64,000 bases of DNA from Terrimonas sp. (lineage in GTDB: Bacteria; Bacteroidota; Bacteroidia; Chitinophagales; Chitinophagaceae): contig NZ_QCZJ01000008.1 of the NCBI RefSeq assembly GCF_003075435.1, positions 124,001 through 188,000 of the forward strand, given 5' to 3'. The position numbers and the translations under genes are program-made. Shown piece by piece: positions 1 to 64,000 of this stretch (within the stretch, counting starts at the first letter, position 1; each line of letters opens with the position of its first letter). The notes beneath the pieces are model-generated. The model saw only the letters and a list, made by a program, of their open reading frames with translations, did no database searches and was not told where the DNA came from.

Positions 1-616
1 AGGCATTGGCCGAAGCACGACCCATTTGAGCCGATGGTTGATTAGCTGGCAACAAGCCCGCCGCGTTATCCAATTCGCTTACTATAAAACTTACACATTC
101 ATCGTAAGATGCACGGCTTACAGTAAAATCGCCATTCAGTTCAAACACATTGGTAATAATAGGAATACCACCATAACGCCATATGAGATTAGCATAAATA
201 TATGCCCTCAGAAAACCCATTTCGCCCTTTACTTGCTTTTTGAAAGCGTCATCGCCCGGAGCGGCCTCAATCTTTTCAAAAAAAATATTGATATCTCTGA
301 TATAACTATAAGCGAAGTTGAAATAATTTATCTTGTTAGATATATTAGATACGTTATCGGCTGTTATTTCTCCATTTTGAGCCATACGCATATTAGCCCA
401 GTTGTGAATGTTGTAAGTCTCATCACAAGCTGCTGACATAAGATCCTGTTGAAACTCATGTAATAAAGAACTATAAGAACCATTAACATACAATTGAATA
501 AGAGAAGGATCATTCCAAACATTGGCTTCCGATAATCTGTCGAGCGGAGCCAGTTCAAGCTTATTACAGGACGTCCCCATAACAGCTATGTATACTATAT
601 AAAACAGTTTTTTCAT
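1..616 (-). CDS. susD-like: SusD/RagB-family glycan-binding lipoprotein (N-terminal part; runs off window)
   Basis: About 205 codons of a SusD-like outer-membrane lipoprotein are present, read leftward from the ATG at 614-616; the rest lies outside the window. The N-terminus is a lipoprotein signal with Cys17 (MGTSC), then the usual SusD opening: ELAPLDRLSEANVWND and a YVNGSYSSLL helix, later GEMGFLRAYIYANLIWRYGG-type TPR helices, which hold the family's binding scaffold. SusD proteins sit on the cell surface and cap the SusC barrel, helping to capture oligosaccharides. It follows susC by 13 nt on the same strand, so the two form the usual susCD transcription unit. The glycan cannot be read from this fragment; the GH20 gene nearby suggests an N-acetylhexosamine-containing substrate (inference). 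Confidence 0.93.
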   Translation of the reverse strand, partial: MKKLFYIVYIAVMGTSCNKLELAPLDRLSEANVWNDPSLIQLYVNGSYSSLLHEFQQDLMSAACDETYNIHNWANMRMAQNGEITADNVSNISNKINYFNFAYSYIRDINIFFEKIEAAPGDDAFKKQVKGEMGFLRAYIYANLIWRYGGIPIITNVFELNGDFTVSRASYDECVSFIVSELDNAAGLLPANQPSAQMGRASANA

Positions 617-629
617 TATTTAAGTAGTT

Positions 630-3600
630 TTAGAAAGTGATAGTTGCACCAAAATTTATAACTCTTTGTGGAGGATAATACCAATAGTCAGTAGTTTCAG
701 GGTCGAAGCCAAGTTCCTTCATATGATCAGATAAAATCAACAAATTACTACCGCTTATGTATAAGCGCATCTTTTGCATTCCGGCCTTTTTAACAAGATT
801 CTGAGGTAAGGTGTATCCTAGTTGAAGGTTTCTTAGTTTCAGGAAAGAAGCATTAAAAAGCCATTGAGTTGAACCAGCAGTATTATTATTAAAAACATCA
901 TATGAAGCCCGTGGTTGGGTAGCGTTAGTATTTTCAGGAGTCCACCGGCCATTAGCTCTCCAATCCAGAAAGTTGCCTAGAGAGTAACTCATTACCGGGA
1001 AATAATCTCCGAAATATGATTTAGCCTTAGCCTGTCCCTGAAGCAAAAATGAAAAATCAAATCCTTCGTACTGAAATGAAGCAGAGAATCCGTAAGTTAT
1101 TTCCGGTGTAGAAGTCTGGTTAATTCTGATGCGATCAAGCGAGTTAAGTTCACTATCACCATTTACGTCCTCATACTTCAGATCGCCTGGTCTGGCATTA
1201 ATAAAATGCGGGTACTTGTCAATGTCTGCCTGATCTTTAAACACACCAATTGCATTATAATATAACCCTGCTCCCATAGGACGTCCTGTAGCAAACTGGT
1301 AAGGCTCCGCAGCCGGCTGTTCATCACTGAAAACCACCTTATTTCTTACAAAAGCAAAATTCCCTGATAAATTATAGGTCAATCTGCCTTTTCTATCTGC
1401 ATGATTAAGCACTAACTCAAATCCTTTGTTGTCAACTATTCCGATATTTTCATCAGGCAATGATAAACCTGTATATCCGGGAATAACAGCAGCCCTTTTT
1501 GTAAGAATATCTGAGCGCCTGGTTTTAAAATAATCGAAAGTAATGCCGAGCTTTCCGCTCCACAAATCTGCATCAAAACCTATATTAGTGGTTTTGGCTG
1601 TTTCCCAGGTAATTCTTGGGTTAGGCGCACCTGACTGAACCAAACCGCTTACATCATTATTGCCGATTACATAGCTGTTGCCGTAGCTGTAGGTTTGTAG
1701 ATATTGGAAGGCATTAACCAAATCATTTCCCATTAGCCCATAAGACGCCCTTACCTTAAGCAGATTTACAAAACGGATATTATCAAAGAAATGCTCCTTG
1801 GAAATTACATATCCTACAGATGCACTTGGGAAATTACCCCAGCGATATTCTTTTGCAAAGTTGGGCGAACCATCCCGGCGAAAAGTGAATTCTGCCAGGT
1901 ATTTTTCTGAATAATTATATGCAAGTCTCGCAAAGTAATTTTTGCGGGCTCCCTGTGATTCAGAGCCATTGTTGGACTGCTTAGTTTTATCAGTGCTACC
2001 CGCAAAGATTTGTGGTAGCGCAGTAGAAACATAATCACTTCTTGAAGCCGTTATATAATTACCACGGTTAGTTTGCTGTTCATAACCGGCCATAGCACTT
2101 ATATTATGATTCCCAAACTTCCTGTCATAATTTAATCGGCTGGTTAAATACAATCTTGATGCAAATTCTGCCTGATCATTCAGATCCGGATAATTAGCAC
2201 CTCGTCCTGCTCTTCCCCTTGTTAACTCGCCTGTGTTTGCATCTTTATAATATACATAGGTAGGCAACCTCCATGCTTTGGAAAAGGAATTTGTAGGATC
2301 ATAGCTACCACTGCCATATAGAGAAAGCCCCTTAATATACGGAATCTTGATAGTGCCGAACAAAGTTGTTTGTAAAATATTTGTTCGGGATGTCTTATAT
2401 CCATTAGCATCACTTACCCAATTTATAATATTATCATTATCTCTATTAGGTGTTAAATAATCCGTTCCAGGCCAATAAGGAATCCAATTGGGTTGATAAA
2501 GGAAAATATGACTATTCAATTCATTCGCACTTTGATATGGATAGTGACCATTATCAAAACGGGCGGCAAGATTCATACCTACTTTGATATTTTCAGACAC
2601 CTGTACATCAATGTTGGAGCGAAGGTTATATTGTTTAAGTTCAGTCGATCCAAACTTATATTGCCCCTTCTGTCCGATCTCACCAAATGAAATAAAGTAT
2701 TGAGTTTTACTTGTACCGCCAGACACCGAAACATCTGAACGATGTTGGGGAGTCCAATCTTTCACAATAAAATCATACCAGTTAAAATTTGCAAAACCCT
2801 CTTCTGTACCTGCTTTAAATTTTTCAAGATCACTTTCGGAATAACGTGCAGGACGTCCTTCTCCTCTTTCTATCTCATTAAATACATTAAAAAAGGTATA
2901 AGAATCTGCCATTTTGGGGTTTCGGGTTGCAGTGGTATATCCCTGATTGTAACTTAAGTTAACTGTTGGCGCATTATTCGCAGAACCTCGTTTAGTTGTA
3001 ACCAAAATCACACCGTTTGCAGCTCTGGCTCCATAAATGGCTGCCGACGCATCTTTTAATACCGAAATGCTTTCAATATCATTCGGATTAAGCTGACCTA
3101 TTCCCGAACGCTCTACCCCATCTATAATAACAAGTGGAGAAGAATTCCCTGTAGTACTTCGCCCCCTTATCAGGATATTAGGTTCATCTCTCCCGGGCTC
3201 ACCCGAACGGTTATTAATAATAACACCGGGTAACTGACCAGCCAATGAATTAGCAATGTTGGTATTAGGATTTTTTACTACATCGCCTCCTTTTAGACTT
3301 GTTACAGCTCCAGTAAGTGTAAGTTTTTTCTGCTTACCATAACCAACTACTACAACTTCATTTAATGCAGCCATTTCAGGCTCAAGTTGAATAATAAGGT
3401 TTGCCTGATTTCCAACCAATAGCCTTTTAACCTGGAAGCCAATACTTGAAATCTCAATGGTAACAGAGTCTGTATCTTTTGGAAGACTTAAAGTAAATAA
3501 ACCATTTTTGTTGGAAACACTTCCTGTTTTGGTATTTTGAATAATTATAGATGCATTATCTACAGGATTATTTTTTGCGTCAATGATTTTCCCGCTGACA

Positions 3601-3719
3601 ACCTGTTGTGCATTTACATTCAGGCAAAAAAGAAACATGAGGAGAAACAGCATAATTAAGTGCGGTTTCAAAATCAATTGTACCCATCTTTTGGGTAGGC
3701 GTTGAGTCTTTACATTCAT
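630..3719 (-). CDS. susC-like: SusC/RagA-family TonB-linked outer membrane transporter
   Basis: A 1029-residue TonB-dependent oligosaccharide importer. In order: signal peptide (about residues 1-37, ending NVNAQ), a CarboxypepD_reg-like domain (about 40-115), the SusC hallmark NEVVVVGYGKQKK, a plug domain (about 130-245, with PLVIIDGVERS and SVLKDASAAIYGARAANGV), then a 22-strand-type barrel ending in the aromatic terminal motif ATITF. Length is normal for the family. It is the first gene of a susCD pair and is divergent from the sensor kinase at 3988, with 268 bases between them. No TAnnTTTG -7 box was found on its own side of that gap. The exact sugar is not determined by the sequence. Confidence 0.97.
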   Translation of the reverse strand: MNVKTQRLPKRWVQLILKPHLIMLFLLMFLFCLNVNAQQVVSGKIIDAKNNPVDNASIIIQNTKTGSVSNKNGLFTLSLPKDTDSVTIEISSIGFQVKRLLVGNQANLIIQLEPEMAALNEVVVVGYGKQKKLTLTGAVTSLKGGDVVKNPNTNIANSLAGQLPGVIINNRSGEPGRDEPNILIRGRSTTGNSSPLVIIDGVERSGIGQLNPNDIESISVLKDASAAIYGARAANGVILVTTKRGSANNAPTVNLSYNQGYTTATRNPKMADSYTFFNVFNEIERGEGRPARYSESDLEKFKAGTEEGFANFNWYDFIVKDWTPQHRSDVSVSGGTSKTQYFISFGEIGQKGQYKFGSTELKQYNLRSNIDVQVSENIKVGMNLAARFDNGHYPYQSANELNSHIFLYQPNWIPYWPGTDYLTPNRDNDNIINWVSDANGYKTSRTNILQTTLFGTIKIPYIKGLSLYGSGSYDPTNSFSKAWRLPTYVYYKDANTGELTRGRAGRGANYPDLNDQAEFASRLYLTSRLNYDRKFGNHNISAMAGYEQQTNRGNYITASRSDYVSTALPQIFAGSTDKTKQSNNGSESQGARKNYFARLAYNYSEKYLAEFTFRRDGSPNFAKEYRWGNFPSASVGYVISKEHFFDNIRFVNLLKVRASYGLMGNDLVNAFQYLQTYSYGNSYVIGNNDVSGLVQSGAPNPRITWETAKTTNIGFDADLWSGKLGITFDYFKTRRSDILTKRAAVIPGYTGLSLPDENIGIVDNKGFELVLNHADRKGRLTYNLSGNFAFVRNKVVFSDEQPAAEPYQFATGRPMGAGLYYNAIGVFKDQADIDKYPHFINARPGDLKYEDVNGDSELNSLDRIRINQTSTPEITYGFSASFQYEGFDFSFLLQGQAKAKSYFGDYFPVMSYSLGNFLDWRANGRWTPENTNATQPRASYDVFNNNTAGSTQWLFNASFLKLRNLQLGYTLPQNLVKKAGMQKMRLYISGSNLLILSDHMKELGFDPETTDYWYYPPQRVINFGATITF

Positions 3720-3913
3720 TGCAGTAATTTTGTTTTAGCTGGGAAAGTACAGTACTTCTGAATATTATATAGAGCAAGTATATATTTAAGCTATTTGAGT
3801 TAATACCTGGCTTTTAAAAATTGATAACCTCAAACAAGGACATTAAAACTTTGCAAACATCAACTTAAATAATCCAGTTATAAGATCAAAACAACCAGGT
3901 GTTAACACGAACC

Positions 3914-3942
3914 TTTTAGCGGTTGTTGATTCTGTATATTTG
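3914..3942 (+). promoter_or_regulatory. Bacteroidota-type promoter for the propeller kinase gene
   Basis: The sequence TATATTTG at 3935-3942 matches the TAnnTTTG -7 box of the main Bacteroidota sigma factor. A poor TTTTA match sits at the -33 position (about 3914). The predicted start of transcription near 3949 leaves a leader of about 40 bases before the ATG at 3988. The call rests on the -7 box only. Confidence 0.5.
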
Positions 3943-3987
3943 TAGTTTTTATTATATACACAGTATAAATATCGAAATAATTTTTTC

Positions 3988-6900
3988 ATGCAATTGTCTT
4001 TTGGCTTATTTCTTAAAAGTAGGTTACTACAGTTATTTGTGGTAGTTTGGACATTGCAAACCGTTAAGGCACAAGACAGTGCGATTAAGCCTTTTAATAA
4101 ATTAAGTATTACAGACGGACTTCCTCAATCGTTTATCAGTGGAATGGCTCAGGATAGCGTAGGCTTTGTTTGGGTTGGGACAAGAGATGGATTAGCAAGA
4201 TATGACGGAAAGAAATTTAAGCTCTTTATGCACAAGCAAGGAGATACGGCAACGTTATCCAATAATATTATAGAAAGTCTATTTCTGGATAGTCGTGATC
4301 ATCTTTGGATATTATATGAAACAGGAGAAATTGACATATTAAACACCCGGACTGAACATTTGTTTCATCTCTCAAAAGACCCTGTATTAGGCATAATTAC
4401 TGGAATGATAAAGCCTGGAAAGTCAATAGCGGAGGACAAATCAGGTAATTTTTGGTTAATAACTACCAATGGTGGTGTATTTGTTTATAATCCAAGAAAA
4501 ATCTCACTGCGTTTTTTTAGTGAACAAAAACTCGGGCTGTCACAAAATAGCATTACTGGAATATTCCCGCATGAAGGCAGTATAGGTTTAGTAACTGACA
4601 AAGCGCTTTTTTTTATAAATGACAAACAGGAAATTATTCAAACATTACCCTACACATTTAACAATCCTCATTTGTATGATTCTACCCGTCCATGGAAGGA
4701 CACTTATACGATCACTACAAAAAATGGCAGTATATTAATAAGAGATTTACACAGGCTAATTCTTTATGATAATCAGGCAAAGCAATTTAAAGAAATATTG
4801 CCACCCTCAAAATATAAAGAGGAGGATTACCACATTGCAAAAGACGAACAAGGGCAAGTAATCGTAATATTCCCCCAATATATTTACACACTTTCAAATG
4901 ATTATAAATTAATTCCCTGGAGAATGCTATCTCGGGAAAACAACTCCTCCGCTATTTCCCTATTTGTAGATCGGTCAGGTATTTTGTGGCTTGGAGGTAA
5001 TGGCTCAGGAATACAACTGATTAATCTTCGATCATCCGGACTCACTGGTATATCGTATACAAAAAGCTATCATGAAGATCTCCTGAAAAAATATCTGCAT
5101 GTGCCTGATGCAGATATCAGGAAAAGCTTTCTTGATGGAATGTATCCTTATTATTTTCGTTCTCTTAAAAGCTCTGATGGTAAGATCTGGATCTCAAAAA
5201 GCACCAGAGAAACTACAGAAAAGTTATCTCTTCTGTATTACAAAGACGCACATCTGGTATATCCGCCATGGCACTACAGTGAAAGTTTTGAAAATCTCCC
5301 GGTGGAAATAAACGCTCTGGCAGAAAGTGCATCTGGAAAATTATGGGGAATGGATTTTTTTTTACATCCTGTTCTATTTAACACAGTGTCATGGGAGGTA
5401 ACCATTTATCCAGCCATTATTAAAATCAATCATCAATATAATACAACTAGTGTAAGCAGCTTACTCATTGACGGTGAAGATAATTTCTGGATAGGCACAG
5501 CATTCGATGGTCTTTTCTATTACAATCACACTCGCAAACAACTAAAGCATTTTACTGCTGCTGACTTACCCGGATCATTACCTTCTAACCAATTAATGAG
5601 CATGCTGCAGGATCCTGATAGCAGTAATATTCTATGGATTGGTTCACTTGGCGGTGGGTTAATTAGGTTTAATAAACAAACAGAGAAGTGTCAAACCTTC
5701 ACCATAAATGATGGATTGCCTAACAATACTATTTATGCAGTTTTGGCAGATCAACAGGGAAATTTATGGTGCAGTACGAATAAAGGAATATTTTCCTTTG
5801 GACGAAAAAATTATGCGGTCAGGAGCTTTTCTTCGAGTGACGGTTTACCCTGTGATGAATTTAATCGCTACCACTATTTCCAATTTCCTGACGGGAGAAT
5901 CAGCTTTGGAGGTATTGAGGGCTTTACGGTATTTTCGCCAGACCAAATTTCTAATGATTCTTTTCAACCAAATGTTGCGTTAACAGGCATCAGCATTAAT
6001 AACAAAGCAAAAGACTTTGGTTTCGGGGAATCCCCTTTCTCTGCAGCCATTAATAGTCTGCAAGAAATTAGGCTTCCTTATGACCAAAATTTTTTAAGTT
6101 TTGAAATGGCTGCTCTTCAGTATAACAATACACAACGACAGCAGTATAGATACATGCTTGAAGGATTTGACAAACAATGGGTCTATGCAGGTACAAATAG
6201 TAATGCTACATATACTAATATTCCTCCTGGTAATTATCAATTAAAAATAAACGCAACCAACACTGCTGGTACATGGAGTAATCATTTTAAAAATCTTAAG
6301 ATAGAAATACAACCTCCTTTCTGGAAAACAAACTGGTTTATAATAACAGCCATTGCTCTGTTAACAGGTATTATCTATTTAGCAGTTCTTTTAAGAATAA
6401 AATATGTAAGAAAAGAAGAGCAGCAATTTGCAAACTTTGAAAAACAGGCTACAACGTTAAAAGAACAGGCGTTGCGTGCTCAGATGAACCCTCATTTTAT
6501 TTTCAACTGTTTGAACTCGATAAAATCTCTGATTCAAGAGGATAGGAAAAAAGAGGCAATCATATATCTTACCACATTTTCCCGGCTAATACGGAATCAA
6601 CTTAACAATGCACAAGAACTAATCAGCCTTCATTCTGAATTAGAAACCTGCAAACTATATACACAATTGGAAGCGCTTCGCTTTGGGGAGGCAATAACCT
6701 GCAATTTTGAAGTTAATAGTAATATTGATCTTTTTTCAGTACAGGTACCACCACTAATTCTCCAACCTTTTATAGAAAATGCCATATGGCATGGAATACT
6801 TCCCAATAACGGCGGTTGCGTAACAGTTACCATCTCACAACAGAGTAATCAAATCAATTGCGTAATTGATGATGATGGTATAGGAAGGAAAAGGTCATTA

Positions 6901-7083
6901 AAAAGTAAATCTAAAGAAATGTCCTCTCATGAAAGTAAAGGGATGCAGCTTGTACAAAATCGTCTAAACCTATATAATGCCGTTAGTCGATATGGTAGTT
7001 CAATTGATGTAATTGATAAAACTGACGAAGAGGGAAATGCTACAGGTACCCAAATAATATTAACATTTAAACAAGAGCAATGA
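3988..7083 (+). CDS. Two-component propeller sensor, LytS-type histidine kinase
   Basis: A 1031-residue membrane sensor. A signal peptide (1-28, ending VKA-Q) is followed by repeated two-component-regulator propeller blades (about 35-690; blade signatures such as LWIGSLGGG and DGLPNNTIYAV), a Y_Y_Y domain (about 700-770, YRYMLEGFDKQW), one TM helix (about 783-805) and a cytoplasmic His_kinase domain with MNPHFIFNCLN; His836 is the expected phospho-acceptor. An HATPase region (DDDGIGRKRS) follows. The blades would face the periplasm and may sense a glycan or its breakdown product. Its stop overlaps the start of the LytTR regulator by 4 nt, so the two are translationally coupled. The sensor part closely resembles those of the kinases at 21592 and 40657, although the output domains differ. 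Confidence 0.95.
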   Translation: MQLSFGLFLKSRLLQLFVVVWTLQTVKAQDSAIKPFNKLSITDGLPQSFISGMAQDSVGFVWVGTRDGLARYDGKKFKLFMHKQGDTATLSNNIIESLFLDSRDHLWILYETGEIDILNTRTEHLFHLSKDPVLGIITGMIKPGKSIAEDKSGNFWLITTNGGVFVYNPRKISLRFFSEQKLGLSQNSITGIFPHEGSIGLVTDKALFFINDKQEIIQTLPYTFNNPHLYDSTRPWKDTYTITTKNGSILIRDLHRLILYDNQAKQFKEILPPSKYKEEDYHIAKDEQGQVIVIFPQYIYTLSNDYKLIPWRMLSRENNSSAISLFVDRSGILWLGGNGSGIQLINLRSSGLTGISYTKSYHEDLLKKYLHVPDADIRKSFLDGMYPYYFRSLKSSDGKIWISKSTRETTEKLSLLYYKDAHLVYPPWHYSESFENLPVEINALAESASGKLWGMDFFLHPVLFNTVSWEVTIYPAIIKINHQYNTTSVSSLLIDGEDNFWIGTAFDGLFYYNHTRKQLKHFTAADLPGSLPSNQLMSMLQDPDSSNILWIGSLGGGLIRFNKQTEKCQTFTINDGLPNNTIYAVLADQQGNLWCSTNKGIFSFGRKNYAVRSFSSSDGLPCDEFNRYHYFQFPDGRISFGGIEGFTVFSPDQISNDSFQPNVALTGISINNKAKDFGFGESPFSAAINSLQEIRLPYDQNFLSFEMAALQYNNTQRQQYRYMLEGFDKQWVYAGTNSNATYTNIPPGNYQLKINATNTAGTWSNHFKNLKIEIQPPFWKTNWFIITAIALLTGIIYLAVLLRIKYVRKEEQQFANFEKQATTLKEQALRAQMNPHFIFNCLNSIKSLIQEDRKKEAIIYLTTFSRLIRNQLNNAQELISLHSELETCKLYTQLEALRFGEAITCNFEVNSNIDLFSVQVPPLILQPFIENAIWHGILPNNGGCVTVTISQQSNQINCVIDDDGIGRKRSLKSKSKEMSSHESKGMQLVQNRLNLYNAVSRYGSSIDVIDKTDEEGNATGTQIILTFKQEQ

Positions 7084-7826
7084 TCAAAGCCCTTATCATT
7101 GATGATGAACTTCCATGCATTAAATCACTGCAAAATGATCTTAGCATTTTTTGTTCACAGGTAACTGTTATTGACACCTGCAGGTCTGCAAAAGATGGTA
7201 TATTATCTATTAAACGAAATACTCCTGACCTTGTCTTTCTGGATGTAGAAATGCCGTGGATGAATGGTTTCGAAATGCTTGAACTGCTTTCCGATATCAA
7301 TTTCCATATTATTTTCACAACTGCGTATGACCAGTTTGCTGCAAAAGCATTTAGAGTGAGTGCTATTGATTATTTGTTAAAGCCTATTGATGAAAAAGAA
7401 TTACAGGAAGCAGTTGAAAAAGTAGAGAAAGCTATTAAAGAAAACCATGACAATGCACGCATCAATAATCTGTTGAACAATTCCAAATCTCCTGTTACTG
7501 AGCAAAAAATAGCTATCCCCTATAGAGAGGGATTTGACTTCATCAAAGTAACCGATATAATATATTGTAAAGCAAGTGGGGCATATACTGAAATAATTCT
7601 GGGAAATGGAAAAACAATCCTATTATCCCGATCACTCGGCGAAACCGAAGAACTGTTACCAACAGAACTCTTCGATCGGATACACCATTCATACATGGTA
7701 AACATACAGCATATTAAACAACTAATGAAGAGCAGTGGCACATTTGTAGTTATGAACAATGGAGATGAATTAAGCGTATCCAAGTCAAGAAAAGAGCAAT
7801 TAATGGTTAGACTCGGTATTAAATAA
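7080..7826 (+). CDS. LytTR-family response regulator
   Basis: A 248-residue regulator with an N-terminal receiver domain (acidic pair D8/D9, phospho-acceptor D55 in LVFLDVEMPW, Lys in the YLLKPIDEKE motif) and a C-terminal LytTR DNA-binding domain (about 145-245; IIYCKASGAYTEI, HHSYMVNIQHI). It overlaps the LytS-type kinase gene by 4 nt and is surely its partner. Position between the kinase and the GH20 gene suggests it controls the hexosaminidase and/or the divergent susCD pair (inference). LytTR regulators bind paired direct repeats; none was securely identified here. Confidence 0.96.
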   Translation: MIKALIIDDELPCIKSLQNDLSIFCSQVTVIDTCRSAKDGILSIKRNTPDLVFLDVEMPWMNGFEMLELLSDINFHIIFTTAYDQFAAKAFRVSAIDYLLKPIDEKELQEAVEKVEKAIKENHDNARINNLLNNSKSPVTEQKIAIPYREGFDFIKVTDIIYCKASGAYTEIILGNGKTILLSRSLGETEELLPTELFDRIHHSYMVNIQHIKQLMKSSGTFVVMNNGDELSVSKSRKEQLMVRLGIK

Positions 7827-7989
7827 TGGAGAATCGCAAAAATAAATACGTTTTTTTCCAGGTCTATATTATCCAATTGTACACATATTAAAATTAGAAG
7901 TTTGAGAATGTTAAGCACTTAATATATTACGTCATTTTTATCTACAAGTGGTATCTTGAAATTTATGGATCTAATAAAATTATTAAGCA

Positions 7990-10347
7990 TTGAAAAAAAG
8001 TATTGTCTTTAATAAAAAAATATTTAAGAAAATAAAATTACTACGATTAACTAAAACTAATATAATTTCTATACTAGGTATATTATTATTGTCTTTTACG
8101 TATGAAAAACTCAAAGCGCAAAATCAAACAGACTATAACATTATTCCTTATCCAGCCAAATTGCATCCCAAGCCCGGCAATTTCATCATTGATACCGAGA
8201 CGACCATTATTGCAGCTGCTGACAGGTTTAGTAATGAAGTAAGACTTTTGCAAAACTATTTAGGTGTAAAAAATTTGAATACAAAAAAGAATGGCACAGG
8301 TAATTCCATTGTATTAAAGTATGATACAACTCTTACAACAGAATCCTATACTATCAACATAGATAAAACGAAAATCACTCTTGCAGCAGGGGATAACGCC
8401 GGAATGTTTTATGCAACAGAAACCTTGCGCCAGCTATTGGTTACTACTAATAAAACAGCAAAAGAAAATAATTTAATAATACCATGTGTACAGATTGCTG
8501 ACAACCCTGCTTTTCCCTGGCGCGGTATGATGTTGGATGTATCAAGGCATTTCTTTTCAATATCTTATTTGAAAAAATTTGCTGATATAATGGCAAGGTA
8601 CAAATTAAATAAGTTACATCTTCATTTAACTGATGATCAGGGATGGCGTATTGAAATAAAGAAGTATCCGCGATTGGCTTTGGAAGGAGCATGGCGTACT
8701 TTCAATAATCAGGATAGTGCCTGTATAGAAAAAGCTGTTGCAACAGGAAATACTGATTTTGAATTAGAGAAACAGCATATAAGGGAAAATAACAAAAAAA
8801 TATTGTATGGCGGCTTTTATACGCAGGAAGAAATGCGTGATTTTATTAGTTATGCAGCAAGTCGTCATATAGAAATAATACCGGAAATTGATATGCCTGG
8901 TCACATGATGGCCGCAACTAAAATATATCCGGAACTTACATGCGACACGCTCATCGGCAGCACTGTTGGTGTTTTTTCTAACCCAATATGTCCTTGCAAG
9001 CAGGAAGTACTTGAATTTGCACAAAACGTTTTTACCGAAATTACCGAGCTGTTTCCTTCTCGTTATATACACCTTGGAGGAGATGAAGTAAACAAAAAAA
9101 ACTGGCAGGAATCATCCGTTGTACAAAATTTTATGAAGCAAAAAGGGTTTATAAAAGTAGAACAAGTACAAAGCTACTTTAATAATTATATGCAGGATTT
9201 TTTTGCGTCAAAAGGGAAAGTCTTATTAGGATGGGATGAAATCATAGAAGGTGGTGTGGACTCGTCTGCTGCTATAATGTACTGGCGAGGTTGGGTTCCT
9301 GAAATGCCGTCTCTTGCTGCAAAGAGACACCATAAAATAATTATGTCACCAAGTGGTCCATTATATTTTGACGCCATTCCGGATGCATTAACGCTACCCG
9401 CGGTATACCATTATAATCCTTTTGATAAAGTGTTATACAACTTTAAGAAAACCGATAAACAACTTATATTAGGAGTGCAGGCTAACGTATGGACAGAAAT
9501 GATTCCTTCCGAAAAAAGGCTCGACTATATGATTATGCCCCGGATGACAGCTTTGTCTGAAATTGGCTGGACGTACAGGTATAATTATACCTCTTATTTA
9601 AAAAGATTGGATACGCAATACCGACAATGGGATGAACAAAATATAAATTATCGCCTGCCTGATCTTACAGGATTGGTTGAAAATTATGCCATAATAGGTA
9701 AAACGGTTTTTTTTACATCTGCCCCTGATCCTTATTTTAAAATACATTATACAATAGATAGTACTTCGCCCAATATGACGTCCCCAATAATGGACAGTCC
9801 CCTTTCTTTAAATAAAGCCACAATGATGAAGATAGCACTTTTTAGCCCCGGGGGGCGCAGGGGTGATACTTATACACTTCATTTTAATGAGCAGCAGTAT
9901 GCAATACCAGAGACTGTAACCAAACTTAAGGATGGGCTTAATGCCACCTTGCATATAGGCTATTTTACGCTTACAACCAATATTAAAAAACAAGTTGATA
10001 GCGTATTTATAGCTAAAGAAATTACAGTTCCACCGCCAATTAAAGTACCGGCTTTTGGATTAAAATTCAAGGGTTACATACAAGTACCCAATACAGGTGT
10101 TTATACTTTTTATCTTACCTGCAATGATGGAGCTGTATTGTACATTGGCAACCAGCAGATCATTAATAATGACGGATTACATCCAGACAGATCCAAGGGT
10201 GCCCAAATTGGTCTAGAAAAAGGATTACATGCTATTGCGCTTGATTTTATGGACTATGGTGGCGGCTATGTTTTAGACCTTAAATACAGTTTTAATGGAA
10301 GTACACCCAAGCCCATTCCGGCCTCATGGCTCAAATCCGGAGAATAA
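7990..10347 (+). CDS. Beta-N-acetylhexosaminidase, GH20, with C-terminal PA14-like domain
   Basis: A 785-residue secreted glycosidase. The start is TTG at 7990: no in-frame ATG exists before the catalytic part, and TTG gives a full signal peptide (about 1-43, hydrophobic core IISILGILLLSF, ending LKAQ). The GH20b N-domain (about 48-160) precedes the TIM barrel (about 165-540). HLHLTDDQGWRIEI and HLGGDE are clear, with the catalytic pair D365-E366 used in substrate-assisted hydrolysis of terminal GlcNAc or GalNAc. The C-terminus (about 660-770; GVYTFYLTCNDGAVLYIGN) is a PA14-type carbohydrate-binding fold. It follows the LytTR regulator by 163 bases on the same strand and makes the locus look like one for chitin or host/fungal N-glycan pieces (inference). 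Confidence 0.95.
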   Translation: MKKSIVFNKKIFKKIKLLRLTKTNIISILGILLLSFTYEKLKAQNQTDYNIIPYPAKLHPKPGNFIIDTETTIIAAADRFSNEVRLLQNYLGVKNLNTKKNGTGNSIVLKYDTTLTTESYTINIDKTKITLAAGDNAGMFYATETLRQLLVTTNKTAKENNLIIPCVQIADNPAFPWRGMMLDVSRHFFSISYLKKFADIMARYKLNKLHLHLTDDQGWRIEIKKYPRLALEGAWRTFNNQDSACIEKAVATGNTDFELEKQHIRENNKKILYGGFYTQEEMRDFISYAASRHIEIIPEIDMPGHMMAATKIYPELTCDTLIGSTVGVFSNPICPCKQEVLEFAQNVFTEITELFPSRYIHLGGDEVNKKNWQESSVVQNFMKQKGFIKVEQVQSYFNNYMQDFFASKGKVLLGWDEIIEGGVDSSAAIMYWRGWVPEMPSLAAKRHHKIIMSPSGPLYFDAIPDALTLPAVYHYNPFDKVLYNFKKTDKQLILGVQANVWTEMIPSEKRLDYMIMPRMTALSEIGWTYRYNYTSYLKRLDTQYRQWDEQNINYRLPDLTGLVENYAIIGKTVFFTSAPDPYFKIHYTIDSTSPNMTSPIMDSPLSLNKATMMKIALFSPGGRRGDTYTLHFNEQQYAIPETVTKLKDGLNATLHIGYFTLTTNIKKQVDSVFIAKEITVPPPIKVPAFGLKFKGYIQVPNTGVYTFYLTCNDGAVLYIGNQQIINNDGLHPDRSKGAQIGLEKGLHAIALDFMDYGGGYVLDLKYSFNGSTPKPIPASWLKSGE

Positions 10348-10450
10348 TATACAGCAGAAGATAGACCAATAAATACAACAAGTACTTGCTAGCATTTGTT
10401 GACGAGATATTATAATAATACTATTATTATTTGTTTAACTCAACCCATTA

Positions 10451-10816
10451 CTATCTGGTGCTGAAAACAACTTTACCTTCCTTCTCTAACTTAGCTTCAC
10501 GATGCCATTCTGTGTATTTGTATGTTTTATTAGAATAAGAAATACCTGAGGCAGTAGTATCTTGTTTCAAAAGAACTGTATCGCGGTCTAAAACTACTAC
10601 AACTATATTCTGCACATTGTCAAAACTCAGGTGAATTTTATTTCCATCTGTTCCTTGGAGAGTTGTGTCTACTATATTGTCAAAACTATTTGAATTATTT
10701 TGCCCGTCCCCTTTTAACCGAAGTTCTTGTTCGCCTTGTTCTTTTTTGTACGCAGTACAACTCCATAAAGAAAACATAAATGTGATTAATATAAACCATC
10801 CTGTACTTCGTTTCAT
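10451..10816 (-). CDS. Small predicted lipoprotein, unrecognised
   Basis: A 121-residue protein with a lipoprotein signal (FMFSLWSC, Cys20) and a short soluble part rich in charged and polar residues, including repeated D/T-containing strands (GNKIHLSFDNV, VVLDRDTVLLKQDTT) that look like a small beta domain. No known family was recognised. It is convergent with the GH20 gene and stands alone. The start ATG at 10814-10816 is the only reasonable one because the lipobox follows directly. Confidence 0.75.
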   Translation of the reverse strand: MKRSTGWFILITFMFSLWSCTAYKKEQGEQELRLKGDGQNNSNSFDNIVDTTLQGTDGNKIHLSFDNVQNIVVVVLDRDTVLLKQDTTASGISYSNKTYKYTEWHREAKLEKEGKVVFSTR

Positions 10817-11073
10817 TTTGTTTATTTCAAATTATTGTAAAATTCGGGCAAATAACAGATAACTGGTTATTAGCAGCTATATTTTTTTGCATAACTCAAG
10901 AATACTATGAAATAAGAGTTTCCCTTTATAAATACGTCTTAAATATTATTGACAGCTCTATCAAAAATGTTGCAGGTCCTTTTCATAATGTGTCAATTCT
11001 TGGGTTATTGAAGGATGCAACAAAATTTACAGCATTTTCAACAATGGATATAATCGCAATAATATCCAGACGG

Positions 11074-11081
11074 TAGTTTTG
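11074..11081 (+). promoter_or_regulatory. Possible -7 box upstream of the 11.1 kb membrane protein gene
   Basis: TAGTTTTG fits TAnnTTTG and lies 23 bases before the ATG at 11105. No TTG is present at the -33 position, so this is a single-element match. The 288-base gap before the gene also holds a TGTTGCA / TGCAACA inverted pair (about 10969 and 11015) that may be regulatory. Confidence 0.35.
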
Positions 11082-11104
11082 ATGCTGCTTAAAACAACCG
11101 CTAT

Positions 11105-11569
11105 ATGTCTCACCGTCATACACAAATTATACTGGCAGATATATTCTTATTAACTGCGTTACCAGTGCTGTCAGTTATTGCAGAACACCAGTTTCATCAT
11201 ACTGATGTTAATACTATTCTTGTAGGAAGATGGTTCATTTTCTGGACGGTAGGAATTCGGCTGTTGGTTGCCGGATTTACACAGGTGATAACCGCTCACA
11301 GGCAAGGCAACACTATTTTGTTACGGGGTGATCCTAACGGAGATACTCGTAAAATAATTGGATTAGTAAAAATACTACTTGCCGGACTTGGCTTCTTGTG
11401 TATGATTAATAACGAATGGTCGTTGCTTGCTGCTATTACAGTAGGGCTTTATATAGGTCTGGCCGGGTTCCAACATGATTTTAAAAAACCAATTACATGG
11501 GAAGACTGGATATATATGATCTACGATCTACTTGTATTCTTAATGATTACGTGTTGCCTGGTATTTTAA
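11105..11569 (+). CDS. Four-TM integral membrane protein (paralogue of the gene at 20630)
   Basis: A 154-residue protein with about four hydrophobic segments (around 10-28, 40-60, 82-100, 105-125, and a last one near 135-152). The core pattern, ILVGRWFIFWTVGIRLLVAG then a polar loop, then KILLAGLGFLCMINNEWSLLAAIT, is nearly the same as in the 176-residue protein encoded at 20630-21157, so the two are paralogues about 9 kb apart. It resembles small conserved membrane families of the DUF6790 type, but this assignment is tentative. The function is unknown. It precedes the VOC gene at 11580 by 10 bases, so the two are probably cotranscribed. Confidence 0.8.
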   Translation: MSHRHTQIILADIFLLTALPVLSVIAEHQFHHTDVNTILVGRWFIFWTVGIRLLVAGFTQVITAHRQGNTILLRGDPNGDTRKIIGLVKILLAGLGFLCMINNEWSLLAAITVGLYIGLAGFQHDFKKPITWEDWIYMIYDLLVFLMITCCLVF

Positions 11570-11579
11570 AATATTCAAT

Positions 11580-11981
11580 ATGACATCCTATAAAAGTGCT
11601 GAAAGCCGATTTCACCATATGGGTATTCCTACAACCCAGGTAATGCCTGGAGAGCGATACAGTGCTGCATTTAAAATGTATACATCTGATAGTCCCGGCC
11701 AGTTCAGGATACAGTTTCACCGTTTTGAAGAAGACTCTCCCCTTCATCCTATCATCCAGAAATTACCCCATGTAGCTTTTCAGGTAGATAACCTTTTAAC
11801 TGCAATTGCTAATAAAAAGATATTACTTGGTCCGTATGAACCTATTGCAGGCTATAAGGTAGCTATTATAGATGATGCGGGCGTACCTGTTGAACTAATA
11901 CAAACCGACCTGACAGCAGAAGCATTATGGAGAAAATCCAGCTCACAAGAAGATCTTGATACAAGCGGATTATCTATTTGA
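11580..11981 (+). CDS. VOC/glyoxalase-fold protein
   Basis: A 133-residue protein with the beta-alpha-beta-beta-beta pattern of the vicinal oxygen chelate fold: a FHHMGIPT strand with a metal-type His, a middle strand IQFHRFEEDSP, a second-half start LPHVAFQVDNL, and a final GVPVELIQ strand with a Glu at the usual metal-ligand place. Members act as lyases, dioxygenases or binding proteins for small electrophiles and antibiotics; which one applies here cannot be told. It lies 10 bases after the four-TM protein gene and has no signal peptide, so it should be cytoplasmic. Confidence 0.8.
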   Translation: MTSYKSAESRFHHMGIPTTQVMPGERYSAAFKMYTSDSPGQFRIQFHRFEEDSPLHPIIQKLPHVAFQVDNLLTAIANKKILLGPYEPIAGYKVAIIDDAGVPVELIQTDLTAEALWRKSSSQEDLDTSGLSI

Positions 11982-12317
11982 ACAATTTTCAACATGGCTC
12001 AGCATCTCCCACTCCAAGTAAAATACATCAGGCAAAAAGCACATATATGTTGAGTATAACATCTAATTTTTGGAGTATTTGCCTTGTAGTGCTTAATATT
12101 TTTAAAAAAATTAAAACGAAGCAAACAAAACCCCAATTGATGAAATAACTGTTATGGTTATTATTTTATTTACACCATGCCCTTGATTTTCTTTCCATCA
12201 TGAAAGGAGATATAAACCAAGAATGGATATTTGAAATTATTGCTGACACTATTTTTATGTAGGATTTTCATTACTATTTTTCGATATTATTATTTGTATC
12301 AAATATTATATGCTACT

Positions 12318-13250
12318 ATGGGTAAACAGCTCTTATCACTGGTTATGGGTTTTCTGGTTTTAAATTTTTCGCAGGCGCAGGTAAACAAATTAACCTACAC
12401 CTATACCATAAAGAATGCAGATACACTACAATTGGATATGTATGCCAACGCAGAAAATGGAAATGTTAAAAGCCCATGCCTATTATTTCTTTTCGGTGGC
12501 GCGTTTGTTGGCGGACAAAGAAACGACAGCAATTATCATCAATATTTCTATGTACTTGCCCACCATGGCATTAAGGTGATTGCAATAGATTATCGTTTGG
12601 GGTTAAAGGGGGTAACTAATCTATCAGTATTTAACACTACTCCTTTAAAACATGCCATTAATATGGCGGTTGACGACCTATTTGATGCTACAAACTGGAT
12701 ATTAAAACATAGTGATAGTGTAGGGATAGATACTTCTAAAATTATATTATCCGGATCAAGCTCGGGCGCCATTACTGTATTACAATCTGAATACATGAAA
12801 ATAAATGAACAGCAGGAGAGCAAAAAGCTCCCTCCGCAGTTTCAATATGCAGGTGTAATCGCGTTTTCAGGAGCTATACTCAGTTATAAAGGGAAGCCTG
12901 CTTATAAAGTAAAGCCTGCCCCCACGCTTTTTTTTCATGGTACCGCCGACAAAATAGTACCGTATAAAAGCATTCGTTTGTTCAATAAAGGAATGTTTGG
13001 TTCGTCCAGCATAGCAGATACATATAAAAAGGAGAACTATTCTTATTATATATACAGAGCAGAAGGATTAGGGCATGAAGTTTCTGTAATTCCAATGATT
13101 ACACAAATTCCATTGATATTAAATTTTATTGATCACTACATTGTAAAAAAACAGCCTTTACAGACCGATATGCTAGTGAATGATCCAAATGAAAAACCTA
13201 TGCTTACTATTTCTGCCAATGTCTTATTTAAAAAACTGGCAGGTAAATAA
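12318..13250 (+). CDS. Secreted alpha/beta hydrolase (esterase-like)
   Basis: The start is set at the ATG at 12318, giving 310 residues with a good signal peptide (MGKQLLSLVMGFLVLNFSQAQ). The reading frame also extends upstream to a TTG at 12231, but those 29 residues look unnatural. The BD-FAE/acetyl-esterase type of alpha/beta fold is indicated by LFLFGGAFVGG (oxyanion hole), the nucleophile elbow GSSSG (Ser148), an acid in GTADKIVP and a His in GLGHEV. Periplasmic or secreted de-esterification of a sugar or peptide is likely, but the substrate is unknown. A strong hairpin terminator lies about 185 bases after the stop. Confidence 0.85.
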   Translation: MGKQLLSLVMGFLVLNFSQAQVNKLTYTYTIKNADTLQLDMYANAENGNVKSPCLLFLFGGAFVGGQRNDSNYHQYFYVLAHHGIKVIAIDYRLGLKGVTNLSVFNTTPLKHAINMAVDDLFDATNWILKHSDSVGIDTSKIILSGSSSGAITVLQSEYMKINEQQESKKLPPQFQYAGVIAFSGAILSYKGKPAYKVKPAPTLFFHGTADKIVPYKSIRLFNKGMFGSSSIADTYKKENYSYYIYRAEGLGHEVSVIPMITQIPLILNFIDHYIVKKQPLQTDMLVNDPNEKPMLTISANVLFKKLAGK

Positions 13251-13435
13251 ACAATGAAATAATATTTACAGTTTTTGCAACACAAGATATATGCGGCGGG
13301 TATGGAACAAGCTATTTTTGCAATATCAACAGGAGCTTTTAATGTCATTATAAACAGATTAATTCCGGTTTATCCGAGAGTCAATCATGGGATTACAATA
13401 CACCTCTATTTTTATGTAAGCAGTTGGTTTTGGTT

Positions 13436-13461
13436 AGCCCGGGTCTCTACCCGGGCTTTTT
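13436..13461 (+). terminator. Rho-independent terminator
   Basis: An 8-bp stem (AGCCCGGG / CCCGGGCT) with a 6-base loop is followed by a run of T. It lies downstream of the hydrolase gene and is the probable end of its transcript. Confidence 0.8.
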
Positions 13462-14153
13462 ATTGCATTAAGTAGAGAGTATTTAATTAACTGAACATCT
13501 TACTTTTTTGAATACCATTACATTGGTATAGCCTGGCATCGAAAAATATTTGCTTCAATTTCAATAGTGATTGCAACGGTTGGTATACTATTAATCTTTA
13601 CTCAAATGTAATTTTGTATCATTAACCGGAGCTGGTTACCAGCTTTAAAAATCCAAACCGTTTCAACGTATCATCCCACCAGGATGCCACACACATCCTC
13701 AACTTCCTACCCGGCTTTTGCCGGGATTGTCTTTTCATGAGAAGAAGAGTGGCCTGACCGCCTTTATCCAGTGCCATTCGTATACTACACGTAAGACTCT
13801 ATTTGTGCGATGAATGGAATACCGATGAAATGGATATGACAAAAATTTATGGAGGGTAACCATGTTATTCAATATCATTCCGTGTGCTATAAGCTGTTGA
13901 AGATAATATTTGTCCTAATCAGGCACTAACATAAGGCATGAGTAAATTAGTCAAACCCTCCTTTCAATATATTTTTCTACAATGCACTACCACATTGTAC
14001 CAGAGTGATTGCGGGAAAATATATATTAATGTTAAGTTAGTTGTGAAAAGTCAGACGATAAAAGTTATAATCTCACGCCTACCCGCTATGTAAGATATAG
14101 AGCTATTAACATCAACAGTACCTTGGATTTAAGCAGCAATCAATAAATAAGTC
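13462..14153. other. Intergenic stretch without a supported gene
   Basis: About 700 bases with no convincing reading frame on either strand. A small hairpin CCCGGC-tttt-GCCGGG sits at 13710-13725. A minus-strand frame of 38 codons near 13625-13740 has no recognisable content. No motif of the five-site regulon is present here. Confidence 0.5.
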
Positions 14154-14179
14154 AAAAAACCGGCTCCTTTCGAAGCCGG
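14154..14179 (-). terminator. Terminator of the DUF4136/outer-membrane-protein operon
   Basis: Read leftward, a CCGGCT / AGCCGG stem is followed by TTTTTTG. It lies just past the last reading frame of the minus-strand unit that begins at 15774, so it fits as the end of that operon. Confidence 0.65.
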
Positions 14180-14212
14180 CTGACCCTATTCCTATCATTC
14201 TTAATGAATCTC

Positions 14213-14480
14213 TTACAAACTCTTGGGGAAGAGTACTGACTCGTCTTTTGTTATTTGAAGTACAATAATTTTACAATTTTTAACCATTTCGGCAAAGTAA
14301 TTATCAACATCAGGAAATTGCCTTCCATATAACAACATCAGTATCATTTACCTCGTTGTCCTCAAAGAATATGACTTTGATTATGGTATAACCCGGATGA
14401 TTTTTCTCAATGACCTTCAACACTGTTTCAGACAAATCTGAAACCTGTTTATCCGTACTTGTACCAATCAAATAAAATCA
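14213..14480 (-). pseudogene. Small gene split into two frames (likely frameshifted)
   Basis: Directly after the outer-membrane-protein stop, an ATG begins a frame of only 10 codons. A second frame (no ATG) then reads FYLIGTSTDKQVSDLSETV, LKVIEKNHPGYTIIKVIFF and EDNEVNDTDVVIWKAIS before a stop. A third frame, starting with its own ATG at 14345-14347, reads MILMLLYGRQFPDVDNYFAE then MVKNCKIIVLQITKDESVLF and ends at 14213. Residue choice in both longer pieces looks protein-like and they join smoothly at ...VVIWK/GRQFPD..., which suggests one protein of about 88 residues broken by two frameshifts. The family was not recognised. Two separate small genes with overlap, or sequence errors, are alternatives. 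Confidence 0.4.
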
Positions 14481-14481
14481 T

Positions 14482-15090
14482 TTAACGGAATTTCCAGCTT
14501 GCACCAATATTAACGCTAAGTGTTTGAATATTGTTGAGGTTGTAAACACTTGCCTTATTGGTGGCATACAGGTACTGGGCAGACGCATTCAGGCTCCATT
14601 TACTACCAGGTATAAAACTTATTTTTGCACCAACTTCAGGAATAACAGTAAAGCCCCAGTCTGTTGTCCTATCTTCGTATATATTGTAATACTGGCTTTG
14701 TTCACCATACAAAGCTCCTGCGCCTACTTTGATATATGGGGATACAAATTTTCCGGCATTAATATATTGGGTAGCAGTTGCCATAATAGGCAATGCAAAA
14801 ATATAGGTATACATATCGGTGGTAATAGCGCCGGTTTTTGTATGGTAAGTTTGCCTTTCATAATAAGTGTTATAGTTATTCCATCCTATTGCGCCACCCA
14901 CTGCAAAATTTTTGCAGATAAAAGTGTTGTATCCTATGCTGCCACCGGCCGCATTAAACCCTGTAGCAAAACTGTTGTTCAACGGGGCACCAAGGTTCCA
15001 GTTAAGGTATACTTCTGAGTGTCCCTTTTGCTGACCATAGCACACCATGCCTGAAAAAAGTATTAATGAGAATGTTATTATCTTTTTCAT
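14482..15090 (-). CDS. Outer-membrane beta-barrel protein
   Basis: A 202-residue protein with a signal peptide (1-19, ending CYG-Q) and alternating amphipathic strands with many Tyr, Gly and Asn residues (YLNWNLGAPL, GGSIGYNTFI, YIKVGAGALYG, WSLNASAQYLY), ending in the aromatic barrel signature GASWKFR. It belongs to the broad small OMP_b-brl group; its precise role is unknown. It lies 27 bases after the DUF4136 lipoprotein gene on the same strand, and that operon carries the first of the five shared palindromic promoters (16022-16070). Confidence 0.85.
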   Translation of the reverse strand: MKKIITFSLILFSGMVCYGQQKGHSEVYLNWNLGAPLNNSFATGFNAAGGSIGYNTFICKNFAVGGAIGWNNYNTYYERQTYHTKTGAITTDMYTYIFALPIMATATQYINAGKFVSPYIKVGAGALYGEQSQYYNIYEDRTTDWGFTVIPEVGAKISFIPGSKWSLNASAQYLYATNKASVYNLNNIQTLSVNIGASWKFR

Positions 15091-15117
15091 AAAAATGATA
15101 TGTTGTTGTTGATTGTA

Positions 15118-15774
15118 TTATTGTGTACTTTGATGTAAGTAAGGAGACTGTAAAAATGCCTGGTCAACAGTTTTAATACACTGGTCGAGTACAAATGACT
15201 TAGAATTTCCAATTTGTCCGCTTCCAATGCCAGTCCATATAATATTTAACTTCTGGTTGGCCACAGCATCTTTCAGATTAGCCATTTCCACAATAAGACT
15301 ACCTGTTTTTATGGAGTAGCTATACCAATAAGAATTCCAATAAGGATAACCATAAAAATCACCCCAGTAATATGGATCACCATAGCCAGGAAAACCCCAC
15401 CAGTATCCGGGCGTAACATTAAAAATAGTTCTGTTGCGTATGCCAATTAATTGAATTCCTAAATCTGCGCCGCCTTTATCTCCTGGCATTACCTGTGTAT
15501 ATCCAACGGCTTTCATTTGTTTAGCAACTTCATTAATAATAGTTTGAGCATCCGCATCATACCAAACAGAATCTTTTGGATTTTCGGTAGCCACAGTTAT
15601 CGTATCACGTATGGCAAATGTTTTAAACGTTGTGAAATGTACAGATGTATCGTATTTTGTTTCTACTACAAAATCACTGGAAAGATTGTCTACCGGAGGT
15701 AATTTTTTGCACGATGCAAACGCGGCGAACACAAGTAGTAATGAACTTAAATAGCCACGATTCAACTTTTTCAT
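15118..15774 (-). CDS. DUF4136 lipoprotein
   Basis: A 218-residue envelope lipoprotein: lipobox FAAFASC with Cys22, then the DUF4136 pattern (KYDTSVHFTTFKTFAI, ADAQTIINEVAKQMKAVGY, GADLGIQLIG), a Tyr/Trp/Gly/Pro-rich segment (about 125-160) typical of the family, and the closing GSLIVEMANL strand, where the family carries a conserved D in an Lxxx-W-x-G context (IIWTGIGSGQI). The role is unknown in the family. It is the first gene of an operon with the outer-membrane protein. Its 5' leader is long: the predicted -7 box is 248 bases upstream. Confidence 0.9.
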   Translation of the reverse strand: MKKLNRGYLSSLLLVFAAFASCKKLPPVDNLSSDFVVETKYDTSVHFTTFKTFAIRDTITVATENPKDSVWYDADAQTIINEVAKQMKAVGYTQVMPGDKGGADLGIQLIGIRNRTIFNVTPGYWWGFPGYGDPYYWGDFYGYPYWNSYWYSYSIKTGSLIVEMANLKDAVANQKLNIIWTGIGSGQIGNSKSFVLDQCIKTVDQAFLQSPYLHQSTQ

Positions 15775-15925
15775 GTTTACTTAATTATTTTAATGAGGGA
15801 AAATGTGTCTGCTTCTTATTTACGAAGCCTTACGATTATTCATTGCGCAATAAAATATCGAGATGCAAAATTGAGAACAAGCCGTTTGGAAGGATATACG
15901 TTTTGTGGCGGAAACTATAAAATTT

Positions 15926-15972
15926 GTTGCTCGGCTATTACATATGTTGCGGGGCTGTAACATATGTTGCAG
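15926..15972 (-). repeat. 20-base tandem repeat in the leader of the DUF4136 operon
   Basis: In transcript direction, GCAACATATGTTACAGCC, then GCAACATATGTAATAGCC, then a decayed third copy starting GCAACAAATTT follow each other at a 20-base step. The array lies between the predicted promoter (16022-16029) and the gene, so it is transcribed. The inner ACATATGT is self-complementary. It may be a second operator or an RNA element. Confidence 0.55.
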
Positions 15973-16021
15973 AAAAAGCGCCCACTAGCGGATCGGGGGA
16001 AGAAAGAAATAATAACATTGG

Positions 16022-16070
16022 CAAAATTACAGCATGGGTTTAACTAGGTCAATAGCTAAAACAGGCTATT
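16022..16070 (-). promoter_or_regulatory. Regulon promoter 1: palindrome plus TTG-N20-TAnnTTTG
   Basis: The palindrome AATAGC-N8-GCTATT occupies 16051-16070 (perfect half-sites). In gene direction the next base is G, making TTG, and exactly 20 bases further is the -7 box TAATTTTG (16022-16029). The same layout with identical spacing occurs at 18512-18560, 20307-20355, 26902-26950 and 35802-35850. It drives the DUF4136/outer-membrane-protein operon leftward, with a leader of about 240 bases. Confidence 0.85.
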
Positions 16071-16103
16071 GTCTATAAAATATATAAAGCATGTCACCTG
16101 ATA

Positions 16104-16547
16104 TTATATCTTTTCAGCAATATCCCACCAGTAACCAAAAGGGTCTTTAAGTCGTGCTTTTAAATCACCCCAGAATTGTATTTCAGGTTCAATTAAAATT
16201 ATGGCGCCAGCATCTCGCATTTCCGTTGTCATTTTTTTTACATCATCTGTGTATAAATAAAAAATGAATGAAGGTACCTGGTTTGTATTAACCGGGGAAA
16301 GACGTGTAGAATTCTCCTCCGCTTTATTTACTATAAAATTTGAACCACGGTATCGTATGCGTGCAAAAAGCAGTTCACCATTATCATCCTCCAGTTCAAA
16401 AATTGATACCATTTTCATAACCTCTGTATAAAAAGATACAGCTTTGCAAACATCTTCCACGTAAATAGAAGTTGTAAGCCAGTTTAGTCCAGGCCAAGGA
16501 TGAGGTCGTTGCTCAACATTATCAAACCAGTTTATGTTCTTCATCAT
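16104..16547 (-). CDS. VOC/glyoxalase superfamily protein
   Basis: A 147-residue cytoplasmic protein with paired VOC modules: NWLTTSIYVEDVCKAVSFYT at the first strand-helix, an Arg/Tyr-rich second strand, then PSFIFYLYTDDVKKMTTEMRDAG and the ending RLKDPFGYWWDIAE, which is the common PhnB/glyoxalase-like tail. Metal ligands are incomplete compared with true glyoxalase I, so a binding or resistance protein is as likely as an enzyme. The start may be either of two adjacent ATG codons (16547 or 16544). It is a single gene, 34 bases from regulon promoter 1 but upstream of it, so not controlled by it. Confidence 0.85.
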   Translation of the reverse strand: MMKNINWFDNVEQRPHPWPGLNWLTTSIYVEDVCKAVSFYTEVMKMVSIFELEDDNGELLFARIRYRGSNFIVNKAEENSTRLSPVNTNQVPSFIFYLYTDDVKKMTTEMRDAGAIILIEPEIQFWGDLKARLKDPFGYWWDIAEKI

Positions 16548-16797
16548 TCATATTAATTTAATAACCAATAAAAAGTAATTTAAACAATAATACCCACTTG
16601 ACACCTATTTGGAACAATAGTTATAATAATTGCGACAAGAATAGTTAAATACCCATTAAACACAGGTAGCGAAATAAAATGGACGCCACTATTATAGTGA
16701 CGTCCTGGTCAAGGGATAAACGGATTACCTAAACCGTCCCGAATCAAATAATTATAGTAGCATTATTTCATCTCCCATTCTCCCATATCGATCCAAT

Positions 16798-17511
16798 TTA
16801 TGCGGCGGCCTGAGTGGGAGGTAATATAGGCGCATCTGTTGCAGAATTTTGCTGCTGCACCTGGGGAGGATCATTTTCTTTTGTTTTAAGCACAAGATAT
16901 GTTGCACTGCTAATACCGGTAAGTGCAAGAAGGGTATCACTTAGCTCGGGTAAAGCTGACACTGCATCAGCACCAGCCAATTTGTATAAGTATACAATGA
17001 TTGCTATCATAGTCCATGCAAAGTTTTGAAACCGATGCAGACTTATTCCATTATCATCCGAAAGAATGTCTATGAAAAAGCCCTTCGATGGCCTGTTCTG
17101 ATGGCGAGGACGGTTATCATTGATCTCATTTTTATCGATAACAGAAGATGCTACAGTGGTACCGGCAAAGATTCCCATTAACACTAATGCCGTCTTATTG
17201 ATAGAATCAAGATTGAGATCACCTTTGCAAAGTGATAAATAAATATAAGCAGATGCAATAATTACTGTCCAGATACCAAACTGTACTTTCGTAAGACTAA
17301 ATGGAGCATTTGTATGAGAGAGTTTCCATTTTTTATTTTGCTGCAATTGTTGCGCATTTGAATCGAAAGCATCCTGGTCACTAATCTCCTCACGAAGCAG
17401 GTTGCTGTAAACAGCAAGAATAAAAAATACAAAGCTGATCAGCGCAATTGAAGCATACATAATTATATGCCTGGCATCGGTAAGCGCTGGGTTGAACAAT
17501 AAAGATGTCAT
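16798..17511 (-). CDS. Multi-TM membrane protein, unrecognised
   Basis: A 237-residue protein with about five hydrophobic segments (around 17-38, 80-98, 106-122, 163-182, 190-208) and a Gln/Pro/Ala-rich tail. Conserved-looking pieces are FSLTKVQFGIWTVIIASAYI, GIFAGTTVASSVIDKNE and GISLHRFQNFAWTMIAIIVY; the internal similarity FSLTKVQFGIWT... / ISLHRFQNFAWT... suggests a duplicated two-helix unit, each led by an F/L-x-x-x-Q-x-x-x-W motif. No family was recognised. It is the last gene of a three-gene operon (lipoprotein, small helical protein, this protein) under regulon promoter 2. A holin-like or channel role is possible but not shown. Confidence 0.75.
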   Translation of the reverse strand: MTSLLFNPALTDARHIIMYASIALISFVFFILAVYSNLLREEISDQDAFDSNAQQLQQNKKWKLSHTNAPFSLTKVQFGIWTVIIASAYIYLSLCKGDLNLDSINKTALVLMGIFAGTTVASSVIDKNEINDNRPRHQNRPSKGFFIDILSDDNGISLHRFQNFAWTMIAIIVYLYKLAGADAVSALPELSDTLLALTGISSATYLVLKTKENDPPQVQQQNSATDAPILPPTQAAA

Positions 17512-17543
17512 GATATAAATATTTAAAAATTAAAAAATATGTT

Positions 17544-17876
17544 TTAAATTTTGATAAAGGAAGCAATTGTGCCGAGGATTGTATTGATGATGGCATTCTT
17601 AAATTCATCTATACGTATTTCGGTTATGCCGGCTTGTTTGAGCGCTGCTAGTTCTTCAAAAGCAGATTCTTCCTGCAAAAGGAATTCCAGGTCTTCCTTG
17701 GTAAGCGCACCATTTTCTGCTTCCTGCGCCCAGTGCAGCAGGTTCACTTTCATATTGTTAAGTGCGGCCTGCCCTGCTGTTTTAGCTTCTGATAGATAAT
17801 CCTGCAGGGATTGCTTGGCTACACCTTCCACCCCTGATTTTAAGTCTTCGTATATCTGGTCAAAATTGATAATCAT
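17544..17876 (-). CDS. Small helical protein, unrecognised
   Basis: A 110-residue protein without a signal peptide, predicted almost entirely helical (YEDLKSGVEGVAKQSLQDYL, TKEDLEFLLQEESAFEELAA) and with a hydrophobic or amphipathic C-terminal segment (FKNAIINTILGTIASFIKI). This suggests association with a membrane or with the neighbouring membrane protein. It lies 32 bases upstream of that gene and 33 bases after the lipoprotein gene. No family was recognised. Confidence 0.7.
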   Translation of the reverse strand: MIINFDQIYEDLKSGVEGVAKQSLQDYLSEAKTAGQAALNNMKVNLLHWAQEAENGALTKEDLEFLLQEESAFEELAALKQAGITEIRIDEFKNAIINTILGTIASFIKI

Positions 17877-17909
17877 TGTTGAATATTTAAATTTTTAAAA
17901 GATGTTTGA

Positions 17910-18338
17910 TTAATTAGTTACCTGCTGTGGTTTAATTTTTCCACTTTCCAGTTGAGATATCTGATCGAAAGAGGCCCCTATAACAATCTGTGATTCTTTT
18001 ACAAATACATCGTCAAGTTTGCCGTCCTTTTTCCAACGGCTTACAAAACCTCCAAATAAATGGCCCGTGGAATCTTTAAGCAGAACCCACATTTTTTCCG
18101 AAATCATGTTTTTAGGGCGATTCTTTTCGTATTCATAGATTTTGTCAATTTCCGTTTGAACTCTTGCAACTTCATCAGCATGCAAAACGAAACTATCTGT
18201 AGCATGACTCATTACATTTAGCGCATCTACTTTAATTGCGGTAGTTTGCGAATACGCATATTGATCGAATTTGGAAATAGTGGAACAACCTATCAAAACC
18301 AGGAATATTCCAATAATAGTCAAAGATGTTTTTGTCAT
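17910..18338 (-). CDS. Predicted lipoprotein, unrecognised
   Basis: A 142-residue protein with lipobox FLVLIGC (Cys18), a helical stretch (about 50-80, VLHADEVARVQTEIDKIYEY), and a small beta-rich end (about 85-130, MWVLLKDSTGHLFGGFVSRW) resembling an SH3-like barrel. It is the first gene of the operon read from regulon promoter 2, with a leader of about 165 bases. In an operon with a multi-TM protein and under the same control as a signal-less GH19 enzyme, an outer-membrane lysis accessory (spanin-like) role can be imagined, but no sequence feature proves it. Confidence 0.75.
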   Translation of the reverse strand: MTKTSLTIIGIFLVLIGCSTISKFDQYAYSQTTAIKVDALNVMSHATDSFVLHADEVARVQTEIDKIYEYEKNRPKNMISEKMWVLLKDSTGHLFGGFVSRWKKDGKLDDVFVKESQIVIGASFDQISQLESGKIKPQQVTN

Positions 18339-18511
18339 TTCATTCTTTTTATAGTTAAAAATTATATAGTTGCGTTACTCCAAAGCAATGCTTAGGAAAA
18401 AAAACTTTTTTTGTAAAAGATGGAAAAAAATAAAGCAATGAAAAATGAGAATGATTAAGAACCGAATAAGAAGGCCAGATTTTATTGCTTTCCGTTTCCT
18501 GTTTGAATAAG

Positions 18512-18560
18512 CAAATTTATTGCGACTTTCAAAATTGATCAATAGCTATAATAGGCTATT
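18512..18560 (-). promoter_or_regulatory. Regulon promoter 2: palindrome plus TTG-N20-TAnnTTTG
   Basis: The palindrome AATAGC-N8-GCTATT is at 18541-18560 (both half-sites perfect), followed in gene direction by G and, 20 bases on, the -7 box TAAATTTG (18512-18519). It drives the lipoprotein / small helical protein / membrane protein operon leftward. Confidence 0.85.
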
Positions 18561-18767
18561 TAATATAATCATTTGCTTAAAACAAAAGAGCTCATTAACA
18601 CAAAGCAGAGTACTCTAACTTAAATATCTCTAAATAAAAACAAAAAAATCTCTCTCAAATTTTATCAATGTCGATTTGTGTTTAACTCATCTGAATCCTA
18701 GACTATTACAGTAATAGCTGAGGATTTTGCCATAAAAAAGCACATCATAATATCAAAACTGACCATT

Positions 18768-19358
18768 TTAATTACTACTGAAAACAGAAAGCCCCATTTT
18801 ATAACGATGTAGTCTATCTTCCAATCCATTATATCCACCATTAATGCGGCGAGTAATCAATTTAAAATTCTCAAGATTCATTCCTCCATCAATTGGCTGG
18901 TATATATTAATTTTATTGGCTATTGTACTGAGATTTGTTCTCCACCAAAACCAACCAGCACTTAGCGCCGCATACTTCAATTGATCAGGAGAGCACAGAT
19001 GGATATTTTTTCCACCGAGTAAGGTGGGGTTGTTAACAAAGTCTGCTTGTAATGCAGCACTAAGTAGTTGATAATTATTTCTTCCTGTAATTTGTATTAA
19101 CCCACGCCCTTTGAACTTTATACCATCACCAGGATACATATTGCCTAAGTCTTTTCGTCCTTCATATGCTTTGCCGCTAGCGAGTTCTTCCGTATAAAAT
19201 AAACCACCACTTTCATGACTTACCTGTGCAAGAAAACAGAGTTGTTCTACCGGGGTATTAATGTTGTATTTTACAAACACCTCCTTAAAATAAGGTAGGA
19301 ATATTTCAGCATTTGCGTTTGTAGTACAGGCTGCGACCTTTAATTGATTTATTGTCAT
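18768..19358 (-). CDS. GH19-family chitinase/endolysin-like enzyme, no signal peptide
   Basis: A 196-residue catalytic domain with the GH19 core: LCFLAQVSHESGGLFYTEEL (catalytic Glu in HESGG, second acid in the TEEL segment), GRKDLGNMYPGDGIKFKGRG, LIQITGRNNY and WFWWRTN. GH19 enzymes cleave beta-1,4 bonds in chitin or peptidoglycan. There is no signal peptide or cell-wall-binding domain: the protein is a bare domain, as in phage endolysins. It lies 10 bases after the DUF4239 gene and is the last gene of that operon, read from regulon promoter 3. Without a secretion signal it would need a membrane hole or cell lysis to reach its substrate. Confidence 0.92.
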   Translation of the reverse strand: MTINQLKVAACTTNANAEIFLPYFKEVFVKYNINTPVEQLCFLAQVSHESGGLFYTEELASGKAYEGRKDLGNMYPGDGIKFKGRGLIQITGRNNYQLLSAALQADFVNNPTLLGGKNIHLCSPDQLKYAALSAGWFWWRTNLSTIANKINIYQPIDGGMNLENFKLITRRINGGYNGLEDRLHRYKMGLSVFSSN

Positions 19359-19368
19359 AAAAAATCAT

Positions 19369-20178
19369 TTAATTACAAATAATGGAATTGGTTTTCTGTA
19401 AAATCTGCTGTATCTCCATATAAGGCTTGTTGCTTACCTGAATATGTTTATGGAAAGGATGATCAAGTGACCATACCAAAAAGAGGCACATTCCCAGACA
19501 ACCCGAAAAAAACGATAAATATATCCGCTTGAGTTTTAATGAAGCAACATGAAAGAAATATGAAAATACAATGAGTAAAACACTTCCATACTGAAGGATT
19601 TGCCAGACTATACCCGGTATCTGGGAACGATTATGGCTTAACCTACTTCGCCTCAACTCAGTTATCTGGCTTAAATCCTCATCCACTACTTTAAAAACAT
19701 TCCGCTGCAATTCGTTTTTCGGATCAAGTGTCAACAACATCAAACGAATGCAGGGTATTGCGCTCGACTGATTATCAACACCCTCACTTTGCATATTCCA
19801 CTCATCGTCTCTAACCCGCTGACAATAATTGTATAAGGCTTCATGAATTGGTTGGCGTATAGAATCAGGCATCGTAGAAATATGAGTAATAATATTATTC
19901 ATCTTATCAGATTCAGCCTGTATCTCCTTTTCAAGATCTTCGTATGCTTCCCATGCTGCCACTATTACAAATGCAAGTATTAATGAATAGATAAGACTGA
20001 TAGCACCAAACATTACACCCGCCACCTCATTATTTGGGAGTAGTTTCGTATGTCGATGCCATTCGTTAAAAATATATAACCCTAACAAAGAACATAAAAT
20101 GACTACTGTTACAAATAGAAAACATAGTAACCACGATGGCATCAAATTGGTTATATCATTAAATGTTGCAAGTAGCAT
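19369..20178 (-). CDS. DUF4239 (bestrophin-like) membrane protein
   Basis: The start is placed at the ATG at 20178 (269 residues); an upstream TTG at 20208 would add 10 residues of poor signal character. Two N-terminal TM segments (about 12-35 and 52-75, the latter GVMFGAISLIYSLILAFVIV, typical of DUF4239) lead into a cytoplasmic or periplasmic helical region of about 110 residues. Two C-terminal TM segments follow (about 195-215 and 220-240). The family is distantly related to bestrophin-type anion channels, but function is not established. It is the first gene in the operon with the GH19 enzyme, under regulon promoter 3. Confidence 0.85.
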   Translation of the reverse strand: MLLATFNDITNLMPSWLLCFLFVTVVILCSLLGLYIFNEWHRHTKLLPNNEVAGVMFGAISLIYSLILAFVIVAAWEAYEDLEKEIQAESDKMNNIITHISTMPDSIRQPIHEALYNYCQRVRDDEWNMQSEGVDNQSSAIPCIRLMLLTLDPKNELQRNVFKVVDEDLSQITELRRSRLSHNRSQIPGIVWQILQYGSVLLIVFSYFFHVASLKLKRIYLSFFSGCLGMCLFLVWSLDHPFHKHIQVSNKPYMEIQQILQKTNSIICN

Positions 20179-20306
20179 ATAATATATTTTAGCTTCTGGT
20201 AAATACAACCAGACCGATTAAAAATGATAAAAGGGAAATAAGAAAACAAGTGAGAAATGGTTAGCTAAGTGTGATTAATTGCTCGTGTATCTCCTTGTCG
20301 GTAACA

Positions 20307-20355
20307 CAAAATTAGAAAGGGGAGATGTGCATCGCAATAGCTAAAACATGCTATT
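20307..20355 (-). promoter_or_regulatory. Regulon promoter 3: palindrome plus TTG-N20-TAnnTTTG
   Basis: The palindrome AATAGC-N8-GCTATT is at 20336-20355, followed in gene direction by G and, 20 bases further, the -7 box TAATTTTG (20307-20314). It drives the DUF4239-GH19 operon leftward with a leader of about 120 bases. Confidence 0.85.
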
Positions 20356-20629
20356 CGGAATATTTATCATAGTAGGATATCTTGATAAAAAAATTATGGC
20401 TTGTACAGAAACCCTCTATTGTTATCTTCTGAGTAATGGGTGCATTCCAAATTTTGCACCAATATTCTCCTCCTCAATGTGTGGAGAGAGGATAAATGGG
20501 TGAGGGCAGACTCAATATATTATGATAGCTTATGCAACCATTTGATGCTACCACAGATATAATCAGATAAGATGATCATTATGCTGTCTGTATTTCCTGA
20601 CAATAAAACAAAAAATTGTTGAACACCAA

Positions 20630-21157
20630 TTAAGTTAATTGTTGAAATATAAATACACAAAAAAACACGAGAACAATAAATACTGTACTGTCGTATACTA
20701 ACACTATGTACTCATTAAAAGTATCGGACTTCCGTGAAAAATTCTGTAATGCCATTAATCCGAAAAAGATAGCCGAAGTAATGGCAGCAAGTAAGCGCCA
20801 GTGTTCGTTAATCAGCGAAAGTATTCCCATACATCCCAACGCTATATTGGCAATCCCCAGTTCCCTTATCATCGCATAGTTTTCATTAATATTGATTCTG
20901 AATACTTTAATAGCAATATACTCAGGATCGGATACCCGCCAGATTCCCGCAATGAAAAGCCTTATACCCGATGCCCAAAACAAAAACCATTTACCGAACA
21001 AAATCCAATGCAGGGTTGTTTCTTCTAGCTTCATTTCTGCAACAACTGAGGCTAGCGGCAATATGCATAAAAATGAAATAGAAATTATTATATTCTGCAT
21101 ATTCTTTTGCTTTGCAATCGGACTGATGGGTATATTATCCTTGCTCTCAAGCTTCAT
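20630..21157 (-). CDS. Four-TM membrane protein (paralogue of the gene at 11105)
   Basis: The start is taken at the ATG at 21157 (175 residues) rather than the TTG three codons upstream. After a polar N-terminus (about 22 residues) come four to five hydrophobic segments. ILFGKWFLFWASGIRLFIAG and IANIALGCMGILSLINEHWR match the 11105 protein almost position for position. The longer N-terminus and the loop IAIKVFRININENYAMIREL are specific to this copy. It may belong to the DUF6790-like group; function unknown. It carries no regulon palindrome in its upstream region. Confidence 0.8.
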   Translation of the reverse strand: MKLESKDNIPISPIAKQKNMQNIIISISFLCILPLASVVAEMKLEETTLHWILFGKWFLFWASGIRLFIAGIWRVSDPEYIAIKVFRININENYAMIRELGIANIALGCMGILSLINEHWRLLAAITSAIFFGLMALQNFSRKSDTFNEYIVLVYDSTVFIVLVFFCVFIFQQLT

Positions 21158-21320
21158 AAAAATCAATTTTAGGGTGGATTAACTTATTTAAAATACAACA
21201 ATGGCATTTCCTTTAGTAGCATAGTAACACTAAAATTACTATAGAGGTTGACCTCAGGCTTATATTACATGTTGCAGAAACTGTAATTATTGTTTCAATA
21301 TTGAAAATCAATGGGTAGTT

Positions 21321-21347
21321 AAAAACAGCGCCGGAAAAACCGGCGCT
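21321..21347 (-). terminator. Rho-independent terminator after the hybrid sensor gene
   Basis: A perfect 8-bp stem AGCGCCGG / CCGGCGCT with an AAAAA loop is followed, in the leftward direction, by GTTTTT. It lies about 245 bases past the stop of the hybrid kinase gene. T-rich sequence on the other side means it may work in both directions. Confidence 0.75.
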
Positions 21348-21591
21348 TTGTGTTTTACACATGAACAATTGCCATGCGATTATCCCCCGTCCTAATATTG
21401 TTGACTTGTTTTGAAATACTATAGCGGCTTATTCTAAAAGCTGATACAAAAAAACAAAACATGCAATAAGAGAATTATACGGTTTGTTGCATATTTTATA
21501 ATATATGGGGTATGAGGTGCTAATATAACCTCAACAAGGCTGCAAGTACAAGCTGAGTACTTATTTCGATTAAAAAAGGGGATGCTCAAAT

Positions 21592-24500
21592 TCAAATCTC
21601 TGAAACAGGTTTTGTTTTGATTTTGTGGATATAGTCGCCCGGTGTAAGACCGTACAATTCCCGAAAGCATTTGGTAAAATAAGCGGCACTACCAAAGCCT
21701 GATTTATAAGCAGTTTCAGAACTGCTGAAACCTTGCTGTAAGAATAAAGTTGCTTTTTTCAAGCGATAGTTGCGTACCACCTCGGTAGTAGATAACCCAG
21801 TAAGGGCTTTTAATTTTCGGTGTAAGCTGCTTCGACTGATATTCATAATACCAGATAATTGATCTACTCCAAACAATGCATCATCCATATGCTCCTCGAG
21901 TAATGAATACAATTTTATTAGGAAAATATCTTCTACCACTAGCTCAGGTTCTTGCACCTGTTGACCAGAAGACAACAGTACGCCCTGAAGGAAGTGATCC
22001 CTTAGCCTTTGTTGCCTGGCAAGCAGGTTTTGTATACGCAATATTAATTCAGCAGGATGGAAAGGTTTGGTAAGATAGTCATCGGCTCCTATAGAAAGCC
22101 CTTCTATAAGATGCTCATGTGCCGTTTTTGCAGTAAGCAAAATTACAGGAATATGTGCTGTTCGGATATCTTCCTTGATTCTTGAAGTAAATTCAAAACC
22201 ATCCATTATAGGCATCATTACATCGCTGATAATCAGATCGGGCATGGCCGAAAGTGTATATTCCAACCCTTCTGCTCCATTTAATACATGTATTACGTGA
22301 TACCGCTCGTCTCTTAATATATCCATTACAAAAGCTGCCAGCTCTGTGTTATCTTCTACTAGTAATACATGAGTTGTATTGTCTGCAGTAGCAGCCTTTT
22401 CTTCAACCGGCAGATCAGAGTAAGCTTTAGATGCAGTTATCCCCCATTTAACGGGTTCTGCCTCTCGGTATGGCAACAACAATCCAAAACGAGTTCCGGA
22501 AGGAGCTGTTACCTGGCTCTGAACCTCTATCTCACCCTGCATCTGATTCACCAGTTCCTTAACCATTGCTAAACCAATACCGGTACCTTTATCAGTAGTT
22601 TCTTTCGCAAGCCCGGTAATGCTACCAGCTTGGTAAAAACGGTCAAAAATAAAAGGTAATTTTTCTTCAGCAATGCCTATACCAGTATCAGTAACCGCTA
22701 ACTGTAGTTGATTGTTTTGTGCGGTAAGGAGCACCTCCACCCGTCCAGTTGCAGGTGTAAATTTTAGTGCATTTGAAACAAGGTTGTATACAATACGTTC
22801 TACTGCATCAGGATAAAACCAGCAATCGGTTAAACCCGATTGATCTGCAAAAAACAGATCAATCTGTTTTGATTCTGCATCGTTTTCAAAAGAATGAACC
22901 ACTGCACCTACTACGTTTCCGGGACTACCCCTTTGTTCATGCAGCTTCATAGCTTTTGCTTCCAACTTTGACAGATCCATAAGCCGGTTAATCAATATGA
23001 GTAATTGTTTGGCATTACGTAAAATTATATCTGCCAGGCTATTTTGTCTGCCTGCGTCCACACTAGCAGTTTTTAATTGTTCTGCTGGGCCCAGTATCAG
23101 CGTAAGCGGCGTACGAAATTCATGGGTAATATTAGAAAAAAACCTGGATTTCATATCGCCCAGTTCTTTTAGTTGCTGGGTTTCTTTTTCCTTCAGCAGC
23201 ATTTCTTTCTGCAACACCGCTCTAGTTACTTTAAACCGGATGAACGTCCATATCAACCCGGCAATGATAATACCGTAACATAGGTATGCCATCCAGGAAG
23301 CCCACCAGGGCGATTTTATCTTGATGCGAAGTGTTTTAATATAAGGACTCCATTTGCCTGTGGTATTACTTGCATTTACAAGTAAAGTGTAATTGCCTGG
23401 CGGAATTTTAGTATAATCTGCTTCACGGTCTTTACCCGCTATAACCCAGTCTTTATTGTAACCTTCCAACTTATACCTGTACAATAAGTCCTGCGGTTGG
23501 GTATATTCTAGTCCTGCAAAACTAAAACTAAGCGTATTTTTTTCATATGGCAAAACCAGTTGCTGTGTTGCATTTAGTGGAACAGCCAGGTAGTTATCCT
23601 TATCTGATATAGCTATTTCTTTATTGTTGATCTTTAAATTGGTGAGAGCAACAACAGGTTTATAATCATCGTCTTTCATAGAGAGTGGATCAAATTTGAT
23701 CCAGCCTTCTGTACCGCCAAACACAAGGTGCCCATCGGGGAGCCTTAGATGGTGAAACCGGTTAAACTCCTCACCCGGTAATCCATGTTGGGTTCTGAAT
23801 ATACGCAGGTGCTTGGTGCGCGTTTCAAACTTGCAGATTCCCCGATTGGTACTAAACCATAAATTACCAACAGAGTCGTTTAGGATAGAATAAATAGTAT
23901 TATCCGGCAGGTTTTCTGCTAGTGAAAACACCTCGCATTGCTGTTTGCTTTTGTCGAAGCGAATCAATCCCTGGTAACTACCTATCCACAAAATATTAGT
24001 GTTAGCAGGGTCAGGATGAATGCTTAATAGTTGGTTAGTAGGCAGTGAGCCACGTTTATGCTCCTCTTTGAACTGTTGTATTTGTTTACTGCTTAAATCA
24101 ATTTGCAGCAATCCATCGTTTTCTGTGGTAATCCAGCAATATTTGCTATCGGCACATATATCCAACGGCAGAAATAATTCGCCAAAACGATCTCTTAACA
24201 CATGTGGCTCAATAAACGGCTGCCACTTTGAAGATTCAAAATGATATACAAACATCCTGCCATTGAATCCAATAATTAATGGAGAGCCGTCCGCAACGGT
24301 GGTGATGCCTTTGATGCCAATTCCTTTTTCTGAATCACTATCGGTAATCGGCACACGAGGCAGTGATACGGGTTTCCTTTGATCCCAGTCGTAATAACAT
24401 ACATACTCTTTTAAAGCGAGGTACAAACGTTGTTTAGAATCGTAAGTACTTCTTAAATGATAGCTTCTTGAAGTAAACACCTGATCGCCGGGCGTCCAGT

Positions 24501-25635
24501 TAAATTGCTTTTTTAGATCAATACCAAATTCCTGCATCAGCATGTCGGTAGCAAAATCTTCTCTATATTGATAAGAACGAAAGAAAGGTGTTTCAATATC
24601 TATCTGTTGAATCCCTTGTGCGTTGGTTCCTAGCCAAATTACACCGGAATGATCTATTAAAAAAGATTTTACATCACCAAAAGAATGCGTAAGCGTATTT
24701 CCAACAGAAGCAATACCAGAAACATCGTTGTATGAATATACCTTCCCAAAAGTTTCCAGGTAATCATTTCCATCATTGCCAGAACGTATCCATCGAACAC
24801 CCAGGTAACCAGCAGACGGGATAGGAATGTTCCTGAAAGTATGCGCAACAGGATTAAAAAAATAGAGCGAACTGCGATCGCCCCACATCAGTTCGCCATT
24901 CTTTCTTTCATGAAGGTTGATTGCCACTGCATCAGACTCCGCAAAATCACCATAATCCTGATGATATGGAATTGGCCAGTTAATAAATTTGTTTTGCTTC
25001 CTGTCGAATAAACTAATTGCCCGCTGGCTCACCAGCCAAACTTCACTCTTTGAAGTTTCCGTGATAGCTTTCACAGTATCGCCGGGCAGGCTTGAATTAG
25101 CACTTGTAAATTGTTGTAACTTTCCTGTACTCCTGTTCCATGTATTAACACCCTGACTTCTGATGATTCCCCAGAAAATTCCTTTGCTATCAATAAGCCA
25201 CCCCCGGCGCACAAAACGCACACTGTTATCAGAGGGCAGGTTGCCTCTTAATAAATGTGTAATTTTTTCTGTAACCGGGTTGAACATATCAATATGGCCG
25301 GATTCGTGCTCAATCCATAACCGGTTAAGTGGATCTTTTTGCATCCAGATAATTACGTTAGAAGCAAGCGAGGAACTATCATAGGGCTGATGTTGAAAAA
25401 TTCGATAATGTATACCATCAAAACGTGCCAGCCCGTTGCGAGTTCCTATCCAAACAAACGAACTATCATCCTGTACCAATCCTGATACAAAAGATTGTGG
25501 TAGTCCGTCTCTGGTGGTAATAGTACGTATAGATTGCGCAGGCAACTGAAAAGAGAATATTGTAAAGAAAAGCACATACAACAATAGCCGTCTTACAAAA
25601 GCCTCACCGGACAATTGTTGAGAAAATTTTGTCAT
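21592..25635 (-). CDS. Hybrid two-component system (propeller sensor, kinase, receiver, AraC output)
   Basis: A 1347-residue one-protein signalling system. Signal peptide (about 1-34), two-component propeller blades (about 38-690), Y_Y_Y domain (about 700-770), TM helix (about 785-805), HisKA with His838 in SNITHEFRTPL, HATPase (TDTGIGIAEEKL), receiver with Asp1138 in ISDVMMP, and a C-terminal AraC-type HTH (about 1240-1345; MNISRSSLHRKLKALTG and SGFGSAAYFTKCFRELYG). Such HTCS proteins usually switch on glycan-utilisation genes. Here no susCD pair is adjacent; the nearest one is at 0.6-3.7 kb. It begins 12 bases after the stop of the NarL-type regulator gene, so the two form an operon. The sensor closely resembles that of the kinase at 3988. 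Confidence 0.96.
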   Translation of the reverse strand: MTKFSQQLSGEAFVRRLLLYVLFFTIFSFQLPAQSIRTITTRDGLPQSFVSGLVQDDSSFVWIGTRNGLARFDGIHYRIFQHQPYDSSSLASNVIIWMQKDPLNRLWIEHESGHIDMFNPVTEKITHLLRGNLPSDNSVRFVRRGWLIDSKGIFWGIIRSQGVNTWNRSTGKLQQFTSANSSLPGDTVKAITETSKSEVWLVSQRAISLFDRKQNKFINWPIPYHQDYGDFAESDAVAINLHERKNGELMWGDRSSLYFFNPVAHTFRNIPIPSAGYLGVRWIRSGNDGNDYLETFGKVYSYNDVSGIASVGNTLTHSFGDVKSFLIDHSGVIWLGTNAQGIQQIDIETPFFRSYQYREDFATDMLMQEFGIDLKKQFNWTPGDQVFTSRSYHLRSTYDSKQRLYLALKEYVCYYDWDQRKPVSLPRVPITDSDSEKGIGIKGITTVADGSPLIIGFNGRMFVYHFESSKWQPFIEPHVLRDRFGELFLPLDICADSKYCWITTENDGLLQIDLSSKQIQQFKEEHKRGSLPTNQLLSIHPDPANTNILWIGSYQGLIRFDKSKQQCEVFSLAENLPDNTIYSILNDSVGNLWFSTNRGICKFETRTKHLRIFRTQHGLPGEEFNRFHHLRLPDGHLVFGGTEGWIKFDPLSMKDDDYKPVVALTNLKINNKEIAISDKDNYLAVPLNATQQLVLPYEKNTLSFSFAGLEYTQPQDLLYRYKLEGYNKDWVIAGKDREADYTKIPPGNYTLLVNASNTTGKWSPYIKTLRIKIKSPWWASWMAYLCYGIIIAGLIWTFIRFKVTRAVLQKEMLLKEKETQQLKELGDMKSRFFSNITHEFRTPLTLILGPAEQLKTASVDAGRQNSLADIILRNAKQLLILINRLMDLSKLEAKAMKLHEQRGSPGNVVGAVVHSFENDAESKQIDLFFADQSGLTDCWFYPDAVERIVYNLVSNALKFTPATGRVEVLLTAQNNQLQLAVTDTGIGIAEEKLPFIFDRFYQAGSITGLAKETTDKGTGIGLAMVKELVNQMQGEIEVQSQVTAPSGTRFGLLLPYREAEPVKWGITASKAYSDLPVEEKAATADNTTHVLLVEDNTELAAFVMDILRDERYHVIHVLNGAEGLEYTLSAMPDLIISDVMMPIMDGFEFTSRIKEDIRTAHIPVILLTAKTAHEHLIEGLSIGADDYLTKPFHPAELILRIQNLLARQQRLRDHFLQGVLLSSGQQVQEPELVVEDIFLIKLYSLLEEHMDDALFGVDQLSGIMNISRSSLHRKLKALTGLSTTEVVRNYRLKKATLFLQQGFSSSETAYKSGFGSAAYFTKCFRELYGLTPGDYIHKIKTKPVSEI

Positions 25636-25647
25636 GCTATAAATATA

Positions 25648-26283
25648 TTATACTATATTTTTCTGTAGTGCTGTGGCTACCGCTTCGGAGGCACTATGCA
25701 CTTGTAATTTGTGATAAATATTCTTAATATGATTATTAACCGTAAAAATGGAGATGTTGAGTTGTGCGGCTATCATTTTATGACTAAACCCTTTTACCAT
25801 ATGGGTGAGTATATCCATTTCTCTTTTGGAAAGATTATAGTCTTCATTATTTGAAGTACTTTTTTTAGAGCCGAAATGTTGCAATACACGACGGGCAATA
25901 GTGGGTGTCATAGGGGCACCCCCACTCACCACATCACGAATGGCTTCAGTAATTTTGTTATTAGGTGTTTTTTTGAGAATGTATCCATGCGCCCCTTCTT
26001 GCAGACATCTAAAAAGATTATCATCATCGTCAAAAACGGTTTGCATAATAATCAATACCTGAGGGTAATGCTGTTGTAACAATTTAACACCTTCAATACC
26101 GTTTACCCTTGGCATGTTAATATCCATAAGAACCACATCAGGCGCTTCAAGAATAAAATCTTCAACTATACCAGAACAGTCTTTGAAGTCGCCGATGCAA
26201 ACCATATCCGTTTCCAGACTTATAACTAATTTAAGTGCTTCACGCCTTTCAGCATGATCGTCAAATACCGCAATTTTTATCAT
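25648..26283 (-). CDS. NarL/LuxR-type response regulator
   Basis: A 211-residue regulator with a receiver domain (D8/D9, phospho-acceptor D54 in VVLMDINMPRV, Lys in the ILKKT motif) and a C-terminal LuxR-type HTH (about 148-205; LSKREMDILTHMVKGFSHKM, IAAQLNISIFTVNNHIKNIY). It is the first gene of an operon with the hybrid sensor, but that protein has its own receiver and output. Regulators of this class usually pair with NarX/HisKA_3 kinases, and the only one in the window is at 40657-43737. It is the leading candidate to bind the shared 20-bp palindromes, because LuxR-type dimers use sites of that size overlapping the -35/-33 box (inference). Confidence 0.95.
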   Translation of the reverse strand: MIKIAVFDDHAERREALKLVISLETDMVCIGDFKDCSGIVEDFILEAPDVVLMDINMPRVNGIEGVKLLQQHYPQVLIIMQTVFDDDDNLFRCLQEGAHGYILKKTPNNKITEAIRDVVSGGAPMTPTIARRVLQHFGSKKSTSNNEDYNLSKREMDILTHMVKGFSHKMIAAQLNISIFTVNNHIKNIYHKLQVHSASEAVATALQKNIV

Positions 26284-26901
26284 AATAATTCATTAATAAT
26301 GCGAGCCACCTTTCTTCTGGCATAACAGCTCAAAAAAAGTCTACGAATATTTAAATAATAGGCCGCTGTTTACAAACTCAAATGTTATTGGAATAAATTG
26401 GTGACTATAGGTGAGGTACCAGATTGTGTAGTTAATGAACGCAAGTTAAATCAATTACAGCATTATTCAAGTATGTTGATAAAAGGATTATTGTCATAAG
26501 AATAAACACTTATATTTTAGTATGATTGGTGAACTTCATTTAACCTATAAAATAGTATGCAGGATTCAAGGCAAATCTCCCTGGAGATAATTTTCTTACC
26601 AGTTACAGTATCGTGTAGCCGAAAAACAACACTGCATGCAGTTTAGAATCGTTAGCTCATTAGGTCATAGGTAAACCAAAAAAGTATCACGCAACTTGAT
26701 GTCTTGGCGATTTCTCCTTTTATATTTTCATATTACCAACCTTTATCTCTTTAATACCATCATTGTAAAGGTGCTACACTAAAGTTAAAACAAAGCAATA
26801 TACAGATCAAATCACCTATTAATAAATAGTGGCTTACCGTTGTAACATTTCTTATTCGCATATCATTTTCCCATGCATAACCTGTATTACTGATTTCAAA
26901 A
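26284..26901. other. Intergenic region between the regulator and the protein array
   Basis: About 620 bases between divergent units with no supported gene. Reading frames are short and lack protein-like content. No -7 box was found for the leftward regulator gene. The small palindrome ctGCATGCag occurs near 26632. Confidence 0.5.
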
Positions 26902-26950
26902 AATGGCTCATTTAAGCTATTGTCACTGGTTTTGTCTAAAGGTACTTTTG
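26902..26950 (+). promoter_or_regulatory. Regulon promoter 5: palindrome plus TTG-N20-TAnnTTTG
   Basis: The palindrome at 26902-26921 reads AATGGC-N8-GCTATT (one mismatch in the left half-site), followed by G and, 20 bases on, the -7 box TACTTTTG (26943-26950). Spacing is the same as at the other four sites. It reads into the first array gene with a leader of about 180 bases. Confidence 0.8.
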
Positions 26951-27137
26951 CAATGTAACCTATGGATGCGAATAACAGAATGCTGTAATTGATATAACTC
27001 TGCTACTACGCTACAACAGATCGCTCACAACTTGATATCACTTATACATCTGCAAAACTGAGCCACCTATGGATAGAAAGTATAAGGATGCTGCTGCATG
27101 CTAGGATATACTATTGTTCGAAAACAACAAAATATTT

Positions 27138-28760
27138 ATGATAGAAAATATAAAATTTAAAATAATTAACGCGACATCAGAACTACCGAAGGATATAGTA
27201 GTGATAAATGCTTCAGTTAAATCTGATAATCCAAAAACGTTTTATTATGATCAGGATATTAGCATTGTTCCCTTCGTGTCAAACAATACTTTCCTTAAGT
27301 CGGGTAATGTTGATGAAATCATTATTCCTGATGTTAAAAGAGATGATAAAGGAAACAGTCTTCCTTATACTTTTATTATAGCAGAAGCACAAACACTCGC
27401 TCCAATAAAATCAGTAACGTTCAAGGCAGACCTGTCTGACTTGGCGGAGTTTACTATTAATGATTTAACCATAAATAAAATTGATGTAGTATTTGATTTT
27501 AATAAAAACATCACAGCACTACCAACTTCTGAACTGGCATCGGAATTTGCCGTTTTAGATTACACAAACGATGAAGCGACCAAGGAATATTTTGCTAAAA
27601 CAAAAAATTACAAGGAGGTTACATTGGATGACTGGTACCTCATTCGCAGTTATTATAACGCATTGCCTTATGGCTGGGCTAATGGAGAAGATCTATATAT
27701 ATACCTCTATGATGGAAGTTTTAAGGACAACCTGGATACAGATATAGCCAAAGCAATTGGTACAATTAAAATAACCAACAATTGGTCGTTACCGCTGCCC
27801 TTGGATAAATCCGATGAATTTAAAGTAGAAATTCAATTACACGATGGCATTGTAAAAAAAATGTTTTTTGACAATGGAGTTTTTTATGATACTGAAGAAA
27901 TAGAGACTGCCAGAGTGCGTCTCGCCGGTTCTTTTATTATTCCAGATCAAATTACTACTGAGCATAAAAAAAATGAAATAGTCACATTTCTCCCAGGTAC
28001 CATTAATAGCATTCAGGCATTTGGAATTGCGGGGGATGCGCCAAAGGAAGGACGGCAAAATGATGGCGGCTTTCTTGGCCTGTTCGATACGCAAACCGTT
28101 GAACAAGTAGGCATCCTCGGAATGTGTTTTATCGGCATTGGTATAGGAATCGGCATTTTGGTGAGGCTCGGGCAATTTATTAATTGGTATAAAAAATACG
28201 GTAATCCGGCTATTTCCCAGCAAGAGAGATATGCCCAAACAGAAGCGCTGAAACAATACATAAAAGAACAAATGGTACAGCTTACATCTAATATCCATGA
28301 ATCTGTTAAAGTTCCTATGCAAAGTGAAATACCGGTAGCGCAGCAGGTGTTTAAAACCTATCAGCTAGAACTCAAAACTTATCAGGCTAAAAATAACATT
28401 CGCCAAATGGCAGATGCGCAATCCTATGCTTTGGAATTGATAACAGATAAATATGTCAGTAAAGATTTGGAAATAGCTTCAGATAACCTGATAAGGGTCG
28501 GAGAAAAAATTGCGTGTGGCGATGTGAGTGATTTTGAAGGCTGGGTTAGCGAGTCATTGAGTATTCTTGATCACAATGTAGCTACAATTACAGCTGCATA
28601 TGTTTTCATTGCAAGCGAACTCTATGCAAGTGAAGTAAAGGCTTACAAGAAGTTTATGAAGACATGCGATGATGCACGGATTATTTTAGAGAAAAATCAG
28701 AAAGAAGTGAAAGATATTAATTCCGGAGCGGATGAACGTGAAATTATTGAAGAGGAATAG
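27138..28760 (+). CDS. Array protein 1: conserved N-module, mid-protein TM, helical tail
   Basis: 540 residues from the ATG at 27138 (a TTG at 27114 lies further upstream). No signal peptide is seen. The N-terminal part (about 1-320) is beta-rich, starting IINATSELPKDIVVINASVK and FYYDQ; it contains FDFNKNITALP and the array signature RSYYNALPYGWANG (Ser at 171). A single strongly hydrophobic segment (about 323-342, GILGMCFIGIGIGIGILV) is followed by LGQFINWYKKYGNPAISQQE, a long charged helical region (about 360-525) and an acidic tail (DEREIIEEE). No known family was recognised. It is first in a run of four plus-strand genes; the next starts 76 bases later. Confidence 0.88.
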   Translation: MIENIKFKIINATSELPKDIVVINASVKSDNPKTFYYDQDISIVPFVSNNTFLKSGNVDEIIIPDVKRDDKGNSLPYTFIIAEAQTLAPIKSVTFKADLSDLAEFTINDLTINKIDVVFDFNKNITALPTSELASEFAVLDYTNDEATKEYFAKTKNYKEVTLDDWYLIRSYYNALPYGWANGEDLYIYLYDGSFKDNLDTDIAKAIGTIKITNNWSLPLPLDKSDEFKVEIQLHDGIVKKMFFDNGVFYDTEEIETARVRLAGSFIIPDQITTEHKKNEIVTFLPGTINSIQAFGIAGDAPKEGRQNDGGFLGLFDTQTVEQVGILGMCFIGIGIGIGILVRLGQFINWYKKYGNPAISQQERYAQTEALKQYIKEQMVQLTSNIHESVKVPMQSEIPVAQQVFKTYQLELKTYQAKNNIRQMADAQSYALELITDKYVSKDLEIASDNLIRVGEKIACGDVSDFEGWVSESLSILDHNVATITAAYVFIASELYASEVKAYKKFMKTCDDARIILEKNQKEVKDINSGADEREIIEEE

Positions 28761-28836
28761 AAAAGAAATATTGTTATATCAGTTTACACAATTACACATA
28801 GTCATTAAATATTTATTCAACATTAAATCAACAATC

Positions 28837-30474
28837 ATGGCAAATTCAGCATGGAAGGTTACCAATGGCACAACAAAAAAGAATATTGTAGTCATTAACG
28901 CTTCTGTAGACTCAGACTCGCCAAAAGCGTTTTATTACGATCAGAAAATTACTTTGCTCTCTTTTGCTTCAGCTAAAGTTTTAGCACCGGGCAATAGTGA
29001 CACCATTACTTTACCCGATGTTAATAAGGACAACAGCGGTTACAATCTGCCCTTTACATTTATAATAGCTGACGCGGAAACGCTGGTTCCTCTTAAATCG
29101 GTAACATGCAAGGCAGACCTTTCCGACCTTAAGGACTTGATCGTTGACGATAGTGCTGTAAGTGATATAGCCCAGAGTTTTGACTTTCATAAAAATATTG
29201 CAGCAGTACCGGGCTCCGAACTGGCAATTAATTTTGCAGCCCTTGACCTGGCGGATGAAAAGGCAGTCAGCAATTTTTTTAATAGCACAGATGATTATAA
29301 AAAAGTTACGTTGGACGCCTTGCACCTGGTACAAAGCTACTACAACGCCTTACCATATGGATGGGCAAACGGAAAAGACACTGTTATTTACCTGTACAGC
29401 AAAAAAGATGATGACGGATCAGAAGAAGGTACTTTGAGGTCTATCGGTACAGTTAAGATCACCAACGACTGGTTGCAGCCGGTTCCTGTTACCCCAGCGG
29501 ATCCATTCAAGCTGGAATTGAAATTAGATGGAGAAGATGCAAAACCTTTATACTTTAATAAAGGAATTTTTAGAGATACTCAGGATGCCAGCAAGGCAAA
29601 GATATGCCTGGCAGGTTCATTTTTTATACCGAGTTTACTTTTAGATGAAGAAGGCAATGAACAGATGTCCACATATTTAGTAGGCAGTAAAAATGGCATT
29701 AGTGTATTTGGATTTGAGAGCGTTGAGCCTGATGGTATTAATGATGATGGGAGCTTTTGGAAATTACTGGATGTAAATAATTTCAGGGATGGATTTACCC
29801 TGGCAATGTATGGAGTTGGTATAATTGCTGCCATAGCACTGCTGGTTAAGCTCGGACAATTTTTAAAATGGTGCAAAGAACGAGGTAACCCCGCCATTGA
29901 TGCAAAGCAGAGAGCCGCACAGGCAGAAAAACTTGAGGGAGAGCTTATTACTGAAATTCGTAACGAGGTACAACAGGTAAATGACGATATTATCGTTCCT
30001 CAGCACGACAATATTCAGCCGGCCCAAGCTGATTATAACGTCGAGCAGCTTCGGACAAAAACAAACCAGGGATTCAGGAATATACAGAGAATGTCGGCCG
30101 CCCAGGAAAAAATTTTGCTGGCGATAGGATCAAAATGTTCAAGTGCCGTTTTGGAAGACATAACAGATTGTATAGAGCTGGTTAGAAAAAAATGTTTTGC
30201 TTTTGATACGGCAAATCCTCAAAGCGTTACGGAATTTCGTTCACAGATGCCTGACATCGTAAAGATGTTGAGAGAAAACGCGTCCCGAATTGTTCTTGCA
30301 AAAACAATGGCCATAAAAAGGTTAACTACCACGGAACTGAATGGCTATGAAAGAGCAATGGAAACGTTCGATAACATATTTACTGCGCAGCAAAGGCTGG
30401 ATAAAGAAATAAAAGACGTTGAGGAAGGAAGGGATGAAAGGGAAATTATTGAAGACCCCGTTATTGAAAATTAA
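28837..30474 (+). CDS. Array protein 2: conserved N-module, mid-protein TM, helical tail
   Basis: 545 residues from the ATG at 28837; the frame extends upstream into the previous gene, but the start MANSAWKVTNGTTK aligns with array proteins 3 and 4. Same plan as array protein 1: beta-rich N-part with VVINASVDSDSPKAFYYDQ, FDFHKNIAAVP, QSYYNALPYGWANGKD (Ser at 167), an SLLLDEE-containing strand region, TM about 318-338 (LAMYGVGIIAAIALLV), KLGQFLKWCKERGNPAID, then a helical region and acidic end (DEREIIED). Closest relative is array protein 3. The gap to the next gene is 35 bases, so cotranscription is likely. Confidence 0.88.
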   Translation: MANSAWKVTNGTTKKNIVVINASVDSDSPKAFYYDQKITLLSFASAKVLAPGNSDTITLPDVNKDNSGYNLPFTFIIADAETLVPLKSVTCKADLSDLKDLIVDDSAVSDIAQSFDFHKNIAAVPGSELAINFAALDLADEKAVSNFFNSTDDYKKVTLDALHLVQSYYNALPYGWANGKDTVIYLYSKKDDDGSEEGTLRSIGTVKITNDWLQPVPVTPADPFKLELKLDGEDAKPLYFNKGIFRDTQDASKAKICLAGSFFIPSLLLDEEGNEQMSTYLVGSKNGISVFGFESVEPDGINDDGSFWKLLDVNNFRDGFTLAMYGVGIIAAIALLVKLGQFLKWCKERGNPAIDAKQRAAQAEKLEGELITEIRNEVQQVNDDIIVPQHDNIQPAQADYNVEQLRTKTNQGFRNIQRMSAAQEKILLAIGSKCSSAVLEDITDCIELVRKKCFAFDTANPQSVTEFRSQMPDIVKMLRENASRIVLAKTMAIKRLTTTELNGYERAMETFDNIFTAQQRLDKEIKDVEEGRDEREIIEDPVIEN

Positions 30475-30509
30475 TCTTCTTTTTTTTTAAAACAATCAAA
30501 TTATTAGCA

Positions 30510-32162
30510 ATGGTAAATACAACATGGAAAGTTACCAATAACACGACAAAAATTAGTTTGGTAATCATCAATGCATCGGTTGATTCAGATGCTCCTCAAG
30601 CATTCTATTATGATCAAAGTACTTCGCTGCTTCCTTTCTCAGCGTCGAATATTTTAGCACCAGGCACCAGCGATACGATTACTGTACCTGACATAAACAA
30701 AGACAAAAATGGATATAGCCTTCCTTTTACATTTATTGTGGCTAATGCTATAACCCTTGCTCCGCTGAAAGCGCTAACATTCAAAGCTGACCTTTCGGAT
30801 ATCAGAGAACTTAGTATAGACGATACTACGCTGAGTGATATTGCTGCTGTTTTTGATTTTAATAAAAACATTACGGCATTTCCGGCATCTGAATTGGCAA
30901 CAGAATTTGCTGCAATTGATTTTTCCGATGAAGCTGCAGTAAATGAGTTCTTTGCTGTTCATGAAGATTATAAAAAGGTTACATTGGATGCTTTGCACCT
31001 GGTACGCAGCTATTACAATGCTTTGCCGTACGGTTGGACCAACGGGAAAGACACTACTATTTATTTGTACAGCGGCGATTATGAAAATGTATCTGACACA
31101 GAAAAAGTAAGATCAGTCGGTACTATAAAAATTACAAATGACTGGACACAGCCACTTCCCCTAAGTGTTCCTGACATATTCAGCATGCAGATAAAACTTA
31201 ATGACGATAGATCAAGGAAGTTGCTATTCAAAGATGGCGCTTTCTGGGACTCTGCCAACACATCATCAGCGAAAGTTGCCTTAGCGGCTTCATTTGTAAT
31301 TCCAAGCCAGTTAACGCTTGATGATGCAAGTAATAAAATCTGTACATCACTCACCGGTACATTAAATGGAAAAGATGCGTTTGGGTTGGAAGGTGTTTCT
31401 CCAACCGACCCTGACGGTAACGGTGGTTTTTTGGAATTATTTGATGTGCATAGTTTTAAAGATGGACTTACACTTGCCATGTATGGTATAGGCATTGCCG
31501 TTGCGATAGGACTGCTAGTTAAACTCGGCCAGTTTATAAAATGGTGTAAAGATTATGGCAATCCAACTATTGACCAGAAGGAAAGAGCTGCACAAACAGA
31601 GGAACTTAAGTTGCAAATTGATGAAAAAGCCCGATTGGTGGTAAGCAAGGTAAATGAAATGATAGGTATTCCTAAACCAGAAGACATTCCCGCCAACCAG
31701 CAAGCTTATAGCGAGCAACAGTTAACCAGCAAAACACTTCAGTCTATAGAGAATGTAAAGAAGATGCTGGCTGCCCAGACTGATCAGTTAGCAATTGTCG
31801 GGGATAATTTTACAACAGGAGACATGCAATTGCTGGCAGACAATCTTGGGCGGGTACAACTCAGGATAGATAGAGGAACAAGCCCTGAAGCACTTGCGCA
31901 GTTTCGTACAGACTTAAAAGATACTTTAGATATACTTAGCATTAACAACACCAGCATATTTGTTGCTAAAACTAAAATAAACAATTTGTTAGTCAGTGAA
32001 GAAAGAGTGGCATACGACCGGGCATTTGAAGCCTTTGATTCCACGCGGCGTATACAGGAAAGGATAAGAGAGGAAATTGAAGAGATTCAGGCTGGCGATG
32101 ATGAGTTGGAAATTATTGATGATGAGGGTGCCGGACCCAGCGAGCCTATCATTGAGAGATGA
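30510..32162 (+). CDS. Array protein 3: conserved N-module, mid-protein TM, helical tail
   Basis: 550 residues. MVNTTWKVTNNTTK opens the module, followed by INASVDSDAPQAFYYDQ, FDFNKNITAFP, and RSYYNALPYGWTNGKD (Ser at 167). The segment WDSANTSSAKVALAASFVIP corresponds to the WDS... strand of array protein 4. TM about 318-338 (LAMYGIGIAVAIGLLV), then KLGQFIKWCKDYGNPTIDQK, a helical region and an acidic end (DDELEIIDDEGAG). No signal peptide is seen. A very strong hairpin terminator (32215-32262) follows the stop and separates this gene from the 1148-residue protein gene. Confidence 0.88.
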   Translation: MVNTTWKVTNNTTKISLVIINASVDSDAPQAFYYDQSTSLLPFSASNILAPGTSDTITVPDINKDKNGYSLPFTFIVANAITLAPLKALTFKADLSDIRELSIDDTTLSDIAAVFDFNKNITAFPASELATEFAAIDFSDEAAVNEFFAVHEDYKKVTLDALHLVRSYYNALPYGWTNGKDTTIYLYSGDYENVSDTEKVRSVGTIKITNDWTQPLPLSVPDIFSMQIKLNDDRSRKLLFKDGAFWDSANTSSAKVALAASFVIPSQLTLDDASNKICTSLTGTLNGKDAFGLEGVSPTDPDGNGGFLELFDVHSFKDGLTLAMYGIGIAVAIGLLVKLGQFIKWCKDYGNPTIDQKERAAQTEELKLQIDEKARLVVSKVNEMIGIPKPEDIPANQQAYSEQQLTSKTLQSIENVKKMLAAQTDQLAIVGDNFTTGDMQLLADNLGRVQLRIDRGTSPEALAQFRTDLKDTLDILSINNTSIFVAKTKINNLLVSEERVAYDRAFEAFDSTRRIQERIREEIEEIQAGDDELEIIDDEGAGPSEPIIER

Positions 32163-32214
32163 TCTGCATAACGGGAAATTAATTCTTCAAAGATTTAATA
32201 AAATACCACATATC

Positions 32215-32270
32215 GTGGAAATAGCCTACCTGCATGAAACGATGCAGGCAGGCTATCTCCACTATTTTTT
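32215..32270 (+). terminator. Strong hairpin terminator inside the array
   Basis: A stem of about 21 bp with two mismatches (GTGGAAATAGCCTACCTGCA paired with the matching arm ending ATCTCCAC), a six-base loop and a TATTTTTT tail. It lies 52 bases after array protein 3. No -7 box was found between it and the next ATG (32312), so the next gene is probably reached by read-through, at lower expression. Confidence 0.8.
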
Positions 32271-32311
32271 ACGCCCACCCTTCACCATTTTTTACTTCAA
32301 AAAAAAATATA

Positions 32312-35300
32312 ATGTCAACAAGCACTACTATACCAGCCATTTCATTTGAGAATGACCTGGATTATGATATTATCATTTATGATTCTTTCGGAGATGATGA
32401 AACGGACTCTGACGACAACACAGATGATAATTATTTTGGAACGCTTACGTCACTGGGAACAGTAACGGCGAGATCAACATCAAGTATTCAACCTATTCAC
32501 AGTACATCAGCTTTCATAGTAGAAAACAAATCAACTCAAAAGCCTGTGAAACGGTGTACAAAAATGTCCTTTCAAAAAAACATTACCTCATTTGTGGTAA
32601 ATCAGGATGATGAAGACGCTATGACAGCGGTCTTTAAATTCATAGACTTTTATCTGAAAAACCCCAATGATGATATGTCGAAAGCTTTTACCGCAATCTT
32701 AAATGAAGATTCAAGCAACTGGTTTTCGGATATTCCTGATTTCTTTTCAAAATATCCTGCTTATTCAAAATGTACCTTCCCGGATTATATGATGGGGATT
32801 ACTTATAATGCTATGAACCCACCACCAGTGCCATCCTCAAACCCTTCTTCGCCGCCTCCACCGCCAACCTACTCATTAAAAAAACTTACCCTAGCAATGG
32901 GAGCTCAATGGCCGGAAGGATTGCCGGATATAGCTGTATCAAATTTTTCCTGCACCAATAAGAATAGCAATATATTAATCGTTGCCGAAATTGATATTGC
33001 GGGGTTGTGTTTTGAATCGGACGTTATTGCAAGGAATGTAACTACCATCATGGGGGGAGATAAGAAATTTACAGTTGCCATTCAATTTAATTATGCAGTT
33101 AGCCTAGGTATTTTTGGTACCAGACTCAGTTTTTTACCAGAAAACTTCAGTATTCCAGTAGGCGGTAATAATTCCATATCGGTAACAAAGCCCGCCATCA
33201 CTTTTGATATCAATCCTCTTTTCAAGTTTGTGCTGTTTACTTTAAAAGGCACCATTCCTTTTAATATCAATAATAAAACCTTTGATGCATTAGTTTCAGT
33301 AGCGGTAGATAATGATGAAGCATCTATAGGAGTTACCATTGAAGGTGACCATGGTTCTCTTCCTGCTCCTCCTGGCTTAAAAGGGCTATTCTTTGATGAG
33401 TTTGGTGTTGGTATTGGTGTATTCTTTGAACCACTTTCCTGTATTATTGGCATTGACGGCAAGTTTCATATTGGCAGTAACAACAGCATTGTATCGCTGG
33501 ATGATGATACGTTTGCCCTGGTGTGCAAAATTACCGGTGATGCAATTACACCGGCATTTGCATCCTTCTATATACCAAAACTTGATCTGGATACTGTCAT
33601 CGCACTCTTTACCAATGTAAATGTACACCTCGACGTTCCTGTATCATTTGAGGATTTGTCATTTCGTTGGGTAGACTCTTTAATGTCAGGATATGTAATG
33701 CCCGATGGCACCCTTTCCGATAGTGGATACGGTTTTTCTGCAGCCTGCAACATCGGTTCTTTCGGTTTTTATGGCGACGTGGAACTCGATTTGAATAATG
33801 GGCTTACCGCCAATGTTGAGGTATCACCCATTAACTGGAAGAATGTTTTCAAACTTACTGGAGATGGAAAAGGATTTAATATTAAGGTGGATCCTCATGG
33901 TAATCCTATCCGCAACAATTTTGTTCCCACTACACAAGAAGAAAAGAATGCTGTTGCCAATGCCACCGAAAAGATAATTACCACACCAGGGGGGGCCTGC
34001 CTTATCATCAATACATTAAGTATGCCCATTCTTCACCTTAATGCAAAGGCGAGTTTGTTTGACCTGCTCGAATACGATATTACAGCAGATATTAATAAAG
34101 ATGGTATTAAGTTCGAACTTGACTTTGGTGCCGTACTAATGGAAAAAATGGTATGTAACCTTACCGACTTTCATAACCTTTATGCAGAATTTGGTTATTA
34201 TATCGATAAATCGATACCATTGCCCAAGATGGCTGGAGTAAATATAGGATCTATTCCCTTAAAGGCTGATGCAGCACTTCACTTATCTGTTAAAACATCG
34301 CTTACGGATATTGTGATCTCTACCGGTGGAAAATTTGACTTTGAAGATTATCATTTCACTTTTGGTGATTTTACCGTTGATATTAGTATCAGCAAAATAA
34401 CCGACTTTCTTGGCGCGGTTGTTCAATATCTCATTGCTGAAGCAGAATCAATTTTTTCTACTGTAATTGATTCTGCTGAGCATTGGGCTGTAGCTGCAGG
34501 CAAGGGCATCGTTACGGAGTTTGATGATGCGGGTAAAGTAATGAATAACGTCTACAAAAAAGCAAAAGAAGATGTTCCAGCTATACTGAAAACAGCGGGT
34601 TTTGCGGCTAACGACATAGCAAAAAGCTTAAAGAATGGTTATAGTGCCACCCAAAAAGATATTGCGGTTGCATTGAAAGCAGTCGGATATTCTGCTGATG
34701 ATATTACAAAAAGTTTGAGAAGTGCCTTTGATGCTACTACAAGCGCCGTTGCTGATGCTCTAAAAACAGCAGCTTTTTCAATATCGGAAGTGGCTAAAGC
34801 TATAAAGATCAATTGGAACGCAGCACAAGTAGATATTGCCTGGGCCATGATGATGGTAGGTTATACACAAATAGAAGTGGCCAATGGATTGAGAGGTGCA
34901 TTCGACGCTACCACAGATAGTGTTGCTGATGCGATGAAAAAAGTTGGTTACAAAGCAGAGGATGTGGCTGTAGCGATCAAGGGGGCGTGGGGTGCTTTGC
35001 AAACCGATGTATCCTGGGCTATGATGATGGTGGGATTCACAGAAACAGAAGTTGCTAATGGACTGAGGAAAGCGTTTGATGCAACTACTGACAGTGTTGC
35101 TGATGCCATGAAGAAAATTGGTTACAAAGCAGAAGATGTAGCCATAGCCATTAAAAATGCATGGGGAGCTCTACAAACTGATGTAACCTGGGCCATGATG
35201 ATGGTAGGGTTTACAGAAACGGATGTAGCTAAAGGATTACGAAAAGCGTTTGACGCTACTACTGATAGTGTTGCTGATGCGATGAAAAAAATTGGTTATA

Positions 35301-35758
35301 AAGCAGAAGATGTAGCGAAAGCAATCAGGAATGGATGGAATGCTGAGGAAAAGGATGTAACCTGGGCTATGATGATGGTTGGATTTGCTGCCAATGATAT
35401 ATGCAAGGGATTACAAAGTGCTTTCGGTTCGGGTTCACAAGCTGTAGCAAATGCTTTTAAAATAATCGGGATAAGAGCACAGGATACAGCCAATGCTGTT
35501 AAGGTTGTATTAAGTTCCACCATTAATGAAACAGCGGCTGTATTAAAACAGGCTGGTTATGCAGCCAATGATGTAGCCTCCGCTCTTGGAAATGCTTTTG
35601 GTGAAGGGGCGAGTGCTGTAGCCGATGCCATGAAACAAGTAGGTTATGCAGCGAATGATGTAAAAAATGCCTTTGAAGAGGTGGGAGGCGACTTTAAAAA
35701 TTTTGCTGAGAGTGCATGGAATGACGTAAAGAATGCATTCAATCCCTCCAATTGGTAA
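32312..35758 (+). CDS. Large array protein: diverged N-module, beta-rich middle, 13 helical repeats
   Basis: 1148 residues from the ATG at 32312 (the frame extends 26 codons upstream into the terminator arm, which is unlikely to be translated). The N-part (1-168) is a diverged copy of the array module: FENDLDYDIIIYDSF, then FQKNITSF, a DFFSKYPAYSKCTF stretch and YNAM at 165-168, matching KNITAF...DYKKVTL...YNAL in the other array proteins. A Pro-rich linker (about 169-184) leads into a long beta-rich region (about 185-720) with Gly/Asp-rich strands and no recognised family. The end (754 to about 1105) is a repeat array of roughly 29-residue helical units. No signal peptide or TM segment is evident. 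Confidence 0.85.
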   Translation: MSTSTTIPAISFENDLDYDIIIYDSFGDDETDSDDNTDDNYFGTLTSLGTVTARSTSSIQPIHSTSAFIVENKSTQKPVKRCTKMSFQKNITSFVVNQDDEDAMTAVFKFIDFYLKNPNDDMSKAFTAILNEDSSNWFSDIPDFFSKYPAYSKCTFPDYMMGITYNAMNPPPVPSSNPSSPPPPPTYSLKKLTLAMGAQWPEGLPDIAVSNFSCTNKNSNILIVAEIDIAGLCFESDVIARNVTTIMGGDKKFTVAIQFNYAVSLGIFGTRLSFLPENFSIPVGGNNSISVTKPAITFDINPLFKFVLFTLKGTIPFNINNKTFDALVSVAVDNDEASIGVTIEGDHGSLPAPPGLKGLFFDEFGVGIGVFFEPLSCIIGIDGKFHIGSNNSIVSLDDDTFALVCKITGDAITPAFASFYIPKLDLDTVIALFTNVNVHLDVPVSFEDLSFRWVDSLMSGYVMPDGTLSDSGYGFSAACNIGSFGFYGDVELDLNNGLTANVEVSPINWKNVFKLTGDGKGFNIKVDPHGNPIRNNFVPTTQEEKNAVANATEKIITTPGGACLIINTLSMPILHLNAKASLFDLLEYDITADINKDGIKFELDFGAVLMEKMVCNLTDFHNLYAEFGYYIDKSIPLPKMAGVNIGSIPLKADAALHLSVKTSLTDIVISTGGKFDFEDYHFTFGDFTVDISISKITDFLGAVVQYLIAEAESIFSTVIDSAEHWAVAAGKGIVTEFDDAGKVMNNVYKKAKEDVPAILKTAGFAANDIAKSLKNGYSATQKDIAVALKAVGYSADDITKSLRSAFDATTSAVADALKTAAFSISEVAKAIKINWNAAQVDIAWAMMMVGYTQIEVANGLRGAFDATTDSVADAMKKVGYKAEDVAVAIKGAWGALQTDVSWAMMMVGFTETEVANGLRKAFDATTDSVADAMKKIGYKAEDVAIAIKNAWGALQTDVTWAMMMVGFTETDVAKGLRKAFDATTDSVADAMKKIGYKAEDVAKAIRNGWNAEEKDVTWAMMMVGFAANDICKGLQSAFGSGSQAVANAFKIIGIRAQDTANAVKVVLSSTINETAAVLKQAGYAANDVASALGNAFGEGASAVADAMKQVGYAANDVKNAFEEVGGDFKNFAESAWNDVKNAFNPSNW
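34571..35671 (+). repeat. Coding tandem repeat, 174-base (58-residue) superunit
   Basis: About 13 units of 27-31 residues alternate between two types: ADAMKKIGYKAEDVAIAIKN followed by AWGALQT, and DVTWAMMMVGFTETEVANGL followed by RKAFDATTDSV. The pair makes a 58-residue (174-base) superunit that is best conserved over about 34790-35400, where DNA copies are nearly identical. Outer units are more diverged. Each unit looks like a helix-turn-helix hairpin with the core G-(Y/F)-x-x-x-(D/E)-V-A-x-(A/G)-(L/I). Copy number could change by recombination. Confidence 0.9.
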
Positions 35759-35762
35759 CATT

Positions 35763-35795
35763 CAACAGGGGGCAATCCTATGGGGTTCCCCGTTG
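35763..35795 (+). other. Hairpin after the large array protein gene
   Basis: CAAC-A-GGGG pairs with CCCC-GTTG around a 16-base loop directly after the stop codon. There is no T run, so termination is uncertain; it could protect the 3' end or end transcription weakly just before regulon promoter 4. Confidence 0.4.
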
Positions 35796-35801
35796 CTATA
35801 A

Positions 35802-35850
35802 AATAGCCTGTTTAAGCTATTGAATAGTGTAAAACACCATATTAAATTTG
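35802..35850 (+). promoter_or_regulatory. Regulon promoter 4: palindrome plus TTG-N20-TAnnTTTG
   Basis: The palindrome AATAGC-N8-GCTATT at 35802-35821 (both half-sites perfect) is followed by G and, 20 bases on, the -7 box TAAATTTG (35843-35850). It gives array proteins 4 and 5 their own promoter, with a leader of about 200 bases. Confidence 0.87.
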
Positions 35851-36059
35851 CATCTGTAAATAAACACTGAAACACCTGGATACAACTCTAGATAAGGAGA
35901 TCTTAAAGTATACAAACTGTTCTTAGTTTCCAGGTATTATAAATGTCTCTTCCATTTTTGCATGCAGCGAAAGCTGTAAGTGTAGCTGACAGGCTAAATA
36001 TACCTGTGAGGAAGCCTTCTTATTTGATAGCTATTATAAACAATTTAAAAATTTAAAGC

Positions 36060-37718
36060 ATGGCAAACGGTTTTAAAGTAACCAATAACATTTCAAAGGA
36101 GATCAACCTGGTAGTGATTGATACATATACTACGGAGGTTATTCCGACTCAATACTTATACGAACAAAGCTTGCAGCTTATTACTTCTTCTACTTCCCAA
36201 CGTTTCATTAGTCCAAAGGGTGGGCAGGAATTATTTGAGTTTCCAGCCGTGCATACAGATAAAAATGGCACGGAATTGCCTTATTCTTTTATTATTGCAG
36301 TAGCGGAAACCCTGGCGCCGGTTTGTGTTCAGACAGTAAGCCTCAGCGAGGTGCAAACCTTAGATGGTTTTACCATCACAGATGAACAGGTAACCTATAT
36401 CAACAAGGTGTTTGATTTTATCCAGAATATTGCTGCGTTTCCTACATCGGACCTGGCAGTGGACTTTGCAACAGTACTTAAAGCTGGGACTGACGCTGAC
36501 ATTGCTGCTTTCTTTGCAGCATCAAAAGGTTACACGGATGTAAAAATAGATGATGTAATGCTTGCGCAGAGTTATTACGATGCGTTACCTTATGGATGGG
36601 TTAATGGTAAAAATGCTAAATTCTACCTATACTCTAAAGACTACAAAAACAATACAGATACTGATGAACCCATAGGGCATATCGAAATAACCAATGATTG
36701 GAGTGTACCCATTACTGTAACGCCGGATCCTGTCAAATTTAAAATATCATTAACCACCTATGATGATAGCAAAACAATCCCCCTCGAATTTAAAGATGGT
36801 ACGTTCTGGGATTCAATCCAAAAAGATATTCCGTTAGTAGCCCTAAAAGGTTCATTTATTGTACCCAGCCAATTTACCATGGATAATTCTCGTACCGACA
36901 TTGAGCCTTATGTGATCGGTAATATGAATGGCTATGATGTATTCGGTCTAAATGAAAAAGCACCGCATGATCAGGATGGCGATGGAGGTTTTCTCGACGT
37001 TTTTGAGGTACATAACTTCAAAGAAGGATTAGACCTGGCACTTTATTTTGTGGGCATAGGAACCGCTATTGCCTTTTTCGTAGGGGTGTACTATGGAATT
37101 AAATATGTAAAAAATAAATTCAGATCAGACGATACGATTGAAACCCAGAAAAAAGCAAAAGAAGTAAAAGAAGCAATTCAGGCAAGTGTTGAAAAAATTT
37201 TAAAAAAGGTAGTGAGGCAGGTGGAGCAAAATGATTATTTGGGTGATGTAAACGAAATCCAAGGTGCTGCCAAGACACTAGCTATAAACAAAAGATTAAG
37301 AGTTGCCAGAACCAACCTGCAGGACGCGGCTAATTCGTTAACAGACTCAATAACTGCGCTGGGCAGTAATCATGTAGATGCCGGAATGCAGAATATATTG
37401 GATGCCCTCACCCCCATACAAACCCGGCTTGCCAATGGTAGCCTGGAGGACATTTCCGGTCTTATTGATCTGAACACATCGGACCTGTTACAACAATATA
37501 ACACGCGGATAAATGCCAGAAAAATCGCTGTTGTTGACAGAATGAGCAATGAACAGAAAAAAGCATTTAAGGAAGCGCAGGATGCTTATGACGAAGTGAT
37601 GGAAGTAGAGCGTTTTATTGAAGAACAACTGGTAGAGCTTTCGGAGGGGAACGATGCAGAAGAACTTGAAGGGCATATTGAGCATGAGGAAGTAATAGTT
37701 CCTCGGGGCGGTGAATAA
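36060..37718 (+). CDS. Array protein 4: conserved N-module, mid-protein TM, helical tail
   Basis: 552 residues, start MANGFKVTNNISKEINLVVI. The module differs more from proteins 1-3 (YLYEQ in place of FYYDQ) but keeps FDFIQNIAAFP, AQSYYDALPYGWVNGKN (Ser at 171), WDSIQKDIPLVALKGSFIVP and HDQDGDGGFLDVFEVHNFKE. TM about 323-343 (LALYFVGIGTAIAFFVGVYY), then a Lys-rich stretch, a helical coiled-coil-like region and an acidic end (SEGNDAEELEGHIEHEE). No signal peptide is seen. It is first in its transcription unit from regulon promoter 4; the next gene starts 117 bases later. Confidence 0.88.
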   Translation: MANGFKVTNNISKEINLVVIDTYTTEVIPTQYLYEQSLQLITSSTSQRFISPKGGQELFEFPAVHTDKNGTELPYSFIIAVAETLAPVCVQTVSLSEVQTLDGFTITDEQVTYINKVFDFIQNIAAFPTSDLAVDFATVLKAGTDADIAAFFAASKGYTDVKIDDVMLAQSYYDALPYGWVNGKNAKFYLYSKDYKNNTDTDEPIGHIEITNDWSVPITVTPDPVKFKISLTTYDDSKTIPLEFKDGTFWDSIQKDIPLVALKGSFIVPSQFTMDNSRTDIEPYVIGNMNGYDVFGLNEKAPHDQDGDGGFLDVFEVHNFKEGLDLALYFVGIGTAIAFFVGVYYGIKYVKNKFRSDDTIETQKKAKEVKEAIQASVEKILKKVVRQVEQNDYLGDVNEIQGAAKTLAINKRLRVARTNLQDAANSLTDSITALGSNHVDAGMQNILDALTPIQTRLANGSLEDISGLIDLNTSDLLQQYNTRINARKIAVVDRMSNEQKKAFKEAQDAYDEVMEVERFIEEQLVELSEGNDAEELEGHIEHEEVIVPRGGE

Positions 37719-37835
37719 CCGCAGGTGTTACGCAGTCCGCTTTCACCAACACAACTTATCATTTAATGGTAATAATACAACTCGTTATGCATGATACTGC
37801 GAAACCATTTTTAAACCAAATAAATATTAAATAAC

Positions 37836-39596
37836 ATGTCAACAAAAACAACAAGCAGCCCGTCGCCCAAAAAGGTATCGGCGGCGGCTGTTACAACAAC
37901 TCCTACACTCAACAAAAACCTAGTAATAACCAATAATTCATCAATAAATCTTGCTATTATTGATGCCGCAGCAACAGATGATAACCAGGTAGTGTTTGAG
38001 CAAAGCCTTAAACTTTTACCTACTATTGATGGGAAGCAATCCATTGCAGCAAATAGTTCAGGAACCGTAGTGCTGGATGATACGCATGACAATAATGGTA
38101 CACCTACATATACCAAATTGTATGATATCATCTATGCAAAAACCGATACGCTTTTCCCTGTAAAATCGCAGGGTGCAATGCTGAATTTTAAAACACAGGA
38201 TTATGCACCTGTTGCTGTTACTGACGATGAAGCAAAGATAATGCAGGAGACAGAGGTTTTTACCCAGACGATTGCTGCTTATCCTACCTCTCAGTTAGCA
38301 AAGGATTATATTGCCGCGCTACAAGGGTCCACAAATAATGCATCCTCAGAGGATGATATTGATGATGCGGTCGCAAGCTTTTTTGCTTCAACCAATAGCT
38401 ATAAAGATGTAACGCTTGATTCACTTATAGCACTCAAAAGTTACTATAATACCTATCCCATGGTATGGACCGGCTACCAAAGCAGCAAAACATATTATCT
38501 GTATTCCAGCGACGGAACAACTGTTATCAGCAACGGCAGTCTCACGGTTACTATTCCATCAACAATTGGTTTGGACAAATCGTTACCGGGTTTCAGTTTC
38601 ACTTACAAAGACGCCAACAATAATACCAAGGCGCTTCATTATGCAAATGGCCAGTTTGTGGATGATCCAAATGCAGATGTGCCTAATATTTGCCTGGTGG
38701 GTACTTTTATATTAAAAAGTACCATTACAAAAGTTGATACAGATACAGACATCATCACTATATTATCTGGTAATGTGTATAACAATACAGTGATCGGTTA
38801 TGAGACGCCACTGCCCGATAACAGCAACAATGGTGGTGGCGGAGACTCAAGCGGCAACTGGAGCGGTTTATATACCCTCCTGCATCCTAAAGATGCCGCG
38901 GGATGGATGCAGTTGTTCCTCACATTTGTAGGTGTTGTAATGGGGATAGACTTTTTACTTAAGGGAGTAAAATCTGCTAAAGATTCAGTGCTGGAGGCAA
39001 AAGATAAACTTGGAGATTTATTTACAAAAGCAGATGCTGATAAAGCTATCAGTGAGGCGAAAGCAAAAAGTGGTTTAAATGATCCTAAGTATAAGTCTGA
39101 AATGAAAAAAATAAAAGCAGACAACGCAGCGAATAAAAACCTTGACGATCAGATAAAGGATGCTGATACTATATACCAGGATCGTGTTACAGAAGACTGG
39201 AGAACTTCAACAGATGAGAAGCTGGATTCTATTGGCGACATGCTTCAGAAAATGCTGGATAGTGGTCACGCTACCACCGATATGGAAAATGCGGGAGATG
39301 CATTGGGGGATGCGTACACCTCTACTGATACACCTTCAACCTCCGATCTATCCAGCCAGATTGACGGATTGAATAAAACAATAGAAGGCTTACAGTCTAC
39401 TCTTAATGCGCAATATGAAACCATAATAAATAAACTAAAAGGGGAAGCACAGACTGAGCTTAGCGAGTCTAAAGCTGCGGCGGATAAAGCGAAAGAAGTA
39501 ACCGACAAGGTTAGTGATGATCTAGAAAAAGCCAAAGAACGTCAGGCACCGGAGGATGTGAAACCTGAGAGATCGGGAATGGAAGTTGAGGCGTAA
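37836..39596 (+). CDS. Array protein 5: diverged N-module, TM, long coiled coil
   Basis: 586 residues. A Ser/Thr/Lys-rich N-terminal extension (about 25 residues) precedes the module: LNKNLVITNNSSINLAIIDA, VFEQSLKLLP, AYPTSQLAKDYIAAL, YKDVTLDSLIALKSYYNTYP (signature Ser at 202; the LPYGW part is changed). A Gly/Asn/Ser-rich linker (DNSNNGGGGDSSGNWSG, about 328-345) comes before the TM segment (about 357-376, MQLFLTFVGVVMGIDFLL). The rest (about 380-586) is charged and helical, with heptad-like Ala/Lys/Glu repeats. It is the most diverged TM member of the array. A perfect terminator follows the stop. Confidence 0.85.
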   Translation: MSTKTTSSPSPKKVSAAAVTTTPTLNKNLVITNNSSINLAIIDAAATDDNQVVFEQSLKLLPTIDGKQSIAANSSGTVVLDDTHDNNGTPTYTKLYDIIYAKTDTLFPVKSQGAMLNFKTQDYAPVAVTDDEAKIMQETEVFTQTIAAYPTSQLAKDYIAALQGSTNNASSEDDIDDAVASFFASTNSYKDVTLDSLIALKSYYNTYPMVWTGYQSSKTYYLYSSDGTTVISNGSLTVTIPSTIGLDKSLPGFSFTYKDANNNTKALHYANGQFVDDPNADVPNICLVGTFILKSTITKVDTDTDIITILSGNVYNNTVIGYETPLPDNSNNGGGGDSSGNWSGLYTLLHPKDAAGWMQLFLTFVGVVMGIDFLLKGVKSAKDSVLEAKDKLGDLFTKADADKAISEAKAKSGLNDPKYKSEMKKIKADNAANKNLDDQIKDADTIYQDRVTEDWRTSTDEKLDSIGDMLQKMLDSGHATTDMENAGDALGDAYTSTDTPSTSDLSSQIDGLNKTIEGLQSTLNAQYETIINKLKGEAQTELSESKAAADKAKEVTDKVSDDLEKAKERQAPEDVKPERSGMEVEA

Positions 39597-39609
39597 TGGT
39601 CATATTAAT

Positions 39610-39646
39610 AAAAAGGCAACCTTCAATTGAAGGTTGCCTTTTTATT
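39610..39646 (+). terminator. Rho-independent terminator at the end of the array
   Basis: A near-perfect palindrome: AAAAAGGCAACCTTCAA pairs with its complement (TTGAAGGTTGCCTTTTT). It lies 13 bases after the stop of array protein 5 and closes the array transcript. Confidence 0.9.
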
Positions 39647-39676
39647 AATAGTAATTATAAAAAACATCTGTTTTTA

Positions 39677-40645
39677 ATGATTGATTGGTCAACAATAAAT
39701 AAGCCTAGCAAATGCCCCACCGTAACGGCTAAAACCATTTTGCAACAGTTGCAAAATGGGATAGGAATTTCATTTTCCAGGATTCTGGATCCTATAACGC
39801 GGTTTGCAGAAAATTTCCCTGCTTTATCAGGCAATATACTGGAAATGCATTTCGCCAGGTATGCCCACAGCATAGATTTCGCTATACGTGTTAACAAACA
39901 GTTTGATCAAGGAATAGCCTTCTCACCAAATGATTATAGATTTCATTTAAACGTCTTACCTACGGAATTATTTAACAATGCTGTAGAAAATGTTTGGTTT
40001 GAATATGATGCCCCATTCAAAAATAAACCTTCAGTTTTTTTTGATATAGGCAGAAATAAGGATTTTTGTCCTGAAAAGGCTTATTCATATTTTCGGGATA
40101 TTCTTTTCAAATACGGATTGCCTGAAAAAAAAATATTTAATTTCCTCCAAAAAATAAAGGAACAAGATGCGCGAGTAGTTTATTATGGGTTGATGTTTTC
40201 AAGACCATCGTCCTCTGTTCGATTAACAATCAACGATATTAAGCCAAAAAATCTGGTCCAGGTACTATTCAAACTGGGCTGGAAAGGAAACTATAATGCT
40301 ATAGAAAGAATATGCAACCGATACATACATGAGGCACAAAAAATTGTAATTGCCGTTGATGTTGAAGATAAATTGCGAAATCGTATTGGCATTGAAATTT
40401 TCGACAATGATTCACCAAGACTTATAAAACAGTTTTATACTGACGATTTAATCAACTACCAGCAAATTTGTTGGTTAAAAGATTGGGAACGTATTATTGA
40501 TTTGCCGAGTCATTTGTGCTATTCGTTATCAAAACAATATCGCCGGAATATTAAGCAACTACATACCCGCATTAATCATTTTAAATTTGTAGTCAATGAA
40601 ACAGAAAATGTGTTGCTAAAAGGATATCTCTACTATTGTTTTTGA
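39677..40645 (+). CDS. Unrecognised 322-residue cytoplasmic protein
   Basis: The start is taken at the ATG at 39677; an upstream in-frame ATG at 39596 would require translating through the array terminator. No signal peptide or TM segment is seen. Recognisable pieces are VWFEYDAPFKNKPSVFFDIG, YGLMFSRPSSSVRLTIND, RNRIGIEIFDNDSPRLIKQF and the C-terminal KQLHTRINHFKFVVNE then LLKGYLYYCF. The order of strands and the closing shape resemble unnamed conserved proteins from multicellular bacteria, but no family is claimed. It follows the array on the same strand and meets the kinase gene at 40657 tail to tail, 11 bases away, so it may be a functional partner of the array. Confidence 0.8.
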   Translation: MIDWSTINKPSKCPTVTAKTILQQLQNGIGISFSRILDPITRFAENFPALSGNILEMHFARYAHSIDFAIRVNKQFDQGIAFSPNDYRFHLNVLPTELFNNAVENVWFEYDAPFKNKPSVFFDIGRNKDFCPEKAYSYFRDILFKYGLPEKKIFNFLQKIKEQDARVVYYGLMFSRPSSSVRLTINDIKPKNLVQVLFKLGWKGNYNAIERICNRYIHEAQKIVIAVDVEDKLRNRIGIEIFDNDSPRLIKQFYTDDLINYQQICWLKDWERIIDLPSHLCYSLSKQYRRNIKQLHTRINHFKFVVNETENVLLKGYLYYCF

Positions 40646-40656
40646 CGAAACTACTT

Positions 40657-43600
40657 TTAAAATTCAAGTTTAATAATTGTACCCTTGCCTAATTCTGATT
40701 CAATAGTAAGTTTTCCATTCAACATATTTGCCCGGTCTTGCATATTGGAAAGCCCGTTACCTCCTTTCCCTTGCCTGGGCGTATCTTTATCAAAGCCCTT
40801 ACCATCATCTTTTATAACCAGTTGAATGCCCGCATCAAACGGGGTAACAGTTATCCAGACATTCTTTCCATCTGCATATTTAGCAATATTATTAATAGCT
40901 TCTTTATATATCAGGTAAAAATCCCTTCTTTTTTCCATAGGTAACTGCATTTGAAGTAAATCTTCACTAAAATCAAAATGAAGGTCATAGTCTTTTGCTT
41001 CCAGTATCTGGAAAGCCTGTTCTCTCATCCGGTTAATAATATTTTCAAATGCATCATTTTTTGCATTGATGTTCCAAATGATGTCATTCATAGATTCCAT
41101 GATTTCTGTGGCATGGTCCCCAATCTTACCCAACAACGTTTCATTGTTAAATGTTTTATTCTGCATTTGCTCGCTCAGTATCTTTGAATATATAGCAATT
41201 GTACTTATAGATGACCCCACCTCATCATGCAGGTCGCGGGCTATACGGTTGCGAAGGCTATCGAACAGGGTAAGCTGGTGTATGCGATACCTGTACACTG
41301 CGTAGGCAGCAGATACAGTTCCTATAATAACAAACATTTTAAACCACCATGTCTGCCACCAGGGCGCCATTATAAATATATCCAGCATCTTAGGTTGTCC
41401 ATTCCAGTTATTTAAATCAAATGATGATTCAATTATAAAACGATATTCTCCGGCATTTAAATTGGTATATGTAGCTTCATTCATGGTACCGCTGTATATC
41501 CAGTCCTTATCAAAGCCTTCCATCTTATATCTATAATGTATATTTTCATGCCTTCTATAGTCAGTTGCTGCAAATTTGAATGTAATTACATTTTGTTCGT
41601 ATAAAAGCTCAAGTGTGTCGGTAAAAATAATATCCCTGCTTAAAGGAGAACCATATACTCCCGGTGATATGGCTTTATTAAATAGTTTGAGATCAGTTAT
41701 CACTACATCCGGCGAGGGCAGCGGTTGTATTTTTCTCGGGTTAAAAATACTTATACCGTTCATTCCGCCAAAGGCAATCATGCCCATAGTGGTTCTGCTG
41801 TGTGCATACCTGTTAAATTCATTGCCCTGCAAACCATCGAAAACATCAAAATTCCTTGCAGTTCGTAATACAGTGTTAAATGATGATATACCTCTATTAG
41901 TACTTAACCAAAGGTTTTGATCATAATCTGGCTCTATGCCGTATATCACATTATTAGCAAGCCCGTGTTCAGTTGTAAAACGTTCAAACATGCCAGTAAA
42001 TTTATCTAATCGGTTAAGCCCTCCTCCTTTTGTACCTACCCACAAATAACGACCTGGCATTGATACATCGGCACAAAAAGATAAGATAAAATTATTGCTA
42101 ATGGAAGTGGTATCTTTTTGATCAAACAAATAAGGCTGCTTAATGTAACCGCTGTCTGGATCGTAACAAAAGAGCCCATTTGCGGTACCCAGCCACATAA
42201 TCCCGTCATCATCATAAACACGCTGAAGGAAATCATAATCATAAACAATCTGATGATTCGGATAAGCATATCGGCTGAAAGTGCCAGATGAAATACTATA
42301 TTTTACAACCCAGTTTTTATATCCCATCCATAAATTATTCTTAGCATCGGCATAAATTGGATACGGTATTGAGATAACATCATTATAAGGTATTGAGATT
42401 TGCACAGTCTTTTTTGTTTGAAAGTTATACTGCACAATTCCCTTATCTATTCCATACCATATATTTCCAACAGTATCTTTTGCTATGGAAATTATATGAG
42501 GCTGCAATAAGGAGGGGGTATTTCTAATCTGCAGTTGTATACTGCTGTCAATAACAGGAGAGGCTCCATTAAGATCAATAGTTGTAAAGAAATTAGTGAT
42601 TAGTTTGCCAGGCTTATATTCAAGAATTTGATACACAGTTTCTCCTGAAAGCAAATGACTGAATTTTTCCACCTCAGGATCAAATTGTACTAAGCCGTGC
42701 CCCCCTGATCCTAGCCAAACTACGCCGGTACGATCCGTATAGTATTGGGTAGGTGTATTTATCACCTTCATTTGAACATCAGATGCGGAAATAATACTTC
42801 GCAGGTTACCCGTACTAAGATCCAATTGCAGAATACTATTTCTATCTCCCAGCCAAAGTCTGTTTTGCTTATCAATGGTCCAGGAAATATCTGTTCGCTG
42901 CGATCGGTACAGGTATTGAGGATAATTGAAATTGTAGTCAGGAAACCGAATAATATTACTGTTGTTTAATAACAAGCAATGATTAAGTGTATCTTCTATA
43001 ATACGAGGAATAAATGAAGGAGAAATTGTCGTAAATTGAAATCGCTCAATGAGTTTGTAATTTCCTTTCCTGTTAATTTCCATTAATTCCAACACATTGG
43101 TTGGGGTAGTAATAAAAATCCTATCACGGCTATCTATAAAAACATCTTCGGCTCCTTCGCGCCATTTACGTTCTAATATGATGGGAGTGAATCGATATAC
43201 AATTTGCTTATTATTAACATTATTAATAGTTTCCAAGCGATCTATTCCTGTAGCGGTTCTTATCCATAACGATCCGTCTTTGCTTTCGGAAATACCTAAT
43301 ATGGCATTTGACCGGATGCTGTTAACGCCGCTGTGTCTGAAATGTATAAATGTATTTGATGCCCGATCAAACAGATCCAACCCTTCGTTACGCGTTCCGA
43401 TCCACAATCTTTCCCGTGAATCTTCAAATACACAGGTAAGGTCGTTGCTGGCCATTGAGGTGGTATCTTCAATATTATGATAATACACTTTAAATGAATA
43501 GCCATCATACCGATTTAACCCATCACCGGTAGCAAACCACATCATACCCGCTTGATCCTGAGTAATTCCACTAACATAGCTCTGTGAAAGCCCTTCGTTA

Positions 43601-43737
43601 ATGGATATGGTTTTAAATTTTCGAGAAACAACGGTTGGTTGCGCTAATGATGGTATTACTATTATCATCGTCGCCAATAATAACGAGACACTCAATCGCA
43701 ATATAAAACGAACATTTTTGCAATAAAGCACAGGCAT
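40657..43737 (-). CDS. Propeller sensor, NarX-type histidine kinase
   Basis: A 1026-residue sensor: signal peptide (about 1-33), propeller blades (about 38-690; INEGLSQSYVSGITQDQAGM, NVIYGIEPDYDQNLWLSTNR), Y_Y_Y domain (about 700-770), a TM helix (about 790-808), a HisKA_3 segment with His837 in RDLHDEVGSSIS, and HATPase_c (KDDGKGFDKD, GNGLSNMQDRANML). Kinases of this class phosphorylate NarL/LuxR-type regulators. No regulator is adjacent; the nearest suitable one is at 25648-26283, on the other side of the array. It therefore probably belongs to a split pair (inference). It is convergent with the 322-residue protein gene. Confidence 0.95.
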   Translation of the reverse strand: MPVLYCKNVRFILRLSVSLLLATMIIVIPSLAQPTVVSRKFKTISINEGLSQSYVSGITQDQAGMMWFATGDGLNRYDGYSFKVYYHNIEDTTSMASNDLTCVFEDSRERLWIGTRNEGLDLFDRASNTFIHFRHSGVNSIRSNAILGISESKDGSLWIRTATGIDRLETINNVNNKQIVYRFTPIILERKWREGAEDVFIDSRDRIFITTPTNVLELMEINRKGNYKLIERFQFTTISPSFIPRIIEDTLNHCLLLNNSNIIRFPDYNFNYPQYLYRSQRTDISWTIDKQNRLWLGDRNSILQLDLSTGNLRSIISASDVQMKVINTPTQYYTDRTGVVWLGSGGHGLVQFDPEVEKFSHLLSGETVYQILEYKPGKLITNFFTTIDLNGASPVIDSSIQLQIRNTPSLLQPHIISIAKDTVGNIWYGIDKGIVQYNFQTKKTVQISIPYNDVISIPYPIYADAKNNLWMGYKNWVVKYSISSGTFSRYAYPNHQIVYDYDFLQRVYDDDGIMWLGTANGLFCYDPDSGYIKQPYLFDQKDTTSISNNFILSFCADVSMPGRYLWVGTKGGGLNRLDKFTGMFERFTTEHGLANNVIYGIEPDYDQNLWLSTNRGISSFNTVLRTARNFDVFDGLQGNEFNRYAHSRTTMGMIAFGGMNGISIFNPRKIQPLPSPDVVITDLKLFNKAISPGVYGSPLSRDIIFTDTLELLYEQNVITFKFAATDYRRHENIHYRYKMEGFDKDWIYSGTMNEATYTNLNAGEYRFIIESSFDLNNWNGQPKMLDIFIMAPWWQTWWFKMFVIIGTVSAAYAVYRYRIHQLTLFDSLRNRIARDLHDEVGSSISTIAIYSKILSEQMQNKTFNNETLLGKIGDHATEIMESMNDIIWNINAKNDAFENIINRMREQAFQILEAKDYDLHFDFSEDLLQMQLPMEKRRDFYLIYKEAINNIAKYADGKNVWITVTPFDAGIQLVIKDDGKGFDKDTPRQGKGGNGLSNMQDRANMLNGKLTIESELGKGTIIKLEF

Positions 43738-43980
43738 ACGGGGGGGATAAATTTAGCAGAAATGCATATTACCCACCAATTAATTTATTCAGATTTACTA
43801 ATATTTTGTGGATAACCATACGAAAAGAGAGAATTGGTCAACCTTAAAATGCAATTAAAATCTTGGGATAACACGCCATAAACAGCGACACATGTAATGT
43901 TGAATAAAGCAAGAGAAGAGAAAAACACTTACTTAAGGTAAGGGTTTTGTTGCCTGAATTATCGCAGGAATATTGCAATT

Positions 43981-44013
43981 TTTGGGCTACTTTAACCTAA
44001 ATCTTTACATTTG
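43981..44013 (+). promoter_or_regulatory. Promoter upstream of a decayed gene
   Basis: TTTG at 43981-43984 and TACATTTG at 44006-44013, 21 bases apart, give a complete Bacteroidota promoter. The gene that follows (44051 on) is broken, so this promoter is a relic or drives a remnant. Confidence 0.65.
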
Positions 44014-44050
44014 CAACAGTGATGCAAATGCAAAATTGACTATTCAATAA

Positions 44051-44384
44051 AAATACAGGCAAGTTATCGCAGCTATACTTCTTACAGTATACGCATTTAT
44101 TGTTACCTCTATATCACTCTGGCATCATCATGATATTAACCGTGAAAAAGAGCAGACAAACCATTCAGATATGGATATTATTGCTCACCACAACGAAGTA
44201 TCTTCTGAAACGAGTTGTGCTGTTTGTGCGCATAAATATTCTGTATACTATGGGCTATATCACAATTACAGAAATAGCGGCAGTAATTTTTTATAGCCTG
44301 TTGGAAAATGGGTATTATCTGGCCAATCCTCTTTCTTCCTCTTGTTTTCTTTTTTCCAATAAAAGTCCTCTTGTATTATCCTGA
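44051..44384 (+). pseudogene. Small His/Cys-rich membrane-anchored protein, frameshifted and without a start
   Basis: The frame from 44051 reads KYRQVIAAILLTVYAFIVTS then ISLWHHHDINREKEQ, ...SSETSCAVCAHKYSVYYG..., and stops at 44294-44296. The sequence resumes one base out of frame as FYSLLENGYYLANPLSSSCF then LFSNKSPLVLS and ends at 44384. Removing one T from the TTTTTT run at about 44288 restores a protein of about 110 residues with an N-terminal TM, HHH and CxxC motifs and the NKSPL tail. This matches a type of small Bacteroidota protein commonly placed before TonB receptors (from memory, not searched). No start codon follows the in-frame TAA at 44048. Confidence 0.7.
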
Positions 44385-44545
44385 TTCGCAGGTTTTAATA
44401 TCATACTGCTTTCTGCTGCATGGGTTGATGGCATTCAACCGCTATTTCTCATTTTAATATAACATAAACAATAGGCTTGTATTGTAAACTATACAGCCTG
44501 GCAAGTAATATAATAGTACGACTAAGAAACTATATTTTATCTTAG

Positions 44546-44754
44546 TTTTATAATCCTCTTTTTTTTTCGGCATTCTCCCAGTCAGACGCTATAAAAGGAA
44601 ATTTTTATTTAGAAAGCCAGGTGCCTTTACCAGGGATTACAAAACTGCTTGTCAGGGATTTTAATTCATTTGATTTGTTTAAAACACAGTTTGCAGATAC
44701 TGCTAAAAACCGCTTTGGCAGCGGTTGGGCATATTTCATGGAGAACTGTTGAGA
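44546..44754 (+). pseudogene. Fused remnants: TonB-receptor N-terminus joined to a superoxide dismutase piece
   Basis: A 69-codon frame without a start. Its first part, FFSAFSQSDAIKGNFYLESQ then VPLPGIT, looks like the signal-peptide end and first CarboxypepD_reg-like strand of a TonB receptor. Its second part, RDFNSFDLFKTQFADTAKNR then FGSGWAYFMEN, is the middle of an Fe/Mn superoxide dismutase (family motif RFGSGWAWL). The junction lies near 44640-44657. This suggests a deletion that joined two genes which both then decayed, next to the broken His/Cys protein gene. Confidence 0.65.
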
Positions 44755-44785
44755 TTATTATATTCTCCCTATATACACACTGAAC

Positions 44786-45283
44786 TTAGGATAAATAATA
44801 TTCAGATAAAATCTTCCACGGCTGTCCTAAGATTTGCTCAATCAAACTTATTTTTTCGAAACTAAGAGCAAAAGGGAAACTGCATTTTTTTATTTTTTCA
44901 AATATTTCATCAGTACAGGTTGAATTCCTTGGATGCATTAATGTGATATGGGGCTCATGAAATTTTATTTTTGCGTTTGCATTTTTTAGGATTTCCTCTC
45001 TCAGTTCGTGATATTCAGTATTTATTTTGGTCGCTGAAATCAATACGCCTTTTCCATTCGAAAACCCTACAATTTTATCAAAATTTATTATAATGGATTT
45101 ATGGCTTAATGATTCTAAACTTTCTATAATAGTCGAAATATTTTCGATCTCATCTTCGCGGCACAAAGTAACATGTGCTTTAATTAAAGCATATTGCGCG
45201 GGATTATACTTTCCGCGAATATCTTCTATTGTTTCTGCATGTTTTTCGGTTATAAACAAAGTAAGTTGTTTTCTTTTGTTCAT
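44786..45283 (-). CDS. 2'-5' RNA ligase / LigT-like 2H phosphoesterase
   Basis: 165 residues from the ATG at 45283 (a TTG two codons upstream is less likely). Two catalytic HxT motifs mark the 2H family: HVTL (about 39-42) and HITL (about 111-114), separated by the usual distance, with flanking KRKQLTLFI and IIINFDKIVGF strands. The family ligates or hydrolyses 2',3'-cyclic or 2'-5' phosphodiester bonds in RNA or nucleotides; the true substrate here is unknown. It follows the GyrI-like gene by 9 bases on the same strand and is probably cotranscribed with it. Confidence 0.88.
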   Translation of the reverse strand: MNKRKQLTLFITEKHAETIEDIRGKYNPAQYALIKAHVTLCREDEIENISTIIESLESLSHKSIIINFDKIVGFSNGKGVLISATKINTEYHELREEILKNANAKIKFHEPHITLMHPRNSTCTDEIFEKIKKCSFPFALSFEKISLIEQILGQPWKILSEYYLS

Positions 45284-45292
45284 TGCCAATTT

Positions 45293-45781
45293 TTAATCAC
45301 TTGCATTTTTCGGCTTTACGGGTATCCAGATTTCTTCTTCCGATGTTGGGTCGTTGTTTTTGTATTTGGCACCCAATACTTCGAAGTGAGGACGATTGTC
45401 TAAAACATAACCTGAATCCGGCAACCAGTTCCCGAATATATATTCATACACAGCGTTATCGGTATTCAAGCCTTGGTAGTTAAACACAGCATAAAGCCCT
45501 CCCGGCAGCATGAATGTTTGCATTTCATCTGGTACGTTATCAAAATTGGCGACTTCAATAGCGGCCCATTTTTCAAAAGTGTTGGTAGGGGCAAAGTGTT
45601 CAAAATGTGTCTGCTTATACACTGACATAGAGATTAACTCGTCAGTCAACCTGTTGATTATTTCTTTTCGCCTTGGCATAAAACTTTTCCAAAGTTCGTT
45701 TACCCTGTAATTGGAGAAACTAACAATTAGTGGCATACCGATTAATTTCTTTTCGCCTGATATTTTAAATGTTGGTATCAT
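45293..45781 (-). CDS. GyrI-like small-molecule-binding domain protein
   Basis: 162 residues, cytoplasmic, a single GyrI-like/AraC effector-binding fold: LIGMPLIVSFSNYRVNELWK, a middle KWAAIEVANFDNVPDEMQTF strand pair, the LPGGLYAVFNYQG turn and YEYIFGNWLPDSGYVLDNRP then HFEVLGAKY, ending with EEEIWIPVK. All are typical positions of the family. There is no HTH, so it is a stand-alone binding or hydrolysing member. It is the first gene of a two-gene unit with the LigT-like protein. Confidence 0.88.
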   Translation of the reverse strand: MIPTFKISGEKKLIGMPLIVSFSNYRVNELWKSFMPRRKEIINRLTDELISMSVYKQTHFEHFAPTNTFEKWAAIEVANFDNVPDEMQTFMLPGGLYAVFNYQGLNTDNAVYEYIFGNWLPDSGYVLDNRPHFEVLGAKYKNNDPTSEEEIWIPVKPKNASD

Positions 45782-45849
45782 TTCAAAAGAATCAAATGTT
45801 CCATTCTGTTATAGTGCACTGTAAATATTACGTATAAACAATGGAAGCT

Positions 45850-46692
45850 CTATTTCTTTAAGAAATTGGTCTCCAGAAAATCAAATATTTTATCAAAATG
45901 TTTTGTTGGTTCTGTATGCGAACCTTCATAAATGGCATGTTGGTAAGGATGTTTAAAATTATTATCCTTAAATCGTTGCATCATTTTATTTCCCATTTCT
46001 ACTGCGGGTATCATTTCATCTTTGGTAGCGGACAGTAAGAGTACAGCTCCATTTATGTTTTCTACTTTGATGATTGACCTTTGTTCAGCAATAGTATCTT
46101 TCAGCATTGCCTCAAAAGTGCCCCTCAGGTCTCTTTTCATTAGATATGGAACAGCTTCTTCGTTTACCGGGATAAAAGGAAGTTCTTTGCCTTTAAAAGT
46201 CCAGCAGGAAGTGGTAAACTCCTGCGTATGACCGGGAAAGACAGCATGGCTGGATGACATGCCTATAACACAGGAGATATCCTTGTAATAACTGGCCAAA
46301 AGCAAGGCCAGGTCCGCCCCTCTGGAACCGCCGATCACAGCAATTTTATTGCGGTTTATTTTTGGACTCTTTTTAGCCTGGGCAATAGCGTTGTAAACAT
46401 CATCAATTGCAATCCTATCCAGTATCTTTGGTGTTCCCTCGCAACCAAAATATCCAATGGCTAAGAATGCATAACCTTTATCCAAAAACTCATTTCTTGT
46501 TTTTTCCCAGCGGTCGCTAACCCAGGCATTCCCGCCTTCCGAACCTCCAATACCAACAATCAGTGGCAGATCTTTACCCCCCCGGGTGTACAGGACAGCT
46601 ACAACATTTTTAGGTCTGATTGTGTCCTGTGCCTGGCAGATTAGAGAACTTAACAAGATCAACCAAATCCCTATTGATTTTGAAACAATCAT
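45850..46692 (-). CDS. Exported alpha/beta hydrolase, BAAT/dienelactone type
   Basis: 280 residues with a signal peptide (about 1-21, ending CQA-Q). The catalytic set is complete in outline: oxyanion region GIGGSEGG, nucleophile elbow GGSRG (Ser123), acid in ATKDEMIP and His in EGSHTEP. The family resembles acyl-CoA thioesterase/BAAT C-terminal hydrolases and dienelactone-type enzymes; an exported bacterial member probably acts on esters or peptides, substrate unknown. It stands between the GyrI-like gene and a Crp-family regulator on the same strand. Confidence 0.85.
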   Translation of the reverse strand: MIVSKSIGIWLILLSSLICQAQDTIRPKNVVAVLYTRGGKDLPLIVGIGGSEGGNAWVSDRWEKTRNEFLDKGYAFLAIGYFGCEGTPKILDRIAIDDVYNAIAQAKKSPKINRNKIAVIGGSRGADLALLLASYYKDISCVIGMSSSHAVFPGHTQEFTTSCWTFKGKELPFIPVNEEAVPYLMKRDLRGTFEAMLKDTIAEQRSIIKVENINGAVLLLSATKDEMIPAVEMGNKMMQRFKDNNFKHPYQHAIYEGSHTEPTKHFDKIFDFLETNFLKK

Positions 46693-46757
46693 CTTTGTTT
46701 TGTTTTTTGCAAAGTTGAATTAAATAAATTCAATAGCTTTTGACCTGCGTCAAAAAA

Positions 46758-47360
46758 TCATTTTTCAGATCTTATCCTGCTTAATGTTTCTTGGGCAATG
46801 CCAAGATAGGATGCTATCATCCCTAATGGTATGCGGTGGTGAATTTCCTGATAAGTTTTTATAAAGTGGTCATACTTTTCCTTTGCAGTAGTAAATCGAA
46901 GTGAGGCTATCCGCTCCATAAGATGGCCGAAAACAGTGCCCATGGAAAGTCTAGAATAGCGCTCCATCTCAGGGAAATTCTCGAAAAGGTATACCAGGTC
47001 ATCTACCTTCAGGCAAAATGCTTCAGTGTTTTCAATAGCATCTATGTAGTACATGTCCTTTTGTCTTGTAATAAAGCTTTTGGGTGAATTACTCCATTCA
47101 TTTTCAGCGGGAAAGTACTCGCTGATCTCTTTTCCATCCTTTATAAAATAGGTACGAAATAATCCTTTTTGAATAAAAAGGGATCGTGTACAAACTTTAT
47201 CAGCATCATGTACAAGTTCGCCCTTATTGAAAGAAACAAAGTTTATCCTGGCATCCAATGCTGATTTCAGTTCATCGCTTACTCTGATGTACTGTTCAAA
47301 GTGCCGGAATAGCAATTCTTTATTTCCTTCAATCTGCTGGCTAAGGTTTGATTCTTTCAT
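46758..47360 (-). CDS. Crp/Fnr-family transcription regulator
   Basis: 200 residues with an N-terminal cyclic-nucleotide-binding-type fold (about 20-140; VSFNKGELVHDADKVCTRSL, FIQKGLFRTYFIKDGKEISE) and a short C-terminal HTH (HHRIPLGMIASYLGIAQETL then SRIR). The Gly-Glu-x-x-Arg-Ser signature of true cAMP binders is not present, as in many Bacteroidota members. It is upstream of the hydrolase gene (65 bases) and likely regulates it or acts elsewhere. It is less likely than the NarL-type regulator to bind the shared palindrome but cannot be excluded. Confidence 0.9.
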   Translation of the reverse strand: MKESNLSQQIEGNKELLFRHFEQYIRVSDELKSALDARINFVSFNKGELVHDADKVCTRSLFIQKGLFRTYFIKDGKEISEYFPAENEWSNSPKSFITRQKDMYYIDAIENTEAFCLKVDDLVYLFENFPEMERYSRLSMGTVFGHLMERIASLRFTTAKEKYDHFIKTYQEIHHRIPLGMIASYLGIAQETLSRIRSEK

Positions 47361-47485
47361 AATGATTATATCAAAATTAGGAAATTCGATTCAGGGATTA
47401 TTTGATCATTAAGATGGAAAGGGCTTTTTATATTGAGCAATTCTGTCAAAATTGACCTACAACAAAATAGGTTACCGCGCAATGT

Positions 47486-48913
47486 TTATCTACGTCTAGC
47501 CATAATCATTTTTGCAAGGGCTCCCACCTGCTTCAATTTATTATATAATTCATTTGCCCGTGGTAAACCGATGCAAAGACGCATACAGTGTTGAAATTGA
47601 TCTTGAAGCGTAAACATTCTCCCAGGAGCAATGCCTATTTTGTGCGTTAAAGCATAATCATATAATTGTGTTGTGTTGATTTCTTTAGGAAACTCCACCC
47701 ATAAAGCTAATCCGCCTTGCGGTTGGCTAATTTTTGTTCCTTCTGGAAAATGTTCGGAAATGCAATGTGCATAAAATTTGTAATTCCTCAGCAACGTTTT
47801 TCTTAGATTTCTAAGATGATTATCATAACGACCTGTCATTAAGAAATTGCCAATGGCTTCGTGTATGATAGTTGTTGAAGATATAGAATGTACGAGCTTT
47901 AACTTCGTTATTCTTTCTAAATATTTCCCCGGAGCTACCCAGCCTACTCTGTAACCAGGGGCTAATGTTTTTGATACGGATCCGCACCAAAGCACCGTTC
48001 CATTTTGATCAAAAGACTTACAGCATTTAGGTCGCTCATCATTGAAAAACAAATCTCCATACGTGTCATCTTCAATCAACGGAATATTGCTTTTATCTAG
48101 CAACTCTACAACTTTCTTTTTATTCTCATCAGGCATACAATATCCTAGTGGGGTATTGAAGTTAGGTACCAAAAGACAAACATTTATCTTAGGCAATAAG
48201 GTTGTCAGTTTATCAATATTAATGCCTGTTACAGGGTGTGTAGGTATTTCCAAAATTTTCAAACCCAAACTAACAGCAAGCTGTAATATGCCCGGATAGC
48301 AAGGGCTTTCCAATGCGATTACATCACCAGATTTTGTTAATGCCATTAAACACAGCGCCAAGGCGTTCATGCATCCATTTGTAGTTATAATATCATGCTC
48401 GTGTAGATTTCCTTCCCAGGATAAAGAACGACTGGCAATCATCCTTCTTAGTTTTGCATTGCCCTGTAAAGGTTCATACTCTGTTCCACCTTCCCTCAAT
48501 TCCCTAGTAGCTAAAACAATTTCTTTTTTCAGTCTGGCAAGTGGCAACAGGTTTCCAGAAGGTATGCCAATTGAAAAAAGGGTCAAATCATTTCGCCCCA
48601 TATTAGAGTAAACATCATTAATCAATTCATTCGGCTCTTTATAACCAAATGTGGGTTTAGGGTGGCTTGGTTTAGATAGCGGGATGTTTAAAAACTTCAG
48701 CGAATTCACAAAATATCCTGATTGAGGTTTAGCCTCAACCAGTGATTGTGCTTCCAATTCAAGGTAAACCTTTTTTGCCGTGTTAACACTTATCCCGTGT
48801 TGTTTGCTTAAGGTTCTTACAGAAGGTAACCTTTCTCCGGATTTTAACACACCTGCCTTAATCTTTTCAGCAATGTTTTTTGATATTTTGTCGTAAATAA
48901 AAGTCTTATTCAT
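47486..48913 (-). CDS. MocR-type GntR/aminotransferase transcription regulator
   Basis: 475 residues: an N-terminal GntR winged helix (about 10-75; ISKNIAEKIKAGVLKSGERL, HGISVNTAKKVYLELEAQSL) and a fold-type-I aminotransferase-like domain (about 100-460) with the PLP lysine in WCGSVSKTLAPGYRVGW and the NFNTPLGYCM and IPLIEDDTYGDLFF motifs. MocR proteins sense PLP or amino-group compounds and control a divergent gene; here that is the EamA-type exporter at 49022, a common pairing. Two direct repeats lie in the 108-base gap between them. Confidence 0.95.
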   Translation of the reverse strand: MNKTFIYDKISKNIAEKIKAGVLKSGERLPSVRTLSKQHGISVNTAKKVYLELEAQSLVEAKPQSGYFVNSLKFLNIPLSKPSHPKPTFGYKEPNELINDVYSNMGRNDLTLFSIGIPSGNLLPLARLKKEIVLATRELREGGTEYEPLQGNAKLRRMIASRSLSWEGNLHEHDIITTNGCMNALALCLMALTKSGDVIALESPCYPGILQLAVSLGLKILEIPTHPVTGINIDKLTTLLPKINVCLLVPNFNTPLGYCMPDENKKKVVELLDKSNIPLIEDDTYGDLFFNDERPKCCKSFDQNGTVLWCGSVSKTLAPGYRVGWVAPGKYLERITKLKLVHSISSTTIIHEAIGNFLMTGRYDNHLRNLRKTLLRNYKFYAHCISEHFPEGTKISQPQGGLALWVEFPKEINTTQLYDYALTHKIGIAPGRMFTLQDQFQHCMRLCIGLPRANELYNKLKQVGALAKMIMARRR

Positions 48914-48918
48914 TCTAC

Positions 48919-48959
48919 AAAAATAACTGTGTCTATTCAGATATTAAAAACTGTGACTG
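48919..48959 (-). promoter_or_regulatory. MocR promoter and direct-repeat operator
   Basis: On the minus strand TATTTTTG (48919-48926) fits the -7 box; it ends 5 bases before the mocR ATG, so the message would be nearly leaderless. On the plus strand AACTGTGTCT (48926-48935) and AACTGTGACT (48950-48959) repeat with a 24-base step, suiting the paired-repeat binding of MocR dimers. The operator reading is an inference. Confidence 0.5.
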
Positions 48960-49021
48960 TATTCATTTTCATTTATTGCTGAAGTTTGCAGGAGTATATC
49001 ATCAAAAATCAGGATACAACT

Positions 49022-49897
49022 ATGAATAAAGTAGAGGTGAACGCCACACAAGGTTGGCTAAATGGGTTAATTGGTGTAATCTTATTTAGCGGTTCATTAC
49101 CTGCTACCAGGGTGGCAGTGCTGGAACTGGACCCTGTTTTTCTCACTGCTTGCAGAGCTTCAATTGCGGGAATATTTGCTTTTAGTGCTTTGGTTATTTT
49201 TAATGCAAAACGTCCCAACCGCCAGCAGTTTTCCTCTTTAGCTATTGTCGGCATCGGCGTGGTGGCAGGATTCCCTTTACTCAGCGCTTTGGCATTGAGA
49301 TATATTACTTCAGCGCATTCTATTGTCTCCATTGGTATATTACCGGTGTCCACGGCTGTCTTCGGTATTATTCGTGGAGGGGAACGTCCTAAACCTATTT
49401 TTTGGATATTCTCTCTTGTTGGTAGTCTTTTGGTAATAGGTTATGCAATGGCACAGGGAGCTACAGCTTCACCTGTGGGCAGCATACTAATGTTTGGTGC
49501 TGTTGTACTTTGTGGGTTGGGGTATGCAGAGGGTGCAAAACTTACAAAATTTTTAGGTGGATGGCAGGTGATTTCCTGGGCATTGGCCCTTTCTTTTCCG
49601 GTAATGCTGCCGCTTGCATTTATTTATATGCCATCCTCATTTGAAGGCGTTAGCAGTGAAGCATGGATTGGCTTATCGTATGTATCATTATTCAGTATGT
49701 TTATCGGTTTTATTTTTTGGTACCGGGGTCTGGCACAAGGTGGAACGGCAACAGTGGGGCAACTGCAATTATTACAACCTTTTTTTGGCTTGGCATTAGC
49801 TTCTTTATTACTTCATGAAAATGTGAATACTGGAATGATATTTATAACTATAGCTGTGATTCTATGTGTAGTAGGTACCAAGAAGTTTGCTAAGTAA
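49022..49897 (+). CDS. EamA/DMT-family exporter
   Basis: The start is taken at the ATG at 49022 (291 residues) rather than the TTG at 48986. Ten TM helices in two EamA halves: the first opens with WLNGLIGVILFSGSLPATRV, and the second ends GQLQLLQPFFGLALASLLLH, with the conserved E/N of the GE-x-N tail (HENVN). DMT exporters of this subgroup pump out amino acids or small metabolites. Divergence from the MocR gene suggests control by that regulator and an amine or amino-acid substrate (inference). Confidence 0.92.
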   Translation: MNKVEVNATQGWLNGLIGVILFSGSLPATRVAVLELDPVFLTACRASIAGIFAFSALVIFNAKRPNRQQFSSLAIVGIGVVAGFPLLSALALRYITSAHSIVSIGILPVSTAVFGIIRGGERPKPIFWIFSLVGSLLVIGYAMAQGATASPVGSILMFGAVVLCGLGYAEGAKLTKFLGGWQVISWALALSFPVMLPLAFIYMPSSFEGVSSEAWIGLSYVSLFSMFIGFIFWYRGLAQGGTATVGQLQLLQPFFGLALASLLLHENVNTGMIFITIAVILCVVGTKKFAK

Positions 49898-50318
49898 TAA
49901 GAAGTACAAATCTCAGTTTTTTTTACAGGTTTTATGAAATATTGTTCTGCAATTTTATTCATAAATCATGAACTTAAAAGAGTTTTTACAAGAATTATAT
50001 TTCTCAATAGCGCATAATTATTTGTTATCGTTTGTTGCCCTCGTGTCTAACCTGCTCAGAAAGTTTTTGGGAGCAGTTTCACAATAAGCTTTTTACCACT
50101 GTTAATTTGAAAAGCCATTTGTCCTTCTCTTTTTCATAAACATCCATAATCCACTCATCCAATTCTAGTTATTTTATCTGTCGTATTCCCGTATTTTGTG
50201 TATAATCTATTATTAGTGCCATAATCTCCGTTTAATATATTCTACTTTAAACTGATTAACAATAAGGAACCTACAACGATGCATCTTTGACAATTAATAT
50301 TAAAGTAAATAAAAAGAC
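49898..50318. other. Intergenic region with one doubtful 39-codon frame
   Basis: About 420 bases. One plus-strand frame (49968-50087) encodes MNLKEFLQELYFSIAHNYLL then SFVALVSNLLRKFLGAVSQ. Its composition is protein-like, but there is no recognisable family and no promoter. It may be a small gene, a remnant, or chance. Confidence 0.3.
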
Positions 50319-51275
50319 ATGAAACATCTCAGAATAACGATTGCCCTTTTACTGATGATTACTTTTAATTCTTTTGGGCAGAACAAATACAGATTACCTA
50401 TACCCGCCGCTATCCTTCCTGAAGAAATAGTCTATTCTATATCTACGGACACAATTTTCAATGCAGGAGTTATATTTCATGCCAATAAAGAGTTAACGAA
50501 ACAGGTAGCCATTATCTGGGTTCACGGATGGGGAGTAAATTTTTACTCACCAAGCTACATTGCTATCGGGAGATCTCTTGCTGAAAAAGGTTACACCTGT
50601 ATTTCGGTGAACACTCGTATGCATGATCTCGGAAATATAGAAGGACATAAAAAGGGCGTAAGATTAAGGGGCGGTGGCTATTGGGGTGTGGCTGGAGATG
50701 AAGTAAAAGATATTTCGGGCTGGATTGACTTTGCCGAGCTCAAAGGTTTCAAAAAAATAATATTAGTAGGGCATAGTGCCGGTTGGGCTGCAGTGCGCAG
50801 GTATCAGTACGAAAAACGAGACACACGAATAATAGGTTTGGTTTGTGCTTCAGGACAAGTGAGTGCCGATACAAGACTTGTTGATTCCGCGCAATACTTA
50901 CAGGCTGTTCAGTATATGTCCGAAAACAAGCCGGATAAACTTATAGAAGACCCGAAACGTTCTTTTCCCTCGTATATAAGTGCTGCAACTTATATGGACA
51001 TTGTAAATACACCACAAGAAGAGAAAGATTTTTTTGGTTTAATCACACCACAGAACGCAGGCATTTCAAAAGTGAATTGCCCAATCTTGATTTTTTATGC
51101 GGCAAACAATGATATAGGAAGCGAAGAAGAATTGAAATCTTTGAAATCAAGCATTGAAAAGAATTTTAGACATGTCCAATTAACGACAACAATGATCAAA
51201 AATACAGACCACATGTATATGGGAGAAGGAAAGCAAGTAGCAGACATTATTATTAACTGGATTGCTATACTTTGA
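50319..51275 (+). CDS. Exported alpha/beta hydrolase
   Basis: 318 residues with a signal peptide (about 1-20, ending FNSFG-Q). The fold is shown by the oxyanion motif VHGWGVNF (about 68-75), the nucleophile elbow VGHSAG (Ser153), an acid in a PILIFYAANNDIGSEEE context, and a His in KNTDHMYMG near the end. It is similar in type to periplasmic serine hydrolases that act on esters or short peptides; the substrate is unknown. It stands alone on the plus strand. Confidence 0.85.
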   Translation: MKHLRITIALLLMITFNSFGQNKYRLPIPAAILPEEIVYSISTDTIFNAGVIFHANKELTKQVAIIWVHGWGVNFYSPSYIAIGRSLAEKGYTCISVNTRMHDLGNIEGHKKGVRLRGGGYWGVAGDEVKDISGWIDFAELKGFKKIILVGHSAGWAAVRRYQYEKRDTRIIGLVCASGQVSADTRLVDSAQYLQAVQYMSENKPDKLIEDPKRSFPSYISAATYMDIVNTPQEEKDFFGLITPQNAGISKVNCPILIFYAANNDIGSEEELKSLKSSIEKNFRHVQLTTTMIKNTDHMYMGEGKQVADIIINWIAIL

Positions 51276-51747
51276 CAAACACGAAATAATTTAATAAAAA
51301 CGATTAATTCTTGTCTATCAGCAGCAGCTGGACGCGACAGATTTAAAATTCCTAAACTATAGCAACAAGCTAAGACAACATAGTTGATTGGCAAAATATC
51401 GGATTGAGTATTAGAACGACAACCCCATTGTCAGCCCGGGCTAGAAAACTACAACTAATGCCAGAAAGTGCCATTTGAAGGCCTGCAAAAATTTAATTTA
51501 TAATCCTATGTCCTCTTTTTTCCTGATTGTCTACAAATAATTTTCTGGCTAAAGCTTACTGATCAAATCTTCTTTGATAACAATTATTTTTATTGCGATT
51601 AATTGAAGTGTCCGGTTTAATAAGCAATTCTTTGTCAAAAACTACCTGAAGGATAATTTCAGCGAATTTCCTACAGGATAAATTCGTCCGATATACCCGG
51701 AGTTATATAAATAGTGTTAACAAATGAACGTAAATTCACCTCTGTTT

Positions 51748-52017
51748 CTAAGTGTAAGATCGGCTGTTAATTAAAAAGAAGAGTAGTATAGACGTAAGAG
51801 CACCTGTAAGAATTCTCGGTACGGTAACCTCTCGCATAATAATCAAGCCTGCACCCTCCATTAGCAGATATGTTCCGTATTGCCACCAGCATGCCTCATA
51901 AAATCATGTGAATGATGAATAATGTTTTTTATAGATCACATTGTTGACGTATAGGTTGTAGAACCATGCACACCTGCAAGGGGCACTATAAATACCTGCC
52001 ATTTTTTGAAGAAATAC
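51748..52017 (-). pseudogene. Membrane-protein gene fragment with an internal stop
   Basis: Read leftward, VFLQKMAGIYSAPCRCAWFY, NLYVNNVIYKKHYSSFT, then a TGA at about 51909, and in the same frame FYEACWWQYGTYLLMEGAGL, IIMREVTVPRILTGALTSIL, LFFLINSRSYT and a stop at 51748. Two hydrophobic segments are present. The frame stays open over about 90 codons apart from the one TGA, which may have come from a TGG. Family not recognised; it looks like the decayed end of a membrane protein. Confidence 0.4.
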
Positions 52018-52134
52018 TCAGTACCCAAAAGGCATATATAGAATGATACGACTGAATGGGACAGTAATATCATTCTATAAGAACACTAAAACCTAAGACT
52101 CTATTCTTTTGAATTCTCATCACGATAAAGACAA

Positions 52135-52311
52135 TTATTTTTCAAGTTTTCCATCTTTCAGATCATCGTAAGATGGATTGTAAGCATTGCCGACAGCGGA
52201 CCATTCTTCGGGTGTAAACGAAGGAAATGCGTTCTTAATGCCATTGTAATCTTTTACTTCTATGTCTTTTGAAAAAATCTGGCAGTAGTTAACTCTAAAA
52301 TCGAACTCTCG
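52135..52311 (-). pseudogene. C-terminal gene fragment, unrecognised
   Basis: A 58-codon frame without a start: REFDFRVNYCQIFSKDIEVK, DYNGIKNAFPSFTPEEWSAV, GNAYNPSYDDLKDGKLEK and a stop. The content is clearly protein-like but no family is known to me. It lies about 135 bases from the first of the two tRNA-end-like repeats, so it may have been truncated when a mobile element inserted there. Confidence 0.4.
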
Positions 52312-52447
52312 TTAAAATTTGTATCTTAACTCTTATATTTTACCTTTGTAGAGAGGCGTTAGAAACGTGCATATAAAGTGTATTTACATTTTGTGACAAG
52401 CATTTGACAAGCAATAGCTTTAACATATTGAGAATGAGAATGAAGGA

Positions 52448-52460
52448 GTTCCTGTTCTGG
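52448..52460 (+). repeat. Direct repeat, copy 1 (possible attachment-site core)
   Basis: GTTCCTGTTCTGG, repeated exactly at 53334-53346. It resembles a tRNA 3' end: T-stem CCTGT, acceptor arm TCTGGGC and A. A terminator follows at once, as after a tRNA gene. No complete tRNA lies upstream. The HicAB module lies between the two copies. Confidence 0.6.
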
Positions 52461-52466
52461 GCACAC

Positions 52467-52492
52467 AACCACCTTTTTCAGGTGGTTTTTTT
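52467..52492 (+). terminator. Rho-independent terminator after repeat copy 1
   Basis: AACCACCT / AGGTGGTT stem with a 5-base loop and seven T. It lies seven bases after the repeat, in the position expected for a tRNA terminator. Confidence 0.8.
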
Positions 52493-52584
52493 ATGCCCTG
52501 AAGTGATTGTCTGCAAAGGGTTTCAGCGAAATCTCCAATTTTATTGCAATCTATACGTACGTATGGGGGGGAGGTAAAAGAAGG

Positions 52585-52962
52585 CTACCCAATAAATTGT
52601 ACTGCTGCCAGTTCCCTGCCCACCTGTTGCACTCCTTTTAAAATTCGCCGGGTTTGTATTGTGGATGGCTTTTTGTTCCCTTTAATATATTGGGCTAAAA
52701 GACTTTGGTTCATTCCTATGCGTTCAGAAAGTGCCTTTACATTAATTACTTTGTAAAATTTAAAAAATTGCGGTAAATCCAATGAAATTTTAAGATCCTC
52801 TGTAGATATTATTTTCCCCTTATCCTCAAAATACAGGTTTAATGCATCAACAATATTTTGCTTTAGTTCGTCTAATGAACTACCCACAGTATAAACAGGA
52901 TATTTAGCAGCATAAGCCGAATAACCCGTTTTTGTTCTTTCTACAATCATTTCAATTTTCAT
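52585..52962 (-). CDS. hicB: HicB-family antitoxin with HTH
   Basis: 125 residues: an N-terminal HicB fold with the partly degraded RNase-H-like sheet (MKIEMIVERTKTGYSAYAAK, YPVYTVGSSLDELKQNIVDA) and a C-terminal XRE-type HTH (about 75-115; VKALSERIGMNQSLLAQYIK). The HTH marks it as the transcriptional autorepressor type. It should neutralise HicA and bind the palindrome at 53180-53195. It begins 11 bases after the HicA frame, in toxin-first order. Because hicA is out of frame, hicB may now be an orphan. Confidence 0.92.
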   Translation of the reverse strand: MKIEMIVERTKTGYSAYAAKYPVYTVGSSLDELKQNIVDALNLYFEDKGKIISTEDLKISLDLPQFFKFYKVINVKALSERIGMNQSLLAQYIKGNKKPSTIQTRRILKGVQQVGRELAAVQFIG

Positions 52963-52973
52963 AATACTATATT

Positions 52974-53158
52974 TTATTTGATGCCAGCATCTTTTTTAAT
53001 CTTCTTTTCAAGCCCTTTACCTACTTCATGGCTGCCATGATTAGGGCAAACAATTTGTCCTTTTTAACCGGGTGTTCCATAATCATGTGGCTGCCTGACT
53101 GCCTTATTACAAACCAACCATCTTTTTTAAGCAGTCTTATTAATTCGCTGGATTTCAT
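52974..53158 (-). pseudogene. hicA: HicA toxin gene with one-base frameshift in an A run
   Basis: Translation starts MKSSELIRLLKKDGWFVIRQ then SGSHMIMEHPVKK, which is the canonical HicA opening including the catalytic His24 (GSH). At the run AAAAA (opposite 53061-53065) the frame is lost and a stop follows. Adding one A restores GQIVCPNHGSHEVGKGLEKK then IKKDAGIK, a complete 61-residue HicA ending with the usual KIKKDAGI tail. A genuine mutation, a sequencing error in the homopolymer, or programmed slippage are all possible. HicA proteins are mRNA-cleaving toxins with a double-stranded RNA-binding fold. Confidence 0.85.
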
Positions 53159-53174
53159 TATTAACTGTAAAACA

Positions 53175-53195
53175 CAAAAGTAATAAATTTATTAC
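53175..53195 (-). promoter_or_regulatory. hicAB promoter overlapped by a 16-bp palindromic operator
   Basis: TACTTTTG on the minus strand (53175-53182) is a good -7 box 17 bases from the hicA start. The perfect palindrome GTAATAAATTTATTAC (53180-53195) overlaps its upstream edge, as expected for HicB autorepression. Confidence 0.65.
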
Positions 53196-53333
53196 CTTTT
53201 TAATAGAAATTATTATGCTGGCTGTAAAGGCAAAAAGTATCTATAATTACAATTTGTGTACCTCTATTGTACCTCAAATAATACCAAACTGATATAAATA
53301 ATTGATTATCATTTAATAAATAACATTAGTATT

Positions 53334-53346
53334 GTTCCTGTTCTGG
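53334..53346 (+). repeat. Direct repeat, copy 2 (possible attachment-site core)
   Basis: Exact copy of the 13 bases at 52448-52460, followed by ACAC instead of GCAC and then by its own terminator. The distance between copies is 886 bases. Confidence 0.6.
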
Positions 53347-53353
53347 ACACTTT

Positions 53354-53392
53354 AAAAACTCTGTAATTCATTGACTTGCAGAGTTTTTTTTT
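53354..53392 (+). terminator. Rho-independent terminator after repeat copy 2
   Basis: AAAACTCTG pairs with CAGAGTTTT around a 15-base loop, with a long T run. The two repeat-terminator blocks thus have the same layout and both run into TTTATGCC. Confidence 0.75.
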
Positions 53393-53815
53393 ATGCCTGT
53401 CAGGTAACCGTCATTTTTTACATTTTATGCCGCTGCTTATGGCGATCAAATGACAAGTAATATAACAACCAGTTTCCGCTGGTATCAATCCACTGACTAT
53501 CGAATTTTTTGTTTCAAATTTTATTGGAACAAATCTTTGCCGCCACCGCAATTCCAAAATCAATAAAATGCTAACTGAAGTAATCAACAGAATTTCCAGA
53601 TTTCGAAAATCATTTTTAAACTACCAGCGATAAAGTGCCTGTCATATTTCTTTGCTACCATTGTTCGTATATGTTAATTATGCTATCGTCATGCTATTAT
53701 CGTTAAATAACAGAAGTTATTGATGCTATAAAGAACATATTCTCCTTAAAATCCCTTCAACACATCATGTCAATGAATTTCCCGATTTCGTAATTATCAT
53801 AGTTTGACCGGATTT
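53393..53815. other. Intergenic region upstream of the TonB receptor
   Basis: About 420 bases with no supported gene. Near 53420-53480 an ACATTTTATGCCGCTGCTTA stretch followed by CAAATGACAAGTAAT recalls the TTTGACAAGCAA text before repeat copy 1 (52389), which may be a further trace of a duplicated end. Confidence 0.35.
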
Positions 53816-53823
53816 TAACTTTG
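53816..53823 (+). promoter_or_regulatory. -7 box for the TonB receptor gene
   Basis: TAACTTTG fits TAnnTTTG. It lies 44 bases before the preferred ATG at 53868 and 17 before the alternative at 53841. No clear -33 box or Fur-like site is visible. Confidence 0.45.
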
Positions 53824-53867
53824 CAATTCTTTAACAAAAGATGATTTTTTACCAAAAGAGTGATGCA

Positions 53868-56252
53868 ATGTCGAAACAAAAATTTATCAAATTTTCTATT
53901 TCTTTAGTTTTTGCTGTAATGCTTTTCGCAGTGTTTACAGCACAGGTTTCTGCACAAACAAAACAATCCGGGGTAATCGAAGGCAGAATACTGAATGCTG
54001 ACCGTCAGCCGGAAGAAAATGTAATAGTAGTACTGATCCCGTCAGAAAAACAGACCATGTCTGACGACAACGGCTATTTCGAATTCAGGAATATTCCTTA
54101 CGGGCAATATACGATATCCGTTAAATCACTGGGCGTAAATGCACAACCCGTTTCTGTTGAACTGAATGCTGAAAAAGTTTCTGTTGGTGAAATTCAATTA
54201 CAGGAAGATGCAAAAGTTTTGGAAAAAGTGATCGTATCAACTTCTTACCGCCACGTAAATAAAAACAGTGTTCAGGTAGCCAGGCTGCCGCTTAATTATA
54301 TTGAGAATCCCCAGAATTATGCCGTTGTTCCCAAAGAGTTGCTTCAAACACAATTGGTAACCACTACGGAACAGGCATTGATCAATATCCCGGGTGTGAG
54401 CAACCTGTCTATCGCCGGCGGAAGCGGAGGTTCAACACTTACATTTAAATCACGTGGGTTTTCCAGTGGTTCTATTATGTACCGCAACGGTGTATCTACA
54501 GGATATGTTTCGCTTACCGACCTGTTTAATATAGACAGGATTGAAGCCATCAAAGGACCTTCAGCCACATTGTTTGGCGGAAACCAGGGCGCATCTTACG
54601 GAGGTGTGTATAATCTGGTCACCAAAAAACCATTGGAAGTAAAACGTGGTGAGGTTTCTTTCACTACAGGCAGTTATGAAATGGCAAGAACAACGATTGA
54701 TTATAACACGCCTTTAAACGAAGATAAAACAGCATTATTGAGAGTTGATGCCATGTATGACAGCAGGAATACATTTCAGCAGCTTGCCCAAAGCTCTGTA
54801 GGTTTCGCGCCGTCATTGCTGATAAAAGCCAATGACAGGCTGACTTTACATTTTGATGCTTATTACTACAGGAGCGCCCGCCCCATCTATCTCTTTGGCT
54901 TTAATCCTCCTCCAGGCGGAACTGGCGGAAACAGTACTTACGCCGGTAATGTTAAGGATCTAGACCTGGATCCTAAAAACGCTTATTTCAACGCTGACTT
55001 TAACAGCAAGCAACAAACATGGGCTGTTACGGGGCAGGCAGAATATAAATTGTCCGACAAATGGCTTTCTCAAACCAACTATTCAATAGCAAGAAGCAAT
55101 AACAATACAAAATACATTTCACTGCTGGCAAATAAAGCTTCCGCTGCAGACACGACCGTTATTACAAGAAACATACTGGATCTGCCTTACAGCCAGCTAT
55201 ACACACAGCAATTCCAGCAAAATTTTATCGGTGATTTCAGGATCGGCAGCATGCGCAACAGGCTGCTGGTAGGGCTCGACTATTTCAGGACTGATGTTGC
55301 TTCATTCAGGGGCTCTGTTGCTTACGACAAAGTTCAGGTTACAGCCACACCAGCACAGTTACTGATAAGGGAGGCTAAGGTTGACAGTCTTACCGTAAGG
55401 GCAAATTATAGCGGTGGAAGAGATATTAATGACAGCTATGGCGCTTATATTTCCGAAGTACTTAATGTTACAGACAGGCTACTGTTAATGGCAAGCCTGC
55501 GCATCAACAGGTTTGTGGCGGTAAGCGGCGATTATAAACAAACTTCTTTTTCACCCAAGCTCGGTATTTCTTATGAAATAATCGAAAACGCACTTTCCGT
55601 ATATGGCAATTATAACAATGGATACAATAATGTAAGCTATACTGATTCTCTGGGTAAATTGCTTAAACCTCAATATGCTAACCAGTTGGAAGGAGGTGTT
55701 AAGTTCAATATATTACAACATCGTTTAACCGGTACTGTTAGCGTATATGATATTAAGGTTACCAACATTGCAAGGTCGGTGCCAGGTACTATTTACTACG
55801 TGCAGGATAATACTCAAAAAAGCCGTGGTATAGATATAGATATCCTTGCCAACCCTGTTGCCGGTATGAATATCGCGCTGGGGTATGGCTATAACGACAT
55901 ACGGTATACTGCTGATAAAGGCAATGTTGGATTTTTGGACAACAGGGTTGAGAGTGCGCCTTATCATGCCGGAAATATCTGGGGTACCTACCAGTTTACT
56001 TCCGGAAAATTGAAAGGCTTTGGATTAGGCGCAGGCGGTAACGGGCAGAGCGCTTCTTATGCCAACAACCTGAACACTATTACGCTGGATGGTTTTTTTG
56101 TATATGGAGCAAGCCTGTTTTATAACACTCTTAAATTCAGGCTCAGCGCCAAAATAGATAATATTGCCAATAAAAAATATTATACTTATAACTCCTGGCT
56201 GTTTCCCGGTCAGCCCAGGATGCTGGCATTTAATATTACTTACCGGTTTTAA
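53868..56252 (+). CDS. TonB-dependent receptor, siderophore/iron type
   Basis: 794 residues from the ATG at 53868, where the signal peptide begins naturally (MSKQKFIKF... ending VSAQ); an in-frame ATG at 53841 would add nine residues. CarboxypepD_reg-like domain (about 35-115), plug (about 135-260; LINIPGVSNLSIAGGSGGST, IDRIEAIKGPSATLFGGNQG), then a 22-strand barrel with FhuE/FecA-like features (LSVYGNYNNGYNNVSYTDSL, LEGGVKFNILQHRLTGTVSV) and terminal NITYRF. It imports a metal-siderophore complex or similar. The PepSY-TM protein downstream supports an iron role. Confidence 0.94.
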   Translation: MSKQKFIKFSISLVFAVMLFAVFTAQVSAQTKQSGVIEGRILNADRQPEENVIVVLIPSEKQTMSDDNGYFEFRNIPYGQYTISVKSLGVNAQPVSVELNAEKVSVGEIQLQEDAKVLEKVIVSTSYRHVNKNSVQVARLPLNYIENPQNYAVVPKELLQTQLVTTTEQALINIPGVSNLSIAGGSGGSTLTFKSRGFSSGSIMYRNGVSTGYVSLTDLFNIDRIEAIKGPSATLFGGNQGASYGGVYNLVTKKPLEVKRGEVSFTTGSYEMARTTIDYNTPLNEDKTALLRVDAMYDSRNTFQQLAQSSVGFAPSLLIKANDRLTLHFDAYYYRSARPIYLFGFNPPPGGTGGNSTYAGNVKDLDLDPKNAYFNADFNSKQQTWAVTGQAEYKLSDKWLSQTNYSIARSNNNTKYISLLANKASAADTTVITRNILDLPYSQLYTQQFQQNFIGDFRIGSMRNRLLVGLDYFRTDVASFRGSVAYDKVQVTATPAQLLIREAKVDSLTVRANYSGGRDINDSYGAYISEVLNVTDRLLLMASLRINRFVAVSGDYKQTSFSPKLGISYEIIENALSVYGNYNNGYNNVSYTDSLGKLLKPQYANQLEGGVKFNILQHRLTGTVSVYDIKVTNIARSVPGTIYYVQDNTQKSRGIDIDILANPVAGMNIALGYGYNDIRYTADKGNVGFLDNRVESAPYHAGNIWGTYQFTSGKLKGFGLGAGGNGQSASYANNLNTITLDGFFVYGASLFYNTLKFRLSAKIDNIANKKYYTYNSWLFPGQPRMLAFNITYRF

Positions 56253-56266
56253 TGAAATAAAATATC

Positions 56267-56302
56267 ATAGTATAAGCACAACAGCGGTTGTGCTTATACT
56301 AT
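56267..56302 (+). terminator. Perfect 16-bp hairpin between receptor and PepSY genes
   Basis: ATAGTATAAGCACAAC pairs with its full complement around loop AGCG. The following ATTTAAAAG is only weakly T-rich, so it may act as a partial terminator or mRNA-stabilising hairpin that lowers expression of the next gene, whose ATG is 17 bases on. Confidence 0.6.
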
Positions 56303-56318
56303 TTAAAAGAAGTAGTGT

Positions 56319-57491
56319 ATGAATAAAGGAAAAAGCAAATCCCTGTTTAGCAGGATCAATGCGTGGCTGCATCTGTGGCTCGGCATTTTTTCGGGGATCA
56401 TCCTGGTTTTTGTTGCGCTAACCGGAACTATTATCGTTTATTGCGATGAAATTATTGACTGGTCTGCAGGAAAATCGCTCTATGCGGCAGAGGTGAAACT
56501 GCAACGGGTACCTGCAGAAACCCTGGTAGCCAATGTCAATAAGGCTTATCCCCAGGCCAGGATCTCGGAAATATCAGTATATAAAGATCCGGAAAGAACG
56601 GTGCGTTTTCGTGTTTTTGCTAAAGGAAAAGGACTTGCCTTTGTATATGCTGATCCATACACCGGTGAAGTGTTGAAATATGACCGCAATGCCAACTTTT
56701 TTTATATAACAGCACACCTTCATGCATCTTTTTTGTGGCATGGGCCGGGCAGTTGGATTGTGGATATTGCCACCATCATTTTTTTGATTGAACTTATTTC
56801 CGGTATTATACTCTGGTGGCCCGTTAAATGGAACAAGCATACCCGTGATGCCAGTTTCAAGATTAAATGGAATGCAAGGTTTAAAAGAGTTAACTACGAT
56901 TTGCATAATGTATTAGGGTTTTATTCTTCCATTCTTGCGCTCATACTAACCATTACAGGTTTGCTCATTGCTTTTCACCCGCTTGCTGAATCTACTGTTA
57001 AACTTTTGGGCGGTGATCCTGATCATGAAAAATGGGAACAGGAATTGCCAAAGGCCGATTTCACGAAGAATGCAGTAGCAATGAATGCCGCTTTAGAAAA
57101 GGAATTTAACAGATACCCTGATCAAAAGGGCGGACGAATATGGCTGTATAATGCCGATTCATCCGGTTACTTCCTTATAAATACGGCTACAAAACTAGGT
57201 TTGAAAAGTGCGGAGAATTCCCGGCTTTCGTTCATAGATAAATATACCGGTGAAGATATCAATATACCAGCTAAGGGATTAAAAGGAGAGTATATTGAAA
57301 ACTATATATGGCAACTACACATGGGTACCTGGATGGGACAGGCAGGTAAACTATTTACCTTTATCTGCGGATTGATTTGTACATCCCTGCCTGTTACCGG
57401 CTTTTTAATATGGTGGCACAGGGGCAGAAAGAAAAAGAAACCGGCTAAGAAAATTATTTCAAGAAACCTGGAAGCAGGAGTACCTGCTTAA
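56319..57491 (+). CDS. PepSY-associated TM protein (iron-uptake reductase type)
   Basis: 390 residues with four TM helices in the PepSY_TM arrangement: TM1 (about 20-40, WLHLWLGIFSGIILVFVALT, GTIIVY), a periplasmic PepSY region, TM2 (about 145-167), TM3 (about 200-222, ILALILTITGLLIAF), and TM4 (about 343-363, LFTFICGLICTSLPVTGFLI, WWHRGRKKKK). Conserved His residues in TM1 and in HLHASFLWHGPG and LHMGTW suit haem or metal binding. The family is usually paired with siderophore receptors and is thought to reduce ferric-siderophore at the inner membrane. It follows the receptor gene by 66 bases. Confidence 0.93.
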   Translation: MNKGKSKSLFSRINAWLHLWLGIFSGIILVFVALTGTIIVYCDEIIDWSAGKSLYAAEVKLQRVPAETLVANVNKAYPQARISEISVYKDPERTVRFRVFAKGKGLAFVYADPYTGEVLKYDRNANFFYITAHLHASFLWHGPGSWIVDIATIIFLIELISGIILWWPVKWNKHTRDASFKIKWNARFKRVNYDLHNVLGFYSSILALILTITGLLIAFHPLAESTVKLLGGDPDHEKWEQELPKADFTKNAVAMNAALEKEFNRYPDQKGGRIWLYNADSSGYFLINTATKLGLKSAENSRLSFIDKYTGEDINIPAKGLKGEYIENYIWQLHMGTWMGQAGKLFTFICGLICTSLPVTGFLIWWHRGRKKKKPAKKIISRNLEAGVPA

Positions 57492-57700
57492 TGTAACAGT
57501 TAGTACCTGTTATTATAAATTATAACGAGCCGGGTATATGCGGATATTTTGCGGGAGCTGCAATGGTTTGCTTTGTGAAAAATAAGGCTCCGGCCGGCCT
57601 GTCAATGCTTTAAGCTCATTAAACGCTGTAGCAGTAATGGTCTGGTTTTCATCTTGGCGCGACCCGGGGTATGCCTGCCGTAATGTATAATGTATAATAA

Positions 57701-57736
57701 CAAAGCAGGCTGTTGATACAATCAACGCCTGCTTTG
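57701..57736 (-). terminator. Terminator hairpin after the DUF6515 gene
   Basis: CAAAGCAGGC pairs with GCCTGCTTTG and the inner GTTGAT with ATCAAC, leaving one bulge and a 3-base loop (16 bp in all). Read leftward it is followed by TTATTATAC. It lies about 20 bases past the DUF6515 stop. Confidence 0.65.
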
Positions 57737-57757
57737 TAGCGAGTATAGTAGTCATTC

Positions 57758-58372
57758 TTATTCTAAATATCCAACAACCTGGTATCCCCTTCCGTAAGAT
57801 GTGGTCACCCTGTCGTAAAGTATACCGTTATATTCATAATATGTGTATCCATTATAAACAACTTTTTCGTAGTCTGCCGGCAGCGCGTCAACTATTGTTC
57901 CTATTTGAGGATTTACTACTTCATAAAATCCGCTACGATCAAAATAAAAAACGCCTTCAAGAAAATAGTATAGTGAGTTTCCAAAATTCACTCTCACATA
58001 ATTAGAGGGTAAATTTTTTATGCGCATACCTCTGGGAGGAGGAGTCTGGATATATCTGCCATTGTTTTCAATATAGAATCGTCCATTATTATAATCGTAT
58101 GTTCTGTTGTTATAAACAACACGTTCAGCGCCTGCAGGTTTTTGTCTTGTAGCTACTACTTTTACTTTTTCTTTTTTGAATTGTGCATTATCCCTGCTGA
58201 TAGTGCCAACATTTCTCCTGCTATCTTTCTGGGAAGAAGCAGGTTGCCTGTCTGACCTTACTTCCGGCCTGCTGTTGGATTGTCCCCTGTTCCTTTCCTG
58301 TGCAGATACATGCAATGAACCTGCTGCGATAACGAACATAAATATCATACCAGTTAACTTATTCTTTTTCAT
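57758..58372 (-). CDS. DUF6515 exported protein
   Basis: 204 residues with a signal peptide (about 1-24, ending HVSAQ) and a basic, low-complexity N-terminal stretch (about 25-75, rich in R, Q, S and K). The C-terminal half is the DUF6515 repeat region: YVRVNFGNSLYYFLEGVFYF then DRSGFYEVV and YEKVVYNGYTYYEYNGILYD, each a short G-x-x-Y-Y-x-x-(E/D)-G-x-(F/L)-Y unit. The role is unknown in the family; position in the periplasm or on the outer surface is expected. A single gene with its own terminator. Confidence 0.9.
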   Translation of the reverse strand: MKKNKLTGMIFMFVIAAGSLHVSAQERNRGQSNSRPEVRSDRQPASSQKDSRRNVGTISRDNAQFKKEKVKVVATRQKPAGAERVVYNNRTYDYNNGRFYIENNGRYIQTPPPRGMRIKNLPSNYVRVNFGNSLYYFLEGVFYFDRSGFYEVVNPQIGTIVDALPADYEKVVYNGYTYYEYNGILYDRVTTSYGRGYQVVGYLE

Positions 58373-58855
58373 AATAGTTCATTTTATATTTTATCAGATT
58401 GTTTTTTACTGCGATTGGTTTATTTGTACATCGTTAATTTTTGTTAATGATTTTAAACTGGCGGCTTGTTATGTTGTAAAGCATATAGATTCTATTTTTG
58501 TTTGTATTTATTTTTGTTTTGTTTGTATAGTAAATAATGTTCTATGTATATAAATGCACGTAATTGTCGTATATGCATTGGCGTTATATTTACTTATTTT
58601 AAGTATTTATAACGATAAGTATGCCTCGGTAGTATTTCAATAAAAACGCAACGGCTTAGCCTCGCAGTAATCAACATTACGTTTACCGACAAATATCCGG
58701 TGTTCACCTATTTTAGAATTTCACTGCAAACTGTGCCGGTAATTTTGTCGTATTAAACTCAGGCTTATGACGTGATTAGCTGTGCAGATGATATAGAACT
58801 ATCAGCAGGCAATAAATAAGTTTTTATTTATCATCATTAATTTAATCTTTTACTT
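58373..58855. other. Intergenic region
   Basis: About 480 AT-rich bases between divergent genes (DUF6515 leftward, EF-hand protein rightward). No supported frame, hairpin or regulon palindrome was seen. Confidence 0.5.
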
Positions 58856-59140
58856 ATGATCAAAAGAGGCATTATTATCACCTTGCTCATTACCGGTTTT
58901 ACTGCCGTTTCTTCGTATGCCCAGGAAAAGCAAGAGCCCCCTAAGCGAGACCCGGAAGCCTTATTTAAGAAACTGGATACCGATGGAGATGGAAAGATCA
59001 GTAAAGACGAAGCGGATAAAGCCGAACATAAAATGATTAAAGATCATTTTAGTGAAATCGATACTAATGCCGACGGCTATATCAGCAAAGAAGAATTTAA
59101 AGCCTTTAAACCTAAAGGTGGCCCGCCGCGGAAAGGCTGA
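58856..59140 (+). CDS. Exported EF-hand protein
   Basis: 94 residues: a signal peptide (about 1-22, ending SSYAQ), then a charged stretch and two EF-hand loops, DTDGDGKISKDE (about 41-52) and DTNADGYISKEE (about 70-81), each with the Ca-ligand pattern D-x-(D/N)-x-(D)-G and a terminal Glu. A Pro/Gly-rich basic tail ends the protein. It probably binds calcium in the periplasm; partner unknown. Confidence 0.92.
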   Translation: MIKRGIIITLLITGFTAVSSYAQEKQEPPKRDPEALFKKLDTDGDGKISKDEADKAEHKMIKDHFSEIDTNADGYISKEEFKAFKPKGGPPRKG

Positions 59141-59359
59141 TATCCGGCATTTACCCTGGAGGATGTAATGGTGAACAGGCTGGCCATGCCGTCGATGCTT
59201 TGGTGGTGGGTCAACAGGTTTGTTTATTCCTGTTTTGTGCGTGCAGCCTTCACCATTCCTCTGGCGTTATTATTATTTATTAATTAAAACTATTGTATTG
59301 GTTATATCTCTACTATTCAGCCTGTATGTTACAAGCTATACTGTTTTAAATATGTTTGT

Positions 59360-60751
59360 ATGATATCAGCCAATAAGCATTTCGCAAAAAGCGCGCTTCT
59401 GCTATTATCTGTGTTATTGCCCGGAGTGTTATTATTTTTTTCCTGCAAAAAAGAAATTACAGGAAGTGAGTCTGTAGTATCAGATAGCACTTTAACTACC
59501 TATAATGCCATAAATGATACGGCCTGGTTATATACACAGGAAATTTATTTATGGTATAATTACCTGCCTTCTTCTTTTGATCCCCAAAGTTATAGCGATC
59601 CCAATGCAGTAATGGAGGCTATCCGTGCTTACAGCACAGAACAGGGGTTTAGTGATCCTGTGGATAAATGGAGCTTTGCTATTAAACAAACAGAATGGGA
59701 TGATGTAAGCTCAGGCATAAGTGGCGACTTCGGGCTTGGTATTTTTTTTAATGCAGCCTATGATCTGCGTGTGTCTTATGTGGAGCCGGCATCACCGGCA
59801 GCAACAGCGGGTATTAAAAGGAGCTGGCGCATAGTATCCGTTGATGGTAATGCAACCATTAATACAGAAGATGCTACAATAGACCGGATTTCCACGGCCG
59901 TATACAGCAGCTCATCAACAGCATTTCTATTCAGGCGGCCGGATGGTACCGATACATCTATCACACTTACTGCGGCAACATATACTGCTGAACCTTTTTT
60001 GCTTGATACTGTTTATACTGCCGGCTCCAAAAAAGTTGGATATATGGTGTATAATTCGTTCCTGGGTGATGTTGATGCCGTAAAAAATCAATTCAGTACT
60101 TTATTCAGTAATTTCAGTAGCCAGGGTATTAATGATCTTATTGTTGACCTGCGCTATAACAGTGGGGGATACGTGGAGTTGCAAAATGAATTGGCGAACT
60201 ATCTTGTTCCTGTTGCGGGCAATAATAGCGTAATACTTACAGAAGAGTTTAATGATAAATACAGCCGTTATTATGATACGACTATTTATTACGCAAAAAA
60301 AGGCTCGCTTGATCTGTCGAGGATATTTTTCATAACGGCAACGAATACTGCTTCAGCAAGCGAATTATTGATTAATAGTCTTAAGCCATATATGGATGTG
60401 AAACTTATTGGAAGAGATACCTATGGTAAACCCGTTGGTTATTTTGGTATTCCTGATGGTGATTGGTATATTTTTCCTGTATCATTCAGAAGTGTGAATA
60501 AGAACGGAGAAGGTAATTACTTTGACGGCATGGCGCCTGATGCAATAGTGAATGACGGACTGGAGAAGGAGTGGGGCGATGTAACAGAAGACTGCCTGGG
60601 AAGCGTGCTCTATTACATAAGCAATGGCGTGTTTTCCAATATTGCATCACGCAGCGCATCTGATGTATTAACCAATTCAGGCAACAAACAGCTTGGAGGC
60701 AATCGCTTTAATGGAGCCGTAACAAATCGCCGATTTCCCGGGATTGAATAA
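59360..60751 (+). CDS. S41-family peptidase, lipoprotein
   Basis: 463 residues. The lipobox LLFFSC gives Cys29. An N-terminal helical cap (about 50-110) precedes a PDZ-like domain (about 125-205, LRVSYVEPASPAATAGIKRS) and the S41 catalytic core: IVDLRYNSGGY, TNTASASELL (catalytic Ser in the ASASE motif, 331-335), and Lys357 in GRDTYGKPVG. It is a C-terminal-processing type serine/lysine protease anchored in the envelope, probably the outer membrane. The start ATG at 59360 directly precedes the lipobox signal. It stands alone. Confidence 0.92.
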   Translation: MISANKHFAKSALLLLSVLLPGVLLFFSCKKEITGSESVVSDSTLTTYNAINDTAWLYTQEIYLWYNYLPSSFDPQSYSDPNAVMEAIRAYSTEQGFSDPVDKWSFAIKQTEWDDVSSGISGDFGLGIFFNAAYDLRVSYVEPASPAATAGIKRSWRIVSVDGNATINTEDATIDRISTAVYSSSSTAFLFRRPDGTDTSITLTAATYTAEPFLLDTVYTAGSKKVGYMVYNSFLGDVDAVKNQFSTLFSNFSSQGINDLIVDLRYNSGGYVELQNELANYLVPVAGNNSVILTEEFNDKYSRYYDTTIYYAKKGSLDLSRIFFITATNTASASELLINSLKPYMDVKLIGRDTYGKPVGYFGIPDGDWYIFPVSFRSVNKNGEGNYFDGMAPDAIVNDGLEKEWGDVTEDCLGSVLYYISNGVFSNIASRSASDVLTNSGNKQLGGNRFNGAVTNRRFPGIE

Positions 60752-60853
60752 TAAAGCTTATCCTGGAAGTCTAAACTTTTTCATGGTTTTGATTTTTTAA
60801 TATCCAAAACTCACATAAAGTAATGTAATCTCCCGGGTTATTTCTATTGTTTA

Positions 60854-61981
60854 TTATTCCTTTTTCCTGAATCTAATCGTACCACTCGATTTTTCTGTGG
60901 AGGTAATATACACTTCATAACGTTTGCCATCAATGGTAGCAACCATCAGCGCTGTATTAGGTGGTATGGAGCCAAGATTATCAGCATACATTACAAGTTC
61001 ATTGTCTTCCCTGTCGGGGTCTAACTTTAAATTCAGCGACAACGGCTTGTCCGTCAATCTTTTTCCCGATAATATCAGCTTATTGTTAAAGAAAACGGAG
61101 ATGGTATCCCCATCAATTTCGCCATTATCATAAAAGTCAACCCTGATTTCTTCATTGAATGATGGCACGTCTATTGTTTTCAATATATTTTTTGCTCTTC
61201 TTTCAAAACCTGGTATAGCCGGTATAAGCACATTCGGCGTGCTTGCTTTGGCGGAATCTTTAATAGTTTTTTCCGGAATCCTGGCAATATGTTGCTGATT
61301 GCCGGCAACAGGTTTTCTGCTGCTGACAGTATCTTTTTTAGCAGGAGCCGTTTTTATAACCGGTTTATTGGTTTTGGGAGCTGCTTTTTGCGCAACAGGC
61401 GGGGTGGTTTTTGGTTTTACCGGCGAAAGCGTATTGGTTTTAGGCTTTAAAGGTGCGGTATTAGTTTTGGGTTTTGCATTGGCAACGGGCGGATTAGCTT
61501 GTTTTGTTTGTGGGGCTGCTTTAGGAGGAACAACTTTGGTCAGCATTTTCCTTTCCAGCTCAGTGCTTCCGGCTCCGCAATCCCTGGGTAAATATCCCCT
61601 CCATCTGCCAACCAGCTTTTCCGTGCTTCCCTGCTTCATAAAAGTAAGGATATGGGTTTGCAGGCAGTCTCCCCATCCCATAGGTGTATTTCCCTTTATC
61701 CTTTCTTCTTCATTTACCACAACCGACTTGCTGGCTGCATCATATTTTCCTTCAAGCCTGCAAATCACATAATACTTCTTACCGGGATAGTTGAAATAAG
61801 AATAGGAATAACCGGTTATTTCCGATCCCTGGATCTCTAATTCCAACACATATTCCGTATCTCCCTCTTTGGCAACAACGTTTCCAACACTATTAAATGA
61901 GCCACGCCATTGACCGCTAAGGTTTTGGGCCGAACCGTAATTAAGGCTACACAACAAAATCAATACAAACCAGCCTTTCAT
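60854..61981 (-). CDS. Exported protein with Pro/Lys/Thr-rich linker
   Basis: 375 residues from the ATG at 61981. Signal peptide (about 1-19, ending GSAQ), an N-terminal beta domain (about 20-140; LSGQWRGSFNSVG, VLELEIQGSEITGYSYSYFN, two Cys) of lipocalin-like appearance, a long low-complexity linker (about 150-245) with repeated KPKTN/APKTN units, and a C-terminal beta domain (about 270-375; VDFYDNGEIDGDTISVFFNN) that is repeated in many Bacteroidota secreted proteins. Function unknown. It is convergent with the S41 gene and divergent from thrS. Confidence 0.88.
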   Translation of the reverse strand: MKGWFVLILLCSLNYGSAQNLSGQWRGSFNSVGNVVAKEGDTEYVLELEIQGSEITGYSYSYFNYPGKKYYVICRLEGKYDAASKSVVVNEEERIKGNTPMGWGDCLQTHILTFMKQGSTEKLVGRWRGYLPRDCGAGSTELERKMLTKVVPPKAAPQTKQANPPVANAKPKTNTAPLKPKTNTLSPVKPKTTPPVAQKAAPKTNKPVIKTAPAKKDTVSSRKPVAGNQQHIARIPEKTIKDSAKASTPNVLIPAIPGFERRAKNILKTIDVPSFNEEIRVDFYDNGEIDGDTISVFFNNKLILSGKRLTDKPLSLNLKLDPDREDNELVMYADNLGSIPPNTALMVATIDGKRYEVYITSTEKSSGTIRFRKKE

Positions 61982-62004
61982 CAAATTGTAAAACTTTTAT
62001 CATG

Positions 62005-62012
62005 CAAAAATA
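62005..62012 (-). promoter_or_regulatory. -7 box for the linker-protein gene
   Basis: TATTTTTG on the minus strand fits TAnnTTTG, 23 bases before the ATG. No good -33 box is seen. Confidence 0.45.
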
Positions 62013-62067
62013 ACCTCAATACTAAGGAAATAGCCGCAAGAAATGAAATCATACGCCAAGAGTTCGT

Positions 62068-62075
62068 TAAATTTG
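62068..62075 (+). promoter_or_regulatory. -7 box for thrS
   Basis: TAAATTTG, 31 bases before the first thrS ATG, fits TAnnTTTG. The predicted leader is too short for a T-box or other long leader element. Confidence 0.5.
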
Positions 62076-62106
62076 CACCCCGTTTTGCAATGAGCGGGAA
62101 TATATT

Positions 62107-64000
62107 ATGATGAAAATAACTTTTCCAGATGGCGCGGTAAGAGAATACCAGCCCGGAACAACAGCGTTGGATATAGCAAAATCAATTAGTGAAGGCCTGG
62201 CAAAAAAAGTGCTGGCAGCCTCGGTAAACGGAGCGGTATGGGATGCAACGAGAGCAATTAACAGCGACAGCACGCTTAAATTGTTAACCTGGAATGAGGC
62301 GGAAGGAAAATCAACCTTCTGGCATTCTTCTGCTCACCTTATGGCAGAAGCGGTGGAATCCATCTTCCCGGGCGTAAAATTCTGGGTGGGGCCCGCTACG
62401 CAAAACCCTCCGGGTTTTTATTATGATATGGATTTGGGCGACAGGAAAATTACCGAAGAAGAACTGGTTGCGCTGGAAAAGAAGATGAATGAGCTGGCAA
62501 AGCAAAACAATCCTTATATCAGGAAAGAAATTTCAAAAACCGAAGCGGTAAAATACTTTTTTGATAAGGGCGATGAATATAAGCTCGATCTTTTACATAA
62601 TCTTGATGATGGTAACATCACTTTTTATACCCAGGGTGGCTTTACGGATCTATGCCGGGGGCCGCATATCCCGCAAACCGGCTTAATTAAAGCCATTAAG
62701 CTTACCAATATTGCCGGTGCATACTGGAAGGGTGATGAAAAAAACAAGCAGCTTACCCGTATATATGGCATTACTTTCCCCAATCAAAAAGAGCTGGATG
62801 AATACCTTCAGTTGCTGGAAGAAGCCAAAAAAAGAGACCATCGTAAGCTTGGTAAAGAACTGGGCATTTATACCATGGATGATGATGTAGGCCAGGGACT
62901 GATCATGTGGTTACCCAATGGAACTATTGTAATAGAAGAACTGGAAAAGCTTGCAAAAGAAACAGAGAAAGCGGCAGGCTATAAACGTGTGGTTACCCCG
63001 CATATAGCAAAGGAGAGCATGTATATCACCAGCGGGCATTTGCCATATTATGCGGATAGCATGTATCCGCCTATGGAAATGGATGGTGAGAAATATTATC
63101 TTAAATCCATGAACTGCCCGCATCATCATAAAATATTTGCGGCAGAGCCAAAAAGCTATCGCGATCTACCTTATCGCATAGCGGAGTATGGTACAGTTTA
63201 CCGTTATGAGCAAAGTGGTGAGCTATTCGGTTTGATGCGTGTGCGCTGCCTGCACATGAACGATGCGCATATATATTGTACCCGAGAGCAGTTTGCTGCC
63301 GAGTTCAGGGCGGTAAATGAAATGTACCAGAAGTATTTTAAAATATTCGGGATAGAAAAGTATATCATGAGGCTCAGTCTTCACTCGCCGGATAAGTTGG
63401 GTAAAAAGTATGTAAACGAGCCGGAATTGTGGAAGGAGACCGAAGCAATGGTCAGGGATGTATTGATCGAATCAAATATTCCTTTTGTAGAAGTGCAGGA
63501 TGAAGCCGCTTTTTATGGCCCTAAAATTGATGTGCAGATATTCAGCGTAATCGGCAGGGAATTTACCCTGGCTACCAACCAGGTTGACTTTTCGCAGGGG
63601 CGCAGTTTTAAGTTGCAGTATACCAGCAAAGACAATATTGCCGAAACACCCCTGATCATTCACCGTGCGCCATTAGGCACTCACGAACGTTTTATTGGGT
63701 TTTTGCTTGAACATTACGCCGGTAAGCTGCCGGTTTGGCTGGCGCCGCTGCAGGTAAAGATTTTACCGATCAGCGACAAGTTTATAGATTACGCACAAAA
63801 TGTTTTAGAATCTTTGAAAAAAGCGGATATTCGTGCTGAAATCGACGACAGACCGGAGAAAATAGGAAAGAAGATACGTGATACTGAGTTGGCAAGAGTG
63901 CCTTATATGCTGGTAATAGGTGAAAAAGAGATCTCGGAAAATAAAGTTTCCATTCGCCGCCAGGGAAAGGGTGACCTTGGAGCAAAAGAGGTATCAATAT
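62107..64000 (+). CDS. thrS: Threonyl-tRNA synthetase (C-terminal end outside the window)
   Basis: 631 codons present, running off the end. The start is one of two adjacent ATG codons (62107 or 62110). TGS domain (about 1-62, KITFPDGAVREYQPGTTALD), editing domain (HSSAHLMAEAV at about 78, and the TQGGFTDLCRGPHIP segment), class II catalytic core with motif 1, the zinc-site Cys and His in SMNCPHHHKI, motif 2 (GLMRVRCLHMNDAH) and motif 3 (HRAPLGTHERFIGFLLEH), then most of the anticodon-binding domain. It charges tRNA-Thr and is an essential core gene, marking the return to conserved chromosome after the accessory region. Confidence 0.98.
   Translation, partial: MMKITFPDGAVREYQPGTTALDIAKSISEGLAKKVLAASVNGAVWDATRAINSDSTLKLLTWNEAEGKSTFWHSSAHLMAEAVESIFPGVKFWVGPATQNPPGFYYDMDLGDRKITEEELVALEKKMNELAKQNNPYIRKEISKTEAVKYFFDKGDEYKLDLLHNLDDGNITFYTQGGFTDLCRGPHIPQTGLIKAIKLTNIAGAYWKGDEKNKQLTRIYGITFPNQKELDEYLQLLEEAKKRDHRKLGKELGIYTMDDDVGQGLIMWLPNGTIVIEELEKLAKETEKAAGYKRVVTPHIAKESMYITSGHLPYYADSMYPPMEMDGEKYYLKSMNCPHHHKIFAAEPKSYRDLPYRIAEYGTVYRYEQSGELFGLMRVRCLHMNDAHIYCTREQFAAEFRAVNEMYQKYFKIFGIEKYIMRLSLHSPDKLGKKYVNEPELWKETEAMVRDVLIESNIPFVEVQDEAAFYGPKIDVQIFSVIGREFTLATNQVDFSQGRSFKLQYTSKDNIAETPLIIHRAPLGTHERFIGFLLEHYAGKLPVWLAPLQVKILPISDKFIDYAQNVLESLKKADIRAEIDDRPEKIGKKIRDTELARVPYMLVIGEKEISENKVSIRRQGKGDLGAKEVSI

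Follow-up and report, generated by a model that had tools for sequence, protein, structure and literature searches.

The question raised by this locus of Terrimonas sp. is whether five promoters sharing one palindrome are controlled by a single regulator, and which protein that regulator would be. In the whole stretch of DNA that was analysed (64,000 nucleotides, here the window), the sequence-only reading had described AATAGC-N8-GCTATT at five intergenic places, each at the same distance from a -7 box, and both observations held when the sites were located again. Three operators face genes on the minus strand: operator 1 (AATAGCCTGTTTTAGCTATT, 16051-16070) stands 5' of the DUF4136-OMP operon, with its -7 box (TAATTTTG) at 16022-16029 and its -33 TTG at 16050-16052; operator 2 (AATAGCCTATTATAGCTATT, 18541-18560; -7 box TAAATTTG, 18512-18519) precedes the lipoprotein/110-aa/237-aa operon; and operator 3 (AATAGCATGTTTTAGCTATT, 20336-20355; -7 box TAATTTTG, 20307-20314) the DUF4239 (bestrophin-like)-GH19 operon. 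On the plus strand, operator 4 (AATGGCTCATTTAAGCTATT, 26902-26921; -7 box TACTTTTG, 26943-26950) lies 5' of array genes 1-3 and the gene of a 1174-aa protein, and operator 5 (AATAGCCTGTTTAAGCTATT, 35802-35821; -7 box TAAATTTG, 35843-35850) 5' of array genes 4-5 and a 349-aa gene. Four of the palindromes are exact and the 26902 site has one arm mismatch (AATGGC). In all five, read in gene direction, a G directly follows the palindrome, and after 20 bases comes an exact TAnnTTTG. The Bacteroidota sigma-ABfr promoter, as described in PMC7366714, has TAnnTTTG at -7 and TTTG at about -33; all five window sites share the TAnnTTTG together with an exact TTG at about -33, and differ in having the operator fused to the -33 box, the last two bases of the palindrome being the first two of the TTG.

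A scan of the genome (6,175,289 bases, or 6.18 Mb, in 82 contigs) for the composite of palindrome, G, N20 and TAnnTTTG returned five exact matches, all at this locus, against 0.00022 expected per genome given the window's base composition. At five against roughly 0.0002, a chance origin, already called implausible from the sequence alone, was rejected. The palindrome itself, as AATRGC-N8-GCTATT, occurs in the whole genome at the five window sites and at two non-palindromic places elsewhere. When up to three mismatches were allowed the composite was found in 13 places, namely the five exact ones, the opposite strand of the 35802 site, and seven outside the locus that all carry two or three mismatches; the reversed pattern gave six places at the same tolerance. 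With two mismatches allowed, the palindrome is mildly enriched in the window (27 vs 17.4 ± 4.9 expected, matched or exceeded in 3 of 100 shuffles). Across 195 genomes of the family, the composite at one mismatch or fewer has 34 matches, and 18 of them are in genomes without an orthologue, at 55% identity or above, of the regulator proposed below; these are background and were counted against the pairing of regulator and operator.

The reader of the palindrome appears to be a NarL/LuxR-type response regulator, predicted from the gene at 25648-26283 on the minus strand. Its receiver domain (PF00072, E 1.8e-21) has the phospho-acceptor D54 in VVLMDINMP, its C-terminal GerE/LuxR helix-turn-helix (PF00196, E 1.1e-18) has the recognition helix TVNNHIK, and over both domains, nearly full length, it matches VraR (E 1.8e-28) and NarL (1a04, E 2.3e-24). 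This receiver and GerE layout is common to NarL/FixJ regulators, and the palindromic operator fits the dimer expected of them. NarL operators are heptamers, unlike the window operator, and NarL has K-V at the helix residues where the window regulator has N-N. Among the matches listed from the open-licence literature, no account was found of an operator that belongs to a stand-alone LuxR-type response regulator in Bacteroidota.

The comparison with related genomes showed that the site tracks orthologues of this one regulator across several genera, some of them outside the family. It was present in all ten examined loci whose regulator is 60% identical or more, including all six retrieved independently of the site (G223, G355, G270, G271 and G230 via the regulator, G304 via the 237-aa protein). 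In contrast, 33 of the 35 loci with regulators at 42-55% identity were clean negatives and two were ambiguous; the site-free set includes paralogues in six site-bearing genomes (G000, G058, G084, G077, G223 and G304). At the strict joint threshold, loci L095, L193 and L198 score no AATAGC site, yet one or two are present in each if two mismatches are allowed. The site also occurs in Hufsiella, Mucilaginibacter and Dyadobacter loci that were found via a target gene and not via the site. Nine new named loci were reached through the 237-aa protein; the six with the regulator in the genome (57-67% identity; D. sediminis 60%) all carry the site or its compensated form, and the three Pedobacter stretches carry neither. 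Three core genes are present twice in G077, and the second set has no site. Genes that form separate operons in the window are gathered in a single cluster in Dyadobacter flavalbus, and in D. sediminis five of the separately led genes belong to a single operon led by the site. The proposal that one regulator serves all five operons is thus well supported, because the site is confined to the locus and follows the orthologues of one response regulator, and because operons that are separate here join in a cluster or operon in these two species.

Sites also lie ahead of the regulator gene itself in 14 of the 16 regulator loci, the exceptions being the window and L189; at the thresholds used, no site precedes the regulator or kinase gene of the window. 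Among the places listed for D. sediminis, one beyond the known operator fits the 8-base arms with one mismatch, and its -7 box is 25 nt ahead of the regulator orthologue, a prediction that includes a choice, as the place was picked for its fit to the arms. A further three palindromic places examined in that genome lack a -7 box at 20-22, and one of them falls close to where a 674-aa ORF ends. The sequence-only reading did not extend to the sites that precede the regulator gene in relatives, to the identity of regulator and kinase or to the likely mode of activation.

In D. flavalbus the switch and its reader appear to change together. The recognition helix of its regulator is TIDRH, vs TVNNH in the window, and the stretch holds two operators of the form AATACC...GG[TG]ATT (AATACC-N8-GGTATT, one with a mismatch) and no AATAGC operator; none of the 27 remaining stretches that were scanned, partly overlapping ones among them, has the AATACC composite. 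At the second helix position, N is found in every one of the 15 regulators that have AATAGC sites and also in L151, a borderline case, and it is absent there from the 35 remaining regulator genes compared. The covariation comes from one species with a changed helix. De novo palindromes at paralogous regulators numbered three, vs 0.8 expected from block-wise mononucleotide-shuffled sequence, and only one paralogous subgroup gave a consistent sister operator: 8 of its 15 palindromic places are near regulator or kinase genes and 7 are not (reversed pattern: 2), and G212 of this subgroup has none at one mismatch. The scan for the sister operator covered this subgroup, and a helix code there is therefore a suggestion; N-S or N-T helices also occur in regulators outside it, such as L184 and L154.

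The regulator is probably paired with the sensor kinase encoded at 40657-43737 on the minus strand, which has a Reg_prop propeller, Y_Y_Y, HisKA_3 (PF07730) and HATPase_c. The two genes are 14 kb apart in the window, so the pairing rests on relatives: in 13 of the 16 regulator loci a relative of the kinase is encoded immediately upstream of the regulator, 12 of them at 45% identity or above (the one in G223 divided over two open frames, of which the larger has 56%) and one, in G230, at 33%. The HisKA_3 type was established on the window kinase, the relatives being known as BLAST matches. In G058 the relative is inside the cluster and not adjacent to the regulator, and none was found in the D. 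flavalbus stretch. Hybrid two-component systems carry propeller and Y_Y_Y sensor domains, which the window kinase has in common with them. Those of polysaccharide loci (PMC11253607) are single proteins of AraC type, whereas the window has a separate kinase and a LuxR-type regulator.

Taken together, we consider it very likely that this regulator reads the palindrome, partnered by this kinase, in a class II activation of an envelope module. The kinase would phosphorylate the regulator in response to an envelope signal; the dimer would bind AATAGCYT-N4-ARGCTATT, the refined operator with 8-base arms obtained from 47 sites in the window and related loci; and the bound dimer would switch on the Bacteroidota housekeeping promoter by contacting RNA polymerase, so that the lipoprotein, the 110-aa, bestrophin-like and 237-aa proteins, the GH19 hydrolase, the DUF4136/OMP pair and the large array proteins are expressed together. 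Taking the centre of TTG as -33, the operator is centred nominally at about -42.5, and this suggests class II activation. In class II activation by LuxR-type regulators the lux box is near -42.5, and there, as in the window, a 20-bp palindrome borders directly on the upstream promoter box at a spacing that hardly varies, although the usual sigma-70 -35/-10 elements are replaced here by the Bacteroidota -33 TTG and -7 TAnnTTTG.

Some response regulators act as repressors, and the same protein on the same operator could instead cover the -33 box and keep polymerase out until phosphorylation alters or displaces the bound dimer, as the overlap of the palindrome with two bases of the TTG would allow. 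We regard this as unlikely, since repression does not need the nearly constant distance between operator and promoter. The distance from operator to -7 box is 21 in 41 of the 47 sites, in a count that allowed only 20-22 and is partly circular, as are some other spacing counts, some loci having been found with the fixed-spacing pattern. When the -7 position was left free from 5 to 45, a distance of 21 was seen 13 times and any other at most twice in eight stretches fetched without the composite, and 11 times vs at most twice in five named stretches. LuxR/NarL-type activators, moreover, use operators at about -42.

It is very improbable that the palindrome is instead read by the AraC-type hybrid sensor (21592-25635), whose gene lies centrally in the locus, downstream of and in the same direction as the regulator gene, and of which a 50% relative adjoins one site in G084. 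No relative at 45% or above is present in the other site-bearing stretches examined, while nearly all have the LuxR-type regulator, and the specificity change in D. flavalbus accompanies the LuxR-type helix; this candidate was rejected. Hardly credible, and likewise rejected, is a repeated element (mobile or REP-like) spread by duplication without a regulatory role, which several near-identical copies in one region might indicate, since all five stand ahead of operons at a fixed distance from the -7 box, the arms change symmetrically in D. flavalbus, and the sequence outside palindrome and boxes is unrelated, with pairwise identities of 1-8 of 20 bases among the spacers and 5-15 of 40 among the 40-base upstream stretches, so that duplication of one longer segment does not account for the sites.

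On the minus strand, the LuxR-type regulator would thus control the DUF4136 protein (15118-15774, PF13590) and OMP_b-brl outer-membrane protein (14482-15090, PF13505) from operator 1; a 142-aa lipoprotein-like protein (17910-18338), the 110-aa protein (17544-17876) and the 237-aa predicted membrane protein (16798-17511) from operator 2; and a bestrophin-like, formerly DUF4239, membrane protein (19369-20208, PF14023) and a GH19 endolysin-like hydrolase (18768-19358, PF00182; phrog_181 endolysin, E 6.6e-45) from operator 3. On the plus strand, operator 4 leads to the paralogous array proteins 1-3 (548, 580 and 550 aa, of no known family; 27114-32162) and the 1174-aa repeat protein (32234-35758), and operator 5 to array proteins 4-5 (552 and 586 aa; 36060-39596) and, as third gene, the 349-aa protein (39596-40645), which has a 31% relative in the D. 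flavalbus cluster. The 142-aa, 110-aa, 237-aa and bestrophin-like proteins make up the conserved core of the targets, and the large target proteins have no obvious signal peptides. In six genomes a peptidoglycan hydrolase gene is in the site-led operon, its family changing between them, and the hydrolase would be under the same control as the other targets. The AlphaFold model of the lipoprotein, a helical bundle, is good (pLDDT 85), and that of array protein 4 has a mean pLDDT of 59.8; neither matched the PDB at E up to 0.001. The array-protein alignment found no related loci. NCBIfam, PHROGs and PADLOC searches of core and array proteins gave one strong match, GH19 as endolysin, the others being weak. 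A Csx23 match to the lipoprotein (E 2.7e-8) is doubted.

It seems that the regulon belongs to a known kind, while its target module may be undescribed, possibly an export or lysis system. Holin-endolysin cassettes serve export or lysis (type 10 secretion), and the window would likewise co-regulate a hydrolase of exchangeable family, small membrane proteins, a lipoprotein and large signal-less proteins, but no target protein has a holin or spanin family match. An export or lysis system may have the lipoprotein, 110-aa, bestrophin-like and 237-aa proteins as a fixed membrane core, one hydrolase drawn from GH19, glucosaminidase, GH108 or CHAP, in the manner of phage lysis cassettes, and large signal-less proteins as a cargo that varies from species to species (array proteins in the window, P47/TULIP-like ones in D. 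sediminis and pairs of 580/1200 aa in Mucilaginibacter). That the regulon is the control circuit of such an undescribed Bacteroidota export or controlled-lysis system, with a helix-operator code of LuxR-type regulators, is a tentative idea that we hold to be rather doubtful as a whole.

What was a visual motif is now a named candidate pair of regulator and operator that can be tested directly, and the swap in D. flavalbus offers a natural specificity experiment. LuxR-type regulators of Bacteroidota may follow a readable code, in which subfamily-specific 20-bp palindromes at a fixed place on the -33 box are set by recognition-helix residues. The common membership of a membrane core, an exchangeable hydrolase and large signal-less proteins suggests an envelope machine that has so far gone unrecognised.

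The five palindromes AATAGC-N8-GCTATT described by the sequence-only reading (16051-16070, 18541-18560 and 20336-20355 ahead of leftward genes, 26902-26921 and 35802-35821 ahead of rightward genes) were recovered at exactly these coordinates, and all five abut a promoter of the Bacteroidota type (TTG, N20, TAnnTTTG) at a single spacing. In the 6.18-Mb genome there are five copies of the exact composite of palindrome, G, N20 and -7 box, all within this locus, while 0.0002 per genome are expected by chance from base composition; the best match outside the locus in the whole-genome scan has two mismatches. Spacers and upstream flanks of the five sites are mutually unrelated in sequence. The operons led by the sites encode a DUF4136 and an outer-membrane protein; a lipoprotein with a 110-aa and a 237-aa protein; a bestrophin-like (DUF4239) protein with a GH19 hydrolase for which a phage endolysin profile gives a match; array proteins 1-3 with a 1174-aa repeat protein; and array proteins 4-5 with a 349-aa protein. 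Three regulatory genes lie among or beside them: 25648-26283 for a response regulator of the LuxR type, 21592-25635 for a hybrid sensor of the AraC type and 40657-43737 for a propeller kinase of the HisKA_3 type. Most of the lipoprotein (17910-18338) is covered by a match to the PADLOC Csx23 profile (E 2.7e-8); we doubt a relation to CRISPR effectors, since the protein is predicted to be a helical bundle and its model has no PDB match.

That one regulator coordinates these operons, as had been proposed, seems largely right, as the site tracks orthologues of the response regulator. In 195 family genomes the composite was found at 34 places in 21 genomes at one mismatch or less (the reversed control pattern at one place), 16 of them in the five genomes with a regulator orthologue of at least 55% identity and the remaining 18 in 16 of the 190 genomes without one. 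Three genomes of other genera (G058, G084, G077) have clusters holding regulator, kinase and the same core genes. The regulator had matches in 206 of the 384 family genomes searched and in 93 of the 395 searched across the phylum, and 40 stretches around a part of them, of falling identity, were pooled with the earlier loci. The site was present at all 10 loci with a regulator of at least 60%, and 33 of 35 loci at 42-55% were without it (allowing two mismatches in the arms and one in the promoter), the exceptions being locus L151 (55.5%), with two weak sites, and L148, whose site has a 60% regulator some 3 kb away along the contig. Site-free loci include regulator paralogues from six site-positive genomes. 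Eleven whole genomes, four of which (G007, G058, G077, G084) had originally been found through the composite itself, gave 36 listed places at up to two mismatches (reversed pattern, four); leaving aside two opposite-strand readings, 34 remain, and the regulator's cluster accounts for 27 of these. The 55% regulator and the single site of G007 are on different contigs, and the gene led by this site encodes a giant protein that has 48% identity, across 2220 residues, with the site-led giant protein of G230. The regulator's own gene is preceded by a site in 14 of 16 regulator loci, the window and L189 lacking it. Composites of the type TATAGC-N8-GCTATTG were also seen (L058, from G165:C14, at 2527, 4477, 7263 and 7801; L059 at 667), four of this set, one with CATAAC, preceding consecutive genes of a single cluster; they are perhaps the regulon of another regulator.

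The 47 sites, including one opposite-strand reading and the weak L151 site, give the consensus AATAGCYT-N4-ARGCTATT, and in 39 of them the next base is G. With only 20-22 bases allowed between operator and -7 box, the distance was 21 in 41 sites, 22 in four and 20 in two; with 5-45 allowed, 21 was found 13 times in eight stretches not found via the composite and 11 times in five named stretches, any other distance at most twice. Class II LuxR-type activators sit at about -42.5, and with the TTG centre set at -33 the operator is likewise centred at about -42.5. The regulator may repress from this same operator, and the shared position is the reason why activation is favoured by analogy.

The regulator of Dyadobacter flavalbus (57%) has the recognition helix TIDRH, compared to TV[NSH]NH in the others, and its two operators, AATACCCTAAATAGGGTATT and AATACCCTAAATAGGGGATT, precede the regulator gene and the lipoprotein operon with exact -7 boxes at 22 and 21 bases. 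The AATACC composite was absent from the 27 other scanned stretches, as was the AATAGC composite from that of D. flavalbus. Residues K188 and V189 of NarL contact DNA, and by our reading the two changed helix residues would correspond to them. A sister LuxR-type subgroup (helix TVN[ST]H, with N-S in all but one case, which has N-T) has its own palindrome, AATCATTG-N4-CAATGATT, which at one mismatch or less lies close to genes for regulators or kinases in six genomes; G212, of this subgroup, is without it at that threshold, and 7 of 15 places lie away from such genes. At some of its loci L155, L161, L171, L148 and L175 (genomes G320, G070, G058, G271 and G568) the -7 box is at the same distance.

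Searching named genomes with the 237-aa protein gave 13 loci, of which four were again those of G304, G084 and G077 (two) and nine were new. At the Hufsiella locus and three Mucilaginibacter loci the kinase and the regulator are accompanied by sites of the AATAGC type, some of which deviate in the arms by one or two bases. A site in D. sediminis leads one operon with the lipoprotein, 110-aa, bestrophin-like, GH19 and 237-aa genes; this stretch holds no regulator orthologue, and among the palindromic places listed in the genome, one chosen for 8-base arm fit is flanked by genes for a kinase (49%) and an orthologue of the regulator (60%); three more of the listed places have no -7 box at 20-22. 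Three Pedobacter stretches have 237-aa relatives (51-54%), with no regulator orthologue (best 32%) and no site within the stretches; beside the relative, five tandem ORFs of 88-95 aa lie at about 6.3-8.1 kb in all three genomes (L194-L196). Contigs titled 'Williamsia sp. isolate E01' (L191, L193) carry Bacteroidota-type genes, and the record name looks wrong. The G223 kinase relative (L145:10757-12441) is in two adjacent open frames.

One cluster of D. flavalbus holds the regulator, lipoprotein, 110-aa, GH19, two array, 237-aa, 1174-aa-type and 349-aa-type proteins, and because these counterparts form a single cluster, the scattered operons of the window look like one module. A hydrolase gene lies inside a site-led operon in six genomes: GH19 in the window and D. 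sediminis (71% to the window protein), glucosaminidase in G058, GH108 in M. aquaedulcis, CHAP in Mucilaginibacter sp. SMC90 and a protein 74% identical to the latter in Hufsiella, the last two behind weak sites (two mismatches). GH19-containing hydrolases of D. flavalbus and G223 are placed by cluster membership only, and five ORFs scanned in G084 include no peptidoglycan hydrolase. Other site-led genes vary between genomes, with two P47/TULIP-like proteins (PF06597) at the operon end in D. sediminis (L188:10735-14311), 580/1200-aa pairs in G304 and Mucilaginibacter (a similar pair is in the G058 cluster), SusC/SusD in G270 and large surface-like proteins in G355, G271 and G230. Inspection by eye revealed no signal peptide in the array and 580/1200-aa proteins. 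The target module may have a role in export or lysis.

Among the matches listed from the open-licence literature, none describes this regulator, its operator, the operator variant or the module of target genes. The finding is thus real, and judged from sequence it belongs to the two-component regulons whose operator is of the LuxR type. The 237-aa protein (16798-17511) is in none of eight other sampled genomes of the genus and is found at 63-72% identity at five places in other genera, a scatter which suggests that the module was lost or laterally transferred.
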